Shown here: piece by piece, positions 1-64,000 of the stretch
Layout: the number at the start of each line of letters is the position of its first letter
Position numbering within the stretch: position 1 is the first letter of the stretch
NCBI GenBank assembly: GCA_018223185.1
Contig: JAAEYW010000001.1
Coordinates: 1-64,000 of the forward strand
Origin: Oceanospirillales bacterium
GTDB taxonomy: Bacteria; Pseudomonadota; Gammaproteobacteria; Pseudomonadales; Balneatricaceae
Length of the DNA: 64,000 nucleotides
Reading direction: 5' to 3'
Notes under the pieces: model-generated
What the model was told of the DNA's origin: nothing
Databases searched by the model: none
The model's input: only the letters and a program-made list of their open reading frames with translations
Position numbers and translations under genes: made by a program

Positions 1-193
1 TCCGTGTCCTCTGTGGTGAGTCTGTTTTAGATTCTAAGGGCCCCTGCAATATATAACTCCACTACTATCTACCACGATGAAATCCTTTCCCGGTAACACG
101 CGATGAACCTTTTTTTTAAAACACATAAAGTGTTTGTTCAATATGACGGTAATGTTTATTCTGATCATAGTCCGGTCATAGAGAGAAGTAGAT

Positions 194-988
194 GTGAGCA
201 AGAAAATACGTTCACTGGAAAGAGGTCTCCTGGTTGTTGAGTCGCTGAACAAAACACTTAAACCTTTAAACCTCCAACAGTTACACGATATAACAAAGCT
301 TGATAAAGCCACGTTGTTGAGAGTATTGGTTACCCTGGAAGAGTCTGGTTGGGTTTATAGGAATATGGGGGACAAATGTTACCGGCTGACTTACCAGATT
401 CATGAATTAGGCGAGCATATCCAAAGCCACGATGCGTTGGTACAAATAGCAGCACCCGTGCTGGCTGAGTTACAACAAGAGGTTGTCTGGCCGTCCGATT
501 TAGCTATATACAACGGCGACTGTATGGAGATAGTCGAAACCAGCCGTCGGCGAAGCCCTATGGTTATAAATCGAGAAATTATGGGCTTTGAAGCCGATAT
601 GCTGCTTTCCGCGATGGGCAGAGCTTATCTTGCCTGGAGTTCTGAGGAAGAGCGAAAAAAGATAGTTGATCGTCTCAGAAGAATTAAAACTGAAGGCTCT
701 GCCAGATACGATGCGATAAGTTTTGCCCGGGAGCTTGATCTGGTGCTGGAACGGGGATATGCCGTGAGAGAGGAAGGGCTCTGGGGAGGCGTTCTGGATA
801 GTGAATTTGAAGAAGTGAGTGCGATAGCTGTACCAATCATTGTGATGGGAGAGGTACAGGCTTGCGTTAATTTAGTCTGGTTAAATTCGTTATCTCAGCC
901 GGGTGATATTGAGTCTGTTTTCTATCCTAAATTAGCTTACGCAGCTGACAAAATTGCAGGGCTGCTTAAAGCGAATCAGATGTACTGA
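194..988 (+). CDS. IclR-family transcriptional regulator (MhpR-like)
   Basis: A 264-residue protein with an N-terminal winged helix-turn-helix (about residues 5-65, beginning KKIRSLERGLLVVESL) and a C-terminal IclR effector domain (about 80-260). This is the full length for the family and most resembles MhpR-type activators of aromatic or hydroxyacid catabolism. The start is a GTG at 194, preceded by a purine-rich GAGAGAAG about 5 bases upstream. The gene stands alone and ends in a clear terminator (998-1020). No catabolic operon adjoins it inside the window, so the target may lie to the left or be distant. Family assignment is secure; the ligand is unknown. Confidence 0.9.
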   Translation: MSKKIRSLERGLLVVESLNKTLKPLNLQQLHDITKLDKATLLRVLVTLEESGWVYRNMGDKCYRLTYQIHELGEHIQSHDALVQIAAPVLAELQQEVVWPSDLAIYNGDCMEIVETSRRRSPMVINREIMGFEADMLLSAMGRAYLAWSSEEERKKIVDRLRRIKTEGSARYDAISFARELDLVLERGYAVREEGLWGGVLDSEFEEVSAIAVPIIVMGEVQACVNLVWLNSLSQPGDIESVFYPKLAYAADKIAGLLKANQMY

Positions 989-997
989 ATCAAACGT

Positions 998-1020
998 ACC
1001 AGCACCTTGCTGGTTTTTTT
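998..1020 (+). terminator. Rho-independent terminator after the IclR regulator gene
   Basis: A stem ACCAGCA / TGCTGGT with a 3-base loop runs directly into a run of seven T residues, ten bases after the regulator's stop codon. Confidence 0.85.
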
Positions 1021-1058
1021 GAGTCTGCGATTTCTGTTTTTGCCCTTTTATTAAGTTA

Positions 1059-1104
1059 TGAGCCGAATAAATGAGCTAATCGGCTCACAAGCTGAGCCGA
1101 ATAA
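1059..1104. repeat. Short direct/inverted repeat of GAGCCGAATAA
   Basis: TGAGCCGAATAA at 1059-1070 recurs at 1093-1104, and the inverse TCGGCTCA lies between them at 1080-1087. The first copy plus the inverse can form a hairpin. It lies between convergent genes. No U-tract makes it a clear terminator; its role is unknown. Confidence 0.4.
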
Positions 1105-1261
1105 GATAATGAATAGTCCATTCTGAGTGATAGAGGCTATCTACGTGCCAGATATAAGCTGGTATGGTCTGTGTTCTGATGATCAATAGGAACAGGTTTA
1201 ACTCCGTCCGTTGCACAAAGTGATTTACAGGCTCCCAGAGTCAATAGTGTTAAGCGTTCTG

Positions 1262-2407
1262 CTATACGGTTTTACCGGTTATTTTTTCTATTTTAGAAAT
1301 CATCACTGCCCGGTCGCTGGGTTTAACAATAAAATCCGTGGCGCCTGTGATAATGCTGTTACCCACTATTTCGCGGGAGCTGTACCCTGTCAGCATAATC
1401 ACGGGAATATCCCGTAGTAAGGAGTCTTTCTTGATGAGCTGTAACAAATCCAGTCCATTCAGCCCGGGCATCTGATAATCCAGCAGAATCAGGTCGGGTT
1501 TCTCTCCCTGTAAATATTCGAGTGCCTGTTTACCGCTGCCCACACCCTCAATTTTGAGATTGGTGTCTTCAAACATTGCTGCCAGGGCTTCACGGTAGAA
1601 CTCATCATCATCAACCAGAAGCACCTGAATAGTAATGTTATCATCCGGTTGTACCTGCATCTGCACAACTTTGTCGGCATAGCCCTGGCGAAATTCATTT
1701 ATCCACTCAGACTGTTGTTGAAAAACCTTCAACAGGTGATTTTGGGTAGGATGTAATTTGGTCTCTTGTAAGCTGGTAAGCTGCTGATTGACATAGCTGG
1801 TATCGAGTATGCCGGTTTCTCTTCCTGCGGCATTGAGTTGCACCTTGAGGTTATTCAGCTCATCGAAAATAAAACGGGTAATCTGATTTGAGGTTCTGAC
1901 CGCTTCATGCAGCTTGTCATCCCCTGAATTAAGCGTATCGGCAAAATATTTATCCAGTTGGCCAAAATCACGGCCGATGCGTTTAATGTTTTGGGTGTGG
2001 TTGAGTGCCTGGGTTACCGCTGCGACGACGCTATAGGGGTCATAAAGCGGTCGGTCCGCAACGAAATAATCAATTACGCCCTCGCGATATAGTTTGTACG
2101 CCACGGAAGACTCTTTGATCGAACAAAACATGAGAGTATACGGAATCTGTTCTGCCGGTACTTTTCGTCTTATATCGGCAATGACGTCTTCGGCGACAGT
2201 GATGGTACTGCAGGCAACTATTATCAGGTCAGGCTTGAGCCGTTTAACGTTTTCCACCGCTTCATGCTCAAAGACTGAGCTTATATACTGGGTATATTCT
2301 TTTCTGAGAATATGGCAGACATCTCTGATTTCATCAGAAGAGTTACCCACAAGCAGGATGCGAAACTCCTGTGTGGTGCTATTTTGTGATTTATTAAAGT
2401 GTTCCAT
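1262..2407 (-). CDS. Double-receiver response regulator without output domain
   Basis: A 381-residue protein with an N-terminal receiver-like fold (about 15-135), a helical linker (140-255) and a canonical CheY-type receiver (about 260-378). The second receiver has the acidic triad D266-D268, phosphoacceptor D310 and a conserved lysine in IVKPSD. The first is a pseudo-receiver: the acidic pair reads GN and Ala65 replaces the phosphoacceptor Asp. There is no DNA-binding, GGDEF or HD output domain, so it probably works as a phosphorelay sink or protein-interaction adaptor. It starts 15 bases downstream of the hybrid kinase gene and is last in the signalling operon, so the kinase is its likely partner (inference). 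Confidence 0.88.
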   Translation of the reverse strand: MEHFNKSQNSTTQEFRILLVGNSSDEIRDVCHILRKEYTQYISSVFEHEAVENVKRLKPDLIIVACSTITVAEDVIADIRRKVPAEQIPYTLMFCSIKESSVAYKLYREGVIDYFVADRPLYDPYSVVAAVTQALNHTQNIKRIGRDFGQLDKYFADTLNSGDDKLHEAVRTSNQITRFIFDELNNLKVQLNAAGRETGILDTSYVNQQLTSLQETKLHPTQNHLLKVFQQQSEWINEFRQGYADKVVQMQVQPDDNITIQVLLVDDDEFYREALAAMFEDTNLKIEGVGSGKQALEYLQGEKPDLILLDYQMPGLNGLDLLQLIKKDSLLRDIPVIMLTGYSSREIVGNSIITGATDFIVKPSDRAVMISKIEKITGKTV

Positions 2408-2422
2408 TGAAAACGTCTCTTC

Positions 2423-5152
2423 TTAAGCCTCATCTGAGGCGATGGTCGCTTTAATTGCCTGATTAACCGTTAGCAGTGCCTGCTCAAATTGAGGGTAATA
2501 AAGCAGAATCTCTGACCAGTTGCCCTCTTGACCCGCAATTTCCATTGCCTGACAGATATCAGCCAGCGGGTTTGCGCCAACCATACTGGAAGATGATTTT
2601 AGCTTGTGCGCCTGAAACGCAATGATGTCGCAGTCATTTGCTTCATACCCCGTGCGCATATCATCGCTGACGTTTTTCATCTGAAGCATAAATTTAGCGA
2701 GAATCTGGTGTTGGCGTTCAATATTATCGCCGAAAGTCTGGCGAAGTATTGTAAAGTCAATTGATGAACTATCCGGTATATGTTCGGAGTGGCTGTTGTC
2801 GCTTATGGTCGTCACAAAGGGAATTGCTGGCGTTGTTTCAGTCGGGGTATGAGTCCTCGCCCGGTTTTTGTTTTGTGCCAGCGAGAGGCCAATGATCCTG
2901 AACATAGTATCGGGGTCGACAGGTTTCGGAATAAAATCATTCATTCCTACCTCGATGCAGGGCTCCTGATCTTCTTTGTAAACATTGGCCGTCATCGCCA
3001 GAATAGGTGTGTTGGCATAGGCTGGCTGCATTCTGATCAGTCGGGTTGCTTCAATGCCGTCCATCACAGGCATTTTGACATCCATCAGAATTAATTCGAA
3101 TGGGTGTGCCCGTGCTTTTTCTACTGCGATGCGCCCGTTTTCTGCCTGCTCGACAATAAATCCGGCATCCTCGAGAAGTTCAGTGGCAACCTCCATGTTA
3201 ATCTCGTTATCGTCGACCAGCAGGACAGGGAGCCCTTTAAACTGTTCCCGTAGTTCATCTTCGTTACATACGATTTCTTCTGCTTCATTAACTGGCCGTT
3301 CCAGAGGTGCGGTCGCTGCTTTGAAATGACCAGTCAGCCAGAAAGTACTGCCCTGGCCCGGAACGCTGCTTGCACCTACCTGGCCACCCATCAGTGAGGC
3401 AAGGTTCTGGGTGATGGCTAAACCTAATCCGGTTCCGCCATATCGCTTGGTCGTGGACTCATCTGCCTGTCGGAACGGTTTGAAAAGGTCGTCAATTTTA
3501 TTGTTTTCAATGCCGATACCGGTATCTTCAACATCAAATCGAATCAGGTAGTCATCGTCTTTCTGCTGTTCAACCGTGGCGGTGAGGGTAATACCGCCCT
3601 GCTCAGTAAATTTAATGGCATTGCCAATATAGTTAAGTAAGGCTTGTCTCAGACGTACAACATCACCCTGCAACCAGTCAGGCACTCCGTGATTAACAAT
3701 GGTCAGAGATATGCCTTTATCTTCCAGCTGAAACTTGAGCAGGCTATTGATATGCTCAAACAGCTCATTCAGACTGAACGAACTATTTTCCAGCGTAAGT
3801 TTACCGGCCTCAATTTTGGAAAGGTCCAGTATGTCGTTAATAACGGATAGCAGGTGACTGGCTGAAGTATCAATTTTTTCCAGTTTCTTTTTCTGATCCT
3901 GAGTCAGCTCACTTTTTTGCAGCAGATGTGTAAGGCCTATGATCGCATTCATCGGAGTACGGATTTCATGGCTGGTATTGGAGAGGAAACGTGTTTTAGC
4001 CTTATTGGCATCTTCGGCCCGCTGACGTTCCTGCACAACCTCTCTGGTCCGCTCTTCAACCAGCTCCTGTAAATGATGCTGATGTTGTTCAAGCTCCTTA
4101 CTCAGATACTGCTTCTCAGTAATATCTTCCTTTACGGCAACGTATTGGGTGATGTGGCCATTATGATCAAGTAGTGGTGATATGGAACAGAACTCAACGA
4201 TAATAGAGCCATCTTTACGGCGATTATACAGTTCTCCTTTCCATGGTTTTCCCCGGGCAAGACTACGCCACAGGCTGGTGTAGGTTTCGGGTTGCGTTTT
4301 ATCGGATTTCAGGATATTGATTGTCTGTCCAAGCAGTTCTTCTTTGTCATAACCTGAAGCATGGCAAAATGCCTGATTCACATATTCTATATGGGTGTCG
4401 AGGTCGGTGATGACGAAACTGGCCGGGCTCTGTTCAATGGCCTGAGCCAGGTTATTGACCTTTTTTTCACTTTCCTGCAGCGCCTGCTGTGTCTGCTCAT
4501 TATGTGTGACCTGGCTTTTTATTCGCCCTCCGGTCCATCGGATTCCTGCCAGACCCAGCAGCCATATCAGGCAATACCCCACAGCCGAGATAATAATCTG
4601 CGATTCAATGATTTTTCTGGCAGGCTGCAAAGGGACAGAGACGCTGAGGCCTCCCCGAATATCGCCAATTTGATAGCCGTCTTGTCCGTGACATAGCAGA
4701 CAGGATTCTTCAGTCATCAGTGGTCGCATCAGACGGAGCTGTTCCTTGCCGTTCACATAGCTTAGTTCGGTGACTTCCTGCTCACCTGATTCAAACAGAA
4801 ATAAGGCCTTTTTTTCCCATTTATCAGGCTTATTTTCGGGGGCTTTGGGGCGCAGGCTGGTAAGGTGACCCAGCAAAGTAGAATTTTCCCGGCTGAATTT
4901 GTGTGCTTCACGTGTCATAAACATCGGGTTGGTTAACATCAGCGCCTGGCTGGTGAAACGCTCCTGGGCCTGGATCCGGGCCAGCTCTACTGCTTGTTGA
5001 TTGAGTGAGTAGATCTGAAACAGGGAACCCGCGCCACAAATCAGGCTCCAGATAATGATGGCAGACCAGATCGCTATACTGATGAATCGGGACAGCGTAT
5101 AGGGCGCGTTATTAGTGTCTGTTTCTGAAGGAGTATTAACCCAGATATTCAT
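2423..5152 (-). CDS. Hybrid sensor histidine kinase with haem-binding (DUF3365/Tll0287-like) sensor, PAS, receiver and HPt domains
   Basis: A 909-residue membrane kinase. A first TM segment lies at about 22-48, followed by a periplasmic DUF3365-type sensor with a c-type haem motif CLLCH at 151-155 and a second TM at about 185-205. Next come a PAS domain (about 235-350) and a coiled coil, then HisKA with SHEIRTP (phospho-His395). HATPase_c follows (N box near NAIKF, G boxes DTGIG and GGTGLGL), then a receiver with D691 and a C-terminal HPt domain with His849 (QAHKLKSS). This is a complete His-Asp-His relay in one chain, able to pass phosphate to a separate receiver such as the downstream protein. 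The CxxCH predicts redox, haem or gas sensing; covalent haem attachment is inferred from the motif only. Confidence 0.93.
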   Translation of the reverse strand: MNIWVNTPSETDTNNAPYTLSRFISIAIWSAIIIWSLICGAGSLFQIYSLNQQAVELARIQAQERFTSQALMLTNPMFMTREAHKFSRENSTLLGHLTSLRPKAPENKPDKWEKKALFLFESGEQEVTELSYVNGKEQLRLMRPLMTEESCLLCHGQDGYQIGDIRGGLSVSVPLQPARKIIESQIIISAVGYCLIWLLGLAGIRWTGGRIKSQVTHNEQTQQALQESEKKVNNLAQAIEQSPASFVITDLDTHIEYVNQAFCHASGYDKEELLGQTINILKSDKTQPETYTSLWRSLARGKPWKGELYNRRKDGSIIVEFCSISPLLDHNGHITQYVAVKEDITEKQYLSKELEQHQHHLQELVEERTREVVQERQRAEDANKAKTRFLSNTSHEIRTPMNAIIGLTHLLQKSELTQDQKKKLEKIDTSASHLLSVINDILDLSKIEAGKLTLENSSFSLNELFEHINSLLKFQLEDKGISLTIVNHGVPDWLQGDVVRLRQALLNYIGNAIKFTEQGGITLTATVEQQKDDDYLIRFDVEDTGIGIENNKIDDLFKPFRQADESTTKRYGGTGLGLAITQNLASLMGGQVGASSVPGQGSTFWLTGHFKAATAPLERPVNEAEEIVCNEDELREQFKGLPVLLVDDNEINMEVATELLEDAGFIVEQAENGRIAVEKARAHPFELILMDVKMPVMDGIEATRLIRMQPAYANTPILAMTANVYKEDQEPCIEVGMNDFIPKPVDPDTMFRIIGLSLAQNKNRARTHTPTETTPAIPFVTTISDNSHSEHIPDSSSIDFTILRQTFGDNIERQHQILAKFMLQMKNVSDDMRTGYEANDCDIIAFQAHKLKSSSSMVGANPLADICQAMEIAGQEGNWSEILLYYPQFEQALLTVNQAIKATIASDEA

Positions 5153-5209
5153 TCGACCCGACAGCCCTGTTGTATTGAATTGGAATAGATAGAGTGCAGT
5201 TACTGACGG

Positions 5210-6793
5210 CTAGACATTAAACCGGTCAGGATTCTCCCGCAACAGTTCAATGAGTGTTTCTACCACCTGCCGGTCATATTTAACTCCCATATTCTCAATC
5301 AGTTCCTCTTTGGCCGCTTCAATCCCCAGGGCGGGGCGGTAAGGTCTGTGCGAGGACATCGCCTCAAAAACATCGGCGACCGCCAGTATTCTGACTTCAA
5401 GACCTATTTCGTCGCCTTTCAGGCCTGCCGGATAACCGCTGCCATCAAGACGTTCATGGTGCTGAGCAATCATTTCCGGGATAGGCCAGGGGAACCTGAC
5501 ATTGCCAATAATGTTGACGCCCGCCGTAGCGTGGGTTTTGACCAATTCAAATTCAATAGAGGACAATCTGACTGGCTTGACCAACAGGTCGGTTGGTATG
5601 GCTATTTTACCTATGTCGTGAATACTGGCACCCAGCTGAATGCCTTCAATCACATGCTCGCTTAGCTTCAGCCTGCGGGCTATTTCTACTGAAATCTTAG
5701 CGACCCGTTGCTGATGTCCTGCGGTATAGGAATCCCGTGCTTCCATTGCCCGGCTGACAGCAAGGATGGTTCCGGTTAATGCTTCCTTTGTTTCAGCGGC
5801 TTCGCGTTCAAGCGCCTGTTCTGCGGTCTTGAGTTGTGAAATATCAATTCCCGTGCCGACAAACCCTGGTTTGTTATCGACAAGGAAAGGGATAGCTGTC
5901 AGGAGATACGTTTGCTCTTGACCGTCCTTAGAACGAACCTTGCTTTCGAATTCGATTAGCTCGCCTGATGTAATATTAAAGATTGATGCCTGAAGTTGTT
6001 CAGATTCGGGAATAAGCTCCTGAATGGGTTTGCCCTGCAGCTCTGCAGCAGAATACCCGAGCACCTTTTCATGGAATTTGTTCCAGCGTACGAGCTTCTG
6101 ATTCTCGTCATACACATACACCAGTCCGGGAATGCTTTGCATCACCTGATCTGAAAAGACTTTTTCACGCTGTTGCTGCTGATGTAATTCGTTTTCAGCA
6201 TTCTGTCTTTGAGATTTTTCCCGCAACAGATCAAGCGTTCTGCTGGAAAGGTCACCGTACATCATTAACAGGGTGTCTATAAAAACCTTGGTGGACCCTG
6301 ACATAGCGTTAGCTGAGATCACTTTCGCCTCAGCCACACTGTGTCCTTCATTGACAGCATGTACAGCTTTGGCCATTCTCATATCATCATCCAGAATATG
6401 ATGCGCCAGCCAGTGGATTAAAAATCTCAGTAAGTCGTCCCGTACCTGAAGTGAACTTCCACTTGTTATGTGTTCATGAATGCCAATTAATTCCTTGATG
6501 AACTCCCTGTGGGACTCCTTGTGAAGTGCGATGCAGTTGTCACCCTTGAATGCGCTATCCCAGATAGCTTCTTCAGAAGTAAAGTGATAATCGGCGTATT
6601 TGAAAAGCTCGGCTATGATCTGGTCCGTGTCTATGATCGGAGCTTCATTCCCCAGACTGAGAGCAAGGCTGTTCAGGAGATATACCAGAACCTTATGCTG
6701 TTTATCGATTGTTTCGATACCGGTTATGAAATTCTCGTTCCATGGGAATACCTGAATATCAGAACTGCTCTTACTTATACTCATGCTAGGCAT
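5210..6793 (-). CDS. Hemerythrin-PAS-HD-GYP cyclic-di-GMP phosphodiesterase
   Basis: A 527-residue protein. Residues about 15-140 form a bacteriohemerythrin domain with a full di-iron ligand set (H in DKQHK, H-x3-E in YHFTSEE, H-x3-H in LHKESH, HH..D in HHILDDD). A PAS domain (about 215-330) and an HD-GYP domain (about 340-520) follow, the latter with HDIGK and HHERLDGSGYP. HD-GYP enzymes hydrolyse cyclic-di-GMP; the di-iron domain is expected to sense O2 or redox state. It is first in an operon with the haem-motif kinase (57-base gap) and the double receiver. The second in-frame ATG at 6784 has a better-spaced AGG (10 nt) than the ATG at 6793, so the real start may be 6784. Confidence 0.92.
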   Translation of the reverse strand: MPSMSISKSSSDIQVFPWNENFITGIETIDKQHKVLVYLLNSLALSLGNEAPIIDTDQIIAELFKYADYHFTSEEAIWDSAFKGDNCIALHKESHREFIKELIGIHEHITSGSSLQVRDDLLRFLIHWLAHHILDDDMRMAKAVHAVNEGHSVAEAKVISANAMSGSTKVFIDTLLMMYGDLSSRTLDLLREKSQRQNAENELHQQQQREKVFSDQVMQSIPGLVYVYDENQKLVRWNKFHEKVLGYSAAELQGKPIQELIPESEQLQASIFNITSGELIEFESKVRSKDGQEQTYLLTAIPFLVDNKPGFVGTGIDISQLKTAEQALEREAAETKEALTGTILAVSRAMEARDSYTAGHQQRVAKISVEIARRLKLSEHVIEGIQLGASIHDIGKIAIPTDLLVKPVRLSSIEFELVKTHATAGVNIIGNVRFPWPIPEMIAQHHERLDGSGYPAGLKGDEIGLEVRILAVADVFEAMSSHRPYRPALGIEAAKEELIENMGVKYDRQVVETLIELLRENPDRFNV

Positions 6794-7213
6794 ACCTGAC
6801 GTGCTTAGTGTTTATTCGAACCCGATAACCGGAAAGTGATGCTAGGGCGATCGTTACTACTGGGAATCATAAATTGTTTTATTCGCGTTATATGCCTGTT
6901 ACTGCCTAAACTGGTGACTTTCAGAGGGCTGAGAACAGACCGGAGACCCACCATATGAGCCATTGGTGCTCTGATCAATAAAATATGGCCAAAGAATCGT
7001 CAGCGCGTTTACCTGACGGCAGGGTCAGTGATTGATTCGTGTGCATGAGAACCGAGTGCATGAGGCAGCACCTTGGTGTGGTTATTAGTGTGGTTGTTCG
7101 TGTGCTTAAGAGTACAGAAACCTCAGGATAGGTGCGTTTGCCTTTTGGACAAAAACCGTACTCGGCATCGAGTACGGTTTTTGGTTTTCAGAGACGTTAA
7201 TGTGTCAGCGCCG
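6794..7213. other. 420-base intergenic region with signalling-operon promoter and LldD-operon terminator
   Basis: The left end holds the 5' leader of the minus-strand signalling operon. The right end holds a bidirectional-looking terminator (7150-7184) of the minus-strand operon to the right. No convincing coding sequence, RNA gene or repeat is visible in between, and an open frame starting at 7073 only runs antisense into the oxidase gene. Confidence 0.6.
7150..7184 (-). terminator. Rho-independent terminator of the acid-metabolism operon
   Basis: A 14-bp perfect stem (AAAAACCGTACTCG paired with CGAGTACGGTTTTT, loop GCAT) lies 30 bases past the stop of the minus-strand oxidase gene. It has A/T runs on both sides, so it can stop transcription in both directions. 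Confidence 0.88.
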
Positions 7214-8371
7214 CTATGCTGCTTCGATTACCTCAGCGGTAACGTCCTCTATCCGTTGCACACCCAGAAGAGCCATCGTGGTTTGTATCTCTTTCTGCAG
7301 GGTGGAAAGATAATTACACAGGCCTGTTTCACCTGCACCGGCCATCGCCCAGATCCAGGGCCTGCCGATAAGTACTCCGGTGGCACCCAGCGCGACCGCT
7401 TTAATCACATCGGTACCATCCCGAACCCCGCCGTCCAGATAAACTTCGGTATTGCCACCGACCGCCTGTACGATCGCTGGCAGCTTAGCGATGCTGGACG
7501 CGACTGAGTCGAGCTGACGGCCACCGTGGTTGGATACTACGATCCCGTCTGCGCCCGCATTGACAGCAGCCAGGGCGTCATCCACTTCCATCAGACCTTT
7601 AATAATAATTTTGCCGGGCCAGATCGATCTCAGCCAGGCGATATCATCCCAGGTGACCGTGGGATCGAACTGACTTTCAATAAAGGCTTTATAGGCGTTA
7701 AGGTCATCCGGGTCCGGCACGACTTTATCCAGATTGCCAATGGTGTGTGGCTTGCCTTTGATGCCAACATCCATGACCCATGCCGGGCTGGTCATGATTT
7801 GAGCCAGACGGGATATTTTACTTGCCGGGTTGCTACCCAGCATGCCATTGCGGAAGTCCCGCAGGCGCAGACCTGCAACAGCAAGGTCTACCGTGAATAC
7901 CAGCGTATCGCAGCCCGCATTGCGGGCACGGTCGAGTAGTGATTGCACTACATCCCGGTCGCGCAGCATATAGAGCTGGAACCAGATGGGTTCGCCGGTG
8001 GCGGCAGTAATCTCATCCACCGAACAGATACCCAACGTTGAACAGGTAAATGGAATGTTCAGTTTTTGGGCGCTGCGGGCTCCCTGAACCTCGCCTCGCC
8101 GGGCAAACATTCCTGCCATCCCGACCGGCGCCAGTGCCACTGGCATACCGGCTTTCTGTCCGGCAAGGGTCGTCGAAGTATCAACGTTTTCGACATTTTT
8201 CATGACCCGCTGAACCAGCCGGTAATGTTCGAAGTCGCTGCTATTCGACAATAAAGTCCGCTCAGCATTGGCGCCGCCGTCAATGTAATCAAACAGAAAA
8301 CGAGGCAGCCGGCGTTTGGCCAGGCGGCGGTAATCACCGGTACTGACCGGGTTGACGTTGAAAATACTCAT
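7214..8371 (-). CDS. FMN-dependent alpha-hydroxyacid oxidase/dehydrogenase (LldD family)
   Basis: A 385-residue TIM-barrel flavoprotein of the L-lactate dehydrogenase / glycolate oxidase / mandelate dehydrogenase family, which oxidises L-2-hydroxyacids to 2-oxoacids. Catalytic His282 and Arg285 are in SNHGGRQLDS, flavin-contacting Lys258 is in IIIKGL, and the C-terminal FMN-phosphate loop reads VLIGRPW. Length is normal. The ATG at 8371 is chosen because GCGAGA precedes it; an upstream in-frame TTG at 8389 abuts the stop of the preceding gene and has no better site. It is last in the operon of acyl-CoA ligase, GntP permease and D-hydroxyacid dehydrogenase. Which 2-hydroxyacid (lactate, glycolate or another) is used is not decided by sequence. 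Confidence 0.9.
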   Translation of the reverse strand: MSIFNVNPVSTGDYRRLAKRRLPRFLFDYIDGGANAERTLLSNSSDFEHYRLVQRVMKNVENVDTSTTLAGQKAGMPVALAPVGMAGMFARRGEVQGARSAQKLNIPFTCSTLGICSVDEITAATGEPIWFQLYMLRDRDVVQSLLDRARNAGCDTLVFTVDLAVAGLRLRDFRNGMLGSNPASKISRLAQIMTSPAWVMDVGIKGKPHTIGNLDKVVPDPDDLNAYKAFIESQFDPTVTWDDIAWLRSIWPGKIIIKGLMEVDDALAAVNAGADGIVVSNHGGRQLDSVASSIAKLPAIVQAVGGNTEVYLDGGVRDGTDVIKAVALGATGVLIGRPWIWAMAGAGETGLCNYLSTLQKEIQTTMALLGVQRIEDVTAEVIEAA

Positions 8372-8389
8372 TTGATATCTCGCTCGCAA

Positions 8390-9322
8390 TTAATTACAGA
8401 GATTTTGTGGCGCACCGTGCTGCAGGAAGTGAGCAATATTCGTGCACACGCAGCGGGCCATATCCGCCCTGCATTCACCAGTGGCACTGCCGATATGTGG
8501 CAGCAGAGTCACGTTGTCGAATGCCATCAGCTCTGGGTTAACCCTGGGTTCGAATTCATAGACATCGAGGCCTGCTCCACCGAGGTTGCCTGTCTTGAGG
8601 GCTTGGATCAGAGCGGCTTCATCCACAAGGGGACCACGACCGGCATTGATCAGTACTGCGCCCGGCTTCATTTTGCTGAAGGCGTCAGCATCAATGATAT
8701 GGTGGGTATTTGGGTTGAGATCGCAGTTCAGAGAGATGATGTCGGCTTCGGCCAGTAACTGATCGCGGGTTTCGCAGAAGCGGGCGTCCAGTGTTTCCTC
8801 AACTTCGGGTTTGCGACCCCGGTTGCTGTAAATGATTGACATGCCAAACCCTTTCGCACGGCGGGCAACGGCCTCGCCAATGGCACCCATACCGATGATG
8901 CCCAGCGTTTTGCCATGTACACGGATGCCCAGCTGACCCATGCCAGAGGCCCAGTCATCGCTGCGCAGATAGCGCTCACTGGCGCTCAGTTTGCGGCAGG
9001 TGGCCAGCATTAGCGCCATGGTCAGATCGGCCGTGTCTTCAGTGACTACTGGCGTATTGCTGACGGCAATCCCCCGTTCGCGGGCGGCGGTCAGGTCGAT
9101 ATGATCCAGGCCGATACCGATGTTGGCAATCAGGCCAACAGATTCAGGCAGGTTAGCCAGTGTCTCGCTTTTAATGGGGTCCAGCGGAGTCGAGACCACG
9201 ATACTACCCGCGGGGATGGACGGTGCTGTCAGGTCAACGACCTGTACTTCGCCAAACTGACCCAGGGCATTCAGCATGGCCTGAGGCAAGGGGCGGGTAA
9301 CAAGAATGGTTGGTTTGCTCAT
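8390..9322 (-). CDS. NAD(P)-dependent D-2-hydroxyacid dehydrogenase (glyoxylate/hydroxypyruvate reductase type)
   Basis: A 310-residue member of the D-isomer-specific 2-hydroxyacid dehydrogenase family. The Rossmann motif GMGAIG is at 144-149, and the catalytic trio is Arg229 (NAGRGP), Glu258 (YEFEP) and His276 (LPHIGSA). It interconverts a 2-oxoacid and a D-2-hydroxyacid. NRGR follows the second beta strand of the nucleotide fold, which favours NADP(H), as in GhrA/GhrB-type enzymes (inference). It lies 54 bases after the permease gene and 18 bases before the oxidase. Together the pair could change the stereochemistry or redox state of a hydroxyacid through its oxoacid. Confidence 0.9.
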   Translation of the reverse strand: MSKPTILVTRPLPQAMLNALGQFGEVQVVDLTAPSIPAGSIVVSTPLDPIKSETLANLPESVGLIANIGIGLDHIDLTAARERGIAVSNTPVVTEDTADLTMALMLATCRKLSASERYLRSDDWASGMGQLGIRVHGKTLGIIGMGAIGEAVARRAKGFGMSIIYSNRGRKPEVEETLDARFCETRDQLLAEADIISLNCDLNPNTHHIIDADAFSKMKPGAVLINAGRGPLVDEAALIQALKTGNLGGAGLDVYEFEPRVNPELMAFDNVTLLPHIGSATGECRADMARCVCTNIAHFLQHGAPQNLCN

Positions 9323-9376
9323 GGGGTTGATCCTGTATTGTTATTGGTTTCTGGTCAGCTCACGGGACTGCGCCGG

Positions 9377-10747
9377 CTAGACCGATAAAAAGGCGATTAT
9401 TGCAACCGTGACGAGCACCGGAATCACCACAGTGATCACGCCAATATCCTTGTAGGCCTGCTTATGGGTCAGGCCGGTGATGGTCAGCGTTGCGACCACG
9501 GCGCCACTGTGCGGCAGCGAGTCGAGCCCGCCGCTGGCCATGGTGGTAATGCGGTGCAGCTCCTGCAGATCCAGCCCCATGGCGACATAGGCCGGTGCCA
9601 TGGTTTGCATGAAAATCTGCAACCCACCGGAGGCGGAGCCGGTAATAGCCGACACCAGGCTGACCGAGAAAAAGGCTGAAATCAGCGGCGGCAGATCGGC
9701 GTTGACCATCGCTGAGGTGAACTCAAGAAAGCCGGCGGTATGCGTCACAATGCCGCCAAAGCCAATGACCGCTGCGGTGTTGATCAGCGGCATGACTGAA
9801 TCCTGGGTACCCTGTCCCATCACCGCCAGAGTCTGGCGGCGCAGTCCAGGAAACAGGAGGGCTGCCAGAATCGAGCCGGTGAACAGGGCCAGACTCGGCC
9901 AGATGATTGGCTGGCTGTTCGCGAATTCGAGCAGGGTGCGTACCAGAGAGCCTTCCTGCAGGGTAGTGATTTCCAGTGACAGGCCAACCAGCCGAGGCAA
10001 CAGAATGATGCCGATAACGATGATCAAAGGCAGTGCGGCGAGCAGCCAGTGCGGGTACTCACTTTCGTCAAGATCGGAGATATGATCGGCGGGGCCGGGA
10101 ACAAAGCCTTCAGCGTTGATCAGCGCCAGCTTGCGTTCGCGCTCCAGATACCACATGCCTAGCAGGAACATGGCCAGCCCGCCTGCAATACCTATCCACA
10201 GGCCAGCAAAGAGGTCTGTCCCCAAGGCCACCGATGCGATGACGTTGTGAATGGACGGCGTGCCCGGTAGTGTCGTCAGGGTAAAGGTGGCCGCTCCCAG
10301 CGCCAGGGCGCCGCAGAACAGGCGCTTGGGGATGTTGGCCTGCTGCAGCAGCTTGAGACCGAGCGGGTAGATTGCAAAGATGACCACGAAAACGACAACG
10401 CCACCGTAGGTCAGCAGAGCGCAGGCGAGGGTGGTAATCCACAGCGCCCGGTGTGCGCCGAGGCGACGAATCAGCGCCATGGCAATGCCGGCGGCGGCAT
10501 GGCTCTCGCCCATCACCCGACCGAAGATTGAGCCTGCGGCAAACAGCAGAAAGAATTTGCCGGCGAAGGTAAATGCCCCCAGCGGGCCGAACACATAATA
10601 CTCCGACAGGCTTGGCGCCAGCGGCAGATCGTTGGTCAGTATCACGAACAGCGAGCAGATCAGCGTGGAGAGGATGATATTCACCCCGCGCAGCGCCAGT
10701 ACTATCAGCAGCACAACACTGCCAAGCAATCCAGCATATTCCATCAT
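9377..10747 (-). CDS. GntP-family permease (gluconate/hydroxyacid transporter)
   Basis: An inner-membrane protein of about 456 residues with roughly 12-14 hydrophobic segments and the GntP fold. Recognisable stretches are GRVMGESHAAAGIA, the TLPGTPSIHN loop and the C-terminal SGGLDSLPHSGAV. GntP permeases are proton symporters for gluconate and related sugar acids or hydroxyacids. The start is the first ATG of an ATGATG pair at 10747, nine bases after GGAG; a longer frame to 10831 lacks a site and adds a non-hydrophobic, Pro/Gly-rich tail. It lies in the operon between the acyl-CoA ligase (147-base gap) and the hydroxyacid dehydrogenase, so a hydroxy- or sugar-acid substrate is likely. Confidence 0.9.
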   Translation of the reverse strand: MMEYAGLLGSVVLLIVLALRGVNIILSTLICSLFVILTNDLPLAPSLSEYYVFGPLGAFTFAGKFFLLFAAGSIFGRVMGESHAAAGIAMALIRRLGAHRALWITTLACALLTYGGVVVFVVIFAIYPLGLKLLQQANIPKRLFCGALALGAATFTLTTLPGTPSIHNVIASVALGTDLFAGLWIGIAGGLAMFLLGMWYLERERKLALINAEGFVPGPADHISDLDESEYPHWLLAALPLIIVIGIILLPRLVGLSLEITTLQEGSLVRTLLEFANSQPIIWPSLALFTGSILAALLFPGLRRQTLAVMGQGTQDSVMPLINTAAVIGFGGIVTHTAGFLEFTSAMVNADLPPLISAFFSVSLVSAITGSASGGLQIFMQTMAPAYVAMGLDLQELHRITTMASGGLDSLPHSGAVVATLTITGLTHKQAYKDIGVITVVIPVLVTVAIIAFLSV

Positions 10748-10894
10748 ATTATTATTCTCCGGATAGCATGGTGAATGGACATAAATGTTCCCGCCGGGAG
10801 GAGCCGTTAACAAACTCCCGACAGGAAACAAAACTGTTTTAAATGTGTATGTTCACGACAGGGCGCGGTGAAAAACCGGCCCCGGACAGCGTAC

Positions 10895-12538
10895 TTAATC
10901 CTGGCTCAGCTGCGCCCGGATCAGCTTCTTATCGATCTTTCCAACACTGGTTTTCGGTATCTCACTGACCAGATGGACCTCTTTAGGGATCGCCCATTTA
11001 TTGATCGTGCCGTTGCTGACATATTGCTGCAGATGGTCGCTGACACTTTCAGTGGTGAACTCTTCGTTAGTGGAAATGACCAGGGCCACAGGCCGTTCAC
11101 CCCAGTGTTCATCCGGGACACCGACAACACTCACGGCAACTACATCCGGGTGGGTACTGATCAGGCTTTCCAGTTCCAGCGAGGAGATCCACTCACCGCC
11201 GGTTTTGATTACATCCTTAATCCGGTCTTTAATTTCGACCGAACCATCCGGATGAATGGAGGCGATATCGCCGGTGTGCAGCCAGCCGTTGTGCCACAGT
11301 TCATCGCCTTTTTCCGGCTCATGCAGATAGCTTTGAGTCAGCCAGGGCGCGCGGGCAACCAGTTCACCGGCCGCTTTGCCATCGTGAGGCAGTTGTTCAC
11401 CGTCAGGGCTCCAGATCTGAAGATCCACCAGATCGCCTGGAGTGCCGGCCTGAATACGCCGGTTAAGCTGGGCCTCAGGGGTTAGTGTAAAGTGCTCGCG
11501 GGTCATCCTTGTGATCGCCATCAGCGGACAGGTTTCCGACATGCCATAGGCACTGAATGGCTGAATGCCCAGCTCGATCGCTTCGCTGGCCAGACCTGAT
11601 GTCAGAGCGCTGCCCCCGATAAGGATTTTCCAGCCAGAAAAATCGGTGTCTGCCGCTGCGTTTGATTGCAGCACCATCTGCAGGATAGTGGGCACACAGT
11701 GGGAGAAGGTAACCTGTTCATCGCGAACAAGGCGGGTCAGAGCCTCAGGATCGTAGCGACCGGGATACACTTGCTGAACCCCCATCATGGTTGCCGCATA
11801 GGGGATACCCCAGGCATGTACGTGGAACATCGGCGTAATCGGCATGTAAACGCCGTCATGACTCAGAAGCGGGCCTTCGCTGCTACGGGTGGACAGGGCG
11901 TTGACCATGTTCAGGGTATGCAGAACCAACTGGCGATGGGAAAAATAAACCCCTTTAGGATTACCGGTGGTGCCGGTGGTATAAAATGTCGTGGCTACGG
12001 AGTTTTCATCGAAGTCGGGGAAGTCATATTCGGTGTCTGCCTGATTCAGCAGCGACTCATATTCACCGATGGTTTCAAAATCGGTATCTGTCAGGCTCGA
12101 ATCATCGGATAACTGGATATAGCCCCTGACGGTTTTCAGTTCGCTCCTGATCCCTTCAATAATGGGGACAAAATCGTTGTGTACTAACACCAGGTCATCT
12201 TCTGCATGATTCATTGTGTACAGAATTTGTCCCGGTGATAAACGGATGTTGACGGTATGCAGCACCGCGCCGACCATCGGCACAGCAAAGAAACATTCCA
12301 GATAGCGGTGGCTGTCCCAGTCCATAACGGCCACTGTATCGCCAGGGCCAATTCCTGCTGCTTTCAGGGTATTGGCCAGACGTTTAATGCGCTCGTTCAG
12401 CGTTGCATAACTATAGCGGTGTTGCCCGGAAATAATCTGGTTTTGTTGTTCAAATCGTTGATTTGAAGTGAGTAACTGTTTAATTAACAGGGGAAAGTCG
12501 TAGGCTGAATCGCTGGATTTAAGAATTTTAGTCGCCAT
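10895..12538 (-). CDS. AMP-forming acyl-CoA synthetase
   Basis: A 547-residue ANL-superfamily ligase that activates a carboxylic acid as acyl-AMP and then acyl-CoA. The P-loop-like TTGTTGNPKG, the SAYGMSETCP adenine motif, HTGDIA and the hinge/C-terminal KDRIKDVIKTGGEW are all intact, as is the catalytic Lys in TSVGKIDKK. It resembles medium/long-chain fatty acid ligases and DmdB-like 3-methylmercaptopropionyl-CoA ligases; the sequence does not settle the acid. It is the first gene of the minus-strand operon running to 7214. Its start lies 89 bases from a 21-bp-period operator (12628-12663). Confidence 0.9.
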   Translation of the reverse strand: MATKILKSSDSAYDFPLLIKQLLTSNQRFEQQNQIISGQHRYSYATLNERIKRLANTLKAAGIGPGDTVAVMDWDSHRYLECFFAVPMVGAVLHTVNIRLSPGQILYTMNHAEDDLVLVHNDFVPIIEGIRSELKTVRGYIQLSDDSSLTDTDFETIGEYESLLNQADTEYDFPDFDENSVATTFYTTGTTGNPKGVYFSHRQLVLHTLNMVNALSTRSSEGPLLSHDGVYMPITPMFHVHAWGIPYAATMMGVQQVYPGRYDPEALTRLVRDEQVTFSHCVPTILQMVLQSNAAADTDFSGWKILIGGSALTSGLASEAIELGIQPFSAYGMSETCPLMAITRMTREHFTLTPEAQLNRRIQAGTPGDLVDLQIWSPDGEQLPHDGKAAGELVARAPWLTQSYLHEPEKGDELWHNGWLHTGDIASIHPDGSVEIKDRIKDVIKTGGEWISSLELESLISTHPDVVAVSVVGVPDEHWGERPVALVISTNEEFTTESVSDHLQQYVSNGTINKWAIPKEVHLVSEIPKTSVGKIDKKLIRAQLSQD

Positions 12539-12627
12539 CGTTATATTCCATCTTCTGGTTATTATTATCAGGATTAAGTGTTCTATCCTTTTACCTTCTT
12601 ATATTGCAAAGATGACAATTCCCTTGC

Positions 12628-12663
12628 TTGACATTAACTGAAGCAAATTTGACATTATGTGAA
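12628..12663 (-). promoter_or_regulatory. AraC-type operator-like direct repeat, site 1
   Basis: Two half-sites, TTGACA-TTAAC-TGAA at 12628 and TTGACA-TTATG-TGAA at 12649, are repeated with an exact 21-bp period (two helical turns). They lie 89 bases upstream of the acyl-CoA ligase start. On the transcribed orientation they read TGTCAA, followed after 21 bases by a weak -10-like CAATAT (TATAAG at 24). This is the best-conserved of seven similar sites in the window. Confidence 0.75.
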
Positions 12664-12775
12664 TCTTTCAGCGGATGGTTTCCATCGTCCGGTGTGTCCT
12701 TATTGTGTTATATGACGCTTGTGTTGAATGAAGCTATCTATCCGCGATCAGAGTCGTTCTTGCTGGTGACCTCCT

Positions 12776-12811
12776 GACACCTTTTGTCAAATCATCATCG
12801 TGTAGTGTCAA
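12776..12811 (+). promoter_or_regulatory. AraC-type operator-like direct repeat, site 2
   Basis: TGTCAA at 12785 and again at 12806 (21-bp period), on the coding strand of the downstream plus-strand operon. The partner boxes four to nine bases upstream are GACA and ATCG. A -10-like TATGCT starts 21 bases after the second copy. The aldehyde dehydrogenase start is 217 bases further on. Confidence 0.68.
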
Positions 12812-13028
12812 GCTGGGCAGGGAGCGATTGCATATGCTGTTTATCGTGACAATAGCCATAAATACTGTTGTGAAGCGCTTTCTGCACCGAACATCTTAAA
12901 AGTTGGTAGAGCCCGGTGGCTGTGAATATAAAGTGTGTATGCAACTTTATTCATGTCTTTGGGTTAGTGCTGTTGGCATCAGATCGTGTATTGAACACTT
13001 ATAAAGCTAAAACAAGATTGAGGTCATC

Positions 13029-14459
13029 ATGACTAATGCAGCATTACATATCACAGAAGAGTTAAGCCGTATCGATAAGGTCTTTAACAAACAGCGTACC
13101 GCTTCACGCTCACAACCTTATCCCAGTTACCAGGAACGTCTGGATGCGCTGAACAAGATCGACAAGATTTTGATGGAGAACATGGATGCCATCTGCGCGG
13201 CGGTTAATGCTGACTTCGGCAATCGCTGCCCTCAGGAAACCAAGCTTCTGGATATCTCGCAGATGACCAGTGCCGTTGCCTATCATAAGAAACATCTGAA
13301 AAAGTGGATGAAACCCGAGAAACGTCATGTCGGGCTAAACTTCTTTGGTGCTAAAAATCAGGTGATTCCGCAGCCCAAGGGTGTGGTTGGCGTTGTCAGT
13401 CCCTGGAACTATCCGCTGGGTCTGGCATTCGGCCCGTCTATTGCTGCGCTGGCGGCCGGCAACCGCGTGATCGTCAAGATGGCGGCCAACTCACAGAACC
13501 TCTGCCGTCTGTTGGATAAACTGGTATCCGCGGAATTCAGTGACGAGCAGTTTGCGGTGATACCAGGTGTGCGTGCCAGCGAATTTACTGACCGTCCCTG
13601 GGATCATTTTGTTTTCACCGGATCGCCTAATACCGGTAAGACCGTGATGGAGACCGCTTCCAAATACCTGACACCGGTAACGCTGGAACTGGGGGGCAAG
13701 TCGCCGACGATCATTGCTAAAGACTATGATCTGCGTACGGCTGCCGAGCGTATTCTGTGGGGCAAGTGTGTTAACAGTGGCCAAACCTGTACTGCGCCTG
13801 ATTACCTGTTCCTGCCGCGGGGCAAGGCTGATGAATTCATCAGGTATGCTCAGGCCGTGGTTAGCGAGCGTTACGGCAGTGCTGATTCACGTGACTTTAC
13901 CTCGATTATCGATGACAAGTCATTTGAGCGCATCGTACATACTGTTGAGGATGCCGCTCAGCAGGGCGCCAGAACAATACGCCTGGTATCGAAGGGTGAG
14001 CCCAATGCGAAAGACCGCAAATATCCACCGACTGCGGTGCTCGATGTCACCGACAATATGTTGATCATGCGTGATGAGATTTTCGGTCCGCTGTTGCCGA
14101 TAAAGCTTTATGACACTCTCGACGAAGTGATTGAGTATATTAATGCCGGTGAGCGTCCGTTAGGACTGTATCTGTTCAGTAATGATAAAAAGACGCAGGA
14201 GAAAGTGATCTACAACACCCTGTCCGGAGGCGTTTGTCTGAACGAGACTCTTCTGCATGCAGCTCAGCACGACATGCCATTTGGCGGCGTGGGTAACAGT
14301 GGCATGGGTCATTACCACGGTAAGGAAGGTTTTCTTGAGTTCTCCAAGATTCGCCCGGTGTTCCAGCAAGCCAGAAAGTCCGGCGTCCTGATGCTGGCCC
14401 CGCCTTATGGCAAGCGCTATGAAAAGCTTATGAATCTGGTGTTTAAGTTCCGGCTCTGA
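13029..14459 (+). CDS. NAD(P)-dependent aldehyde dehydrogenase, coniferyl-aldehyde-dehydrogenase type
   Basis: A 476-residue aldehyde dehydrogenase oxidising an aldehyde to its acid. Catalytic Cys254 is in NSGQTC, general base Glu220 in LELGGK, and the nucleotide-binding VFTGSPNTGK is intact. It is nearest to the short class-3/coniferyl aldehyde dehydrogenase group, which often act on aromatic or medium-chain aldehydes; the C-terminus is hydrophobic/basic, as in membrane-associated members. GAGG lies 6 bases before the ATG. It is first in a plus-strand operon with a GldA-like dehydrogenase, a cupin and an FAH-family enzyme. A second enzyme of the same type is encoded at 22137-23579. Confidence 0.92.
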   Translation: MTNAALHITEELSRIDKVFNKQRTASRSQPYPSYQERLDALNKIDKILMENMDAICAAVNADFGNRCPQETKLLDISQMTSAVAYHKKHLKKWMKPEKRHVGLNFFGAKNQVIPQPKGVVGVVSPWNYPLGLAFGPSIAALAAGNRVIVKMAANSQNLCRLLDKLVSAEFSDEQFAVIPGVRASEFTDRPWDHFVFTGSPNTGKTVMETASKYLTPVTLELGGKSPTIIAKDYDLRTAAERILWGKCVNSGQTCTAPDYLFLPRGKADEFIRYAQAVVSERYGSADSRDFTSIIDDKSFERIVHTVEDAAQQGARTIRLVSKGEPNAKDRKYPPTAVLDVTDNMLIMRDEIFGPLLPIKLYDTLDEVIEYINAGERPLGLYLFSNDKKTQEKVIYNTLSGGVCLNETLLHAAQHDMPFGGVGNSGMGHYHGKEGFLEFSKIRPVFQQARKSGVLMLAPPYGKRYEKLMNLVFKFRL

Positions 14460-14471
14460 TCGGATTATGAC

Positions 14472-14503
14472 ACCGCAGGTCACAGGGTTTTTCTGTGGCC
14501 TGC
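14472..14503 (+). other. Intercistronic hairpin
   Basis: GCAGG-CACAG pairs with CTGTG-CCTGC around a loop containing five T residues, between the aldehyde dehydrogenase and GldA-like genes. No T-run follows the stem, so processing or stabilisation is more likely than termination. Confidence 0.35.
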
Positions 14504-14606
14504 AATACCCGGCTGCTTTCATTGTTGACGGGATCCCATTTTTAACGGCTTTAGTTGTCGAGCTCTTTTTTGATTGACGGCAGCGATAGCTGGCAGGAGA
14601 ACTCTC

Positions 14607-15764
14607 ATGTCTGAACAACAACCCCTCACTAAATACGTTTTCCGTAGCACCCCGCGCTATATCCAGGCTGCAGGTCTGATCGACCACGCTGCCGAGCCGC
14701 TGGTAGCTCTAAAAGTAAAGCATTGTGCCATTCTTTGTACCCCGCGCAGTCAGCAGGGTGAAGCTAAACGCCTGATTGCTGTACTGGAACAGGCCGGTAT
14801 CAGTACCTGTGTTTCGACCTTTGGCGGCGAGTGCTCTTTCCGTGAGATAGACGCACGGACGGCTGAACTGCGTCAGCAGGCGCCGGTTGATGCGCTGATC
14901 GCGTTGGGGGGCGGCAAAACCCTGGATGCCGGTAAATGTATCGCCGATCGCCTTGAAGTGCCGGTGGTCATCATGCCCACGCTGGCCTCTAACGACGCCC
15001 CCTGTTCTGCTCTGTCCGTTATCTACACGCCGGAAGGGGCCACCGAGACCTATGAGGTGTTTGCGCAAAATCCTGCGCTGGTGATGGTCGATACTGAAAT
15101 TGTCGCTCAGGCCCCGCCCCGTTTTCTGGTAGCCGGTATGGGGGATGCGATGTCGACCTGGTATGAGGCCCGTGCCTGTCATACTAATCCTGCCGGAATG
15201 ACTCCCTATGGTGATCGTCCGACACTGGCGGGTGTGGCACTGTCGAAGACCTGTGCCGACATTCTCTACGATTACGCTGTCGCAGCGCTTGATGATGTTC
15301 GTGCCGGGCGGGTCACGCCGGCAGTGGACCACGTAGTGGAAGCGAATACTCTGCTCAGTGGTGCTGGTTTCGAGTGTACTGGTGTCGCGGGTGCGCACGC
15401 CCTGGCGCAGGCGCTAACGTTGTTGCCGGAGGTGGATCACAATTACCTCCATGGTGAGATGGTGGCGATAGGGGTTCTGACACAGCTGATGCTGGAGGCC
15501 GACCGCGCTGAAGCGGAGCGCTGCGCACGTCTGTTTGCGACGGTTGGTTTGCCGGTTAACTTCTCTCAGTTGGGGATGTCGCTTGAGGATGAAGTCGCGG
15601 TTGGCACTGTCATTGAAGCAACTCTGGCATTTCCATTCATCGGTAACATGCCTTTTGAGGTTACCGCTGATAACTTGCGTCAGGCATTCCGTGATGTGGA
15701 GCGTTTAGGTGCTGAACTGATTAACGAGATGGGTGATCAGCCTTACCGCAGCCTGAGATCCTGA
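14607..15764 (+). CDS. Iron/zinc-dependent polyol dehydrogenase, glycerol-dehydrogenase (GldA) family
   Basis: A 385-residue group III alcohol dehydrogenase. The NAD-binding GGGKTLDAGK is at 101-110, and metal ligands corresponding to those of GldA are visible: Asp180 (GDAMSTWYEA), His264 (AGAHALAQ) and His282 (LHGEMVA). GldA enzymes oxidise glycerol or vicinal diols such as 1,2-propanediol with NAD. The ATG at 14607 is chosen because AGGAG precedes it; an in-frame TTG at 14574 lacks a site. A strong terminator follows at 15780. The substrate here may be a diol released by, or feeding, the aldehyde pathway (inference). Confidence 0.9.
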   Translation: MSEQQPLTKYVFRSTPRYIQAAGLIDHAAEPLVALKVKHCAILCTPRSQQGEAKRLIAVLEQAGISTCVSTFGGECSFREIDARTAELRQQAPVDALIALGGGKTLDAGKCIADRLEVPVVIMPTLASNDAPCSALSVIYTPEGATETYEVFAQNPALVMVDTEIVAQAPPRFLVAGMGDAMSTWYEARACHTNPAGMTPYGDRPTLAGVALSKTCADILYDYAVAALDDVRAGRVTPAVDHVVEANTLLSGAGFECTGVAGAHALAQALTLLPEVDHNYLHGEMVAIGVLTQLMLEADRAEAERCARLFATVGLPVNFSQLGMSLEDEVAVGTVIEATLAFPFIGNMPFEVTADNLRQAFRDVERLGAELINEMGDQPYRSLRS

Positions 15765-15779
15765 TAACCCACCCTGTCT

Positions 15780-15800
15780 GCCCGCGATTGCGGGCTTTTT
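15780..15800 (+). terminator. Rho-independent terminator between the GldA-like gene and the cupin gene
   Basis: Perfect 6-bp GC stem GCCCGC / GCGGGC with loop GATT, followed by five T residues, starting 16 bases after the GldA-like stop. Either the cupin-FAH genes are read by leakage or they have their own promoter. Confidence 0.85.
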
Positions 15801-15838
15801 GCCGGAAGGCCACTTAATTACTCAGAGGGTATGTGCTG

Positions 15839-16525
15839 ATGTCAGACGATTATCATCCTGATAGCCTGACGTGCCAGGATGTCACCTCCGAACCCGCCCA
15901 GGGATATGTGGAAGTGGCCGATGAACCCCGTCACTATCACCGCTTCATAAACGACTATGCACGGGTTTACGATGTGCGCTTCGCACCGGGAGAGCGTTCT
16001 CTCTATCACCGTCATAGCGTTAACACCCTCTACGTCACCGTTTACGATACCCGTGTGTTCGATCAGACCTACGGTGAGACGGATGGCGTCACCCATGAAC
16101 TCCCGTCAGGGCTGTGTGGCTGTCGTCCTCATGGTCGTGAGACCTTGATTCATCGGGTGCGTAACGACGGGCACGGATTGATGCAGATGATTGGTGCCGA
16201 GTACCTCGGTGCCCCTAAGGTGGTATCGGAACAACCGTTGACGGCCCCTTATCACACCCCGATCGACGACCCGTTCAAGGGCGAGTCGATCCGCTGTTAT
16301 GCGATCGACCTGCCGCCGGGGCAATCCACTGGGCTGCTGGACTACCGCTTTTCCGGTTTGCTGGTCGCTCTGGGTGACGCGACGCTGGAGATTGAAGATG
16401 ACGGCGTCAGTCGAACCATCGGCTTTAGCCCGGGCGCGTTTATTTGGCACGACGGGCCGATTCGGCGAGAACTGCGCAATGTCGGAAAGACGCCTTTCAG
16501 GGCGGTACTTGGCGAGTGGCTCTGA
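15839..16525 (+). CDS. Two-domain cupin protein
   Basis: About 228 residues with two predicted cupin barrels. The N-terminal one carries a metal-site-like RSLYHRHSVNTLYV; the C-terminal one (about 150-225) has GLLVALGDATLEIED and GAFIWHDG. Cupins of this size include sugar-acid isomerases, dioxygenases and small-molecule sensors; no specific function is recognised. The ATG at 15839 follows GAGGGT by about eight bases; a GTG six bases upstream is less well placed. It sits 53 bases before the FAH-family hydrolase, so a step on a shared acid intermediate is plausible. Confidence 0.75.
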   Translation: MSDDYHPDSLTCQDVTSEPAQGYVEVADEPRHYHRFINDYARVYDVRFAPGERSLYHRHSVNTLYVTVYDTRVFDQTYGETDGVTHELPSGLCGCRPHGRETLIHRVRNDGHGLMQMIGAEYLGAPKVVSEQPLTAPYHTPIDDPFKGESIRCYAIDLPPGQSTGLLDYRFSGLLVALGDATLEIEDDGVSRTIGFSPGAFIWHDGPIRRELRNVGKTPFRAVLGEWL

Positions 16526-16578
16526 GTCTCGCCTCTGGCGACAGATAATCAATAGGGCTGTTTAAAAGGATAAGCATA

Positions 16579-17427
16579 GTGAAGCTTTTACGTTACGGCC
16601 CGTTCGGGCAGGAAAAACCCGGGCTGCTGGATAGTGCTGGAAATATCCGCGATCTGTCGGAGTTTATTACCGATATCACAGGGGGGAGCCTTGCGCCGGA
16701 AAGCCTCAACACTCTTCGGTCGATCGATATTGATACCCTGCCTCTGGTTAGCGATAGTCCCCGTCTGGGAGCCTGTGTCAGCGGTATCGGAAAGATCATC
16801 TGCATTGGACTTAACTACCGCGATCATGCCGAGGAAACCGGACTGCCGATTCCGGATGAGCCGGTGATCTTCGCCAAGTTCCCGAGCGCCGTCAGTGGTC
16901 CTGATGACGATATTCTTTTCCCGCGCGGGGCGCAGAAGATGGACTGGGAGGCGGAGCTTGCGGTTGTGATTGGCAAGACCGCTAAGTATGTTAGTGAGGC
17001 GCAGGCACTTGAACATGTCGCTGGCTATTGTGTGGCAAACGACCTGTCGGAACGCTCGTTTCAGATAGAACGTGGCGGCCAGTGGACCAAAGGCAAAAGC
17101 TGCGATGGTTTTGCGCCTCTGGGCCCCTGGCTGGTGACGCCGGACGAGGCGGGTGATCCGCAGGCACTTGATATCTGGTTGGAGGTCGATGGTGTGCGTT
17201 ACCAGAACAGTAACACTGGCAACATGATCTTCAGTGTCGCCTATCTGGTTAGCTACCTGAGCCAGTTCTTCAGCCTGCAACCTGGCGACGTTATTCTGAC
17301 AGGCACTCCGGCAGGCGTGGGGCTGGGACAGGCGCCAGAGCCTGTGTTCCTGCGTCCGGGGCAGCTTGTCACGACGGGTATTGAAGGCATGGGGGAGCAA
17401 CGCCAGCGCACTGTGACTGAGGAGTGA
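16579..17427 (+). CDS. Fumarylacetoacetate hydrolase (FAH)-family protein
   Basis: A 282-residue FAH-fold enzyme with a divalent-metal site, Glu124 and Glu126 (MDWEAEL) and Asp155 (VANDLSER), plus the loops GKSCDGFAPLGPW and TGTPAGVG. The family hydrolyses or decarboxylates 2,4-dioxo acids, and bacterial members of this length include 2,4-diketo-3-deoxy-sugar-acid hydrolases and ureidoglycolate lyase-like proteins. A GTG start at 16579 follows AAGGA by eight bases. It ends the plus-strand operon. With IlvD/Edd dehydratases nearby, hydrolysis of a 2,4-dioxo-3-deoxy acid is the attractive role, but this is inference. Confidence 0.88.
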   Translation: MKLLRYGPFGQEKPGLLDSAGNIRDLSEFITDITGGSLAPESLNTLRSIDIDTLPLVSDSPRLGACVSGIGKIICIGLNYRDHAEETGLPIPDEPVIFAKFPSAVSGPDDDILFPRGAQKMDWEAELAVVIGKTAKYVSEAQALEHVAGYCVANDLSERSFQIERGGQWTKGKSCDGFAPLGPWLVTPDEAGDPQALDIWLEVDGVRYQNSNTGNMIFSVAYLVSYLSQFFSLQPGDVILTGTPAGVGLGQAPEPVFLRPGQLVTTGIEGMGEQRQRTVTEE

Positions 17428-17471
17428 TCTGCAATCTTCTGGTTGAGGGTGAGCGCTGGTAGGCCTCATTC

Positions 17472-17516
17472 CTCAACTTTACTCCTCAACCGTACTTCTC
17501 AACCGCACTTCTCAAC
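17472..17516. repeat. 13-bp tandem repeat (3.5 copies)
   Basis: CTCAACTTTACTC, CTCAACCGTACTT and CTCAACCGCACTT, then CTCAAC, sit head to tail with a 13-bp period between the convergent FAH and GMC genes. Probably a replication-slippage repeat; no function is evident. Confidence 0.7.
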
Positions 17517-17541
17517 ATCGTATACGAGACAAGCGTTGCTA

Positions 17542-19149
17542 TTATGCCTGTCGAATAAGATCTGCGCCTTTTTCACCAATCAAGATGGACGGGGCATTGG
17601 TATTGCCGCTGATCAGGGATGGCATTATAGAGGCGTCAATGACCCGCAGCGCGTTGATCCCTTTGACTCTTAGCCGGGCATCTACCACGGCCATCGGATC
17701 GGAATCTGGTCCCATCTTGCAGGTGCCTACCGGGTGATACTCGGTATCGGCGCGTTCGCGGCAGTAGTCTTTCAATTGCTGTAGGTTATGACGGTCCAGT
17801 TGATGCAGCATCTTGCCTTTAACCGCATCGAAGGGCTTGGATTCCAGTATCTCCAACGCCAGCTGTAAACCCTTTACCAGCCGGTCGAGATCCTCTTCAT
17901 TATTAAAGAAGTTCGGATCGATCAGCGGTGGCTCCAGTGGGTCGGCCGATTTGCAGTGTACGCTGCCGATACTCTTCGGGCGCAGCAGGGTCGCATGCAG
18001 GCAATAGCCGTGGCCGAGATGCTGTTTGCGCGCGTGGTCATCGACGATGCCGGGTAGGAATTCAAATTCAATATCGGCACCGGGCTCATCGGGGTCCATC
18101 TGAACAAAGGCAACCGATTCAGCAAAGTTACTGGTGATAATCCCGTCGCGCTTTCTCGACCAGTCAGACATTCCCTTCAGAATATCCAAACCACCCTGTA
18201 CGGAGACGCCAAAAGTGCCTGATTTACGCTTGGAGCGGTAGACCGGTACGGCGGTGATATGGTCTTGGAGGTTTTCACCAACCCCCGGTAGTTCGTGTTG
18301 CAGCGGAATGCCCAGTCGTTTCAGATGGTGTTTGCTACCGATGCCACTCAGCTCGAGAATTTGCGGTGAACCATAGGCTCCCGCGCTCAAAATAACCTCT
18401 TTGCGTGCATGTATGTCAATGCTGCGTCCTTTATGCAGCACGCTGATACCGGTCGCGGTGTTGTCCTTCAAGATGATACGCTTGACATGAGCCTGTGTGA
18501 TCACTGTCAGATTGGCGCGATTCAGGTTGGGCGTGATGTAGGCCTTTGCTGTACTGCAGCGCTCACCGTTCTTTTGGGTGACCTGATTCAAGCGGCAGCC
18601 GACCTGCTGTTCACCATTAATATCCCTGTTATAGGGGATGCCGTTTAACTGGCAGGCTTCAAGAAATAGATCATTAAATGGACTTGGTTTTTTCAGCTCG
18701 GTAACGTTTAGCGGACCGCTGGTTCCGTGGTACGGGTCATGGGTAAAGGTTTCGTTATGCTCAGCCTTTTTGAAGTATGGGAGCACTTCATCAAAGCTCC
18801 AGCCCTCGTTACCCAGGGCCGCCCAGTTGTCGTAGTCCCATTGGTTGCCGCGGATATACATCATGGCGTTGATTGAGCTGGAGCCGCCGAGCGTCTTGCC
18901 TCGGGGCTGAAAGCTCTTGCGTCCGTCTTTAAAGCCTTCTTGTGGCACGGTGTCGTAATGCCAGCTATGGATTCCGTTAGGAACCATTGCCGCAACGCCG
19001 GCCGGTGCATGGATGAATACACTGTTATCGGTCTTGCCTGCCTCTATTAAACAGACGCTGATATTTGCATCTTCACTGAGACGGCTGGCGACGACGCCCC
19101 CCGCGCTCCCTCCGCCAATGACAATATAATCGAATTCTGTCGTAATCAC
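17542..19149 (-). CDS. GMC-family FAD-dependent alcohol dehydrogenase (choline dehydrogenase/AlkJ-like)
   Basis: A 535-residue glucose-methanol-choline oxidoreductase. The FAD dinucleotide motif GGGSAGG is near residue 12, GMC signature 1 (GKTLGGSSSINAMMYIRG) is present, and the C-terminal catalytic pair is His472 (YHPVGT) and Asn518 (SGNTNAPS). Such enzymes oxidise alcohols to aldehydes, passing electrons to a quinone or cytochrome. No signal peptide is seen, so it is cytoplasmic or membrane-peripheral. The start is a GTG, eight bases after GAGAAGG; an in-frame stop lies just upstream. It is transcribed alone from an operator-bearing promoter (site 3, 19221-19256). Confidence 0.92.
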   Translation of the reverse strand: MITTEFDYIVIGGGSAGGVVASRLSEDANISVCLIEAGKTDNSVFIHAPAGVAAMVPNGIHSWHYDTVPQEGFKDGRKSFQPRGKTLGGSSSINAMMYIRGNQWDYDNWAALGNEGWSFDEVLPYFKKAEHNETFTHDPYHGTSGPLNVTELKKPSPFNDLFLEACQLNGIPYNRDINGEQQVGCRLNQVTQKNGERCSTAKAYITPNLNRANLTVITQAHVKRIILKDNTATGISVLHKGRSIDIHARKEVILSAGAYGSPQILELSGIGSKHHLKRLGIPLQHELPGVGENLQDHITAVPVYRSKRKSGTFGVSVQGGLDILKGMSDWSRKRDGIITSNFAESVAFVQMDPDEPGADIEFEFLPGIVDDHARKQHLGHGYCLHATLLRPKSIGSVHCKSADPLEPPLIDPNFFNNEEDLDRLVKGLQLALEILESKPFDAVKGKMLHQLDRHNLQQLKDYCRERADTEYHPVGTCKMGPDSDPMAVVDARLRVKGINALRVIDASIMPSLISGNTNAPSILIGEKGADLIRQA

Positions 19150-19220
19150 CTTTTAAGCCTTCTCGTTATTATCTTTTAAGCCGTTTCTTTTCATCATGCG
19201 AGGAAATCGATTTGCAGGTC

Positions 19221-19256
19221 TTGGCAGTTTGCGACAGTTACTGGACATTAGAGATA
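19221..19256 (-). promoter_or_regulatory. AraC-type operator-like direct repeat, site 3
   Basis: Half-sites TTGGCA-GTTTG-CGAC at 19221 and TGGACA-TTAGA-GATA at 19242 have an exact 21-bp period. They lie 71 bases upstream of the GMC oxidoreductase start. A -10-like CATGAT begins about 22 bases further towards the gene. It is more degenerate than the other members of the set. Confidence 0.55.
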
Positions 19257-19359
19257 ACGCAGGCCAAACGAAGCGTTTGAATACTCAGGGCACCTGAACT
19301 GGCTAACGCTGAGTTATGACGTGAACCGGTCGAAGGCGAAGGGCAGAGGGTTGAATGCA

Positions 19360-19390
19360 ATAAGGCCCGGATGTACTTTCCGGGCCTTAT
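19360..19390 (-). terminator. Likely terminator of the long catabolic operon
   Basis: A strong stem ATAAGGCCCGG / CCGGGCCTTAT lies 30 bases past the stop of the dehydratase gene ending at 19420. The U-tract on the minus strand is short (TTATTG), so termination may be partial. Confidence 0.65.
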
Positions 19391-19419
19391 ACAGACGAAG
19401 TATACCGACAAAGAGGATG

Positions 19420-21147
19420 TCAGAGTTTACCGTGAATCGCCGGTTCCGGGTTGGGTTCGCGGCTTGATAGCAACTCAAAATCACAGCCCTCATGGGCCTG
19501 AGTCACATTGTCGCTGAACAGTAGTCCCCAGCCACGTTTGAAGCGCGGCGCAGGTTGCTGCCAGTTCTGGCGACGCTGCTCCAGTGTCGCCTCGTCGACG
19601 CACAGGGCGATACTGCGTTCCGGAATATTGAGCTCGATTTCATCCCCGTCCTCTACCAGCGCGAGCGGGCCGCCGATCCAGGATTCAGGGCTGACATGGA
19701 GCACACAGGTGCCGAAACTGGTGCCGCTCATACGTGCATCACTGATGCGGACCATGTCTTTAACGCCCAGCTCGATCATTTTCTTCGGAATCGGGATCAT
19801 GCCGTTCTCGGCCATGCCAGGGCCGCCCAGCGGGCCGACATTGCGCAATACCAGCACCGTGGACGGGTCGACGTTCAGTTCCGGAGAGTGGATGCGTGCG
19901 GCCAGATCATCGGGACCTTCAAATACCAGTGCGCGCCCCCGGTGTCGTTGCAGGGCAGGGTCTGCGGCGCTGGGTTTGATTACACAGCCATTGGGCGCCA
20001 GATTGCCTTTCAGTACCGCCAGTGCTTCGGTGGCCACTGGATTGTCCAGCGAACGAATGATGTCACTGTTCTCAACCTTCGCCCCACGGATATTTTCACC
20101 CAGTGTCTGTCCGTTGACAGTCAGGCAGTCCAGATCCAACAATTCTGCCATACCCGTGAGCATGGCCGGCAGGCCTCCGGCATCGGCGAATTCGGGCATG
20201 ATGTACTCACCAGAGGGTTGCACATTGGCCAGCACCGGCACCTGTTTACCGATGGCATCGAAATCTTCCAGCGTGAAGCTGGCACCGGCACGGCGTGCCA
20301 GCGCGATGAGGTGAATGGTGGCGTTGGTGGAGCCACCCAGAGCGACACAGGTTTTGGCCGCATTGGTAAACGTGTTGTCGCACAGGATGTCGCTGGGTTT
20401 GAGGTCGTCCCAGACCATCTGCACGATGCGGCGTCCGGCTGCGGCGGCGAGCTGGTGTCCCCGGGAATCCATGGCAGGCACGGAGGATGCGCCGGGTAAT
20501 GAAAAGCCCATAACTTCGGCGAGGGCGGTCATGGTCGAGGCGGTACCCATGACGTTACAGGTGCCGGGAGAGCTCCAGATTTTCTGCTCAACCGTTTGCC
20601 ACTCCTGTGCTGACATCTTGCCGGCAATCAGTTCCGGAGCCCAGCGAAAGGCACCCGTACCACTTCCGAAACGTTCGCCACGAAAGGTCGCGCCCATGGT
20701 AAATCCCGCCGGACAGTAGATGGTCGGCAGATTCATACTGATGGCGCCCAGTAGTAACCCCGGTGTGGTTTTGTCACAGCCACCGAGCAGGATTGCACCA
20801 TCAATCGGATGACAGCGCAGTAATTCCTCGGTTTCCATCGCCAGGAAGTTGCGATAAAGCATGGAGGAGGGTTTAACATAGCCTTCCCCCAGAGACATGG
20901 CTGGCAGCTCTACCGGGAAGCCCCCGGCCTGCCAGACGCCCCGTTTAACCGCTTCGGCACGCTCCTTCAAATGGGCGTGGCAGGGGTTCATGTCACTCCA
21001 GGTATTGATAATGCCGATGACTGGCTTGCCCTCAAACTCTTCGCGACTGTAGCCCGCCTGCAGTGCATGGCCGGTGTGCTCGGTGGAGAGAGGGGTGCCG
21101 CCGAACCAGCGTCGACTACGAAGTTGCTCAATCTTTTTCTTGGACAT
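19420..21147 (-). CDS. IlvD/Edd-family sugar-acid dehydratase (arabonate/xylonate dehydratase type)
   Basis: A 575-residue Fe-S dehydratase. Cluster-related cysteines lie in GGCDKTTPG and PGTCNVMGTAS, with substrate/Mg loops such as GGPGMAENGM and RMSGTSFGTCVLH. The length and the RWFGG..HTGH N-terminus match the sugar-acid branch (L-arabonate/D-xylonate dehydratases), not biosynthetic IlvD. It would convert an aldonate to a 2-keto-3-deoxyaldonate. AGGAG lies seven bases before the ATG. It follows the HpaI-type aldolase gene by 89 bases, an arrangement suited to dehydration then retro-aldol cleavage. It is the last gene of the run. Confidence 0.9.
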   Translation of the reverse strand: MSKKKIEQLRSRRWFGGTPLSTEHTGHALQAGYSREEFEGKPVIGIINTWSDMNPCHAHLKERAEAVKRGVWQAGGFPVELPAMSLGEGYVKPSSMLYRNFLAMETEELLRCHPIDGAILLGGCDKTTPGLLLGAISMNLPTIYCPAGFTMGATFRGERFGSGTGAFRWAPELIAGKMSAQEWQTVEQKIWSSPGTCNVMGTASTMTALAEVMGFSLPGASSVPAMDSRGHQLAAAAGRRIVQMVWDDLKPSDILCDNTFTNAAKTCVALGGSTNATIHLIALARRAGASFTLEDFDAIGKQVPVLANVQPSGEYIMPEFADAGGLPAMLTGMAELLDLDCLTVNGQTLGENIRGAKVENSDIIRSLDNPVATEALAVLKGNLAPNGCVIKPSAADPALQRHRGRALVFEGPDDLAARIHSPELNVDPSTVLVLRNVGPLGGPGMAENGMIPIPKKMIELGVKDMVRISDARMSGTSFGTCVLHVSPESWIGGPLALVEDGDEIELNIPERSIALCVDEATLEQRRQNWQQPAPRFKRGWGLLFSDNVTQAHEGCDFELLSSREPNPEPAIHGKL

Positions 21148-21185
21148 ATTTACTCTCCTTTTGAGCTAGTGCTGTCGAACGTATG

Positions 21186-21215
21186 GGCTCGCCTGATCTG
21201 GCGAGCCGGCGAGCC
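21186..21215 (-). other. Intercistronic hairpin with duplicated arm
   Basis: GGCTCGCC is followed by GGCGAGCC twice in tandem, between the aldolase and dehydratase genes. It forms an 8-bp GC stem with no T-run, so mRNA stabilisation or processing is more likely than termination. Confidence 0.4.
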
Positions 21216-21236
21216 AAAACCATCGCCTGAGGTGGC

Positions 21237-22028
21237 TTAGTAGCCGCCTCGAGCGGTGGGCGCATCTTCCTTACTGACGCCCTTTGCTGTGCTGAGCGCC
21301 TGCATGGCACCGGCACGAATGAAACTGATATCGGTGCCAATGGAGGCAAAGTCGAAGCCGTTTTCAATTGAGTGGGCCGCCATTTCGGCGTTGTAGCCGA
21401 ACATGCCGCTGGCCAGACTGTTCTTCTCACAGGCGTTGAGGATCTTGGCAATGGCTGCGGTGAAGGCAGGATCTGTAAAACTTCCCGGTGTCAGACCCAG
21501 CCCGTAGCACAGGTCCATCGGACCGACAAAGAGTCCATCAACGCCATCCACTGCCGCGATTTCATCCAGATTGCGCAGCCCCTCTTCGGTTTCGATCATC
21601 ACCAGGCAGGCGATCTGTTCGTTGGCGGTCGCCAGATAGCCAGGACCTTCCAGCATGGCATCCCGCATCGGGCCGCATGAACGGCTGCCCAACGGAGGAT
21701 AGCGGCAGGCGGCAACAGCGCGTCGGGCGTCTTCTGCTGAATTGACCATGGGCACGATGACGCCATGGGCACCGGCGTCCAGTGCCTTGCCGATCTGGTC
21801 TGGTTGATTGGCGGCGACCCGCACCAGCGGTGTTGTCGGTACGCCGGTGATGGCTGGCAGGAGTCGGGTGAGATCACTGTAATCCATCAGACCGTGCTGC
21901 AGATCAAAGCAGATCCAGTCCACCTCCATCCGACAAAAAACCTCTGCCATATGGATATCGGGCAGGTTAGACCAGATTCCCAGACTGGATTGTTTGGCGC
22001 GCCATTTTTGTAGTGCAAGGTTTAACAT
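21237..22028 (-). CDS. HpcH/HpaI-family class II aldolase
   Basis: A 263-residue TIM-barrel aldolase with family motifs GIWSNLPD, CFDLQHG (usual form D-x-E-H), MIETEEGLRNLDEI with the metal-binding Glu, and GLFVGPMDL. Members cleave 4-hydroxy-2-oxoacids to pyruvate (or oxaloacetate) and an aldehyde using a divalent metal. The usual glutamate before the catalytic histidine is Gln here (DLQHG), a conservative change that may affect specificity. Encoded between the aldehyde dehydrogenase and the sugar-acid dehydratase, it is the natural retro-aldol step, with its aldehyde product passed to the adjacent dehydrogenase (inference). Confidence 0.9.
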   Translation of the reverse strand: MLNLALQKWRAKQSSLGIWSNLPDIHMAEVFCRMEVDWICFDLQHGLMDYSDLTRLLPAITGVPTTPLVRVAANQPDQIGKALDAGAHGVIVPMVNSAEDARRAVAACRYPPLGSRSCGPMRDAMLEGPGYLATANEQIACLVMIETEEGLRNLDEIAAVDGVDGLFVGPMDLCYGLGLTPGSFTDPAFTAAIAKILNACEKNSLASGMFGYNAEMAAHSIENGFDFASIGTDISFIRAGAMQALSTAKGVSKEDAPTARGGY

Positions 22029-22047
22029 GGGATTTTTCTCGGTTTTG

Positions 22048-22086
22048 TTGTTATTACAAAATTGTTATCACAACGCTGTTATTACA
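22048..22086 (-). repeat. Three-copy 14-bp tandem repeat in the aldolase leader
   Basis: TTGTTATTACA (22048), TTGTTATCACA (22062) and CTGTTATTACA (22076) recur at exactly 14-bp intervals, ending 20 bases from the aldolase ATG. They could be slippage repeats, a protein-binding array or a leader element. Confidence 0.7.
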
Positions 22087-22093
22087 CAGTAGC

Positions 22094-22130
22094 TATCCCA
22101 AAAAGGGATATGCCCCATTTAAGGGGCATA
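22094..22130 (-). terminator. Paired hairpins, possible attenuator between the aldehyde dehydrogenase and aldolase genes
   Basis: TATGCCCC/GGGGCATA (22109-22130) is followed on the minus strand by TATCCC/GGGATA around five T residues (22094-22110). The first stem, followed by TCCCTTTTT, could partly terminate transcription just after the aldehyde dehydrogenase gene. Confidence 0.5.
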
Positions 22131-22136
22131 CGCTGC

Positions 22137-23579
22137 TCAGTCCAGCCAACCACCGGTGGCCTGCTTGAGGAACTCCCGTGTGACTTCACCGTGTGGTGAC
22201 AGAATAAGGTCAAGATTGCTGTCTGCGGCCATCTCTACGCACCCGCGGGGGTTTGAAAATTCGCGGAAACCTTCAATGCCGTGATGGCGTCCCATGCCGC
22301 TTTTGCCGACACCGCCAAATCCCATGCTTTCCTGTGCGCCCTGCAACACAGCGGCATTGACACAGAAACCGCCGGATGAGGTGTTCTGGCGCAGTTTGTC
22401 CACCAGTTGTTGCTGTTCGGAGTAGATATAGATTCCCAGCGGACGCTCACCTGACTGAATAGAGCCGATCACCTGATCAAAATTGGTGTAGGTGTAGATT
22501 GGCAGAATCGGACCGAAGATTTCGTTCTGACCCAGCAGAGAGTCCTGCTCAGGATTGAGCACCAGGGTCAGTGGCATCCGGGATGGCGCATTTTCATCGC
22601 CACGCTGAGCGGGGCTGCCCAGCTCAATTATCTGCGTGCCGCGCTGACGCGCATCATCCAGATAACGGTTAAGCCGGTCGAACTGACGGGTATTGATCAC
22701 CGCGCAGATCTGCGGTGCCAGGGTGTAATCCCCCACGCTCTCTTCAACATAGGCTCTGATCATCTGGACGAAACGGTCAAGGGTACTGGCCGGAACGTAA
22801 CAGTGATCGACGTTGATGCAGAGCTGGCCATTCTTGGTCATTTTGGCGCCAATCATGGTGCGTATATTAGCCGGAGTCAGCGCCTCTTCGGTGAACACCG
22901 TCGGGTTCTTGCCACCGAGTTCCAGTGTCACCGGCACCAGATTTTTTGCGGCGTTGCACATCACTTCACTGCCGATTGCGGTACTACCGGTGTAGAGCAG
23001 ATGGTCCCACTGCAGCGTACTGAAGTGTCGGGCCAGATCAATGCCACCATTGACTACTGCCACACGGTCAGCGTCGAATGTCGCGCCAATAATTTCTTCC
23101 AGTACCTCACCAACGGCAGGGGTCTGCTCAGATGGTTTGATAATCGCCCGGTTACCGGCGGCGAGCATTTCACAGAGGGGACCTACAGTAAGCTCGACCG
23201 GGAAATTCCAGGCGGGCATGTTGCCGATTACACCTTTGGGCTGGTATTCGATATAGGCTTTTGAGCCACCATAAATATGCGATTCCATCTCGCGATAATC
23301 GCGAGCGGTCCATTCTGGCAACATTTTTATGGCATATTGCGCACGCGCCGCGACACTGACGATATCGTGTGCGTAGGTAGTCAGTGTCGGATGGTAGCCG
23401 TAATCGCTGTTGAGTGCTTCGGCCAGACGCTTGGCATTACCCAGCACCATCCCGGGAATTGCCTGAAGCAGCTCCAGACGCTCTGCAATCGGAGTGTGTG
23501 GGGTTTTCAGGTAGGCCGCTTTCTGCTGCAGGAAGCGTTCTTCGAGTCGGGCAATGGCGTTGTGATCAGGGTTTGTCAT
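22137..23579 (-). CDS. NAD(P)-dependent aldehyde dehydrogenase, coniferyl-aldehyde-dehydrogenase type
   Basis: A 480-residue aldehyde dehydrogenase with catalytic Cys254 (KNGQLC), general base Glu220 (LELGGK) and the nucleotide loop LLYTGSTAIGS. It is the same subfamily as the enzyme at 13029-14459 but clearly divergent, so not a recent duplicate. GAGAGG precedes the ATG. It lies 15 bases after the dihydroxy-acid-dehydratase-like gene and upstream of the aldolase gene. It is suited to oxidising the alcohol-derived aldehyde from the GMC enzymes or the aldol-cleavage product. The exact aldehyde is unknown. Confidence 0.92.
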   Translation of the reverse strand: MTNPDHNAIARLEERFLQQKAAYLKTPHTPIAERLELLQAIPGMVLGNAKRLAEALNSDYGYHPTLTTYAHDIVSVAARAQYAIKMLPEWTARDYREMESHIYGGSKAYIEYQPKGVIGNMPAWNFPVELTVGPLCEMLAAGNRAIIKPSEQTPAVGEVLEEIIGATFDADRVAVVNGGIDLARHFSTLQWDHLLYTGSTAIGSEVMCNAAKNLVPVTLELGGKNPTVFTEEALTPANIRTMIGAKMTKNGQLCINVDHCYVPASTLDRFVQMIRAYVEESVGDYTLAPQICAVINTRQFDRLNRYLDDARQRGTQIIELGSPAQRGDENAPSRMPLTLVLNPEQDSLLGQNEIFGPILPIYTYTNFDQVIGSIQSGERPLGIYIYSEQQQLVDKLRQNTSSGGFCVNAAVLQGAQESMGFGGVGKSGMGRHHGIEGFREFSNPRGCVEMAADSNLDLILSPHGEVTREFLKQATGGWLD

Positions 23580-23594
23580 ATTAGCCTCTCAGTA

Positions 23595-25457
23595 TTAATC
23601 GAACTGTTCGTTTATCAATTCGCGGTTTCGTACACCGCCCTTGTCAGCGCTGGTGGCCAACATGCCAAAGGCTTTAAGGGACAGGGTGACGTTGCGTTTG
23701 CGCGGAGCGGAGGGTTTCCAGGCCCGATTGCCGAGTGCTTCCATTTGCGCCCGGCGTTCGTCCAGTCCGGCTTCAGAGATGACAATATTGATACTGCGTC
23801 CGGGGATATCGAGTCTGATCAGATCGCCATCCTCAATCAGGCCGATGGCACCGCCGTTGGCAGCCTCTGGCGATGTATGACCGATAGATAAGCCTGATGT
23901 GGCGCCTGAGAAACGGCCATCGGTCAGCAGGGCGCAGGAGGTGGCCAGGCCCTTAGCTTTCAGCAAGCTGGTGGGTAGCAGCATTTCCTGCATACCGGGG
24001 CCTCCCTTAGGGCCTTCGTAGCGGATAACGAGGCAGGTGCCGGGCTGTATTTCATCGGCATTCAGAGCCGCCAGGGCTTTATCCTGATCATCAAATACGC
24101 GGGCAATGCCTTCAAATTCGAGCATGTGCTCAGGGACACTGGCTGTCTTTACAATACAGCCATCTTCGGCCAGGTTGCCGAACAGGACGGCGAGACCGCC
24201 TTCCAGGCTGTAAGCATGCTCCAGCGAGCGGATGCAGCCGTTCGTGCGATCACGATCCAGGCTGTCCCAGCGGCATGCCTGGCTGAATGCTTCGGTAGTC
24301 CTGATGCCGGCAGGTCCGGCCCGGAAAAAGGTTTCGACCTCGGGGTTGTCGGTACGGCAGATATCCCATTGTTCCAGCGCTTCAGCAAGGCTGGCGCTGT
24401 GGACAGTGCTGGTGCTGGTGTTGAGCAATTTAGCCCGGTCCAGTTCTCCCAGTATGCTGAATACACCACCGGCACGATGGACATCTTCCATGTAGTACTG
24501 GTTGGTGGATGGAGAGACTTTGCACAGATGCGGCACTTCACGTGACAGACGGTCGATATCGGCCATGGTGAAGTCGATTCCGCCCTCTTGTGCTGCTGCC
24601 AGCAGGTGCAGAATGGTGTTAGTGGAACCGCCCATAGCGATGTCCATGGTCATTGCGTTGCGGAAAGCATCGCGGTTGGCAATGTTGCGCGGCAGTACGC
24701 TAGCGTCGTTTTGTTCATAATGACGCTTGGTGATTTCGACAATGCGGCGGCTTGCCTCCAGGAACAGTTCGCGGCGGTCCTCATGAGTCGCCAGCATGCT
24801 ACCGTTACCCGGCAGCGCAAGTCCAAGAGCTTCGTTCAGACAGTTCATCGAATTCGCGGTGAACATGCCCGAGCAGGAGCCGCAGGTAGGGCAAGCACTC
24901 TGTTCGAGTTTCAGCGCTTCATCGGCATTGATCGCGGTGTTAACGCCGGCTACGTAGGCGTCGACCGGATCAATACGCAGCACCTGTTCTGCCAGCTGTA
25001 CACGGCCTGCTTCCATCGGGCCGCCAGACACGAATATGGTCGGGATGTTAAGGCGCATAGCGGCCATCAGCATTCCCGGAGTGATCTTGTCGCAGTTGGA
25101 GATGCAGATCAGGGCATCGGCGCAGTGGCCGTTGACCATGTATTCGACGGAGTCGGCGATAATGTCGCGGCTTGGCAGCGAGTAGAGCATGCCGTCATGA
25201 CCCTGAGCAATACCGTCATCAATGGCGATGGTATTGAATTCCTTGGCAATACCGCCAGCGCGCTCAATTTCCCGAGCGACCAGCTGGCCGATATCTTTCA
25301 GGTGAACATGGCCGGGGACAAACTGGGTGAAGGAGTTAGCGACGGCGATGATTGGCTTGCCGAAGTCTTCATCGCATACGCCAGTAGCACGCCAGAGGGC
25401 TCGGGCACCGGCGGCCTGACGGCCTTCAGTGGTGATTTTAGAACGATAGTTTGACAT
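23595..25457 (-). CDS. Dihydroxy-acid dehydratase (IlvD family)
   Basis: A 620-residue Fe-S dehydratase of IlvD length, with [25 protein letters not shown] and [17 protein letters not shown]. This is the classic form acting on 2,3-dihydroxyisovalerate in branched-chain amino acid synthesis. However, it lies inside a catabolic operon (9 bases after the hydratase gene, 15 before the aldehyde dehydrogenase) and near a second IlvD/Edd enzyme. So it may instead, or also, dehydrate a catabolic 2,3-dihydroxy acid. No other ilv genes are nearby. Sequence alone does not separate these roles. Confidence 0.88.
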
Positions 25458-25466
25458 AGTTATATC

Positions 25467-26258
25467 TCACTTAAAGGTTAGGTTGACGTCACCCAGGCCG
25501 TTGTCGAAACGTGCCGTCACGCTGTCACCTGCCTGAACCGGCAGAGCGCGGACGCAGGAGCCAGAGAAGATCACATCACCCGGTTCAAAGGCGACGCCGA
25601 ATTCAGATAACTTGTTAACCAGCCAGACCACTGCGGTGACCGGATTGCCGAGAACAGCCGAAGATTTTCCGGATTCGCGGGTCTCGCCATTAATCAGCAG
25701 TTCTGCACTGATGTTGCGGACGTCGATAGTGTCCAGACGAACCGGGTTGCCACCCAGTGCTACCTTGCCGATAGCGGCTAAATCGGGAATAGTGTCGCGG
25801 ACATTGATGCCCGGTGCGGGAGCAACCCGGAAATCCACAACTTCAATGGAGGGCAGAATAAAGTCAGTGGCCTGAATCACTTCTGCAGCATTGACATAGG
25901 GGCCTTGCAGACGCTTCTTCATCACGAAAGCGATCTCGATTTCAACCATGGGCATGGCAAAGTCTTCGCGGCTTAACTGGGCGTCTTCATTGACGAACAT
26001 GTCGTCCAGAATGGCGCTGTAGTCCGGTTCCGTGGCACCGATCATGTCCTGCATCGCTTTGGACGTCAGACCAATTTTGTAACCCTTGATCTTGCGCCCT
26101 TCGGCAATGAATTTTTGCACTACCTTTTCCTGAATACGGTAGGCATCTTCCATTTCAAGATCGGGGTGTGATTTGGTCAGCAGCGGCAACTGATCTTTGG
26201 TTTTGAAGCAGGTGAAAATCTGCCTGGCGATTGTTTCTCGGGTACTGTCATTCAGCAT
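25467..26258 (-). CDS. 2-keto-4-pentenoate / 2-oxohept-enedioate hydratase family (MhpD/HpaH type)
   Basis: A 263-residue FAH-superfamily hydratase with GYKIGLTSKAMQ, the metal-binding MVEIEIAFVM (two Glu residues), GNPVTAVVWLVNKL and the C-terminal GDVIFSGSCVRA. Family members add water to 2-oxo-4-enoates to give 4-hydroxy-2-oxoacids, the substrates of HpaI/MhpE aldolases. The presence of an HpaI-type aldolase in the same operon supports that sequence of steps. No ring-cleavage dioxygenase is in the window, so aromatic meta-cleavage is not demonstrated. AAGG lies seven bases before the ATG. Confidence 0.9.
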   Translation of the reverse strand: MLNDSTRETIARQIFTCFKTKDQLPLLTKSHPDLEMEDAYRIQEKVVQKFIAEGRKIKGYKIGLTSKAMQDMIGATEPDYSAILDDMFVNEDAQLSREDFAMPMVEIEIAFVMKKRLQGPYVNAAEVIQATDFILPSIEVVDFRVAPAPGINVRDTIPDLAAIGKVALGGNPVRLDTIDVRNISAELLINGETRESGKSSAVLGNPVTAVVWLVNKLSEFGVAFEPGDVIFSGSCVRALPVQAGDSVTARFDNGLGDVNLTFK

Positions 26259-26327
26259 GGGACTGCCTTTTTTTGTTGTTCTGAGGAGCCGGGTCAGGGC
26301 TCCTGAAACGGATACGGTTGAAATAAA

Positions 26328-27869
26328 TTATGCGCCGTGAGCCAGCTTGTGCATTGCCCGGTCAGACATCACCATGATTGGAATCATGGTGTGGGTTGAT
26401 GCTGTGGTGGGCATAATGGAGCCATCGACGATGTAGATGTTGTCGAGGTTGTGCAGTTTCAGGTTCTGATCTACCACGCCGACATTCGCATCCAGGCCGA
26501 TACGGCAACTGCCCTGAACGTGTGCGGAAGTGAGTGCTACCAGACCCGGCTCGACGGGATAGTCATCGATGCGTGATAACTGGTCGCCGTTGGTTATTGA
26601 ACCGTATACCGGGCTGTTGAAATTAACTTCCCGGGCACCGGCTTCGAGCAGAAATTCACTGGCTGTTTTCATGCCGCGTCTGAAACGCTGCTTCCACTCT
26701 TCGCTGGGTGTGTACTGGATTTTCGGTTTGACTTTACCATCCGGGCCCCATTCCCAGTCCATGGTGCCGGTCGGCTGATCGGGTACCAGCAGGGCAGAGT
26801 AATGTGTGCTTGGGTATTGCTGCATCATGCGCTTGTGATCAAGGCCAATGCTGTTAGAGAACTGCGCGAAAACACCGGCCATACCGCCGACACCTTCCAT
26901 GCGGAAGCCTCCCAGGCCATGTTCGGCACGGTTGTCATCAAATTCGTTCATGTAGATGGACTGAGGCGCTCCACGCCAGGAGGTCATTTTTTCGCTGTCC
27001 GGGAATACGGCTGAAATCCCGATCTGCGGTTGCAACGAAATGTTCTTGCCCAGTTGTGGCAGACCCTTGTCAAAGCCCGAACGCTTAAGAATGGCCGGTG
27101 TATGAACGGTGCCTGCGGCCATGATGATGCGCTCGCAGTCGATCTCGACCGGATGGCGGAAGCGACGTGTACCACGCTCGACTACGCTGCCATGAACGCG
27201 ATACTTGTTACCGAACAGACGCTCAATTCTGTCCACACGGACATCGGTATAGATGCGCGCACCCAGCTCAGATGCCTGCGGCAGATAGGTCAGGTTGGTA
27301 CCCTGTTTGGCATCGTAGGCACAGCCGGTGAAGCAGTAGCCGCTGCCGATACAGCCCTTGCGGTTGGAGTTGAATACGCCCGCTTTGTAACCCAGGCGGT
27401 TGGCGGTTTCGAGCAGGATCTTGTTGTTGCGGTTGAGAATCTTCTCTTCCAGCCGGTGTACATTCAATGTCTTGAAAACCCGCTCGTAGGAGGCCGCCAG
27501 ATTGTCCTCGGTCAGCTCACTCAGTCCGAACTTCTGTTGCCAGTGGTGCAGCACCTCTGCCTCAATCGGGGTCGCGTCTGCTGTGTTGATGACGGTGGAA
27601 CCGCCAAAGGTCGATCCCTGCCAGACATAGATCATGCCATCGGTGGTGGTTTGACGTCCGGCGCCGCGGTAGAGTGCCGGCATCATATCTTCTTCACGCT
27701 GGTTGAAGTCTTTGGCCTGGAAGTAGCCGCCTTCTTCAAGTACAACTGTGTCGAGTCCAGCCGCTGCCATGTGATAGGCGGCAACACCGCCACCGGCACC
27801 GGAACCGACCACTACTGAGTGGGTTTTCAGCTTTAACGGTGCAAAAATTTCGTGACCCTGGATAATCAT
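26328..27869 (-). CDS. GMC-family oxidoreductase (gluconate-2-dehydrogenase-like flavoprotein)
   Basis: About 513 residues with an N-terminal FAD motif GSGAGGGVAAYH, the GSTFGGSTVINTADATP signature and the C-terminal active-site stretches SAHVQGSCRIG and ASTHTMIPIMV. The start is the ATG at 27869: GGGAG sits eight bases before it, and the upstream gene's TAA is one base away. A longer reading to 28022 only overlaps the preceding gene in another frame. It belongs to the GMC branch whose flavoprotein works with a small Tat-exported subunit, here encoded immediately upstream. It probably oxidises an alcohol or sugar and donates electrons to the respiratory chain. Confidence 0.9.
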   Translation of the reverse strand: MIIQGHEIFAPLKLKTHSVVVGSGAGGGVAAYHMAAAGLDTVVLEEGGYFQAKDFNQREEDMMPALYRGAGRQTTTDGMIYVWQGSTFGGSTVINTADATPIEAEVLHHWQQKFGLSELTEDNLAASYERVFKTLNVHRLEEKILNRNNKILLETANRLGYKAGVFNSNRKGCIGSGYCFTGCAYDAKQGTNLTYLPQASELGARIYTDVRVDRIERLFGNKYRVHGSVVERGTRRFRHPVEIDCERIIMAAGTVHTPAILKRSGFDKGLPQLGKNISLQPQIGISAVFPDSEKMTSWRGAPQSIYMNEFDDNRAEHGLGGFRMEGVGGMAGVFAQFSNSIGLDHKRMMQQYPSTHYSALLVPDQPTGTMDWEWGPDGKVKPKIQYTPSEEWKQRFRRGMKTASEFLLEAGAREVNFNSPVYGSITNGDQLSRIDDYPVEPGLVALTSAHVQGSCRIGLDANVGVVDQNLKLHNLDNIYIVDGSIMPTTASTHTMIPIMVMSDRAMHKLAHGA

Positions 27870-27870
27870 A

Positions 27871-28440
27871 TTAACTCCCGACCTGTGGATAGACAGGCTT
27901 GCCTCGTTTGACCAGTGGACCCTCATAGCCGATATGCGGCCAGACGTTGTCATCTGTATAGAAGTAGAACAGGTTGAGTCCCCGCAGGGCTGCAAATACG
28001 CTGGTAGCATCGCCGCCAGCATCTCTCAGGGTCAGCAGGAGTGCCTCTCTGTCCTGAATTGATAGCTGAGAGAACAGACCCTCTTTACCAACCAGTGACG
28101 GTGCTTTGTGCTCGATAAACATCAGCGCGCCACGAATACCCTGAATCAGGTCTGTATCTTCCGGTGGGATGTAGCTGTCAATCCGTGCTGCCAGATCGAT
28201 ATCCAGAGCACCTGTCGGAAAGGCTCCGCCAGATGGAATAATGGCATCACTGACAGCTGAAAGAATTCTGTAATCATCCGCCGTCAGCGTTTTCAGAGTC
28301 GGCACCTTTGATGTTTCGCCGGTGGCTGCGAATCCCTGAGTGCTGATCATCGGTGAGGCTGCTATTGCTGCCATAGCGATCAGGGATCGTTGCAGAAACA
28401 GTCTTCGGGTGGCGGCGGGGAGGTTGTTATTATTACCCAT
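27871..28440 (-). CDS. Tat-signal small subunit of a GMC oxidoreductase (gluconate 2-dehydrogenase subunit 3-like)
   Basis: A 189-residue protein with a twin-arginine signal (RRLFLQRS at 12-19, hydrophobic stretch, cleavage probably near FAA-TG) and a body resembling gluconate 2-dehydrogenase subunit 3. In that family the small subunit carries the cofactor-bearing flavoprotein across the membrane on its Tat signal. Its TAA is one base from the flavoprotein ATG, implying translational coupling and 1:1 synthesis. No cytochrome c subunit gene follows, so the electron acceptor is unclear. It heads the long catabolic operon, preceded by operator site 4. Confidence 0.82.
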   Translation of the reverse strand: MGNNNNLPAATRRLFLQRSLIAMAAIAASPMISTQGFAATGETSKVPTLKTLTADDYRILSAVSDAIIPSGGAFPTGALDIDLAARIDSYIPPEDTDLIQGIRGALMFIEHKAPSLVGKEGLFSQLSIQDREALLLTLRDAGGDATSVFAALRGLNLFYFYTDDNVWPHIGYEGPLVKRGKPVYPQVGS

Positions 28441-28629
28441 CGTTCTTAGCCTTATTTTAATTATGGTCTGAGTAACTGCTTTGTTTCGATCAGCTGACCG
28501 GGCTGGTGCTGTAAACGCTGTCTGGAACAGTTATCAGGCAGCACTTTGGCAAGGTTTTAAACCGGCTTCAGTCGAGAGGGTCAAAGCAGTTCTCTTATAC
28601 CTATGCTAGGGATGAGGGGCATTTGTATC

Positions 28630-28665
28630 TTGACAATAGGCGTCGGCAGATTGATAGAACGTGAC
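28630..28665 (-). promoter_or_regulatory. AraC-type operator-like direct repeat, site 4
   Basis: TTGACA-ATAGG-CGTC at 28630 and TTGATA-GAACG-TGAC at 28651 have an exact 21-bp period. On the transcribed strand a -10-like TAGCAT starts 21 bases beyond the site. It lies 189 bases upstream of the Tat-subunit gene that heads the catabolic operon. Confidence 0.7.
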
Positions 28666-28697
28666 AGCGTGTAACAGTAAATTGATCCGCCATAGAA

Positions 28698-28728
28698 GAA
28701 AAAAACCCTTCAGGAGAACCTGAAGGGT
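28698..28728 (-). terminator. Rho-independent terminator of the GlcD-like gene
   Basis: A 10-bp stem ACCCTTCAGG / CCTGAAGGGT with a 4-base loop is followed on the minus strand by TTTTTTTCTTC. It lies about 57 bases after the stop codon. Confidence 0.88.
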
Positions 28729-28785
28729 AAGGGCGGAACTGAAGGGTGTTAAAAGGGTATAGCAGAGTGTTTGACCGTGCGGATA

Positions 28786-30159
28786 TCAGTCAAACATTTT
28801 GCCAGGATTGAGCAGGTTTTTAGGGTCAATGGCCTGTTTGATCAGTTTCATAAGCGCGATCTCTTCCTTTGATCGACTGTACTGGAGGTAAGGTTTCTTT
28901 TCATATCCGATACCATGCTCAGCTGAGATTGAACCGCCATAAGGGTGGACGTTGCGGTAAACGATCTCTTCGACCTGTTTCTTTTCTTCGGCAGAAACCT
29001 GGCCAATGATGATATGCAGGTTGCCGTCACCCAGGTGGCCAAATACGATGCAGCGGTTGTCGGGCCATTTCTGATCCAGTTCTGTCTGCAGGGTTGTAAG
29101 ATATTCTTCCATAACCGTCACCGGCAGGCTGATGTCAAAGGCATGCAATGGTGCGAGGCTGAACAGGGCTTCTATGTCATCACGTATTGCCCAGACCTTT
29201 TCCCGTTCGCTGACCGACTGGGTGACCACTGCATCAGTGATCAGCTGCAGATCCAGTGCTTCGCCCAGTACATTTTCCAGTCTTTCCTGTTCAAGCTCGT
29301 TGCTGTTGCCCTGTGTTTCAATAATGACATAGAAAGGTGAGCCGACAGGCAGCGGCGCGCTATGACGTTCAAAACCCGTTACCAGTGAGTAAAAGTTGTC
29401 CCACATGACCTCAAACGAGCTGAGGCTGCCGCCGAGGGAGGCTTCCGCCATATTCAGAAGTCGGCTCAGGTGTTCGAATTTTTCAACTGCAACCAAAGCG
29501 GTTGCTTCACCCTGCAGTTTGGGACGCAGGCGGAGGACTGCCCGGGTGACAATTCCCAGAGTCCCTTCACTGCCGATAAACAGGTGAGGCAGGTTATAAC
29601 CGGTATTGTTTTTGATTACCCCGGACATTGAGGAAATGATTGTGCCATCAGCGAGTACTGCTTCAAGTCCCAGTATCGACTCACGGGTCATGCCATAACG
29701 CAGTACACGGTTTCCACCGGCATTGGTCGCAATGTTGCCGCCGATCGTGGCGCTGCCCCGGGCTCCCAGGTCAACCGGATAAAAGAGTCCATTGTCGTCA
29801 GCCGCTTCCTGAACTGCCTGCAGGGTCACGCCTGCTTCGGTTGTCAGTGTGCGGTTTTGAGTATCAACATGAGAAATGTTTCGCATCCGTTCCAGCGATA
29901 CAACAATATCAGTACTGCGGGTAATCCCGCCGCCGACCAGGCCGGTAAGACCGCCATGGGTGGTGACACTCTGATCGTGCTGGTGGCACAGTTTCATGAC
30001 GGCAGAAAGTTCTTCAGTACTGGCCGGACGGATAATGGCGATAGCCTTACAGGCGGGGGCTCCGATCCAGCCGTCCATACGCTGACTAACATCGTTGCCG
30101 GTCAGGATGCCTTTATCTCCGACAATCTCTGTCAGCTCTTTAATAATATTCTGACTCAT
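28786..30159 (-). CDS. FAD-linked 2-hydroxyacid dehydrogenase (GlcD/D-lactate dehydrogenase-like)
   Basis: A 457-residue flavoprotein. An N-terminal PCMH FAD-binding domain (about 35-215: GGLTGLVGGG, GNIATNAGGNRVLRYG) is followed by the FAD-oxidase C-terminal domain (HLGDGNLH, SAEHGIG metal/substrate histidines). The family includes glycolate oxidase GlcD, D-lactate and D-2-hydroxyglutarate dehydrogenases. It would oxidise a D-2-hydroxyacid to the 2-oxoacid, complementing the L-specific LldD-type enzyme at 7214. It is monocistronic, with its own terminator and an upstream operator (site 5), so co-regulation with the catabolic genes is likely. Confidence 0.9.
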   Translation of the reverse strand: MSQNIIKELTEIVGDKGILTGNDVSQRMDGWIGAPACKAIAIIRPASTEELSAVMKLCHQHDQSVTTHGGLTGLVGGGITRSTDIVVSLERMRNISHVDTQNRTLTTEAGVTLQAVQEAADDNGLFYPVDLGARGSATIGGNIATNAGGNRVLRYGMTRESILGLEAVLADGTIISSMSGVIKNNTGYNLPHLFIGSEGTLGIVTRAVLRLRPKLQGEATALVAVEKFEHLSRLLNMAEASLGGSLSSFEVMWDNFYSLVTGFERHSAPLPVGSPFYVIIETQGNSNELEQERLENVLGEALDLQLITDAVVTQSVSEREKVWAIRDDIEALFSLAPLHAFDISLPVTVMEEYLTTLQTELDQKWPDNRCIVFGHLGDGNLHIIIGQVSAEEKKQVEEIVYRNVHPYGGSISAEHGIGYEKKPYLQYSRSKEEIALMKLIKQAIDPKNLLNPGKMFD

Positions 30160-30263
30160 GTGTATGCCTTTTTATTGTTGTCTGCCTGATAACTGCCGTC
30201 AGTTTTTCAGCGAGCGAATGATGCATTTAGTCATTTAAGATTAACGGAATGAGCAGAACATGC

Positions 30264-30299
30264 TTGATAAAAGGTGAACCGAATTTATCATTTTACGTC
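30264..30299 (-). promoter_or_regulatory. AraC-type operator-like direct repeat, site 5 (one strong half)
   Basis: TTGATA-AAAGG-TGAA at 30264 is a near-perfect half-site. The position 21 bp on reads TTATCA-TTTTA-CGTC and is degenerate. It lies 104 bases upstream of the GlcD-like gene, with a weak -10-like TAATCT 20 bases downstream. Included mainly because its position and orientation match the other sites. Confidence 0.5.
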
Positions 30300-30326
30300 T
30301 GCGAGCTGGGAAATGGTCCGTATGCT

Positions 30327-30355
30327 AAAAGGCCGGCGCTGTGCGCCGGCCTTTT
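30327..30355 (-). terminator. Rho-independent terminator after the first AraC-family gene
   Basis: A 13-bp stem AAAAGGCCGGCGC / GCGCCGGCCTTTT with loop TGT lies 28 bases past the stop of the minus-strand regulator, with a T-run on both strands. Confidence 0.88.
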
Positions 30356-30382
30356 TGGGGGGGAGAGGGAAGAAGGGGAAGC

Positions 30383-31405
30383 TCAGGCCACTGATTGATG
30401 AGTGGTCTGACGCCATTGTTGCGGAGTTACCCCTGCCCAGCGTTTAAACGCCCGTGAAAATGCACTGAGTTCAGAGTAACCAAGATTCAGCGCAACATCG
30501 GTGATTGAGTAGTTTTTGTCCAGGGCTTCCCGGGCTATCTCGAAACGTACTTCGTCAAGCAGTGTTCGGAATTCGGTTCCGGCAAGTCGTAATTCCCGTT
30601 GCAGGGTTCTCAGATTAAGGCCCAGAATCGGCGCGATGGTGGCCAGCGTTGCTTCGCCGGTTGGCATCAGTTCGTAGATCAGTTTGGACACCTTAACGGT
30701 CAATGGCTGTTCGTGCCCTTTTGACTCACGATCCAGGAATGTTTCCAGATAACTTTTAACATCGGCAGACGCGGGTCTGGGTTTCTGACCCAGAACGTGG
30801 GCCGGGAAAATAATTGCATCCGTTTCCTGGTCGAAACAAAGTCGAGCCGAAGTGATTTTACTATATTGCTCTATTGGTGCCAGAGGCGAGTGCCTGAAGT
30901 GGACCTTTGTGCTGGCAGCAATATCCGGAGACATCTCACACATAACCTCGTAGCCAAGCAGCAGACTCATTTCCAGTAACTGTTCCTGACTGATGCTGGG
31001 ATCTATTTGAATTTTTATGGAGATGGTGGCATCGCGCTTATCTGTTGCAACATTCAGAATGACACCCTGAGCATGGAAGTGAAAATATTTCTGAATAACC
31101 TCCAGAGCCTCTGCTATCGTTTCACTTTCTGCCGCCAGCAGCCCTAGTGGGCCAAAAATTTTCAATCCCTGATACGTCGACATATCCGCACCAAACAACG
31201 GGTAATCTGCCGTGTCGGCGGCAAGGTTTAATACGTGGGCCAGACTGTCATAGGAGATCATCAGTTCAGTAGATCTGAGTACTGAGCTGGTCAGGTTTTC
31301 AGAGGCAAGCAGGTTAATCGGATTAATATGTAAACGGCTACATAATGGCTGAAAGCCAGTCAGGGCGCCGCTCCGCACTCTTGGCATGAACTCGGGGTGA
31401 GTCAT
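30383..31405 (-). CDS. AraC-family transcriptional regulator with arabinose-binding-type N-terminal domain
   Basis: A 340-residue regulator. The N-terminal effector domain (about 15-205, PF12625-like) begins SGALTGFQPLCSRL; the C-terminal double helix-turn-helix (about 235-335) includes LGLNLRTLQREL and the AraC signature around LGYSELSAFSRAFKRWAG. Similar proteins control amino acid, alcohol or aromatic catabolism. It is paralogous to the protein at 31616 (same architecture, near-identical second helix-turn-helix LGYSELSAFSRAFKRW), so the two may recognise related sites. It is the candidate reader, with its paralogue, of the seven 21-bp-period direct repeats (inference). Confidence 0.9.
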   Translation of the reverse strand: MTHPEFMPRVRSGALTGFQPLCSRLHINPINLLASENLTSSVLRSTELMISYDSLAHVLNLAADTADYPLFGADMSTYQGLKIFGPLGLLAAESETIAEALEVIQKYFHFHAQGVILNVATDKRDATISIKIQIDPSISQEQLLEMSLLLGYEVMCEMSPDIAASTKVHFRHSPLAPIEQYSKITSARLCFDQETDAIIFPAHVLGQKPRPASADVKSYLETFLDRESKGHEQPLTVKVSKLIYELMPTGEATLATIAPILGLNLRTLQRELRLAGTEFRTLLDEVRFEIAREALDKNYSITDVALNLGYSELSAFSRAFKRWAGVTPQQWRQTTHQSVA

Positions 31406-31615
31406 AATTTTATTCCGTATTATTTTTTTTATAGGAGTTAATAATTACCCCGATGACGCTAATTGTCAAATAATTGGAAAACGAATAAAAAGCAGAAGGA
31501 TTATATTAACTTTATGATTTTAAATGATATTAAGGGCGGTACGTGAATCTGGATCTGAATAGGTTGTCGTAAAATGTTAAATTATATGCATAGATTATCA
31601 AGTATGTCGCTGTTG

Positions 31616-32665
31616 TTAGTCTTCATCGGGTATGGGGGCAGGCGTGAGGGTGCTGGCATTTTGTGCCTGCCACTGCTGGGGTGATCTGCCGGTCCAGCGT
31701 TTAAAGGCCCGGGAAAATGCGCTGAGTTCTGAATAACCGAGCTGCAGTGCCAGATCAGTCAGTGCTGTTTCCGAATTGCTCAGTGCTTCACAGGCAAGCT
31801 TAAAGCGTACCTCTTCGAGCAGCGTTCTGAAATCGGTGTCAATGTCACTCAGCTGACGTTGCATACTCCGGGTGTGCATCCCCAATAATCTGGCAACGGC
31901 TGCTGCAGAGGCTTCTCCCGTGGGTATCAGCTCATGGATAAGACGAACCACCTGTTGTTTAAGTGGTTTGCTCTGATTCTGTCCTATGCGATTCAGAAAC
32001 GATTCGAAATAGCGCCGAACACGTTCCGATGCCGGAGGAGGCGGAAGGGTGAGGAAATGGGCAGGGAAGCAGATGACATTCTCCCCGGCCCCAAAATGGG
32101 GAACCTGAGTCAGCAAGTCGCTGTATTTTTCTGGTGATGTCAGTGGTAAGTGTTTGAAGTGGATGCTGATTACTTTCATATCTGTGGGAGATAGTGCTCG
32201 TAATACACTGATGATACGGCCCATTCCCAGCTCCTGTAACTGTCTGATATCCAGGTTATCGCTGAGTTGCATATCAAATATAAGACGGGCCTCATTGTTG
32301 TCTTGTGTTAGTTTAAGAGACACTCCCTGTACGTGGTAATGGAGGTATTTCTGAACGACTGCCAGACCGTCCGCGAGGGTGGCACTCTGACTGGCCATCA
32401 GACCGAGCGTGCCGAGCGCTTCTATACCGTTGCGTAGCGACAGCGTCAGCCCGAACAGTGGATAATTTGCCTCTGATGCTGCTCGGTTCAGTATATTTAC
32501 AAAGCTTTCATAAGGAATCTGCAACTCCTGAGAGCGGAGCACTGCAGGGGACAGGTTCTCATGGGCCAGCAGGTGAATAGGGTTTAGCAGGTGACGGCGG
32601 CAGTGTTCGGTGAACCCCGTCAGTGCACTGCTGCGTATTTTCATAATCGGATCATTGGCAGTCAT
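31616..32665 (-). CDS. AraC-family transcriptional regulator, paralogue of the neighbouring regulator
   Basis: A 349-residue regulator with the same layout: PF12625-like effector domain (about 12-210, SALTGFTEHCRRH) and C-terminal AraC helix-turn-helix pair (about 240-340, LLGMHTRSMQRQL and LGYSELSAFSRAFKRWTG). The effector domains are much more diverged than the DNA-binding ends, suggesting different inducers but overlapping operators. It starts 30 bases after the VOC gene, so it may be read from that operon; 210 bases separate it from the next regulator. No 21-bp-period operator is seen in front of either regulator. Confidence 0.9.
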   Translation of the reverse strand: MTANDPIMKIRSSALTGFTEHCRRHLLNPIHLLAHENLSPAVLRSQELQIPYESFVNILNRAASEANYPLFGLTLSLRNGIEALGTLGLMASQSATLADGLAVVQKYLHYHVQGVSLKLTQDNNEARLIFDMQLSDNLDIRQLQELGMGRIISVLRALSPTDMKVISIHFKHLPLTSPEKYSDLLTQVPHFGAGENVICFPAHFLTLPPPPASERVRRYFESFLNRIGQNQSKPLKQQVVRLIHELIPTGEASAAAVARLLGMHTRSMQRQLSDIDTDFRTLLEEVRFKLACEALSNSETALTDLALQLGYSELSAFSRAFKRWTGRSPQQWQAQNASTLTPAPIPDED

Positions 32666-32695
32666 ATTTTTTCCGGTTCCGGTATGGTTTCTGAA

Positions 32696-33091
32696 TTAGT
32701 TAAATCTGCCGCACCGTTGCAGAAATTCGATTTTGTAGCCGTCGGGATCGGTAACGAAGAAGAACCGCGATATCAGGACGCCGTCACGGATATATTCAGT
32801 CAGATCAGAGGGGAGCAAGCCCTGCTGTGTCAGCTTGTCATGGTGTTCTCCGGCATCGTCAACCGATACCCCGAGATGGCCATAACCGTCACCGTGACTG
32901 TAGGGCTCTGTCCGGTTGTGGTTGCAGGTAAGCTCCAGTTCGAATTCGCTTTCATCATTACTCAGATAAACCAGCGTAAAGGTATCCAGATCGAAGCGCC
33001 CAGCGATATTCAGATCCAGAGCCCGATGATAAAAATCGATTGAGCGCTGCAGATCGGTGACTCGGATCATTGAGTGAATCAGTTTAGCCAT
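32696..33091 (-). CDS. Glyoxalase/VOC-superfamily protein (lactoylglutathione lyase-like)
   Basis: About 131 residues forming the paired beta-alpha-beta-beta-beta units of glyoxalase I, with metal-ligand positions H in KLIHSMIRV, E in FELELT, H in YGHLGVSV and E in GYKIEFLQ. This is a complete GloA-type ligand set, so detoxification of methylglyoxal-like 2-oxoaldehydes is likely. The start at 33091 follows GGAG by seven bases; a longer frame to 33118 has no site. It lies between the HupE-like gene and the second AraC-family gene. If the neighbouring pathway makes reactive aldehydes, such an enzyme would be useful there (inference). Confidence 0.85.
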   Translation of the reverse strand: MAKLIHSMIRVTDLQRSIDFYHRALDLNIAGRFDLDTFTLVYLSNDESEFELELTCNHNRTEPYSHGDGYGHLGVSVDDAGEHHDKLTQQGLLPSDLTEYIRDGVLISRFFFVTDPDGYKIEFLQRCGRFN

Positions 33092-33119
33092 CAGTAGTCT
33101 CCAGAGAGGGTAGATCAAC

Positions 33120-33151
33120 GGTTATCGGGTCGCGGTGATTGCCCGATAACC
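33120..33151 (-). other. Intercistronic hairpin between the HupE-like and VOC genes
   Basis: A 10-bp stem GGTTATCGGG / CCCGATAACC with a 12-base loop. No U-tract follows on the minus strand, so it is a weak or non-terminating structure, perhaps marking the 3' end of the DUF3604 transcript. Confidence 0.5.
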
Positions 33152-33160
33152 TGTCGATTT

Positions 33161-34132
33161 TTAAAAGCTGGTGATACGCTGTAGCGTCCAGAATGCGGCC
33201 AGTGAACCGCAACCGTAGATGAGCAGTTGCTGTACTCTGGCGAACGGAATGAATGAGCGCGAACGCAGCAACGCAAACAGCGATATCACGGTGAGCACAA
33301 AGATGACCTGACCGATCTCCACGCCGATATTGAAGAACAGCAGGGCGGTGGTCAGTTCGGTCTGCGGCAGGCCGATCTCTTTCAGTACCGATGCAAAACC
33401 GAAACCGTGTATCAGTCCGAAGGCCGTTGATACGGCGACCGGATAGCGCCAGGCCAGACTCTTTTTCTCACCCCTTGCTACCTCGGTGGCCAGAAACAGA
33501 ATGCTCAGCGCAATGACTGCCTCTACCGGTGCGACCGGCAGACTGATCACCTTCAGAGTGGTGAGAATCAGGGTTAGCGAGTGAGCCAGGGTAAAGCCGG
33601 AGACGGTGATCAGCGTTCTTTTCAGGGTGCCGGAAATCATCAGCAGGCAAAGTAGAAACAGCAGGTGATCCCAGCCGGCGAGAATATGCCGGATACCCAG
33701 TGTCGTATATTCGCTGATGATCGCCGCGGCATTTTCTGCGGTGGGCAGTTTCCAGCTGCTCTCGCTGGGGGATAACAGTGTCTGATAAGTTTCACCGGAA
33801 TGTAAGTTGACCCGGATGAGCGTTGTAATCGACGGATTGAATTTCGGGTAGCCGATACCAATGGTCTGGCCCGTCAGAGGCGCAGAACAGCTCAGCTGTA
33901 TAATCAGACCGAAACGCTCTTGCTGGCAGACCTCTGGCAGAACCAGAAAGGGTTTGTTATCCATTTCAATCGACGGAGGGATCTGCATTCTGAGGGTATA
34001 GCGATACTGCTGCGATACCGGATCGCCCACCTCTCTGATCTGTAAAGACAGTGGCCGGGCATCATGCGCGTATAGTAAGCCCGGTATCAGCAGAATCAGC
34101 GTCAGCAACAGTTTAGAGATGTTTCTCAACAT
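33161..34132 (-). CDS. HupE/UreJ-family membrane protein
   Basis: A 323-residue protein. A signal peptide (1-22) and an extracytoplasmic beta-rich domain (about 25-130) are followed by about six TM segments with the HupE/UreJ_2 signature GIRHILAGWDHLLFLL and GLIHGFGFAS. HupE/UreJ proteins are proposed nickel/cobalt permeases, but this long form with an N-terminal domain is common away from hydrogenase or urease genes and its cargo is not established. Its start overlaps the PPIase gene by 20 bases, so it is translationally coupled. With two PHP-like metalloproteins upstream, supplying metal to them is an attractive inference. Confidence 0.85.
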   Translation of the reverse strand: MLRNISKLLLTLILLIPGLLYAHDARPLSLQIREVGDPVSQQYRYTLRMQIPPSIEMDNKPFLVLPEVCQQERFGLIIQLSCSAPLTGQTIGIGYPKFNPSITTLIRVNLHSGETYQTLLSPSESSWKLPTAENAAAIISEYTTLGIRHILAGWDHLLFLLCLLMISGTLKRTLITVSGFTLAHSLTLILTTLKVISLPVAPVEAVIALSILFLATEVARGEKKSLAWRYPVAVSTAFGLIHGFGFASVLKEIGLPQTELTTALLFFNIGVEIGQVIFVLTVISLFALLRSRSFIPFARVQQLLIYGCGSLAAFWTLQRITSF

Positions 34133-34988
34133 GGTATTGCTCCACTATCTGTTGAATGGCCAGTTCCTGTTTCTGGCGCTGCTGCCAGATACGATAGTCC
34201 TGTTCAACCCGTGAGCGGATATCGGTAAATTCCGGTACCTTTCCGGGGGTATAGTTGCTCAGCATCACCAGGTGCTGACCATAAGCGGATGTCACCGGCC
34301 CCTGCCACTGGTGTCTGTCAGGCTTCATCTGCGAAAGCTGATTCCTGAATGCGTCGCCAAAATGGCTGGCGATGAAATCCGGAGTACGCTCCACATAGTT
34401 GCGGTGATAGAGGAAACGGTCTCCAAACCGGGTTGCCGCGGAAAACTCAACCTGTTGTCCGTTCAGTTGCTGCAACAGATCGGCTGCACGTTGCCGGGCG
34501 GCATCACTGTCGCCAGGATCATTTTTAATGAACACGTGCGTGAAGGTGTAGGAAGCTTCTTCGTAATAATCCTGACGGTGGTCGTTGAAATAGGTCTCCA
34601 CTTTGTCAGCAGCCATGCTGACGGTTTGCTCTGCTACACCCTGCGCAATGAACTCAAGCTTCTGTACTGAGCGACGGCGGATGATGTAATCGTTATCGCT
34701 CATGCCCAGTGCCTGAGCTTCACGATAGAGTGCTTCTTCACGAACAAAGTCATGAATCAATTGCTCCCGTTCATCCCCGGACATTGAGTCCAGACGCTGG
34801 CTGGCGTCTTTGGCATTGAATTGCCTGGCGCGATACTGCATGAAGGTAAGCAAGGCATCCCGGTCAACCACAATGGTGTTTTTATCCAGCTGTTTTTCCT
34901 CGCTGCCGGTCAGGTTGTAGACACCGAACAGACAGACACCGAGCAGCATGAAATGTAATAAGGGATCTTTAATCAGTGTTCTGATCAT
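34113..34988 (-). CDS. Parvulin-type peptidyl-prolyl cis-trans isomerase, membrane-anchored
   Basis: A 291-residue protein with one N-terminal TM anchor (about 11-27), a helical SurA-like N-domain (50-130, DFVREEALYREAQALG) and a parvulin/rotamase domain (about 140-265, YTFTHVFIKND, SAYGQHLVMLSNYTPG). It probably faces the periplasm and assists folding of exported proteins. It starts 3 bases after the DUF3604 gene and overlaps the HupE-like gene, so it looks dedicated to that operon's products and not a general SurA/PpiD. Confidence 0.85.
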   Translation of the reverse strand: MIRTLIKDPLLHFMLLGVCLFGVYNLTGSEEKQLDKNTIVVDRDALLTFMQYRARQFNAKDASQRLDSMSGDEREQLIHDFVREEALYREAQALGMSDNDYIIRRRSVQKLEFIAQGVAEQTVSMAADKVETYFNDHRQDYYEEASYTFTHVFIKNDPGDSDAARQRAADLLQQLNGQQVEFSAATRFGDRFLYHRNYVERTPDFIASHFGDAFRNQLSQMKPDRHQWQGPVTSAYGQHLVMLSNYTPGKVPEFTDIRSRVEQDYRIWQQRQKQELAIQQIVEQYHVEKHL

Positions 34989-34991
34989 GAC

Positions 34992-36866
34992 TCAGTTCTC
35001 CTTTGCCGGTGTGTACCAGATAGGCGAGGTATAAGCGCGTTCCTGTATCCACTTCGGCATTTCGCTTTTCAGCGGCTCGCCGAAATGTTTCTCGTCGTAG
35101 ACGGTCCAGCGCGGGGTTGGGATCTGCAGCACGCGGACATAGTAGAAGGCTCGCTCAGCAACATCGAAATCCGGGTCTGTCCAGGTGGTGGCCAGCTCTG
35201 CAGCACCTATGGTGTTGGTCCAGGTGGCTTGCGCGGGATCGATTGTGTTGCCAATCGCGGCAAGTTTGCCGTTGGCGTCCGGGGTTCGGTCGCCGCTCCA
35301 GGCGACATTGTAAATCTGCTCATGCAGGCTGCCATCACGCTCATGCCAGCCTTTGACGATCTGGACCCGGTCGAGGTTGGCACCGTCCGGGTCGCGGGAG
35401 GCTGTGACCATAAAGCGGGGCGCTTTGCCGGCGGGTGCCTGGGTCAGATCGCCGCCCATGGGTACCCCCTTGGTGTAGCCACGATCCACGTAGTCGGGAT
35501 AGTTCGCCTCATTATCGTCGAACTCCCAGCCGCCGAAGAAGCGCACGCTCATGCGCGGGCCGGTGGTGGCGTAGGTTTCACGCCGCTTAATGGCGTCGAA
35601 CAGCGCGGTTCGGGTGTTTTCCGTAGCCCAGACCGCGGCATAGCCGGCTGCTGCTGTTTCATCGACACTGAGCGAGTACACCTTGCCCTGTTTACCCTCG
35701 GTATAGGCCTCTATCTCCGCACGTTTGGCACTGGGTTCGAAGACAGAGAACTTGCCCCAAAAATTGTTTTCCTCCACTGCCGACAGGCTGGTATGGGCGT
35801 CAGTACTGCCAATCATGCCGAACTTGAACGGGTTTACGCCCAGTTTGGCCTCCTGTTGTAGTCCCAGTTTAAGGGCGGAACGGGCGTATTCGTAGGGCAG
35901 CATATTGCTTTGTTTGAGAGCGATGCCTATCAGATTGCCCTTGTCCCAGGTTTCGAAGTCGGCAAATTCGTCATCGGGTGATAACTCAGGGTGTGTTTCT
36001 CCATCCCCCTTGATTTGGGTGACTTCAACCACGGGCTCCCAGCGGCTGCGAGTTTCGGCATACTGACGTGTCAGTGGTTGTCCGTTTCTGTCGGTCAGCG
36101 CAAACATCAAACCGTTGCTGACGTTGCCATTGTGCGGGATAGCCAGCACACGACCACCGGTTTTGTTCTCGTAATCCTGCAGGTAGCGCCAGAGATCTTC
36201 CGGGTCTTCGCTGTCAAACGAAGAGAATGGCAGTACCTGTCCAGCCTTGCTGGCATCATCGGAGAACAGGACAACACGATGGAGATTGTCTCCACCGGGC
36301 ATGGTCGTCCACTCGTAGCCTATAAATGCGGTAAATTTGCCGGGGTCATTAAACTTATCTGCCGCAGCGACGATATCATCCCAGGCACTGCGCTCCACGT
36401 CGGCATTGGCCAGACTTTTGTGGTTGTTGTCGATGTCGTGATGCAGTTCGAATAAGGCTTTAAGTGATTCACTGCCACCGGCTTTCAGCATCTCGGCCCA
36501 GCGCTTACCAATGGGGTCTTTTAGCAGATCATCATTACCCGCGGTCAGCATGGGGATCAGGCCAAGGTATTCCGCATGATCAGAGACCATCAGGAAGTCC
36601 AGCGGCCGGTTGAGTTTAGCAATCATACCGTTGTGGGCTTTGATCTCCTCGCCGCGGGCGAAGCGGTAGGCTTCCTCGGGTCCTAATCCCTTGTTGCCCA
36701 TCATGGCAGCATCAAAGGAGTAACTGGTGTGCAGGTGGGTGTCACCCCAGTACATCTGTTGTGGGAAGGTCTTGCTGGTCAGCGGCGAGTAGAAGTTCTC
36801 CTCCGCCTGAGCGGCGAAGGAGAATAGCGTGGCTGAAATGATGACTGAGAGAGTTGTTTTTATCAT
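34992..36866 (-). CDS. Secreted DUF3604 (PHP-like) protein, copy 2
   Basis: A 624-residue exported protein (Sec signal peptide, cleavage near AQA-EE around residue 21) of family DUF3604. PHP-type metal motifs are clear: YWGDTHLHTSY (H-x-H), VSDHAEYL, AIPHNGNVSNG and GSTDAHTSLS. This suggests a multinuclear metal-dependent hydrolase of the amidohydrolase/PHP kind. The biochemical role of DUF3604 is not established. It is closely related to the adjacent 36904-38709 product (tandem duplication, 37-base gap) and co-transcribed with a periplasmic PPIase and a HupE-like permease. The product probably acts in the periplasm or outside. Confidence 0.9.
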   Translation of the reverse strand: MIKTTLSVIISATLFSFAAQAEENFYSPLTSKTFPQQMYWGDTHLHTSYSFDAAMMGNKGLGPEEAYRFARGEEIKAHNGMIAKLNRPLDFLMVSDHAEYLGLIPMLTAGNDDLLKDPIGKRWAEMLKAGGSESLKALFELHHDIDNNHKSLANADVERSAWDDIVAAADKFNDPGKFTAFIGYEWTTMPGGDNLHRVVLFSDDASKAGQVLPFSSFDSEDPEDLWRYLQDYENKTGGRVLAIPHNGNVSNGLMFALTDRNGQPLTRQYAETRSRWEPVVEVTQIKGDGETHPELSPDDEFADFETWDKGNLIGIALKQSNMLPYEYARSALKLGLQQEAKLGVNPFKFGMIGSTDAHTSLSAVEENNFWGKFSVFEPSAKRAEIEAYTEGKQGKVYSLSVDETAAAGYAAVWATENTRTALFDAIKRRETYATTGPRMSVRFFGGWEFDDNEANYPDYVDRGYTKGVPMGGDLTQAPAGKAPRFMVTASRDPDGANLDRVQIVKGWHERDGSLHEQIYNVAWSGDRTPDANGKLAAIGNTIDPAQATWTNTIGAAELATTWTDPDFDVAERAFYYVRVLQIPTPRWTVYDEKHFGEPLKSEMPKWIQERAYTSPIWYTPAKEN

Positions 36867-36903
36867 TGTTATGCTCAGTAGTTAGTTAGTTAGAGTGATT
36901 CGT

Positions 36904-38709
36904 TCAGGGCGTGTACCAGATCGGTGAGGAGTAGGCGCGCTCCTGAATGGTGGCCGGATGATTCACGTCGTCCCGGGGTTTGCCCAGCGCGACGGCGTCC
37001 AGCATGGTGTGGCGTGGTGTTGGAATCTGCAGCACCCGCAGGTAATAGAATGCCCGCTGGCTGGCATCGAACTCCGGATCCTGCCAGACAGTGACCAGCT
37101 CTTCGTCACCGATGCTGTTACGGTAGTGTCCGGTCTCAAGATTGACGGTGTTTCCCACCGGTAGTGTATCGGCTCCCAGATCTTCACGACCGTCGGAAAG
37201 GGCGACGTTGAACACTTTCTCATGGCTATTGCCGTCAGCGTCGAGCCAGCCCTTGACCATCTGTACCCGGTCCAGATTGGCGTCATCAGGATCCTTGACC
37301 GCCTGAATCAGGAAAGAAGGCGTCTTGCCCTCAGGCGCATGACTCAGGTCTCCGCCCATGGCGACTCCCTTGCCATAGCCAACCCCCGCCAGGTCATTGT
37401 CGCTTGCGTCTGTGGCGTTGAAATCAAATCCCCCGAACAGGCGCACCTGCATGCGAGGTCCGGTGGTGGCGTAGACCTCTTTGCGTTTGAAGGCGGCAAA
37501 CAGGGACTCACGGGTGTTCTGTTCTGCCCACACAGCTACCATACCGGCGGCGGACATGCTCCAGCCGTCGGCATGGGGGGTGGTTTCCTTATCCTTGTTT
37601 TCGGGGATGGAATCCAGTCCGAACTTGCCCCAGAAGTTGGGTTCGCTGGCGGTGCTCAGGCCCGTGTGGGAATCGGTGGAACCGATCATGCCGAACTTGA
37701 ACGGGTTGGCGCCGGTTTTGGCGTCGATTTCCAGTCCTCGTTTCAGCGCACTGCGGGCGTAGTTACTGGCCTGGTCTGCCTCCTCAGCTTGTTCTTTGGC
37801 GCCAAAGGTCATGACGTGGTCGAAGGTTTCGAATTCGGCAAAGGAGTCATTTGGTGACAGGCTTGAACGGGTTTCTGAATCGCCCTTGATCTGGGTGACT
37901 TCGGCAACCGGTTCCCAGCGCATTCGGGTACGGGCATAGCTGGCACTGATCGGGTGGCCATTGCTGTCCACGTCGTTGAACATCAGGCCGTTACTGATAT
38001 TGGAGTTGTGTGGAATGGCAACGAAGTCGGCCCCGGTTTCACCGGATGTTTTGTCCAGCCAGTTCCAGAAGTCTTCGGGCCGATTACTGTCAGTGGAGGA
38101 GTAGGGCAGAAACTGCTTGGCGGTATCGCCGTTTTTATCGGTAAAGACGATACGGTGCAGGTTGGCGCCGCCGGGCATGGAGGACCACTCCCAGCCGATA
38201 AAGGTGGTGAAGGTGCCTGGCTCATTATTGGTCTCGGCGGCGGCAATGATCTTGTCCCAGACCGGTTGGCGAATCGCCTGCGTCAGAAGATCATCATACG
38301 GTTGGCCTTTTACGATTGAGCCAGCGGCATCGTAATAGACTGATTTGGAGCCCTTGGTATCCCACATCTCAAGCAGGCGCTTACCGTTTTCAGAATTTTC
38401 CAGTACCGAGCTTTTATCGCGAACCAGCTGCATCAGGCCCATGTACTCCGCATGGTCTGCCACCACCAGGAAGTCGAGTGGGCGGTTCAGCTGAACCCGG
38501 ACGCGGTTGAAGGGATGGATGACCGGCTGTCCTTTGGCGAAACGGTAAGCGGTGTCGGGATCGAGAGTTTCATTACCCATGGCGAAGGCATCGCCTGAGT
38601 ACGAGCTGTGCAGATGAGTATCGCCCCAGTAAAGCTGGGTTGGGGCCGCATATGTATAGGGTACTGCCATACTGGCAACTGCAATACTGATCAGCGTTTT
38701 CTTTATCAT
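36904..38709 (-). CDS. Secreted DUF3604 (PHP-like) protein, copy 1
   Basis: A 601-residue exported protein (signal peptide to about residue 21, TYA-AP) with the same DUF3604 signature: YWGDTHLHSSYSGDA, VADHAEYMGL, AIPHNSNISNGLMF and GSTDSHTGLS. It is the first gene of a five-gene minus-strand run (two DUF3604, PPIase, HupE-like, VOC). It is similar along its whole length to the downstream copy yet diverged enough that different substrates are possible. Its promoter region carries operator-like site 6, 75 bases upstream, with a good -10 (TATAAC). Function is unknown; a hydrolase is inferred from the metal motifs. Confidence 0.9.
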   Translation of the reverse strand: MIKKTLISIAVASMAVPYTYAAPTQLYWGDTHLHSSYSGDAFAMGNETLDPDTAYRFAKGQPVIHPFNRVRVQLNRPLDFLVVADHAEYMGLMQLVRDKSSVLENSENGKRLLEMWDTKGSKSVYYDAAGSIVKGQPYDDLLTQAIRQPVWDKIIAAAETNNEPGTFTTFIGWEWSSMPGGANLHRIVFTDKNGDTAKQFLPYSSTDSNRPEDFWNWLDKTSGETGADFVAIPHNSNISNGLMFNDVDSNGHPISASYARTRMRWEPVAEVTQIKGDSETRSSLSPNDSFAEFETFDHVMTFGAKEQAEEADQASNYARSALKRGLEIDAKTGANPFKFGMIGSTDSHTGLSTASEPNFWGKFGLDSIPENKDKETTPHADGWSMSAAGMVAVWAEQNTRESLFAAFKRKEVYATTGPRMQVRLFGGFDFNATDASDNDLAGVGYGKGVAMGGDLSHAPEGKTPSFLIQAVKDPDDANLDRVQMVKGWLDADGNSHEKVFNVALSDGREDLGADTLPVGNTVNLETGHYRNSIGDEELVTVWQDPEFDASQRAFYYLRVLQIPTPRHTMLDAVALGKPRDDVNHPATIQERAYSSPIWYTP

Positions 38710-38784
38710 TGTTATATTCCTGAAGGCATCTGAAAGTAAAGAGATGTGAGCATTTCAGGTTATAGAAACGTTAGCGCTTTGTAG

Positions 38785-38820
38785 TTGATAAAATATGCAA
38801 GGCATTTGACTATTTATGAC
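38785..38820 (-). promoter_or_regulatory. AraC-type operator-like direct repeat, site 6
   Basis: TTGATA-AAATA-TGCA at 38785 and TTGACT-ATTTA-TGAC at 38806 have an exact 21-bp period. The strongest -10 of the set, TATAAC, begins 20 bases beyond it on the transcribed strand. It is 75 bases upstream of the first DUF3604 gene and after the stop of the BatD-like gene. Confidence 0.7.
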
Positions 38821-38863
38821 AAATTGTCGAGGTGGGGGATTGCTGAAAACAGAAGGCAGGTGT

Positions 38864-40117
38864 TTATTTCTGCTGTTTTTTGGACGGAGCAAGGCGAGTT
38901 AACACGCGATATTGATACCCCTTGTGTTTCTGCTTACGTCTGAGTGCCAGCCACAGGCGGAAGACGGCACTTTTATTCGGATTATCGGACATAATGAGCG
39001 CGGTATCTTGCTGTAAGCGTGAGGAACCCGGATTATGGCGGAATGCAGTGTGTCCTGTTGCTTCATAAAGTCTGCGGTAAAGCAGGGTACGGCATTGGGG
39101 CCAGTCTCCCCGGTAGGCGGATGTGAACAGAGACAGGTACTTGTTACCTGAGTGAACGTGCAGACCGTACCTCAAACGAAAAATTATGTAGCAGAAAACC
39201 AGCAGTATCAGAGTGCTCAGGGTGATGGTCATCGAATGTTGTCGAAGCCAGGATATAGGGGTGTGCCTGACCTCTAACGTCCGACCAGCCAGAGTCAATT
39301 CCTTTAAGATGTGGTCATCGGTATCCCACCATAAAATCCGGAGATCTGGAATGACAGTTTTGCCACCCTGCTGGACAATGTAGGTGGTTTTTTCACTGCG
39401 GCTGGCGGTGCGCGTACCACGTTGGTTTGTGTCATTAAACTGACTCGGCGAGATATAAGTCTGAAAGGAATCGTTCAGTGTACGATCCGTTAGATTTGGC
39501 AGCAGTACTGACAGGCTATCTTCAGCTTCCAGTTGCACAGTACGGATCAGGCTGTCTCCTGTCTGAAGGGGCTCATTGCTGAATTGCCATGCCTGCTGTA
39601 ATCGTACATCAGGTGCTGCGATCCATACGCTTTGCGATGTGATGTGTGGCGATGGGCTCATGGCGCTGAAGTGGAAGGCGGGTGTCATCAAAGTGGTGTT
39701 AACTCTGTTGCCTGACGGCAGTGAAACCTGAACGTACACCGGTGTAGAGGGAATAAAATATTCACCTGATCTGGATGCAAACATCGGGATTTCAATTTGT
39801 TGATGGGACCAGGTTTGCCCTGCTTTCTGACTGCTGTAATTGAACAGAGTCTGGTGATTTTTCATTGCAAGCAGATTGGGAACGATGATTTTTCCTATAC
39901 GAGGACCTGCGCCGAACCAGGTGGGCGTGGTAATATCGATGTGCAGGGTGATGAGCTCGTTAACCGACACCTGTGGCAGGTTTTTGCCGGTTACCGTACT
40001 GATCCAGCAATCGATGAGTACCGTCGCTTCAGCGGAATCGGGGGCTTCAGTTGCCCAGACAGTTCCAACGGTCGAGAGGAGGGACAGACTCAAGAGTAGT
40101 GACATGAGTAATTGCAA
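38864..40117 (-). CDS. BatD-like membrane protein of the MoxR-VWA operon
   Basis: About 417 residues: a signal peptide, an extracytoplasmic region of beta-sandwich type (about 35-300 in the longest reading) and one TM segment followed by a basic cytoplasmic tail. It matches BatD/oxygen-tolerance proteins in architecture and operon position, though sequence is weakly conserved. The TTG at 40117 is preferred because GGAG lies ten bases before it and the previous gene's TAA is four bases away; the ATG at 40105 is an alternative. A frame to 40201 starts with TTG, has no site and adds a hydrophilic tail ahead of the signal peptide. It is the last gene of the operon. Confidence 0.75.
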   Translation of the reverse strand: MQLLMSLLLSLSLLSTVGTVWATEAPDSAEATVLIDCWISTVTGKNLPQVSVNELITLHIDITTPTWFGAGPRIGKIIVPNLLAMKNHQTLFNYSSQKAGQTWSHQQIEIPMFASRSGEYFIPSTPVYVQVSLPSGNRVNTTLMTPAFHFSAMSPSPHITSQSVWIAAPDVRLQQAWQFSNEPLQTGDSLIRTVQLEAEDSLSVLLPNLTDRTLNDSFQTYISPSQFNDTNQRGTRTASRSEKTTYIVQQGGKTVIPDLRILWWDTDDHILKELTLAGRTLEVRHTPISWLRQHSMTITLSTLILLVFCYIIFRLRYGLHVHSGNKYLSLFTSAYRGDWPQCRTLLYRRLYEATGHTAFRHNPGSSRLQQDTALIMSDNPNKSAVFRLWLALRRKQKHKGYQYRVLTRLAPSKKQQK

Positions 40118-40121
40118 TGGC

Positions 40122-41798
40122 TTACTGCTCCAGTTGTTGTCGGTATTGAATGCTGAACTTTGATTGAAGAAATGCTTTCGGGTTGGCTTCGACTCGCTCA
40201 AGCCATCGCTTGGTCAGACTATCATCGGCTAATAACTGTTCTGCTGTGGGTCTTTGTACTCGCAGCTCCTCTTCGGCGACCCGTTCCTCTGCGCCATCCG
40301 CCGTTTGTGGCTCATCACCGAGTTCAAACGAACTTTCACTGGCTGCATCGGGCCCCTTCGACTGGCTCTCAGAAAAACGATTAATCTCTTCGATCAATGC
40401 TTCAATTTCAGCCAGGTTATGCCGGGCATCAGCGTAGCCTGGGTGAACTCGAATGATCTCCTGCAACAGGCTACGGGCCGCAATATACTCTCGCTGCCGG
40501 GCAAGCGCATTGGCGGCATTGAGTGCCTGCGTCTTATCATTGGACTGCATAAATATAGCGTGGGACTCAGCGAAGTGTGAGGCATAGTAGAATGCAACGC
40601 CTTTATGCAGTATGTCTTCAAAGTGTTGTGCCGCCAGCAGGTATTTACCCTGATTGAAATACCACTGGCCCTGCTGATCAGGAGTTAACCAAAGATCCAT
40701 CCATAATTGTTGGGCTTGCGCTGTCCACGACACCTGTTGGGCAGGTGTTAGCTGAGCAGTTGGTCCTCCGTTGGTAACTTCCTGAGCGTAGCTGCTGGCA
40801 GGGTTAACTAACAATCCATAAATACTGAGTCCGGCAATGGCCCACTGCACTATCCAGCCGCGGCGGAACCACAGTAACATCAGCAACATGATCGGGATGA
40901 GCAGGTAATAGCCCATATCCTGCCAGGGAATATCACTCTTGAGATTCAGTGATGACTGATAGTCGATCTGACGCCTGACCCACAGAACGTCATCGTTATC
41001 TATGCTGACTATATGAATCTGCCCGTTGGCCTGATCGGCAAGGGTTTTCAGGTGATCATAATTAAGTGGCAGCTTGCTGGATCGGTCGGGATTGCCCATG
41101 GCCAGTATCAGTAGTTGGTGGGGAGTGTTGGCAAAAAAATGACTGAGTTGCCCCAATCCCGGCTGCGTGACATCGTTGGAGATTAAAAGGACGGTGCCAG
41201 GCTGGGTGTTCTGGTTAAGCAACGTTTTTAGCAATCGCAGTGTACTGGCACTGTTTTTACCAGATTTAGGCATTATCTCCGGTGACAGAGCTTCAAGCAT
41301 CGGTTTGAAAACAGCGCTGTCGCGGGTTAGTGGCATTGCCAGATGAGCACTGCCAGCATAGACAATCAGCGCTGTTTCACCACCGATACGAAGATTCAGC
41401 AGGTCGAGAATCTTATGCTTGGCTCTTGTCAGGCGATCCAGAGGGATATCCTGCTCCAGCATCGCTTCACTGTTATCCAACAAGATAATCAATGGCGTTT
41501 TGTCCTCCCTGAAGGGGGAAGGTTGCCGTTCCCAGGTGGGGCCTGCGCATACGATAGCGCCTAACAGACTGATAAAGGCCAGAGTGTGCAGAGGATAGTG
41601 ACGTTTCCAGTTAGCTCCCTCAACCGTGAGTGCCTGATGCAGATGTTTAGGTAGTGCCTTTTGCCACTGGGCGCTTGAATCGCCCCTCTTATACTGCAGA
41701 TAAAACAGACCTGCGAATGGCAGAATCGTCAGTAACCACCAGGGGCGTATGAAGTGAAATTGTTGAGCTATGGCTTGCAGGTTTGACAGATCAGTCAT
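40122..41798 (-). CDS. VWA-domain protein with TPR-like C-terminus (BatB/BatC-like fusion)
   Basis: A 558-residue inner-membrane protein with TM segments near 20-35 and 70-88, a VWA domain (about 100-280), another TM segment (about 310-335) and TPR-like helical repeats (about 395-490). A charged Glu/Asp-rich tail follows. The MIDAS motif is DNSEA (Asp108, Ser110, Ala112) instead of D-x-S-x-S, so metal-dependent ligand binding may be altered or lost. The layout is that of BatB and BatC joined. GGAG precedes the ATG, which overlaps the upstream VWA gene by eight bases. Confidence 0.85.
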   Translation of the reverse strand: MTDLSNLQAIAQQFHFIRPWWLLTILPFAGLFYLQYKRGDSSAQWQKALPKHLHQALTVEGANWKRHYPLHTLAFISLLGAIVCAGPTWERQPSPFREDKTPLIILLDNSEAMLEQDIPLDRLTRAKHKILDLLNLRIGGETALIVYAGSAHLAMPLTRDSAVFKPMLEALSPEIMPKSGKNSASTLRLLKTLLNQNTQPGTVLLISNDVTQPGLGQLSHFFANTPHQLLILAMGNPDRSSKLPLNYDHLKTLADQANGQIHIVSIDNDDVLWVRRQIDYQSSLNLKSDIPWQDMGYYLLIPIMLLMLLWFRRGWIVQWAIAGLSIYGLLVNPASSYAQEVTNGGPTAQLTPAQQVSWTAQAQQLWMDLWLTPDQQGQWYFNQGKYLLAAQHFEDILHKGVAFYYASHFAESHAIFMQSNDKTQALNAANALARQREYIAARSLLQEIIRVHPGYADARHNLAEIEALIEEINRFSESQSKGPDAASESSFELGDEPQTADGAEERVAEEELRVQRPTAEQLLADDSLTKRWLERVEANPKAFLQSKFSIQYRQQLEQ

Positions 41799-42798
41799 GG
41801 TGCACTCTCCGGTGTCTGCGATGTTTCAGCATCGCTAAGGAAAATGCAGTCAGGTAGATGATAACGATGATCATCATCAGGTAGGGGTGCAATGATATTT
41901 TTGGCTGATAGGTCTGGCTTTTATATAGCGCGGGTTCCAGTTCATTGATGGTGTCGTAGGCCTGATCCAGGCTGGCTGTATTGAGTGCCTGAAAAGCCCG
42001 ACCGCCGGTTGTTTCAGCAATCAGCCTGATAGTGTCCATATTGAGTGCAGTTTCTCCGACAGTCTCAGGGTCGCCCATTGCAATGATATGCACTTTAACT
42101 CCCTTGGCTCGTGCCACCTGAGCAGCGTCTTCTGGGGGAATGTAGCTGCCAGTATCATTTCCATCAGTTAGAATGATCGTCATCTTTTCTGCGGCGTCGA
42201 TACCGGCACTGTCTTCCAGAAGTACTTTAATCGCCAGCCCCAGTGCGTCTCCCAGATGAGTACTTTGTCCCGCCATGGGAACCTGAGCTTCATTCAGCAG
42301 TGATAGCCAGACTGTATGGTCTGCGGTGAAAGGTGCCTGAATGAAGGCCGCATCAGCGAACAGAATCAGCCCAAGCCTGTCACCGGATCTTGCTGCTGAA
42401 AAGTCTTTTAAAACGTGCTTAACCGCCTCCAGACGACTGATCTTATCGTCGCTTGCTGAAGTGAAATCGGTGGTTTCCATCGATCCCGATAGATCCACGG
42501 CAATCATTACATCGCGGCCATATTGCTGTTGATGCTGAGGGGGGGCTAACCATACAGGTTTGGCAACGGCCAATACGATCAGCAACCAGGACAGAATGAG
42601 TGCCGCGCGCTGCCAGAGCGCAGCAGGTAGAATACTGGCTCCCGGTTCAGGTCTTTCGTCGATCACTTCCAGCAGGACACTGAAAAACGGCACCTTAATA
42701 GCGGAGCGCCGGGTTTTATAGCCCGGAGAAAACCAGTATACGAGTAAGGGCAGCGGGGTAATCAGCAACCACAAAGGATACGCCAGCTCAATATTCAT
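41791..42798 (-). CDS. VWA-domain membrane protein (BatA-like)
   Basis: About 335 residues: two TM segments (about 8-24 and 65-85), a VWA domain (about 95-275) with a canonical MIDAS (DLSGS, Asp102-Ser106) and a C-terminal TM segment (about 305-325). BatA-type proteins partner MoxR ATPases. The start is the ATG at 42798, which overlaps the preceding TGA (ATGA); an upstream frame to 42855 would reach into that gene. The intact MIDAS contrasts with the degenerate one in the next protein, suggesting that this copy does the metal-dependent binding. Confidence 0.88.
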   Translation of the reverse strand: MNIELAYPLWLLITPLPLLVYWFSPGYKTRRSAIKVPFFSVLLEVIDERPEPGASILPAALWQRAALILSWLLIVLAVAKPVWLAPPQHQQQYGRDVMIAVDLSGSMETTDFTSASDDKISRLEAVKHVLKDFSAARSGDRLGLILFADAAFIQAPFTADHTVWLSLLNEAQVPMAGQSTHLGDALGLAIKVLLEDSAGIDAAEKMTIILTDGNDTGSYIPPEDAAQVARAKGVKVHIIAMGDPETVGETALNMDTIRLIAETTGGRAFQALNTASLDQAYDTINELEPALYKSQTYQPKISLHPYLMMIIVIIYLTAFSLAMLKHRRHRRVHHD

Positions 42799-43310
42799 GA
42801 TGGCCACCAGTTGAGCCCATTCGGCTGATCGGGGTTTCTGTGCGAGATGATCCACGCATACGTCAAGGCGTAAAGCATATGCTCATCCGGCTCTGACAGG
42901 GTCAAAGAGGGATTCAGTAATGACTCAATCCAGCGTTGCCCAAGCTCGGAGTCGAACTTGTGTCTTAGTTTGGCACTACTGTCCAGATAGGAGAAAAACG
43001 ACATATCCAGCCGGGCAGCTACTGCGGGTTCTACGTAGGCGGCAGTAACTTTTAATATATGAAACAGGCTATCGGGGGTGCAGGAAGCGTTTCGTTGAAG
43101 TTGTTTCAGGGCATAAAGTGCTTCGCGACGATAGCGGTTAAAGCGATAAATTTTCACTCGGTGGTATAGCCAGAGAGTGACCAGGATCAGCAATAGCAGA
43201 CCGAGTATTTTCCAGCCTGTGGTCTGTGGCCACCAGGAGATTGATGTGGGGTTGGCAACATCGATCATGTTGCTCAATACGTGCCATTCGGGAGGCTGTT
43301 GAAGTGCCAT
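42795..43310 (-). CDS. DUF4381 membrane protein
   Basis: A 171-residue protein with one TM segment (about 34-54) after a short extracytoplasmic N-terminus containing a conserved-looking SWWPQTTGW, and a helical cytoplasmic domain rich in basic residues. DUF4381 genes are regular members of MoxR-DUF58-VWA operons, always between DUF58 and BatA; no activity is known. It is spaced 2 bases from the DUF58 stop and joined to the VWA gene by an ATGA overlap. Confidence 0.85.
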   Translation of the reverse strand: MALQQPPEWHVLSNMIDVANPTSISWWPQTTGWKILGLLLLILVTLWLYHRVKIYRFNRYRREALYALKQLQRNASCTPDSLFHILKVTAAYVEPAVAARLDMSFFSYLDSSAKLRHKFDSELGQRWIESLLNPSLTLSEPDEHMLYALTYAWIISHRNPDQPNGLNWWPS

Positions 43311-43312
43311 GA

Positions 43313-44248
43313 CTACCCCCCGAGTCCCCGCAGGAGCTGCTCAATATGCTGCCCTGATGTGTCTAGCTCAAGTAAGGGTAAATGATTCAGCTGCATCAGC
43401 CGGCTAAGGCTGGCTCTGCGACGATGATACGTTTCATGCAGATGCTGCCGCATGGCTTCCTGGCTTGTACGGCTATCCATATTAATCTGTAGCTCGCCGT
43501 CGGTGATGATCCAGTCGCTGGCGTCAAATGATTGCTCGAGCGGATCGGTTATTGATATACACAGTACATGGTTGTGTCGTTGCAAATATTGCAGTTTTTT
43601 AATGCATTCCTGATCGCATTGATGAAAATCACTGACGATGATGATGAGCGTATTTTTATCGCGGTTCTGCAGTAAACGGTTCAGTATGGCCGTAAGCTGG
43701 TTTTCAGGCAGTGACGGATTGTTGATATGCAGCGATTGATTGACCTCGACCAGCTGACGCAGTTGATAGAGATAGTTGGAGCGGGTTCGTGTCGGTTTAT
43801 TGGCAATGATTCCCTGGTCACTGAAAATCGATATGCCAACGCGGTCACTTGTGCGAAGAATGGACCCGCCGATGATAGCGGAGATCTCTGCGGCAACGAC
43901 TGATTTCATGGTGTCGACAGACGCAAAAAACATGCTGTTACGCTGGTCGATACAGAGTGTTACATGATGATCTTTTTCTTCATTGTAGACACGCACATGA
44001 GGTTTTCCGGTGCGCGCAGTGACACGCCAGTCGATATGCCGGACATCATCGCCCTGTTGATAATGACGCATCTCTTCAAAATTAAGGCCCCGGCCACGCA
44101 ATGGTGACTGACGCTGACCTGAGAGGATGCTGTGCAATTGAAGAAAAGAGGGAAGGTGCAGCAGATCCCCTCTGTGATGGAGAGCAACCAATGATTCATG
44201 ATCAGTGAACAGACGCGGATCGTGCTGGCTGGCCATCTGCTTTTTCAT
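43313..44248 (-). CDS. DUF58 protein (VWA-like partner of MoxR)
   Basis: A 311-residue soluble protein with the DUF58 core YQQGDDVRHIDWRVTART around residues 60-75 and a VWA-like fold after it (VTLCIDQRNSMFFAS, about 100-115). DUF58 proteins are standard partners of MoxR AAA+ ATPases. The gene overlaps the MoxR stop by four bases (ATGA), so synthesis is coupled. The MIDAS-like DQRNS (canonical D-x-S-x-S) lacks the first serine. Confidence 0.88.
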   Translation of the reverse strand: MKKQMASQHDPRLFTDHESLVALHHRGDLLHLPSFLQLHSILSGQRQSPLRGRGLNFEEMRHYQQGDDVRHIDWRVTARTGKPHVRVYNEEKDHHVTLCIDQRNSMFFASVDTMKSVVAAEISAIIGGSILRTSDRVGISIFSDQGIIANKPTRTRSNYLYQLRQLVEVNQSLHINNPSLPENQLTAILNRLLQNRDKNTLIIIVSDFHQCDQECIKKLQYLQRHNHVLCISITDPLEQSFDASDWIITDGELQINMDSRTSQEAMRQHLHETYHRRRASLSRLMQLNHLPLLELDTSGQHIEQLLRGLGG

Positions 44249-45237
44249 CCTACCAGCACATTATCCAGCAGTACCTGTATAACATCGTTGTGGGTTACTC
44301 CATCGGCGACAGCGCTGTAACCGGTATTCAGACGATGCCCTAGCACGGGACCTGCCATTATTCGCACGTCATCGGGCAGGACATGATCCCGCCCCTCCAG
44401 CCAGGCGCATGCACGGGCACATTTATCGAGCGCAATCGAGGCTCGGGGACTGGAGCCGGTCTCTATCCATTCACTGAGCAGGGTGTCGGGATAGCGTTCC
44501 GGGTGTCGTGTCGCCATGACTAGGTTGACGATATAACGCTCGACCAGGTCGGAGACCTGTATATCTGCGATCTGAGCACGGGCTTCAAGTATGATAGCGG
44601 GGTCGAGCTTCCCGGCAAGTTCATCTGTAGCGGCGAATCCTGCCTCCATCAGTTTTTCTTCACTGCGCACCAGACGAATGATATCCACTTCAGCGGAGTC
44701 ATCCGGGTAATCAATGGTGACCTTTAGCATGAAACGGTCAATCTGGGCCTCCGGCAGGGGATAAGTGCCCTCCTGTTCAATCGGGTTCTGGGTGGCTAAT
44801 ACGATAAATGGTTCTGGCAACCGGTGACTCACACCGGCCACGGTAACAGTGCCTTCCGCCATGCCTTCGAGCAGTGCTGCCTGCACTTTCGCCGGAGCCC
44901 TGTTAATTTCATCGGCCAGCAGAATATGATTAAAGACCGGCCCGGGCTGGAAATGAAACTGTGGTTTTCCGGTGGCGTCTTCCTGATAGGTCTCTGTTCC
45001 CGTGACATCGGAGGGCAACAGATCGGGAGTGAACTGAATGCGTCCAAAGCGGGCATTCAGGAGGCTGGCAAGTATCTTCACCGAGCGGGTCTTGGCGGTG
45101 CCGGGTAAACCTTCCAGCAGCACATGTCCGCTGGTGATGAAACCGATAACGATTGAGCGGGCAACGTGGCGTTGCCCCACCACTGCGGCATCAATCCTGT
45201 TGAGTAGCTGGTTCAGCGCTGTCTGACATTCATTCAC
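44245..45237 (-). CDS. MoxR-family AAA+ ATPase
   Basis: A 330-residue AAA+ ATPase with Walker A GLPGTAKT (43-50), Walker B ILLADE (105-110), sensor 1 ATQNP and the arginine-bearing QIDRF loop, plus the C-terminal lid domain. MoxR ATPases act with VWA proteins as chaperones that mature or insert cofactors into enzymes (for example methanol dehydrogenase, CbbQO, NorQD and RavA-ViaA). Its start overlaps the sulfatase-maturase stop by eight bases. That direct coupling to a sulfatase/anSME pair suggests the sulfatase or a substrate-linked envelope complex as the client (inference). Confidence 0.93.
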   Translation of the reverse strand: MNECQTALNQLLNRIDAAVVGQRHVARSIVIGFITSGHVLLEGLPGTAKTRSVKILASLLNARFGRIQFTPDLLPSDVTGTETYQEDATGKPQFHFQPGPVFNHILLADEINRAPAKVQAALLEGMAEGTVTVAGVSHRLPEPFIVLATQNPIEQEGTYPLPEAQIDRFMLKVTIDYPDDSAEVDIIRLVRSEEKLMEAGFAATDELAGKLDPAIILEARAQIADIQVSDLVERYIVNLVMATRHPERYPDTLLSEWIETGSSPRASIALDKCARACAWLEGRDHVLPDDVRIMAGPVLGHRLNTGYSAVADGVTHNDVIQVLLDNVLVG

Positions 45238-46549
45238 GGTTGTCTGCCTGTGTTTGCTCCTGTTGTTGCAGCATAACGCTAATTCCGACCAGAATTGGAG
45301 CTGCGTAGTCGTAGAATTTTTTCAACCCCGAACACAGATAGTTCAGACCGGCTTCACCGTCAGCAGTTCTGATGATTCTGTTTTTGGGACACTCGCCCCA
45401 GCAGAGCTTCAGGTGGTCACAGGACTTACACGCCTGTGGCAGGCTATCCCGTTTGGACATGCCGAAAGTTTCCTGGCGCGTCGAAAAAACCATTTCGTTA
45501 AGCTGATGCTGATGTATATTGCCGACCCTGTATTCCGGGTAGACATAATGATCGCAGGAATACACGGAACCATCGTGTTCAATGGCAAGACCCTTGCCGC
45601 AGAACTCAGCAGTGACGCATAACTGAGACGGTTGTCCCATGGTTTGTGCGACCGCTGTTTCAAACAGGTTGACCAGCACCCGGCCAAGGTCATTATTGAC
45701 CCATTCATTAAAGACTTCGATGAGGAAATTACCCCAGTCATCAGGATTAACAGACCAGTCGGTTACAACTGATTCGGGATGTCCTGGCTTACTTGCTGCT
45801 TCACCAATCCTGGGGGATTCATTGTCATTCCAGAATTGCGGTGCGGTTGTCCTGAACGTTACAGACTCGACGCAGGGGGTGAACTGTACGTAAGTAGCGC
45901 CCAGCTCACGGGTAAGAAAACGATAGACTTCAAGCGGGTATTTTGCATTGTGGCGGTTGATCACCGCGAGGGCATTGAATGGAACCTCATGTTTTTTAAG
46001 ACATGCAACGGCGTCCATAACCAGATGAAACGTTGGTTTTCCATTGCGAGTCAGCCGATATTTATCATGCAGGGGTTGGGGACCATCAATGGACAGGCCG
46101 ACCAGAAAGTGTTCCGCTTTAAGAAAGCGGCACCACTCATCGTCCAGCAGTATGCCATTCGTTTGCAGGTCGTTCTGAATGGTAGCGTGCGCCGGCTGAT
46201 ATTGCTTCTGCAGTTCAACAATTTTTCTGAAGTAATCCAGTCCCAGCAGGGTGGGTTCACCGCCTTGCCAGGAAAACACGATTTCGTCGCCATCCTGACT
46301 CTCAATATAACTTTTGATGAAACGCTCAAGTGTTGCATCGTCCATCCTAGGCTGCTGCGGTTGATGCAGGAGATCTTCCTTGTGCAGGTAAAAGCAATAT
46401 TGACAGTCGATGTTACATTTGGAACCACCGGGCTTTGCCATTACGTGAAAGCGCCGTTGGTATGCTGGGATTTCCTGGTTGTCTTTCTGTGCCGAAGCAA
46501 GCGGGATCAGATCCATATGTGTTGAGTCGCTGGCAAAAACTTTGGTCAT
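45230..46549 (-). CDS. Radical-SAM anaerobic sulfatase-maturating enzyme (AtsB/anSME type)
   Basis: A 439-residue radical-SAM/SPASM protein. The CX3CX2C motif at Cys45, Cys49 and Cys52 binds the SAM-reducing 4Fe-4S cluster. The C-terminal SPASM cysteines for two auxiliary clusters lie in CVTAEFCGKG, YSCDHYVYP and CKSCDHLKLCWGECPK. anSMEs oxidise the active-site Ser or Cys of sulfatases to formylglycine in the cytoplasm before export. It lies 61 bases after the sulfatase gene, whose active-site motif is of the Ser type that only this class of enzyme can activate. Confidence 0.93.
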   Translation of the reverse strand: MTKVFASDSTHMDLIPLASAQKDNQEIPAYQRRFHVMAKPGGSKCNIDCQYCFYLHKEDLLHQPQQPRMDDATLERFIKSYIESQDGDEIVFSWQGGEPTLLGLDYFRKIVELQKQYQPAHATIQNDLQTNGILLDDEWCRFLKAEHFLVGLSIDGPQPLHDKYRLTRNGKPTFHLVMDAVACLKKHEVPFNALAVINRHNAKYPLEVYRFLTRELGATYVQFTPCVESVTFRTTAPQFWNDNESPRIGEAASKPGHPESVVTDWSVNPDDWGNFLIEVFNEWVNNDLGRVLVNLFETAVAQTMGQPSQLCVTAEFCGKGLAIEHDGSVYSCDHYVYPEYRVGNIHQHQLNEMVFSTRQETFGMSKRDSLPQACKSCDHLKLCWGECPKNRIIRTADGEAGLNYLCSGLKKFYDYAAPILVGISVMLQQQEQTQADNRE

Positions 46550-46610
46550 GGCAGTCTCACTAACTGAACAGGGACTGGCGTGGCCAACCCCTGTTGATTA
46601 ATACGTCACA

Positions 46611-48140
46611 TCAAAGCTTACTGGCATCAATGGTGAAGCTGGCAGGCTTGAAACGTGGCGGAAACTCTTTAAGCGTTTTCATCATTTTCATGGTTTCCGG
46701 CAGTGCAATGCCGGTTATCAGGAATGCATGATCAACCAGCCATTGTTCATAGGTCATTCCACCGTCACCGCGTTCGAACGGATCCATTCTCATATCGAAT
46801 AGCAGAGGAACCCGCAATCGGGTCAGGGGTTGCTGCCAGACACCCAGTCCATTCTCATGGGTCTGGATAACGAAGTGGAACTTCCAGCGGTTGTGCCGCA
46901 TTGCAAACAAATCACCATCGTCACTCCAGTAGAAGAAGTTTTCACGCTTGGTTTGTCCTTTACCTGTCAACAGATCGGTTTGATCGTAACCATCCAGGTG
47001 AACTTTGTACTCTTTACCCTGAGCGGTGGTGCCTTCCAGCAACTGTTCTTTAACCTTGTTATTGCCCGCTGCGGCAAGCAATGTCGGGAACCAGTCTTCG
47101 CTAGCAAACATGCCATTGATAACCGTCGTCGGTTTGATATGTCCCGGCCACTTTACCATCGCCGGTACGCGGAAACCACCTTCCCACCCAGTGTTCTTTT
47201 CGCTGCGGAAGGGGGCCACGCCAGCATCGGGCCAGGTGCCGGTCATCGGACCATTATCGGTTGTGTAGACGACAATAGTGTTGTCTTCGATACCGAGGTC
47301 TTTGATTTTCTGTAACACTTCACCGACCTGGTAATCGTGTTCAACCATACCATCAGCATATTCGTTTAAACCGGTAGTGCCCCGATTTTCTGCACGCACA
47401 TGGGTAATGTTGTGCATTCGCGTGGTGTTTATCCAGGTGAAGAAGGGTTTATCTGCCTTTACCTGGTCGGTCATGAAGTCTTCCGCTGCGCTCAGAAATT
47501 CATCATCGATGGTCTCCATGCGCTTACGGGTTAACGGCCCGGTATTTTCCACTCGGCCATCAGCATAGGAATGCAGTACGCCACGTGGACCGAAATTCTT
47601 GAGGAATTCGGGGTCTTTAGGGTAATCAGGGTGTTCAGGCTCTTCCTCTGCATTCAGGTGGTACAGATTACCGAAAAACTCATCGAAGCCATGTGCGGTT
47701 GGCAGGAATTCGTCACGATCGCCAAGGTGGTTCTTACCAAACTGGCCTGTTGAATAGCCGAGTTCTTTTAACATAGTGGCCATCGTCGGATCTTTATCGC
47801 TAATACCGACTTTAGAGCCCGGCATACCTACTTTGGTCAACCCGGTACGGATCGGCATTTGGCCGGTTATAAAGGCTGAGCGACCCGCTGTCGAACTTTG
47901 TTGGGCATAATAGTTAGTAAATTTAGCTCCCTGAGCGGCGATGCTATCGATGTTCGGGGTCTGATAGCCCATCATTCCTTGGTTGTAGGAACTGATGTTC
48001 CAGTAACCAATATCATCACCGAAGATAACAACAATATTAGGCTGATCGGCGGCACTCACTGTCATGGATGCCGTTGCCACGGCCACTGCGCAGGCGTTAC
48101 GCGCAAATGCTTTCAGGCTTTTGGGTTTCTTAAAACGCAT
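46611..48140 (-). CDS. Exported Ser-type arylsulfatase
   Basis: About 509 residues: a signal peptide (about 1-31, cleavage near VSA-AD), then an alkaline-phosphatase-fold sulfatase domain. The N-terminal metal motif FGDDIG is at about 40-45, and the formylglycine motif S-x-A-x-R at Ser83-Arg87 (STAGR) replaces the commoner C-x-P-x-R. Further metal residues lie in YTTDNGPMTG. The start is the ATG at 48140, preceded by AGGGGA; a longer reading to 48248 has no site. It cleaves sulfate esters in the periplasm after Ser83 is converted to formylglycine, presumably by the enzyme encoded next door. It heads an eight-gene operon with MoxR-VWA genes. The substrate is unknown. Confidence 0.92.
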   Translation of the reverse strand: MRFKKPKSLKAFARNACAVAVATASMTVSAADQPNIVVIFGDDIGYWNISSYNQGMMGYQTPNIDSIAAQGAKFTNYYAQQSSTAGRSAFITGQMPIRTGLTKVGMPGSKVGISDKDPTMATMLKELGYSTGQFGKNHLGDRDEFLPTAHGFDEFFGNLYHLNAEEEPEHPDYPKDPEFLKNFGPRGVLHSYADGRVENTGPLTRKRMETIDDEFLSAAEDFMTDQVKADKPFFTWINTTRMHNITHVRAENRGTTGLNEYADGMVEHDYQVGEVLQKIKDLGIEDNTIVVYTTDNGPMTGTWPDAGVAPFRSEKNTGWEGGFRVPAMVKWPGHIKPTTVINGMFASEDWFPTLLAAAGNNKVKEQLLEGTTAQGKEYKVHLDGYDQTDLLTGKGQTKRENFFYWSDDGDLFAMRHNRWKFHFVIQTHENGLGVWQQPLTRLRVPLLFDMRMDPFERGDGGMTYEQWLVDHAFLITGIALPETMKMMKTLKEFPPRFKPASFTIDASKL

Positions 48141-48319
48141 GTATAGTCCCCTTGTTATTGTATGAAAAACCCTTAGACCTACCGAACTGAAGGCTCCCCA
48201 TCGCAAGGATAAAGCGCAGCGCCGAAAGCCTGTGAGGATATTTGTCATTGAACATTGTTATCAATGAGCGGTAGCGCTGAGTTTCAGTTTAGTAGAAATC
48301 CAAGAGCCTATAATCTTAT

Positions 48320-48361
48320 TGCCGCCTGATGCTGGACTGCATTCTCTGCCATCAGGCGGCA
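48320..48361 (-). terminator. Hairpin after the indolepyruvate oxidoreductase gene
   Basis: An 11-bp stem GCCGCCTGATG / CATCAGGCGGC with an 18-base loop starts just after the stop codon. The following minus-strand sequence (AATAAGATTATAGG) is A/T-rich but not a proper U-tract, so termination may be partial and the sulfatase operon could receive read-through. Confidence 0.5.
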
Positions 48362-48367
48362 GACTGA

Positions 48368-51300
48368 TCAGCTGGCTTCGTAAAACAGGTCGCTTTTATC
48401 TGAAATAATTATATTTTCAGCCTGACTGAAGTCATTTAGCAGTCTTGCCTTGTCAATATCAGCTTGTTTTATTGCTGCTTCTTTGACATGACCATAGCCG
48501 CGTATACCGGCTGGCAGTTCGGCAATGCTGACTGCGATGTCGTAGTTTTTCGCTGTCAGCTGATCCAGCAGAGACCCGATCGTTGTCCGGTAGTCAGTAA
48601 TCATCTGGCGTTCCTGCTTACGTTCCGCCGTGTAGCTGAAAAGGTCGAAAGCTGTTCCGCGTAGACCTTTCAGTTTGGCGAGTACACCAAATGCTTTAAG
48701 CATCCATGAGCCGAACTCCTGCTTACGCAGATGACCGGTCAGTGGGTCGCGGCGGCTCAGAATGGGTGGTGCAAGATTGAACCTGAGTTTGTAGTCACCT
48801 TCGAACTGTTGGTCCAGGCTCTTAAGGAACTTGCCGTCAGTATAGAGGCGGGCTACCTCGTACTCATCCTTGTAGGCCATCAGCTTAAAGTAGTTGCGCA
48901 TCACCGCTTCCGAGAGTGCAGTGCTGCCCGGCATCTTCTGCTGTTCGCTATCACGCACCTGGTTGATGAACCTCTGATAGCTGTCTGCATAGGCCTGATT
49001 CTGGTAGTCGTTCAGGTAAGCGATGCGGCGCTGCAGTGCCTGCTCTGGTGTTTCTGCGAGATCAGGTTTGCTGGCGTTTAACTGAGCTTCGATAAGGCGG
49101 GTAATACGCCCCATATCATGTGCAGCTACCCGGCCAAGGCGGAAGGCATTCTGGTTGAACTCCACCGAGACCTTATTGATCTCTATGGCTTTGAAAATCG
49201 CTTCTTCGCTAATAGGTATCCAGCCTTTCTGGTAAGCAACGCCAACCAGGAACATGTTGGATGCGATACTGTTGCCAGTCAGCGCATTTGCAATTTTCGT
49301 TGCATCAATGCTGGCCAGATTGTTGCCCAGGGTTTTTTCCAGACCCTGTAAAAGGGGTTGTGCCGGAAGTTCGAAATCACGTACCAGCTGCAAAGCCGCA
49401 GTTGCGACCGGGTCGCTGTTGACCACGCACCGGGTATGATTCTGCCGTATTGACCGCATAGAACTTTCACTGGCGGTAACCACCAGGTCACACCCGATAA
49501 TCAGATCAGCATCAGCCGGACCAATCGGCAGACTGGTGATATCGCTCTGGCTGTGACCGATACGCAGGTGACTTTGCACGGCGCCACCTTTCTGTGCAAA
49601 TCCGGTCATGTCATAGATCGAGATCGACTTGTCTTCAAGATGGGCCGCCATGCCAAGCACCGCACCGATGGTGACGACGCCGGTGCCGCCGATACCATTG
49701 ATCATGACCGCGTAGCAGTTGTCGAATTCGGGGCGAACCGGATCTGGCAGTCCATCAAACAGGGCATTGCCCAGCTGAGCGGTTTCAGCCTTGCGTAGTT
49801 TACCGCCAAGGACAGTAACGAATGACGGACAGAAACCATCAACACAACGGTAGTCTTTGTTGCAGGATGACTGGTCAATGACGCGTTTGTTGCCGAACTC
49901 CGTTTTGCGGGTCTGCAGGCTGACACAGTTGGCCTGTACAGAGCAGTCACCACAGGCTTCACAGACCTGATCATTGATAAACATCCGTTTATCAGGGTCT
50001 GGAAATTCTCCGCGCTTACGGCGACGACGCTTTTCAGCCGCGCAGGTCTGATCGTGGATCAACACTGTAACTCCGGGTATTTCACGCAATTCTCGTTGCA
50101 CACGATCGAGTTCGCGGCGGTGGAAGATTTGCACTCCTTTGGCGAAAGCAGGCTGATCGCGGTAATGGTCAGGATTATCCGTTGTGACGACGACCCGTTT
50201 TGCCCCCAGCGCGGTAACCTGTTCGCTGATCTGCTGCGGTGTAAGACTGCCTTCGGCGGGCTGTCCGCCGGTCATTGCTACCGCATCGTTATAGAGAATT
50301 TTGTAGGTTATATTGGCTTTTTGGACCACGGCGCCATGGACTGCCAGCAGGCCTGAGTGGGTGTAGGTACCATCTCCCAGATTCTGGAAACGGTGCTTGG
50401 TATCCACAAAATGGGATAGCCCCACCCAGTTGTGGCCTTCGCCACCCATCTGGGTCGGGAATGATGTTTCCCTGTTCATGAAACCGGCCATGGCGTGACA
50501 ACCGATACCGGCCATCGCTTTGGAGCCTTCAGGTACTTTGGTCGAGCTATTATGCGGACAGCCCGAGCAGAAATAGGGGATACGTACCAGTTGCGGGATA
50601 ATGGCTCCGCAGGCTCCGGTAATGGAACTCAGATACTCATTGCAGGCGTTACCGGTGGCATCATCCAGCATGTTATTGGCTGCCAGACGGTCGCGGATCA
50701 GTGACAGAACCTCATGAGGCGTTATGCCGCCATAGGTTTTCTGGATTGACTGGCCCTGATCATCTTTCTTGCCGATCAGGCGGGGGCGCCGGTCGTCCGG
50801 CCAGTTGAATAACTGGTCGGCGATCTGCGGTTCCATGACCGGCATTTTCTCTTCGATAATCAGCAGCTCTTGCTGACCCTCAGCAAACGCGGCGATGCCC
50901 TGATCTTCGAGCGGCCAGGGCATTGCTACCTTGTAAACGCTGATACCCATTGAACGTGCTTTATCCGCATCGATTTTCATCAGCTGAAAAGCACGCATCA
51001 CATCCTGATATACCTTGCCACTGCAGACGATACCGAGCTTACGCTGAGGGGCTTCCAGTGTCATGCGGTCGAGCTTATTGAGGCGTGCGAAGGCTTTTAT
51101 CAGCGGGATACGTGCACTGTACGCCATGCGTTCAGCGGTGGCAGCAGGTCCAAGGCCTCCGGTCGGTGGCACAAAGTGAGCTTCCGCCGGGATCTCCAGT
51201 CCTTCGGGATCCTGGGTCAGCGATTTGTCCGGGTCGAGCTCTACCGTGGCGGTACCTTCGATCGTTTCATTCACTACTTTCAGCGTCACCCAGGCACCGG

Positions 51301-51892
51301 AGTAGCGAGACATCGCCCAGCCGATCAGACCATAGTCGATCACTTCCTGAATGGTTGAGGGGTAGAGGATTGGAGAGCCATGGGCAATCATCTCAGGCTC
51401 GGAATAGTGAGCGATGGTTGATGATTTAGCGACATGATCGTCACCCGCGATCAGCAGTACCCCTCCATTATGCGAAGCACCGAAAAAGCTGCCGTGCTTG
51501 ATGGCATCGCCGGAACGGAATACGCCAGGTCCCTTGCCATACCAGATGGCAAAAACACCATCGAATTTTTTCTGTTCCTCAGTTTCAATCTGCTGAGTGC
51601 CCCAGACAGCGGTAGCCGCAAGGTCTTCATTAACGCCGGGTTGAAATACGATGTCGTGTGCATCAAGTATTAACTTATTGCGGCTCAGCTCCATATCATA
51701 GGTGCCGATTGGCGAGCCCCGATAGCCCGTAATATAACCGGCAGTATTCAGTCCTCTGGCCTGGTCACGTTGTTTCTGTAACAACGGAAGCCTGACCAAC
51801 GCCTGGTTGCCAGTCATGTAAACTGTACCGGTTTCCTTGGTGTACTTGTCGTCCAGAGAAACGTCTTTAAGTGTCATGGTCTGTGTTCTCAT
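48368..51892 (-). CDS. Fused indolepyruvate:ferredoxin oxidoreductase family protein
   Basis: An 1174-residue fusion of the alpha (TPP-binding, pyruvate-ferredoxin-oxidoreductase-like) and gamma halves of IorAB-type 2-oxoacid:ferredoxin oxidoreductase. Visible parts are an N-terminal pyrimidine-binding domain (GYRGSPIGTYD), a central TPP domain (CSGCPHNSST, GIGCHAMAGF, MGGEGHNWVG) and cysteine-rich cluster regions near 640-700 (CEACGDCSVQANC). A C-terminal gamma domain (GIGGTGVVTIGAVLGMAAH) follows. It decarboxylates an aryl- or branched 2-oxoacid to acyl-CoA. The ATG at 51877 has a better GAGA site than the one at 51892. It is last in the DUF1302-RND operon, 44 bases after the stress-protein gene. 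Confidence 0.92.
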   Translation of the reverse strand: MRTQTMTLKDVSLDDKYTKETGTVYMTGNQALVRLPLLQKQRDQARGLNTAGYITGYRGSPIGTYDMELSRNKLILDAHDIVFQPGVNEDLAATAVWGTQQIETEEQKKFDGVFAIWYGKGPGVFRSGDAIKHGSFFGASHNGGVLLIAGDDHVAKSSTIAHYSEPEMIAHGSPILYPSTIQEVIDYGLIGWAMSRYSGAWVTLKVVNETIEGTATVELDPDKSLTQDPEGLEIPAEAHFVPPTGGLGPAATAERMAYSARIPLIKAFARLNKLDRMTLEAPQRKLGIVCSGKVYQDVMRAFQLMKIDADKARSMGISVYKVAMPWPLEDQGIAAFAEGQQELLIIEEKMPVMEPQIADQLFNWPDDRRPRLIGKKDDQGQSIQKTYGGITPHEVLSLIRDRLAANNMLDDATGNACNEYLSSITGACGAIIPQLVRIPYFCSGCPHNSSTKVPEGSKAMAGIGCHAMAGFMNRETSFPTQMGGEGHNWVGLSHFVDTKHRFQNLGDGTYTHSGLLAVHGAVVQKANITYKILYNDAVAMTGGQPAEGSLTPQQISEQVTALGAKRVVVTTDNPDHYRDQPAFAKGVQIFHRRELDRVQRELREIPGVTVLIHDQTCAAEKRRRRKRGEFPDPDKRMFINDQVCEACGDCSVQANCVSLQTRKTEFGNKRVIDQSSCNKDYRCVDGFCPSFVTVLGGKLRKAETAQLGNALFDGLPDPVRPEFDNCYAVMINGIGGTGVVTIGAVLGMAAHLEDKSISIYDMTGFAQKGGAVQSHLRIGHSQSDITSLPIGPADADLIIGCDLVVTASESSMRSIRQNHTRCVVNSDPVATAALQLVRDFELPAQPLLQGLEKTLGNNLASIDATKIANALTGNSIASNMFLVGVAYQKGWIPISEEAIFKAIEINKVSVEFNQNAFRLGRVAAHDMGRITRLIEAQLNASKPDLAETPEQALQRRIAYLNDYQNQAYADSYQRFINQVRDSEQQKMPGSTALSEAVMRNYFKLMAYKDEYEVARLYTDGKFLKSLDQQFEGDYKLRFNLAPPILSRRDPLTGHLRKQEFGSWMLKAFGVLAKLKGLRGTAFDLFSYTAERKQERQMITDYRTTIGSLLDQLTAKNYDIAVSIAELPAGIRGYGHVKEAAIKQADIDKARLLNDFSQAENIIISDKSDLFYEAS

Positions 51893-51936
51893 CTTGAATT
51901 TGTTTTTAACAGACGGCGTATGTTATGAATGACGCT

Positions 51937-52767
51937 CTAGTCTTGTGTTGGCGGGATCACCAGAATATTCGTGTCAACACGCTCCAGAATTTGTTCGGCC
52001 GTGTTCCCAAGCAGTGCACCGCGAAGACCGGTGCGGGCAACGGTACCTAATACCAGCAGCTGCGCGTCAAGTGCTTTGCACTGATCCGGAATCAGCAGTT
52101 CTGCCGGGCCAGACGCAACGTGAACCTGGTTTGCTGGGATATCATAGCGGCCTGCCAGTGCCAGGCAGGCTTCGGTGTAATCCTGCAGCTGTTGTTGCGG
52201 ATTGTTGTGGTGATGAATCGGGTCCTGCATCGGTGATGGCAATGCACTGAACAGATGCAGTGGTTGCCGGAACATCCCGGCGATCCAGCTGGCGCGTTTG
52301 AGAATGCAGTTGTTCAGGTGCAGGTGTTCCTGATCGGCAGGCTGAGCTTCCACAGCGGCCAGTATTGGTGCTCCCTCTGTCTGTTGGGCAGAACGCACCA
52401 TCAGTACGGGAACGCTGGAGGTCCGCAGGAGTTTACTGTCTTTTGATGTAAACAGTGCGTCAGCGACACCTGATGGCTGAGGCGCTTTCACAATCAGGTT
52501 ATATTGCTGTTCGTGCAGACTGAGCAGCACTGCTCTGAGCAGATCTTTTTCGTCACTGGCCCGAAGCGTAATGGTCAGCCCTGACTGCCGTAGCTGTTCC
52601 AGTTGTTCCTGCAGTCTGGTCAGCTGCTCCGGTTCAGCTTTGCGGGTCTGCAGCAGTGCAGTAATACTGCCGCCCGTGTGCCGGATAATGCTCACGGCCT
52701 TGTTGAGAGCCGTCTGTTTAGTTGTGGCGGGATTGAGCACCACCAGTAGTGTCTTCAGCTCATGCAT
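51937..52767 (-). CDS. Tandem universal stress protein
   Basis: A 276-residue protein of two UspA folds (about 1-130 and 140-275). The second keeps the ATP-binding-type loop in LVLGTVARTGLRGALLGNTAE; the first is degenerate, so ATP binding is likely only in the C-terminal half. This double form is typical of UspE-like proteins. GGAAGG lies six bases before the ATG, and the gene overlaps the RND permease stop by 13 bases. Its regular co-occurrence with DUF1302/DUF1329/RND genes suggests a dedicated rather than general stress role (inference). Confidence 0.88.
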   Translation of the reverse strand: MHELKTLLVVLNPATTKQTALNKAVSIIRHTGGSITALLQTRKAEPEQLTRLQEQLEQLRQSGLTITLRASDEKDLLRAVLLSLHEQQYNLIVKAPQPSGVADALFTSKDSKLLRTSSVPVLMVRSAQQTEGAPILAAVEAQPADQEHLHLNNCILKRASWIAGMFRQPLHLFSALPSPMQDPIHHHNNPQQQLQDYTEACLALAGRYDIPANQVHVASGPAELLIPDQCKALDAQLLVLGTVARTGLRGALLGNTAEQILERVDTNILVIPPTQD

Positions 52768-55211
52768 GCGAAACCTTCCTTATCAGACTTATCCTGTTTG
52801 ACCGTTGTCTTGCCGTGCTCGGTTACGAGGGCTGGCTGTTGTTTGTTATCGACCGGACCCCGCTTTATCAGGAAGCTCGCCAGTGCAGGCAGGAATACCA
52901 GTGCACCGATCATGTTCCAGACAAACATGAAGGTCAGCAGAATACCCATATCGGCCTGGAACTTGATGGGTGACATGAACCAGGTGCCGACACCGATACC
53001 CAGGGTCAGACCGGTGAAAGCCACCGCCTTACCCGTGGTTTTAAGGGTGTTGAAGTAAGCTTCGCGCAGACTCTGTCCCTCTTTGAGGTAGGTCTCCAGT
53101 TTGCTGTAGATGTAGATGCCGTAGTCAACACCAATACCCACGCCAAGTGCGATAACCGGCAGGGTGGCCACTTTGATACCGATGCCGAGTCGGGCCATCA
53201 GCGCCTGACACAACAGCGACGTCAGTGCCAGCGGTAGCAGGATGCAGGTGACGGTGCGGATGGAGCGGAAAGTCAGCAGGCAGAGGAAGCCAACCACCGA
53301 GTACACCCAGATCAGCATTTCATACTGTGCTTTCTGGATTACGATGTTGGTAGCCGCTTCGATACCTGCATTGCCGGCTGCCAGTTTGATAGTAATATCA
53401 TCGCTGTTGAATTTGGCGGCAAAGGCTTCGGTTTCTTTGACTACGGTCGCCAGGGTTTCAGCCTTGTGGTCGTTCAGGTAAACAAATACTGGCATCAGGC
53501 TGCAATCGGCATTGAAGCTGCTGCGCGGCGCGGTAATAGAGGCCTGGTTAAGCAGGGCCTGGTTGCGGTTCAGCGCCATCCACTTGATGTTACCTTCGTT
53601 GTAGCCGGTCATCGCCTGTTTGGCGACGTTCACCATGGAGGTCGCAGACTGCACACCTGGCAGTTGCTGCAAACGCCATTGCAGCTGGTCTACGACATCG
53701 AGGGTGTGGTAATTGGAACACTGATCTTTGGCGGTCTTGACCATGATCACGAAAATGTCGGTGCTGGTAGAGTAATTCTCGTTAATAAATGCGTTATCCA
53801 GATTGTAGCGCGAATCAGGACGCAGCTCCGGTGCGCCGGCGTCCAGGTCGCCGACCTTGAGGTTCTGACTCTGATAGACGCCTGCAGCCGCAAGACCTAG
53901 TGCGATCAGGATTAGCAGGCTGGCTTGCGGACGCTGGGTGAAACTGGACAGCAGCTTCCAGATCGGGTGTTTACCCTGTTCCTCTATCAGTTGTTGCCTC
54001 TTCACGGATCGCTGGCTGACACCGGTGTAAGACATCAGTATCGGCAGGAGTATCAGGTTAGTCAGGATGATGACGGCTACGCCGATACTGGCCGCTATGG
54101 CCAGATCCTGAATGACGGCGATGTCGATAACAATCAGGGTGGCGAAGCCGACTCCGTCACTGATCAGGGCGATGATGCCCGGAATGTACAGTGAGCGAAA
54201 AGCCAGCCGTGCGGCCAGTTCTTTACCGGCACCGCTGGCACTTTCGTGCCCGATGGCGTTAATGATCTGCACACCATGGCTGACACCGATAGCAAAGACC
54301 AGAAAGGGCACCAGCATAGAGTAGGGGTCCAGGCCATAACCCAGCGTTTTCAGCAAACCCAATTGCCAGATAACCGCGATCACCGAGCACATCAGCGGCA
54401 CGATGGAGCTGCGCAGGCATCGTGAGTAGGCATATAGCAGAATCAGCGTGATGACGAGTGCCACGGCGAAGAAGATTGCAACCTGGCTGGCACCGTCGAT
54501 CAGATCACCGACGACCTTAGCAAAGCCGGTGATGTGAATCTTCACAGTGTCTGATTCGTATTTGTCACGAATCAGCTTTTCCAGTTGATTAGAGAACTCC
54601 TGATAGTCAATTGGCAAGCCGGTATCTGGATTGGTATCCATTAACGGCGCGTAAATAACGGCAGACTTGAAGTCGTTGGCCACCAGTGATCCAACACGCC
54701 CTGATTTCAGGACGTTGGTACGCAGCTTTTCCAGTTCTGCAGGGGAGCCATCGTAGGTATCGTTGATGACCGGACCGCCGGTCAAACCCTCTTCGGTGAC
54801 TTCATTCCAGCGTACCGCAGAGGCCCAGATCGATAGCAGTGCTGCCCGGTTGACGCCGGGAATATAGAACACTTCATCGTGGACCTGCTGCAGAGTCTGC
54901 ATGAAATCCTTGTCGAAAATGTCACCCTCGGTGGCTTCCACTGAGATACGGATGGCGTTGCCCAGGCCCCGCAAATCATCCTTATGTTGCATATAGTTGG
55001 CAATATAAGGATGCTGGGTCGGAATCATTTTCTCGAAGCTGGCTTCCGGCTTGATGGTACTCGCCTGATAGCCAAAAAAGATCGTCATGACCAGCATGAA
55101 CAAAATAATCAGTGGCCGGTGATGAAAGAAAATGCGTTCCAGAATAGGTTCTGTGCCTGCTGAAACGGGCTGTCGATTCTGTTTTGTGCTGTTGTTGGCT
55201 GTATGTGTCAT
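52755..55211 (-). CDS. RND-superfamily permease (MMPL/HAE3-like)
   Basis: An 818-residue inner-membrane protein with the RND duplicated layout: TM1 near 35, a large periplasmic loop (about 60-230), TM2-6 (about 240-415), TM7 near 440, a second loop, and TM8-12 (about 655-790). Motifs such as VFAIGVSHGVQIINA and LGVGIGVDYGIYIYSK carry the transmembrane polar residues of the sterol-sensing/MMPL type. Such proteins move hydrophobic molecules (lipids, hopanoids). It starts 2 bases after the YCF48-like gene and overlaps the stress-protein gene. No membrane-fusion protein or TolC-like gene is adjacent, in keeping with the HAE3 group. Confidence 0.9.
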   Translation of the reverse strand: MTHTANNSTKQNRQPVSAGTEPILERIFFHHRPLIILFMLVMTIFFGYQASTIKPEASFEKMIPTQHPYIANYMQHKDDLRGLGNAIRISVEATEGDIFDKDFMQTLQQVHDEVFYIPGVNRAALLSIWASAVRWNEVTEEGLTGGPVINDTYDGSPAELEKLRTNVLKSGRVGSLVANDFKSAVIYAPLMDTNPDTGLPIDYQEFSNQLEKLIRDKYESDTVKIHITGFAKVVGDLIDGASQVAIFFAVALVITLILLYAYSRCLRSSIVPLMCSVIAVIWQLGLLKTLGYGLDPYSMLVPFLVFAIGVSHGVQIINAIGHESASGAGKELAARLAFRSLYIPGIIALISDGVGFATLIVIDIAVIQDLAIAASIGVAVIILTNLILLPILMSYTGVSQRSVKRQQLIEEQGKHPIWKLLSSFTQRPQASLLILIALGLAAAGVYQSQNLKVGDLDAGAPELRPDSRYNLDNAFINENYSTSTDIFVIMVKTAKDQCSNYHTLDVVDQLQWRLQQLPGVQSATSMVNVAKQAMTGYNEGNIKWMALNRNQALLNQASITAPRSSFNADCSLMPVFVYLNDHKAETLATVVKETEAFAAKFNSDDITIKLAAGNAGIEAATNIVIQKAQYEMLIWVYSVVGFLCLLTFRSIRTVTCILLPLALTSLLCQALMARLGIGIKVATLPVIALGVGIGVDYGIYIYSKLETYLKEGQSLREAYFNTLKTTGKAVAFTGLTLGIGVGTWFMSPIKFQADMGILLTFMFVWNMIGALVFLPALASFLIKRGPVDNKQQPALVTEHGKTTVKQDKSDKEGFACMS

Positions 55212-55213
55212 TG

Positions 55214-56365
55214 TTATTTACCTTCGGTGACAGCTGCGGTATGGATGCCGCCAGGGCCTGCAATCAACAGGCTTTTATTCTTGCTCTCGATTACGTGGCT
55301 GAAAGGTAGTCGGGAGGGAGACTGATTGGTGTTGATAACCCGGCCATTGCTATCAATATGAAGGGATATGCCAGCGGCGCCGACCAGTACCGCCGATCCG
55401 TCGGAAAGCAGGGTTCCGCTGAACAGGCTGCTATCGATCCCGGTATCGATCTTCTGCCAGGTATCGCCAGAGTTCAGTGACTGGAAGGCGTGTCCCCTGA
55501 GTCCGTACGCTATGATACGGCCCTTATCGTCGCCGATAATGCCGAAAAATGAGCCTTCATAGGGACTGTCCAGCATCTCCCAGGTCATGCCCCAGTCATC
55601 GGAGCGATACAGGGTGCCGGCTTCGGCTGCGATAAAGAGCTGATCTCCGATCTGGGTAATGTCATTCAGATGAAAGCTGGAGGCGTTGTCGATGTGGTCA
55701 TACCAGGCTTTCCAGCTGTTGCCCCCGTCGATGGTATGCAGAATCAGGCCGAAAGCGCCGACGACAATGCCTTCATCTGCATTTTTGAACCAGACGCCCA
55801 GAAATGGCCGGCTGGGGCCTTCATCACTAAAAGCCTCGGCATCTTCCAGCTGAATGGTCAGTTCCCCGATCTCATCTTCCAGTTCTGACTGTTGTTCAGC
55901 AGTTGCGTTTTCGAGCGCCTGTTCTGATTGTGCCAGACGCTGTTGAGCCAGATCCTGCATCAGCTTGTTTGCCTGATAACCATCCATTTGCTTGGTCCAG
56001 GTATAGCCTCCGTCCTGCGTTTTGAGTATTACGCCGTCGTGGCCTGTCACCCAGCCCGTTTTGTCATCGACAAAGTCCGCTGCTGTCAGTGTTACTCGCA
56101 CCGGAGAGGGCACTTGTTGCCAGCTATTACCCTCATCTTCAGACAGTAATATATGCCCCCGCTCACCAAGTGCGATCAGGTGATTGCCAACGCGATCTAC
56201 GTCCATTAGCAGACTGTGGGTTGCCAGAGGAGACAGGCTGGCGCTCTCTTCGAGGGCATCACCTGCAACCGCTGCCGTACTTATCGATAGCGTGCTAAGC
56301 AGAGAGAAGGTGATACCTGTGAAAATTTTGAAGGAGAGAGTACGTTGGTTATTTATATGTTTCAT
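55214..56365 (-). CDS. YCF48/BNR-repeat beta-propeller protein, exported
   Basis: A 383-residue protein with a signal peptide (about 1-34, AVA-GD), then Asp-box/BNR repeats typical of YCF48-type propellers (SEDEGNSWQQ, TQDGGYTWTK, TIDGGNSWKA, RSDDWGMTWE, SLNSGDTWQK). A charged coiled-coil insertion (about 138-180) interrupts the repeats. In cyanobacteria YCF48 assists photosystem II assembly; bacterial relatives beside RND permeases have no proven role but may act as periplasmic scaffolds. Its stop is two bases from the RND permease start. Confidence 0.85.
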   Translation of the reverse strand: MKHINNQRTLSFKIFTGITFSLLSTLSISTAAVAGDALEESASLSPLATHSLLMDVDRVGNHLIALGERGHILLSEDEGNSWQQVPSPVRVTLTAADFVDDKTGWVTGHDGVILKTQDGGYTWTKQMDGYQANKLMQDLAQQRLAQSEQALENATAEQQSELEDEIGELTIQLEDAEAFSDEGPSRPFLGVWFKNADEGIVVGAFGLILHTIDGGNSWKAWYDHIDNASSFHLNDITQIGDQLFIAAEAGTLYRSDDWGMTWEMLDSPYEGSFFGIIGDDKGRIIAYGLRGHAFQSLNSGDTWQKIDTGIDSSLFSGTLLSDGSAVLVGAAGISLHIDSNGRVINTNQSPSRLPFSHVIESKNKSLLIAGPGGIHTAAVTEGK

Positions 56366-56478
56366 AACGTTTATTCTTCTTATTGATGTAAGGGAGCGGC
56401 AGCAATAGTTTATGTGTCACCAGCTCTGCGCACTTTCGGCAGTACGCTGTGGGAGCGTACTGGCGAAAAGGCGAGAGT

Positions 56479-56503
56479 GAAGCCGGTGGCACGCCACCGG
56501 CTT
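56479..56503 (-). other. Intercistronic hairpin between the DUF1329 and YCF48-like genes
   Basis: A 10-bp GC-rich stem AAGCCGGTGG / CCACCGGCTT with loop CACG, just after the DUF1329 stop. No U-tract follows, so it more likely stabilises the upstream mRNA and gives higher DUF1302/DUF1329 output than downstream genes (inference). Confidence 0.5.
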
Positions 56504-56514
56504 CGATGAGTCAA

Positions 56515-57876
56515 TTAACGACGAGACATCTGACGCACGTTCTGTGGCGTGTAGAAACTGTCATCTTTGGTTGCAGTCGTGGAGTACGGAATGACATCGT
56601 ATTCCTGCACCGCGTAATCACCAGACTGCAGATCATAGTTGGTGAGTGCGCGTGCAATGGCGTTGCCGTCTGCGTACAGGGTGATAAAGTGAGAGTGGCC
56701 GTAACGCCACAGTTCACCACGCCCATCGTACATGTCAGCCATCAGTGCAAACCAGGAGTCTTCATCCAGGTAGAAGCGACGCTTGCCATATATATGGCGA
56801 CTGTCTTCACGCAGAGTGGCTTCGACAACCCAGACACGGTGCTTTTCCCAACGCTCAAGATCGTTGTTGGTGTGGTTAGCCGGTGCAATCTCTTCCAGTT
56901 TCATACCCTTGTTGTGGGCGGTAAGGAACTTGTACGAGTTGTACGGCACCAGCATCTCTTTCTTGCCGATCAGTTGCCAGTTAAAACGCTCAGGAGAACC
57001 GTTGAACATGAATGCCTGGTCATAGGTGGCCAGACCGTTGGAACCCGGATCTGGCGTATCAAACGCGATGGTCGGTGCGCGACGAACACGACGCTGGCCG
57101 GGAATGTACTGCCATGCCTGGCGTGGCTGTTTGTTCGCGTTGACCGGGTCGCGTACCAGAGTCATCTCACCCTTGCGGCGTGCCGGCAGGGAATATTGCA
57201 GCAGAAGTTGGATGATATTGCCGTTAAACGTGTCGATAGTCCCGTCCTTGTAGTTGTACGGATATGACTCGATCAGATGGCCGGCGGTGAGGGTGCGGGA
57301 GCCGTTGGCGAAGACCGTGGTGCTTTCGTAGGTGGCATCCTTACCCTCGCCGTAGTAGCGCAGGGTGTGGTTCCAGATCGCTTCATTGCCGTTCTGCGGA
57401 ATAGGGAAGGGAGTGCCACCATAGGCGTTAACAACGCCGTTACCGTCTGGTGTCAGCTGGGCATTCAGTGCGTTGCTATGGGTGTTCCTGGCAATAAAGT
57501 CCGGCACCGGCACGGTACGATGTGTCGGATAGACATTCATCTCGAAGGTTGGCTTTTTCTCGAACAGCGCTTTCTGGCCATCTGACAATTGGTCGGCATA
57601 TTGCTTGTAGTTCTGCGCGGTGATGGTATACAGCGGTTTTTCGTCAGCGAACGGATCAATCAGGTTGCCACCTTCGGTGTAACCGGCTGGAGCCTTTGTC
57701 AGACCACCGGTCCAGGCGGGTATATCGCTGCCGTTGCCAGCTTGCTCTGCGCCTACCGGTGTCAGTGTAGTACCCAGTTTGGCGGCTTCTTCTGCGCTGA
57801 CGGCAGCCAGTGCGAAGCTGGTATGAAGCGCCATCGCCGTGATGCTGGCGGTCAGTAGAGTTTTGTTAAAATTCAT
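56515..57876 (-). CDS. DUF1329 outer-membrane-associated protein
   Basis: A 453-residue exported protein (signal peptide about 1-25, ALA-AV) of family DUF1329, with the typical start AEEAAKLGTTLTPVGAEQAGN and the C-terminal region rich in aromatic residues (ALMADMYDGRGELWRYG). DUF1329 proteins have a LolB/outer-membrane-lipoprotein-like fold and are almost always encoded beside a DUF1302 protein. A role in moving hydrophobic compounds or lipids at the outer membrane is suspected, not shown. It follows the DUF1302 gene by 47 bases. Confidence 0.9.
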   Translation of the reverse strand: MNFNKTLLTASITAMALHTSFALAAVSAEEAAKLGTTLTPVGAEQAGNGSDIPAWTGGLTKAPAGYTEGGNLIDPFADEKPLYTITAQNYKQYADQLSDGQKALFEKKPTFEMNVYPTHRTVPVPDFIARNTHSNALNAQLTPDGNGVVNAYGGTPFPIPQNGNEAIWNHTLRYYGEGKDATYESTTVFANGSRTLTAGHLIESYPYNYKDGTIDTFNGNIIQLLLQYSLPARRKGEMTLVRDPVNANKQPRQAWQYIPGQRRVRRAPTIAFDTPDPGSNGLATYDQAFMFNGSPERFNWQLIGKKEMLVPYNSYKFLTAHNKGMKLEEIAPANHTNNDLERWEKHRVWVVEATLREDSRHIYGKRRFYLDEDSWFALMADMYDGRGELWRYGHSHFITLYADGNAIARALTNYDLQSGDYAVQEYDVIPYSTTATKDDSFYTPQNVRQMSRR

Positions 57877-57923
57877 TGTTTTCTCCTCAGGCCGGAGCCT
57901 GATTTTTATTATTAGTGTCCGAC

Positions 57924-59492
57924 TCAGAAGGTGTACTTGTAGTAGGCTGCAAGGTAGTCGCGGTCAGCATTCAGGTGACCGAACGCCAGGCTGCCATCAT
58001 GCGCCAGAATTTCATCGGTATCCGTCAGGTACCAGATGTAACTGGCGCCGAACTTATGGTTGCCGAGGTAAGAAAAGTCAGTTTTTAGTGCAAATTGCTC
58101 GGTACCCTCGGCGAAACTGAACTCCATAGAGGAATACCCCTGGAAGTCGTTACGATAGGTGCCGGATACTTTCAGGTCCAGGCCGGGAGCGATGTTCAGG
58201 TAATCTGCATTCAGACCGACAACTGTGCTTGCTGCATTACGGTTTTTAGTCAGATCATCGATGCCGCCTCCCAGTGGACTATCAATATCTATGATTCGGT
58301 TGTAGCCGATTTCACCGATGAAGGTGAGGGTGTCAGCCAGTGGATTCTGCGGGAAGATATAGATGCCGGAGACCTGAGCCTGGACTGCTTTAGCAGGAGC
58401 GTATGCAAAGCCGTTACCGACGCCATAACGGACTGGAACGCCATCACGGTAAGAGACTTCACCACTGACATTCATATCGCCGAACACGGTGCCAAAACTC
58501 AGACCGTAGAGGTCAATATTGTCATAGTAGTGTTGATTGAGGTTAGACGAGTCCACGGATAGGAACTCAAGCGCCGGTGTAAAGTCGGTGTAGTTCAGGT
58601 AATACAAGCCGAACTCTGTATTATTCAGGTTTTCTGCCAGGTAGCGCAGTGCAATACCGTACTGACCTTTATCGGCTTTCTCTTCGGTGACGACTTGCAT
58701 CGTGTCATCTGTATCGCCCACTGATTGCTGACCCAGTCCATCCAGAACGTTCAGGTAAGTCCCGGGTGCGTCTATACGGGTTTTTTCCCAGTCGTACTGA
58801 TAGTAGGCGCCGACAGAAAGCGTATCACTCAACGCCAGTTCACCGTATACCTGTCCCAACGGCATGAATATATCTTTCAGTGCTACGCCGGGTGAGCTTG
58901 CCTTAGTAGCGTCCACCGGGCCCATGGCGCTGGAGATACCGCCGGGGATAAACAGACTTTCCCCCCAGTTAACCACCTGCTTACCGACTCGCAGACTGAG
59001 GAACTGATCTCCAAGATCAAAGCCCTGATACCAGAACAGATCTAACAGTTCGGCGGTGGATTTGCGGTCATCTATACCATCCTGCTGGAAGGGTTTTGCT
59101 GTCTTGAAATCATAGGCCTTGTCATACCAGCCGCGTGCCCGGGCGAAGACACCGCCATCGCCGTAGTTAACATCCAGATCTGCACTGACATTGAGCTGGT
59201 TCTGGGTCAGATCGCCTTTGTCAAAGTTGCGGTTACCATCATCCGTCAGGAAGCCCAGCCCACCAAAGGAAAGTATATTGGGATCCTGGCTCTCCTGACG
59301 CACCTGTACGTTGTAGCCCACCGTGGTGTCCAGATCGATGGTTACACCGTTTTCAAGTTCGAAGTTCATCGCCTGTGCCAGAGGTGTGCCGGCAATGACG
59401 ATCGCACTCGCCATCACTGACCGGGCAACAAGCCGGCTGACGGGATTGCGTCTGAATAGAGACGCTGGTGATCTTGTAAGGACTTTCTTCAT
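57924..59492 (-). CDS. DUF1302 outer-membrane beta-barrel protein
   Basis: A 522-residue exported protein (signal peptide about 1-41, AQA-MN) of family DUF1302. It starts with FELENGVTIDLDTTVGYNVQVR, has alternating aromatic/polar strands throughout and ends in ADRDYLAAYYKYTF, whose terminal Phe is a BAM-type outer-membrane signature. It is the probable outer-membrane channel paired with DUF1329. It is the first gene of a six-gene minus-strand operon (DUF1302, DUF1329, YCF48-like, RND, stress protein, indolepyruvate oxidoreductase), preceded by a long leader and operator-like site 7. Confidence 0.9.
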   Translation of the reverse strand: MKKVLTRSPASLFRRNPVSRLVARSVMASAIVIAGTPLAQAMNFELENGVTIDLDTTVGYNVQVRQESQDPNILSFGGLGFLTDDGNRNFDKGDLTQNQLNVSADLDVNYGDGGVFARARGWYDKAYDFKTAKPFQQDGIDDRKSTAELLDLFWYQGFDLGDQFLSLRVGKQVVNWGESLFIPGGISSAMGPVDATKASSPGVALKDIFMPLGQVYGELALSDTLSVGAYYQYDWEKTRIDAPGTYLNVLDGLGQQSVGDTDDTMQVVTEEKADKGQYGIALRYLAENLNNTEFGLYYLNYTDFTPALEFLSVDSSNLNQHYYDNIDLYGLSFGTVFGDMNVSGEVSYRDGVPVRYGVGNGFAYAPAKAVQAQVSGIYIFPQNPLADTLTFIGEIGYNRIIDIDSPLGGGIDDLTKNRNAASTVVGLNADYLNIAPGLDLKVSGTYRNDFQGYSSMEFSFAEGTEQFALKTDFSYLGNHKFGASYIWYLTDTDEILAHDGSLAFGHLNADRDYLAAYYKYTF

Positions 59493-60631
59493 CAGTTTGT
59501 CATCCTGTAGTTGTTTTTATTGATAGGGAAAGATACTGGTGGTCAGTAAGTGCAGCTCTGCTGTACGCCTTGTAACGGTCTGAGATGGGGTGGTGATACC
59601 CCCTTTAACGGTTGTGATGGCGAGGAGAAACCGGAGTTCTCCTGGCGGTTTTGAAAAGGTGCACTCATTTTATAACCAGAATTTATTATTGTTTGTCGTA
59701 CTAAGCCGGATGCCAGTCAGCTTGCCTTCGTTATAAAGCCTGCAAGTCTTCAGCTTCTTAAATGACCGTTAAGCTTCTGCTTATGCATTCAGGAAATGTT
59801 TTTGAAGACATTACTATTTAATGCCTTTGCTGACGGGCGGGCTTGACAGAAAGTGAATGTGACTTGACATATTGCGTATGAATTTTGATCTGCCGGCAAC
59901 ATTGGGAAGACTCTGCGCAGACACAAATCCGCTTTTGATGATGCGTGATCTGGGTTCAGTTAGCTCTGCGGGAGGCACAAAAGCTGAGATTTTTTGTGAT
60001 TTTCGTGTGAGGGAGTGCTTTGTTTTATCGAGTGTTTTAACTCTGAGTTGTTTGTCCGATAAAGTTATAAAATTTTTACCGTTAGGCTGTTGATCTTATA
60101 GCTTAATTATCTTTTGATACGCTCGTTGATAGTATGCCTCGACATAATGCCGGTTTAAAATACGGTGGCTGGCATGTCACGTAAAAAAGTTCTGCATTCT
60201 TGAGAGTCTGCTCATGTTTGTTAAGTTCAGTATGAAAACTTTAATTTTCATGAATAATTATTTTTATAACATGTTGTTATTAAATGATTATGTTTAATAT
60301 TTTGTTGTTTTTATTATGGTTTTTAGCACTTCTGTTCGGGGGAAGGGATATCAATGTTGTCTGTAATTTTCAGACGGCTGTTTACTTTCGGTATTGCAGA
60401 AAGCTTCAGGTGCTGCTGTTGGGTTATAAATAGACTGTCTTGAATTTTTAAGACACCTGCTTGAATGTAGAATGTCCTATTTTGTCAATTATTGTGCTTC
60501 TTTAGCCATTGCTGATTGTGTCTTTTGAATTGAAAATGGATCACACTCGAAATGGTGCAGCAGTCAACGTGCCATATACATCAGATAATCAAAGCTGAGT
60601 GATAGCCAGCATTGTTATGAGAGATAATCCT
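59493..60631. other. 1.1-kb non-coding region between divergent DUF1302 and thiolase transcripts
   Basis: The left third is an unusually long leader for DUF1302, with small hairpins (for example AGGAGAA/TTCTCCT at 59623-59643). Operator-like site 7 is at 59843-59878. The stretch 60220-60320 is very A/T-rich, and TGTCTT/AAGACA (60436-60455) forms an inverted repeat. The short open frame at 59872-60093 has no ribosome site or recognisable product. No RNA gene was recognised. Confidence 0.6.
59843..59878 (-). promoter_or_regulatory. AraC-type operator-like direct repeat, site 7
   Basis: TTGACA-GAAAG-TGAA at 59843 and TTGACA-TATTG-CGTA at 59864 have an exact 21-bp period, and CTTGACA is identical in both halves. 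A -10-like TTAAAT starts about 21 bases on, on the minus strand, which would give a leader of roughly 320 nt before DUF1302. Confidence 0.7.
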
Positions 60632-61816
60632 ATGCAAAAGCGTGAAGTCGTCGTCGTGAGTGCTGTTCGTACTGCAATTGGTAGCTATGGCGGAAGCCTG
60701 AAAGGCCATAAACCCAGTGAGCTGGCCGGAATCCTGGTTGCTGAAGCTGTTAAGCGGGCGGGTATTGCGCCTGAGTCGGTGGGTCATAGTGTGTTTGGTA
60801 ACGTGATTCACTCAGAACCGGCTGATATGTACATGGGTCGTGTTGCGGCCATCAATGGCGGTCTGCCGGAAGAAACTCCGGCGCTGACGTTGAACCGTCT
60901 GTGTGGTAGTGGTTTGCAGGCAATTCTGACGGCTGCACAACAGATTGAGCTGGGAATCTGCGATACCGTGGTAGCGGGTGGCGCTGAATCAATGAGTCGT
61001 GCTCCTTATCATCTTCCGACCGCTCGCTTTGGTCAGCGTATGGGTGACGGTCAGATGATCGACCCGATGGTTGCCGCGCTGCACTGTCCGTTTAACCATG
61101 TACATATGGGGATTACTGCAGAAAATGTTGCTGAAAAATACGGAGTTACCCGTGAGCAGCAGGATGAACTGGCATTGCTGAGCCACAACCGGGCTCAGCA
61201 TGCGATTGAGCAGGGATATTTTAAAGAGCAGATCATGCCTGTCGAACTGAAAAGTCGTAAAGGTGTGACACTGTTTGATACTGACGAACATGTTCGTATG
61301 GACTGCAAGCTCGAAGATATGGCGTCATTACGGCCCGTGTTTAAGAAAGAAGGAACCGTGACGGCCGGTAATGCCTCTGGTCTGAATGATGCGGCGGCCG
61401 CCGTTGTGATGATGGATCGAGAGAAGGCAGAAGCCGAAGGTCTGTCGGTTATGGGGCGTCTGGTCGATTATGCAGTCGTGGGTGTCGATCCGAAAATTAT
61501 GGGTATCGGTCCTGTACCGGCAATCCAACAGATACTGGATCGTAATAATCTTTCGGTGAATGATATTGATGTGTATGAGGTCAATGAAGCCTTTGCTGCT
61601 CAGGCACTGGCCGTTGCCCAGCAACTTGACCTTCCCCGTGACCGGCTTAACCCGAATGGCAGTGGTATCTCGCTTGGACATCCAATTGCGGCTACCGGAG
61701 CGGTAATCACTGTTAAAGCGCTGTATGAGCTGGCCCGCATTAATGGTCGTTATGCCATTGTCAGCCTCTGTATCGGTGGCGGTCAGGGAATTGCTGCGCT
61801 GTTTGAACGGGGTTAA
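60632..61816 (+). CDS. Acetyl-CoA C-acetyltransferase (thiolase)
   Basis: A 394-residue thiolase with acyl-carrying Cys91 (LNRLCGSG), catalytic His350 (GISLGHPIAATG) and Cys380 (SLCIGGGQG), all at normal spacing. The sequence resembles BktB/PhaA-type biosynthetic or degradative beta-ketothiolases, which condense or cleave acetyl-CoA with an acyl-CoA. The ATG at 60632 follows GAGAGA by eight bases; a longer reading to 60599 adds 11 residues without support. It is monocistronic, with a terminator at 61853. Confidence 0.93.
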   Translation: MQKREVVVVSAVRTAIGSYGGSLKGHKPSELAGILVAEAVKRAGIAPESVGHSVFGNVIHSEPADMYMGRVAAINGGLPEETPALTLNRLCGSGLQAILTAAQQIELGICDTVVAGGAESMSRAPYHLPTARFGQRMGDGQMIDPMVAALHCPFNHVHMGITAENVAEKYGVTREQQDELALLSHNRAQHAIEQGYFKEQIMPVELKSRKGVTLFDTDEHVRMDCKLEDMASLRPVFKKEGTVTAGNASGLNDAAAAVVMMDREKAEAEGLSVMGRLVDYAVVGVDPKIMGIGPVPAIQQILDRNNLSVNDIDVYEVNEAFAAQALAVAQQLDLPRDRLNPNGSGISLGHPIAATGAVITVKALYELARINGRYAIVSLCIGGGQGIAALFERG

Positions 61817-61852
61817 TTAACTGCTTTACCGTGTCAATTTATAGCTCTTTAA

Positions 61853-61891
61853 GGACGCTCGTCTCGTTTGAGTCCGGGCGTCCGCTTTTTT
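61853..61891 (+). terminator. Rho-independent terminator of the thiolase gene
   Basis: GGACGC-CG pairs with CG-GCGTCC around an intervening loop, followed by GCTTTTTT, about 37 bases after the thiolase stop. Confidence 0.75.
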
Positions 61892-62022
61892 CTGATCTGT
61901 GAAATCCGGACTGCCTGAGGTTGTTGTTCCACTGAAGAAAAGAGGGTTGAGCCGTGTTTAAGCTGGGACGTCTGGTTTCTGGTGTAGAAGATATACGAGT
62001 CTGATTCACGTACGCATTTTCT

Positions 62023-62087
62023 TCGGTGCATTTTTTCAGTGCAGTTTCTTCGGTACATTTTTTTCGGTACATTTTTTCCTCGGTGCA
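62023..62087 (+). repeat. Five degenerate tandem TCGGTRCA repeats before the TetR gene
   Basis: TCGGTGCA (62023), TCAGTGCA (62036), TCGGTACA (62050), TCGGTACA (62064) and TCGGTGCA (62080) recur at 13-16-bp intervals separated by T-tracts. They end ten bases before the TetR-family start codon. Phased T-tracts may bend the DNA. Slippage repeats and operator arrays are both possible. Confidence 0.65.
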
Positions 62088-62096
62088 GGGTGCTAA

Positions 62097-62699
62097 ATGT
62101 CAAAAAAACAAGATGGTAAATCCCGCCTGATAAGTAACGGGCTGAGTATCATTGCCAAAAAAGGGGTTGATGCTTCAGGCTTGAATGAACTGTTATTGGC
62201 GGCAGAGGTGCCCAAAGGCAGTTTTTATAATTATTTTCAGTCAAAAGAGGCGTTTGTCCTTGAAGTGCTGAAGCACGATGAATCCTGTAGTTGTCGCGGG
62301 CTGACATTGCCTGGTCTGAACAGAGCGGGTCAGCTCGAGGATATCGTTGAATATCTGAATGTGCTGATTAGCCGTTACGAGTTGCAGGAAAAAGACTGGC
62401 AGACGCTGTACTGTAACAATGCGGGGCCGCTGGCCAATTCCGGAGAGGTGTTACGTCAGCAGCTACAACATAATATCGAAACCGCTTTAGAGCCGATGCA
62501 GGCGATTCTTAGCAGGGCACAGCAGAGCAGGCAGGTTCGCGGGGATTATCCTTCGCAACAACTGGCGCTGTTTTTCTGGGATGCCTGGCAGGGCGCTCTG
62601 ATCCGGGCTCAGGTTCAACAGTCGGTTGAACCCCTTCGTCAGGTTGTTGACTTTGTCTTTCTGGACTTTGTTAATCCGCAGGGCAATCTAAAAGATTAA
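62097..62699 (+). CDS. TetR-family transcriptional regulator
   Basis: A 200-residue regulator with an N-terminal TetR helix-turn-helix (about 8-55, ISNGLSIIAKKGVDASG and EVPKGSFYNYFQSKEAF) and an all-helical ligand/dimer domain. The CSC at about residues 64-66 and the QQLQHNIE helix are reminiscent of AcuR/YjdC-like members. AGGG lies seven bases before the ATG. It is encoded between the thiolase and a divergently oriented SDR gene; either could be a target. Tandem TCGGTRCA repeats directly in front may serve autoregulation (inference). Confidence 0.88.
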   Translation: MSKKQDGKSRLISNGLSIIAKKGVDASGLNELLLAAEVPKGSFYNYFQSKEAFVLEVLKHDESCSCRGLTLPGLNRAGQLEDIVEYLNVLISRYELQEKDWQTLYCNNAGPLANSGEVLRQQLQHNIETALEPMQAILSRAQQSRQVRGDYPSQQLALFFWDAWQGALIRAQVQQSVEPLRQVVDFVFLDFVNPQGNLKD

Positions 62700-62922
62700 A
62701 TCGTTTGTTGCCAGGGACGTAACAGACATCTCTTGACTCATTTCATCCGTTGAGTGTCTGGCTCGTACGTGATCCTGAATTATCTCGCTGTGTCTGGTTG
62801 AGACAAATGTCTACACTATAACTCTGCACCCTGACAGGGATGCTGTGTAAAACTCTGTATGGATGATAATACCAAGGAGGTTGCGCCCCGGGTCAGGGAG
62901 CGCATGGAGGCACAGCGTTAGA

Positions 62923-63702
62923 CTAAAAAGTACCCGGATAGGCTCCACCGTCCAGTAGCAGGTTTTGTCCGGTGATAAAGCCTGCTTTGTCTCCGCAGAT
63001 AAAGGCGCACAGAGCGCCGAATTCGGCTGGATCACCAAAGCGTCCTGCCGGGTTAGTCTGCATCTGCTGTTGGCGAACCTTGTCAGCGCTGACACCCAGC
63101 TGCTTCGCATAGGAGTCGATGGTGGAGGTTAAACGATCGGTCTCGAATGAGCCGGGTAACAGGTTGTTGATGGTGACATTTTTTGCCACAGTCTCGCGGG
63201 CGAGTCCGGCTACGAAACCGGTCAGGCCGCTCCGGGCACCGTTAGAGAGACCCAGAATGGAGATTGGGGCCTTGACGGCTGACGAGGTGATATTGACGAT
63301 GCGCCCGAAACCGCGTTCCAGCATGCCGTCCACCACGGCCTTCATCAGAAAGATCGGCGTCAGCATGTTGGCATCTACTGCCGCATACCACGCCTGTTCA
63401 TCCCATTGACGAAAGTCTCCAGGAGGAGGTCCGCCGGCGTTCGTTATCAGAATATCAGGCGCGGAACAGGCGCTCAGCACTTGCGCGCGCCCCGATTCAG
63501 TGGTGATATCGGCGGCGATCGCCTGTACCGTGACGCCGGTCTGGGCGCGTATCGCCGCGGCAGTTGTCTCCAGTGCATCGGCATTCCGGGCATTGATCAC
63601 CAGATTAACCCCCTCTTCAGCGAGTGCCAGCGCGCAGGCGCGCCCAAGTCCTTTAGAAGCGCCGCAGACGATAGCGGTGCGGCCGTTCAGGTTCAGATTC
63701 AT
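62923..63702 (-). CDS. Atypical short-chain dehydrogenase/reductase (3-oxoacyl-ACP-reductase-like)
   Basis: A 259-residue SDR-fold protein. The nucleotide motif is GASKGLG (14-20), AADI and NAGG are present, and Ser140/Ser141 lie in NITSS. However, the position of the catalytic Tyr-x3-Lys reads Ser153-x3-Arg157, so the usual catalytic tetrad is lost. A subgroup of SDRs related to beta-ketoacyl reductases shares this loss, and its chemistry is unclear. The C-terminal LLLDGGAYPG is normal. AGGGA precedes the ATG. It lies 72 bases after the DUF1330 gene at the right edge, in the same orientation. Confidence 0.85.
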   Translation of the reverse strand: MNLNLNGRTAIVCGASKGLGRACALALAEEGVNLVINARNADALETTAAAIRAQTGVTVQAIAADITTESGRAQVLSACSAPDILITNAGGPPPGDFRQWDEQAWYAAVDANMLTPIFLMKAVVDGMLERGFGRIVNITSSAVKAPISILGLSNGARSGLTGFVAGLARETVAKNVTINNLLPGSFETDRLTSTIDSYAKQLGVSADKVRQQQMQTNPAGRFGDPAEFGALCAFICGDKAGFITGQNLLLDGGAYPGTF

Positions 63703-63774
63703 AATGTGTATCCCTGGATGATTATCGGTAATTCGTGTTTAAATCAGGCACTGCGGGGTGGTCAGCAGGCGGAA

Positions 63775-64000
63775 TCAGATGCCCTCAACCAGGACAACGC
63801 GTCCTGAGCTGCATTCGTCCCGAATCGCTTTAAGTCCCTGATAGATGTCGCTGTAGTAAAACTCCTCAGCTTTATCCATTGAGGGAAATTCAAACAACAC
63901 AACCCGGCGCGGATTCCAGTCCCCCTCAAGGACTTTGTGTTCTCCACCCCGGGCAAGGTATTTGCCTCCGGCGGACTCCAGTGCAGGTTTTGCCTGGGTC
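63775..64000 (-). CDS. DUF1330 family protein (C-terminal part, runs off the window)
   Basis: Reading the minus strand from the right edge gives about 75 residues ending in a TGA at 63775-63777. They include GKYLARGGEHKVLEGDWNPR, FEFPSMDKAEEFYYSD and YQGLKAIRDECSSGRVVLVEG. These are the hallmark stretches of DUF1330, a dimeric alpha-beta barrel of about 95-100 residues, so only some 20 N-terminal residues are missing. The function of DUF1330 is unknown; many members lie by SDR or acyl-CoA genes. It probably forms an operon with the downstream SDR gene. Confidence 0.85.
   Translation of the reverse strand, partial: TQAKPALESAGGKYLARGGEHKVLEGDWNPRRVVLFEFPSMDKAEEFYYSDIYQGLKAIRDECSSGRVVLVEGI

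Follow-up and report, generated by a model that had tools for sequence, protein, structure and literature searches.

A two-part site with a 21-bp period in ~57 kb of catabolic genes, very probably explained by one AraC-type activator

Catabolic genes spread over ~57 kb in a relative of Marinobacterium share a two-part DNA site, and sequence comparisons make it very probable that this sharing is best explained by one AraC-type activator, called AraC1 here. The DNA analysed was a stretch of 64,000 nucleotides (the window). This type of switch (AraC/XylS) is already known; among the titles and abstract openings listed, we found no description in the literature of this regulon or its substrate.

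In the proposed mechanism, AraC1 would be a ligand-controlled activator of the AraC/XylS type, recognizing a pair of half-sites arranged head to tail (consensus WCRYNWWNTGTCAA) with a box-to-box period of 21 bp. The paired boxes would lie directly upstream of the –35 position, overlapping it by 1–2 bases, and bound AraC1 would recruit sigma-70 polymerase, with the –10 element 21–22 nt further on. AraC1 would turn on, as a single regulon, six or more of the window's units together with an adjoining DUF1330-SDR unit. One part would be an oxidative catabolic pathway (GMC dehydrogenase, aldehyde dehydrogenase, acyl-CoA ligase, and 2-hydroxyacid dehydrogenases, with dehydratase/hydratase/aldolase enzymes and a 2-ketoacid oxidoreductase), another an AmeABCD-type hydrophobe efflux cassette (DUF1302, DUF1329, YCF48-like, and MMPL), and a third the DUF3604 proteins. 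A paralogue, AraC2, is probably encoded at the distal end of the DUF3604 unit, and the regulon would therefore feed back on its own regulators. Such a regulon would link DUF3604, DUF1302, DUF1329, and DUF1330, families whose roles are obscure or unknown, to a single coordinated catabolic programme; the likely regulator can be named and an exact site matrix supplied, and a single promoter reporter in a culturable host (e.g., Marinobacterium stanieri DSM 7027, which has an orthologous cluster on NZ_FTMN01000006.1) could reveal the inducer.

Table 1. Regulators, candidate AraC1 sites, and target units with predicted boundaries.
Feature	Coordinates	Strand	Remarks
AraC1, proposed activator, PF12625 + PF12833	30383..31405	-	
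AraC2, paralogue, 45% identical	31616..32665	-	probably last gene of DUF3604 unit
Candidate site, acyl-CoA ligase-GntP-2-hydroxyacid DH-FMN_dh unit	12627..12662	-	perfect match; left-out-genome matrix 32.9
Target unit: FMN_dh (LldD-like), 2-hydroxyacid DH, GntP-like permease, AMP-dependent acyl ligase	7214..12538	-	Pfam/NCBIfam
Candidate site, ALDH1-FeADH unit	12777..12812	+	perfect match; score 30.9; 9/9 genomes
Target unit: aldehyde dehydrogenase, iron-type alcohol dehydrogenase	13029..15764	+	
Candidate site, gluconate-DH-subunit-3/GMC2/FAA hydrolase/IlvD unit	28629..28664	-	perfect match; score 32.6; 9/9 genomes
Target unit: gluconate-2-DH subunit 3, GMC2, HpaH-like FAA hydrolase, IlvD2, ALDH2, HpcH/HpaI aldolase, IlvD1	19420..28440	-	
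Candidate site, GlcD-like gene	30263..30298	-	2 mismatches; score 29.2
Target gene: GlcD-like FAD oxidase	28786..30159	-	
Candidate site, DUF3604a-DUF3604b-PPIase-HupE-glyoxalase-AraC2 unit	38784..38819	-	2 mismatches; score 30.6; 9/9 genomes
Target unit: DUF3604a, DUF3604b, PPIase, HupE/UreJ, glyoxalase	32696..38709	-	
Candidate site, DUF1302-DUF1329-YCF48-MMPL-Usp-IOR unit	59842..59877	-	perfect match; score 36.9; 8/8 genomes
Target unit: DUF1302, DUF1329, YCF48-like, MMPL (AmeABCD-type order), Usp, IOR-like 2-ketoacid oxidoreductase	48368..59492	-	
SDR of DUF1330-SDR unit	62923..63702	-	site outside window at C41:64311
Site upstream of araC1, boxes directed away from araC1	31567..31602	+	score 31.9
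Proposed seventh site, before GMC1	19220..19255	-	weak, 8.9 bits

The repeat and its promoter context

When the window was scanned with the strict 35-bp pattern TTGAYAN5YGWN7TTGAYAN5YGW, allowing three mismatches or fewer, 10 matches were found compared with 1.2 expected from shuffles; three of them (16730, 43701, and 59864) resemble chance or overlap. Matches at 12628, 12777–12811 (minus strand), 28630, and 59843 were perfect, and those at 30264 and 38785 had two mismatches. The predicted genome-wide enrichment was found, as all four perfect matches that the genome (43 contigs, 4.6 Mb) contains fell inside the window. Allowing two mismatches or fewer gave 17 genome matches versus 7 with a backwards control, and a refined pattern placed 8 of its 10 genome matches within the cluster, with 2 for the backwards control. 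In a matrix built from 41 sites, accepted sites scored ~19–44 bits and genes without an accepted site ~7 bits or less, except GMC1 at ~9. With a matrix built leaving out the tested genome, every one of the nine cluster stretches yielded 4–9 sites scoring 14 bits or more, and their reversed sequences yielded none.

The sequence-only reading had assigned the repeat to seven sites. Six of these stand, but the seventh, at 19221, is unsupported: the strict half-site fits neither of its halves, and its score with the 41-site matrix is below that of every accepted site. The other stretches yielded no GMC1 gene whose promoter could be compared with it. A site read in reverse orientation at 12785 is real, but that position is the first TGTCAA box of the site at 12777–12811. 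The exact 21-bp period was confirmed. Across 439 kb (nine stretches, seven genomes), pairs of TRTCAA boxes occurred 29 times at 21 bp versus 15 times in total at the remaining 74 spacings between 6 and 80 bp, with a maximum of 2 at any one of these, a contrast that is inflated because the stretches were picked around AraC1 or motif matches. In the window alone, there were 4 pairs at 21 bp versus 3 at other spacings.

Downstream of the boxes, TAnnnT followed 21–22 nt after the site in 31 of 41 aligned sites, starting at site position 57 (n = 25) or 58 (n = 6). A –10-like hexamer, which had been claimed for every site, is thus present statistically, but some window sites lack TAnnnT. If the spacer is taken as 17 bp, the overlap with the –35 position is two bases at most sites, and the promoters have a class II layout, with two direct half-sites over the –35 and a phased –10. 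The 21-bp period, the phased –10, and a geometry like that of XylS at Pm support the earlier suggestion of an AraC-type activator over the –35 region, and from these features we infer binding and activation. At Pm, XylS uses two direct-repeat half-sites, and its downstream half-site shares two bases with the –35 (PMC4225500). The XylS system resembles this one in its direct-repeat pair, two-base –35 overlap (with the 17-bp spacer assumed here), two-HTH AraC-type domain, and control of a catabolic set, but has the half-site TGCAN6GGNTA rather than WCRYNWWNTGTCAA. Unlike XylS/Pm, this regulon would comprise seven dispersed units.

Two further sites had been overlooked. One, at C41:64311–64346, lies 311 bp past the window, and the DUF1330-SDR unit next to it belongs to the regulon set; no site was found at the SDR copies in G100 and G115. 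The regulator neighbouring this site, once a candidate for a third AraC, is LysR-type and was found only in the stretch from G000. The other overlooked site lies between the two araC genes and has counterparts in G047, G104, G098, and G115 and a weak one (17.9) in G100. Lacking the phased –10, it does not qualify as an ordinary activating site and is probably an autoregulatory operator of araC1 or a relic.

Conservation of sites and identity of the regulator

Multiple comparisons across genomes bear on these sites; because the genomes are related, the sites are not independent. First, eight of 116 family genomes carry an AraC1 orthologue, as does one genome of another family (G162), and in these nine genomes sites precede the GMC2, ALDH1, and DUF3604 units (9/9 each), the DUF1302 unit (8/8), the acyl-CoA ligase unit (8/8 genomes with the gene, ~1 kb upstream in two), and GlcD (7/8, scores 19–38, absent in G033). 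Conservation in orthologous promoters was therefore borne out. Second, a pattern search of 59 family genomes gave 9 perfect matches, all in the three genomes among them that have AraC1, from one of which the motif was derived; co-occurrence with AraC thus held. Five further AraC1 family genomes had 4–7 matches each with one mismatch or none, mostly in the cluster; G100 and G102, two of the eight family genomes, had no perfect match. The small cluster of G162 has sites of 37, 33, 27, and 22 bits. Finally, no site preceded DUF3604 in eight DUF3604 stretches outside AraC1 clusters. Good-looking sites away from AraC1 clusters were found at G104:C18:1074328 (27.5 bits; the closest neighbouring site is 64 kb away), in G007 (25.2), and in G040 (21.1), where a partial AraC-like match is close by.

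Both regulators have a C-terminal double HTH domain (PF12833; E 4.6e-20 for AraC1, 2.4e-18 for AraC2) and an N-terminal ligand-type domain (PF12625; E 6.4e-24 and 3.2e-26). The best NCBIfam match of both is QhpR (NF049968), but scores of 206.8 and 241.8 bits are below the cut-off of 250 and neither is therefore a member. The predicted AraC1 model (mean pLDDT 77.9) resembles an N-terminal fragment of VirS (TMt 0.86). By sequence and fold, the best solved structures are VirS from M. tuberculosis and CdpR from P. aeruginosa, proteins of other organisms with 22% identity in fold alignments. TGTC-type direct-repeat half-sites of AraC type are known for P. aeruginosa ArgR.

Which protein binds the sites is best judged from the clusters. 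The sequence-only reading expected both AraC paralogues to accompany the sites, and this is correct for AraC1, the sole AraC-type gene in all nine clusters in tblastn searches with AraC1, AraC2, and a third AraC-like protein (the gene for the last is in three clusters, G047, G104, and G098). AraC2, by contrast, is absent from the cluster stretches of G033, G100, G102, and G162, which keep their sites, and AraC1 is therefore the likely binder. We consider it unlikely that AraC2, or AraC1 and AraC2 jointly as competitors or heterodimers, is the real binder. AraC2 is present in five of nine clusters, where its gene probably closes a target unit, and it could recognize these boxes too, as the HTH2 stretch LGYSELSAFSRAFKRW is identical in all 14 AraC1/AraC2 proteins. 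Its HTH1 helix, however, differs (HTRS.QRQL in 5/5 AraC2 proteins, N.RTLQREL in 9/9 AraC1 proteins), and in G033 the 6 and 12 kb surrounding two AraC2-like genes outside the cluster contain no site reaching 6 bits.

A regulator encoded outside the cluster or belonging to another family would fit the perfect site in G104 that is 64 kb from the remaining sites, and the assignment to AraC1 is itself a deduction from sequence. This alternative is very improbable, however, as AraC1 alone among the window's regulators occurs in all nine clusters and perfect sites are confined to AraC1-bearing genomes among the 59 checked. Least credible of all, and rejected on column information, is a coincidental pairing of –35 boxes from opposite-strand sigma-70 promoters. 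TTGACA is the –35 consensus, but the columns expected to contain an opposite-strand –10 (–19 to –2) carry 0.19 bits or less each, the TAnnnT phasing is seen on the TGTCAA side, and the precise 21-bp repeat and its conservation across nine genomes also argue against this explanation.

Efflux cassette and substrate

In Castellaniella defragrans, AmeABCD effluxes apolar monoterpenes and comprises, in order, DUF1302, DUF1329, photosystem-II-assembly-like, and RND/HAE3 proteins (PMC6394551). The DUF1302 unit, whose site is ~350 nt upstream of the start codon, has Pfam matches in the corresponding order (DUF1302, DUF1329, PSII_BNR, and MMPL), a likeness of domain order to the published description that hints at a hydrophobic substrate for the regulon. 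Unlike AmeABCD as described there, the DUF1302 unit has a promoter site in common with other units; the word AraC does not occur in the main text of the AmeABCD paper.

The sphingomonad peg operon with PegR has GMC, ALDH, acyl-CoA ligase, and AraC genes, and its likeness to this regulon is one of gene content. Polyethylene glycol and sugar-acid substrates were also considered, and the family matches (HpaH/HpaI-like, LldD-like, IlvD, and IOR-like) do not settle the substrate. The Ame-type cassette leans toward a hydrophobe.

A broader reading, plausible but short of an even chance, is that the ~57 kb encode one undescribed pathway, patchy among Marinobacterium relatives, in which the DUF3604 proteins, themselves barely studied, and the AmeABCD-type envelope cassette are devoted to a single hydrophobic substrate, perhaps a terpenoid. 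A duplicated AraC pair would be in charge, with AraC2 keeping the TGTCAA-reading helix, having changed the other, and tuning or competing with AraC1. No Rfam match at gathering score was found in the window for a possible RNA family in the DUF1302 leader, and DUF3604b had no PDB sequence match at E 0.01. With a mean pLDDT of 41, the DUF3604 fold prediction was of too low quality to be informative.

Frequency and conservation of the repeat

The strict 21-bp-period pattern had four perfect matches in the whole 4.6-Mb source genome (G000), each inside the window. When up to two mismatches were allowed, there were 17 genome matches versus 7 for the backwards-read pattern used as a control, and loose matches on their own are therefore weak proof. 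The sequence-only reading, which proposed this repeat at seven promoters and a candidate AraC regulon, had named a genome-wide scan as a check; with a refined pattern and up to three mismatches, 8 of the 10 genome matches fell within the cluster, and the control gave 2.

We mapped the clusters, nine stretches with AraC1, by tblastn with 45 window proteins as queries, and built a matrix from 41 core sites in 7 genomes, always excluding whichever genome was being tested (G047 and G104 were excluded together). In every one of the nine stretches this matrix found 4–9 sites scoring 14 bits or more, and in their reversed sequence none. Taking the best sense-strand score in the 750 bp upstream of each gene, accepted unit heads scored about 19–42, and a ligase site further upstream scored 43.9; GMC2 scored highly because it sits directly behind gluconate-dehydrogenase subunit 3 (G2DH3). 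Among other genes, GMC1 reached 9 and thiolase 7, and extra sites preceded IOR in G033 (23) and AraC1 in G115 (22).

Conservation in orthologous promoters, another proposed check, was found for sites before G2DH3/GMC2, ALDH1, and DUF3604a (9/9 genomes each), DUF1302 and acyl-CoA ligase (8/8 each, the ligase site lying ~1 kb upstream in G102 and G115), and GlcD (7/8, with G033 the exception). The SDR site was present in five genomes (G000, G047, G104, G033, and G102), the stretches of G033 and G102 having been fetched because the motif matched there; an upstream scan of the SDR copies of G100 and G115 gave no site. As a promoter pattern that is conserved, the regulon is real. One proposed member lacked support: the repeat at 19221, assigned to GMC1, scored 8.9 bits with the matrix, and no GMC1 gene was found by tblastn in the stretches of the other clusters. 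This repeat has the hexamer CATGAT at site positions 58–63 and thus may conceivably have a weak function.

Distribution of AraC1 and of the sites

At a cut-off of E up to 1e-90, AraC1 orthologues occurred in 8 of 116 family genomes, source genome included, the other seven proteins being 62–69% identical; the eight include Marinobacterium stanieri DSM 7027 and the MAG Oceanospirillaceae HF-Din08, whose records agree in match positions and sequences with G098 and G102, respectively. With at most five candidates scored per genome, one further orthologue, in a different family (G162), was found among 390 genomes sampled from the order, and a sample of 369 from the class yielded only the source genome. 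DUF3604 occurred in 10 of the 116 family genomes, among them all eight with AraC1. Eight DUF3604 stretches outside the AraC1 clusters had no site before DUF3604, and their sole match of at least 6 bits (7.6) lay ahead of a different gene.

The pattern was also searched in 95 genomes, 59 of them from the family. Co-occurrence with the AraC pair, a further check named in the sequence-only reading, held for AraC1 in this set: perfect matches among the 59 fell in precisely the three genomes with AraC1 (9 matches; 4, 1, and 4), although one of them had supplied the motif and independent evidence therefore comes from the other two. Five further AraC1 genomes of the family had 4–7 matches each at up to one mismatch, mostly in the cluster; the control gave a single match in one of them and none in the other four. 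Of these five, G100 and G102 had no perfect match.

Some sites do not fit. A perfect site in G104 is separated by 64 kb from its closest neighboring site, and sites in G007 (L020; 25.2 bits) and G040 (L037; 21.1 bits) belong to genomes in which no AraC1 orthologue reached the cut-off. These sites, which were chosen for matching the motif, may be chance occurrences or targets of paralogous regulators with a common TGTCAA helix; a partial AraC-like match lies close to the G040 site, and paralogous regulators may therefore have the motif in common.

Coordinates of sites, regulators, and neighboring features
Feature	Location	Remark
Perfect strict matches	12628, 12777, 28630, 59843	Pattern spans 35 bp
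AraC1	30383-31405 (-)	
AraC2	31616-32665 (-)	
Hybrid histidine kinase with Hpt, response-regulator protein, hemerythrin-PAS-HD protein	1262-6793	Ahead of regulon
BatD-VWA-DUF4381-DUF58-MoxR block, radical SAM/SPASM protein, sulfatase	38864-48248	Between DUF3604 and IOR units
DUF1302 leader	59493-59841	~350 nt from site to start codon
SDR site	C41:64311	Outside window
LysR-type regulator gene	L018:6561-7493 (C41:64561-65493)	Just upstream of SDR site; found only in G000's stretch
Third AraC-type gene	L060:6917-7924 (G047:C1:1054917-1055924)	Beside SDR site in G047 and G104
Gene pair in the araC1-araC2 interval of G047 and G104	L061/L062 (G047:C1:1087577-1089615)	Presumably resemble DUF1852/MetE pair
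Stray perfect site	G104:C18:1074328 (L112)	Surrounding ORFs presumably resemble ABC transporter

Promoter layout and probable regulator

The consensus of 48 aligned sites was tg-WCRYNWWNTGTCAA-N7-WCRYNWNNTGTCAAG, with at most 0.19 bits in each alignment column from -19 to -2. Of the 41 core sites, 25 were followed downstream by a TAnnnT starting at position 57 and 6 by one starting at position 58, so that 21 or 22 nt lie in between. Assuming a 17-bp spacer, the -35 element would occupy positions 34–39 (or 35–40), sharing two (or one) bases with the last box. According to the passage on Pm in PMC4225500, XylS uses two direct repeats at this promoter, the second overlapping the -35 box by two bases, and this overlap is essential for transcription initiation.

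AraC1 and AraC2 are 45% identical, and both contain PF12625 and PF12833. The regulator comparison covered families present in the window. The HTH1 helix reads N.RTLQREL in 9/9 AraC1 proteins, unlike HTRS.QRQL in 5/5 AraC2 proteins, and all 14 have the same HTH2 stretch, a sample in which G047 and G104 are near duplicates. AraC2 occurs in 5/9 clusters; G033, G100, G102, and G162 keep the sites in stretches from which it is absent, and two AraC2-like genes elsewhere in G033 had no site of at least 6 bits in the surrounding 6 and 12 kb fetched. A third AraC-like gene, near SDR or thiolase, was present only in G047, G104, and G098 among cluster stretches; the G098 gene, near thiolase, is a 54% relative of the one beside the SDR site. 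The comparison points to AraC1 as the predicted binder, with cross-binding by AraC2 conceivable, and AraC1 is likely to be the activator of the regulon.

In the window, only 30 bp separate the glyoxalase gene from the start of AraC2, which probably closes the DUF3604 unit; this arrangement suggests positive feedback. A site upstream of araC1 but pointing away from it was present in G000, G047, G104, G098, and G115 and weakly in G100; no phased -10 followed it in the four aligned. In G162, the corresponding sites precede ALDH1, which is divergent from araC1. The araC1-upstream site may have been retained as an autoregulatory operator, or it may be a relic.

Candidate pathway and neighboring genes

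The steps suggested by family matches of the unit proteins are alcohol-to-acid oxidation, activation with CoA, oxidation of a 2-hydroxyacid, a hydratase-aldolase reaction, and the oxidative decarboxylation of a 2-keto acid. The kind of system is already known; in the literature searched, we found no description of the AraC1 regulon or its pathway. The DUF1302-DUF1329-YCF48-MMPL order in the window matches that of AmeABCD of Castellaniella defragrans, a likeness of gene order, and PMC6394551 describes AmeABCD as an efflux system that is inducible and exports apolar monoterpenes. As a guess, the pathway substrate could be hydrophobic.

The DUF1302 leader is 343–399 nt long across eight genomes and had no Rfam match in the window. 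In 7/8 genomes, a 41–53-codon reading frame starts 157–184 nt downstream of the site; ATG is the start codon in six of them, and the sequences of these frames are only weakly alike. A MoxR/VWA/sulfatase block similar to that of the window lies at the same place, the DUF3604-IOR interval, in G033 and elsewhere in the G098 cluster.
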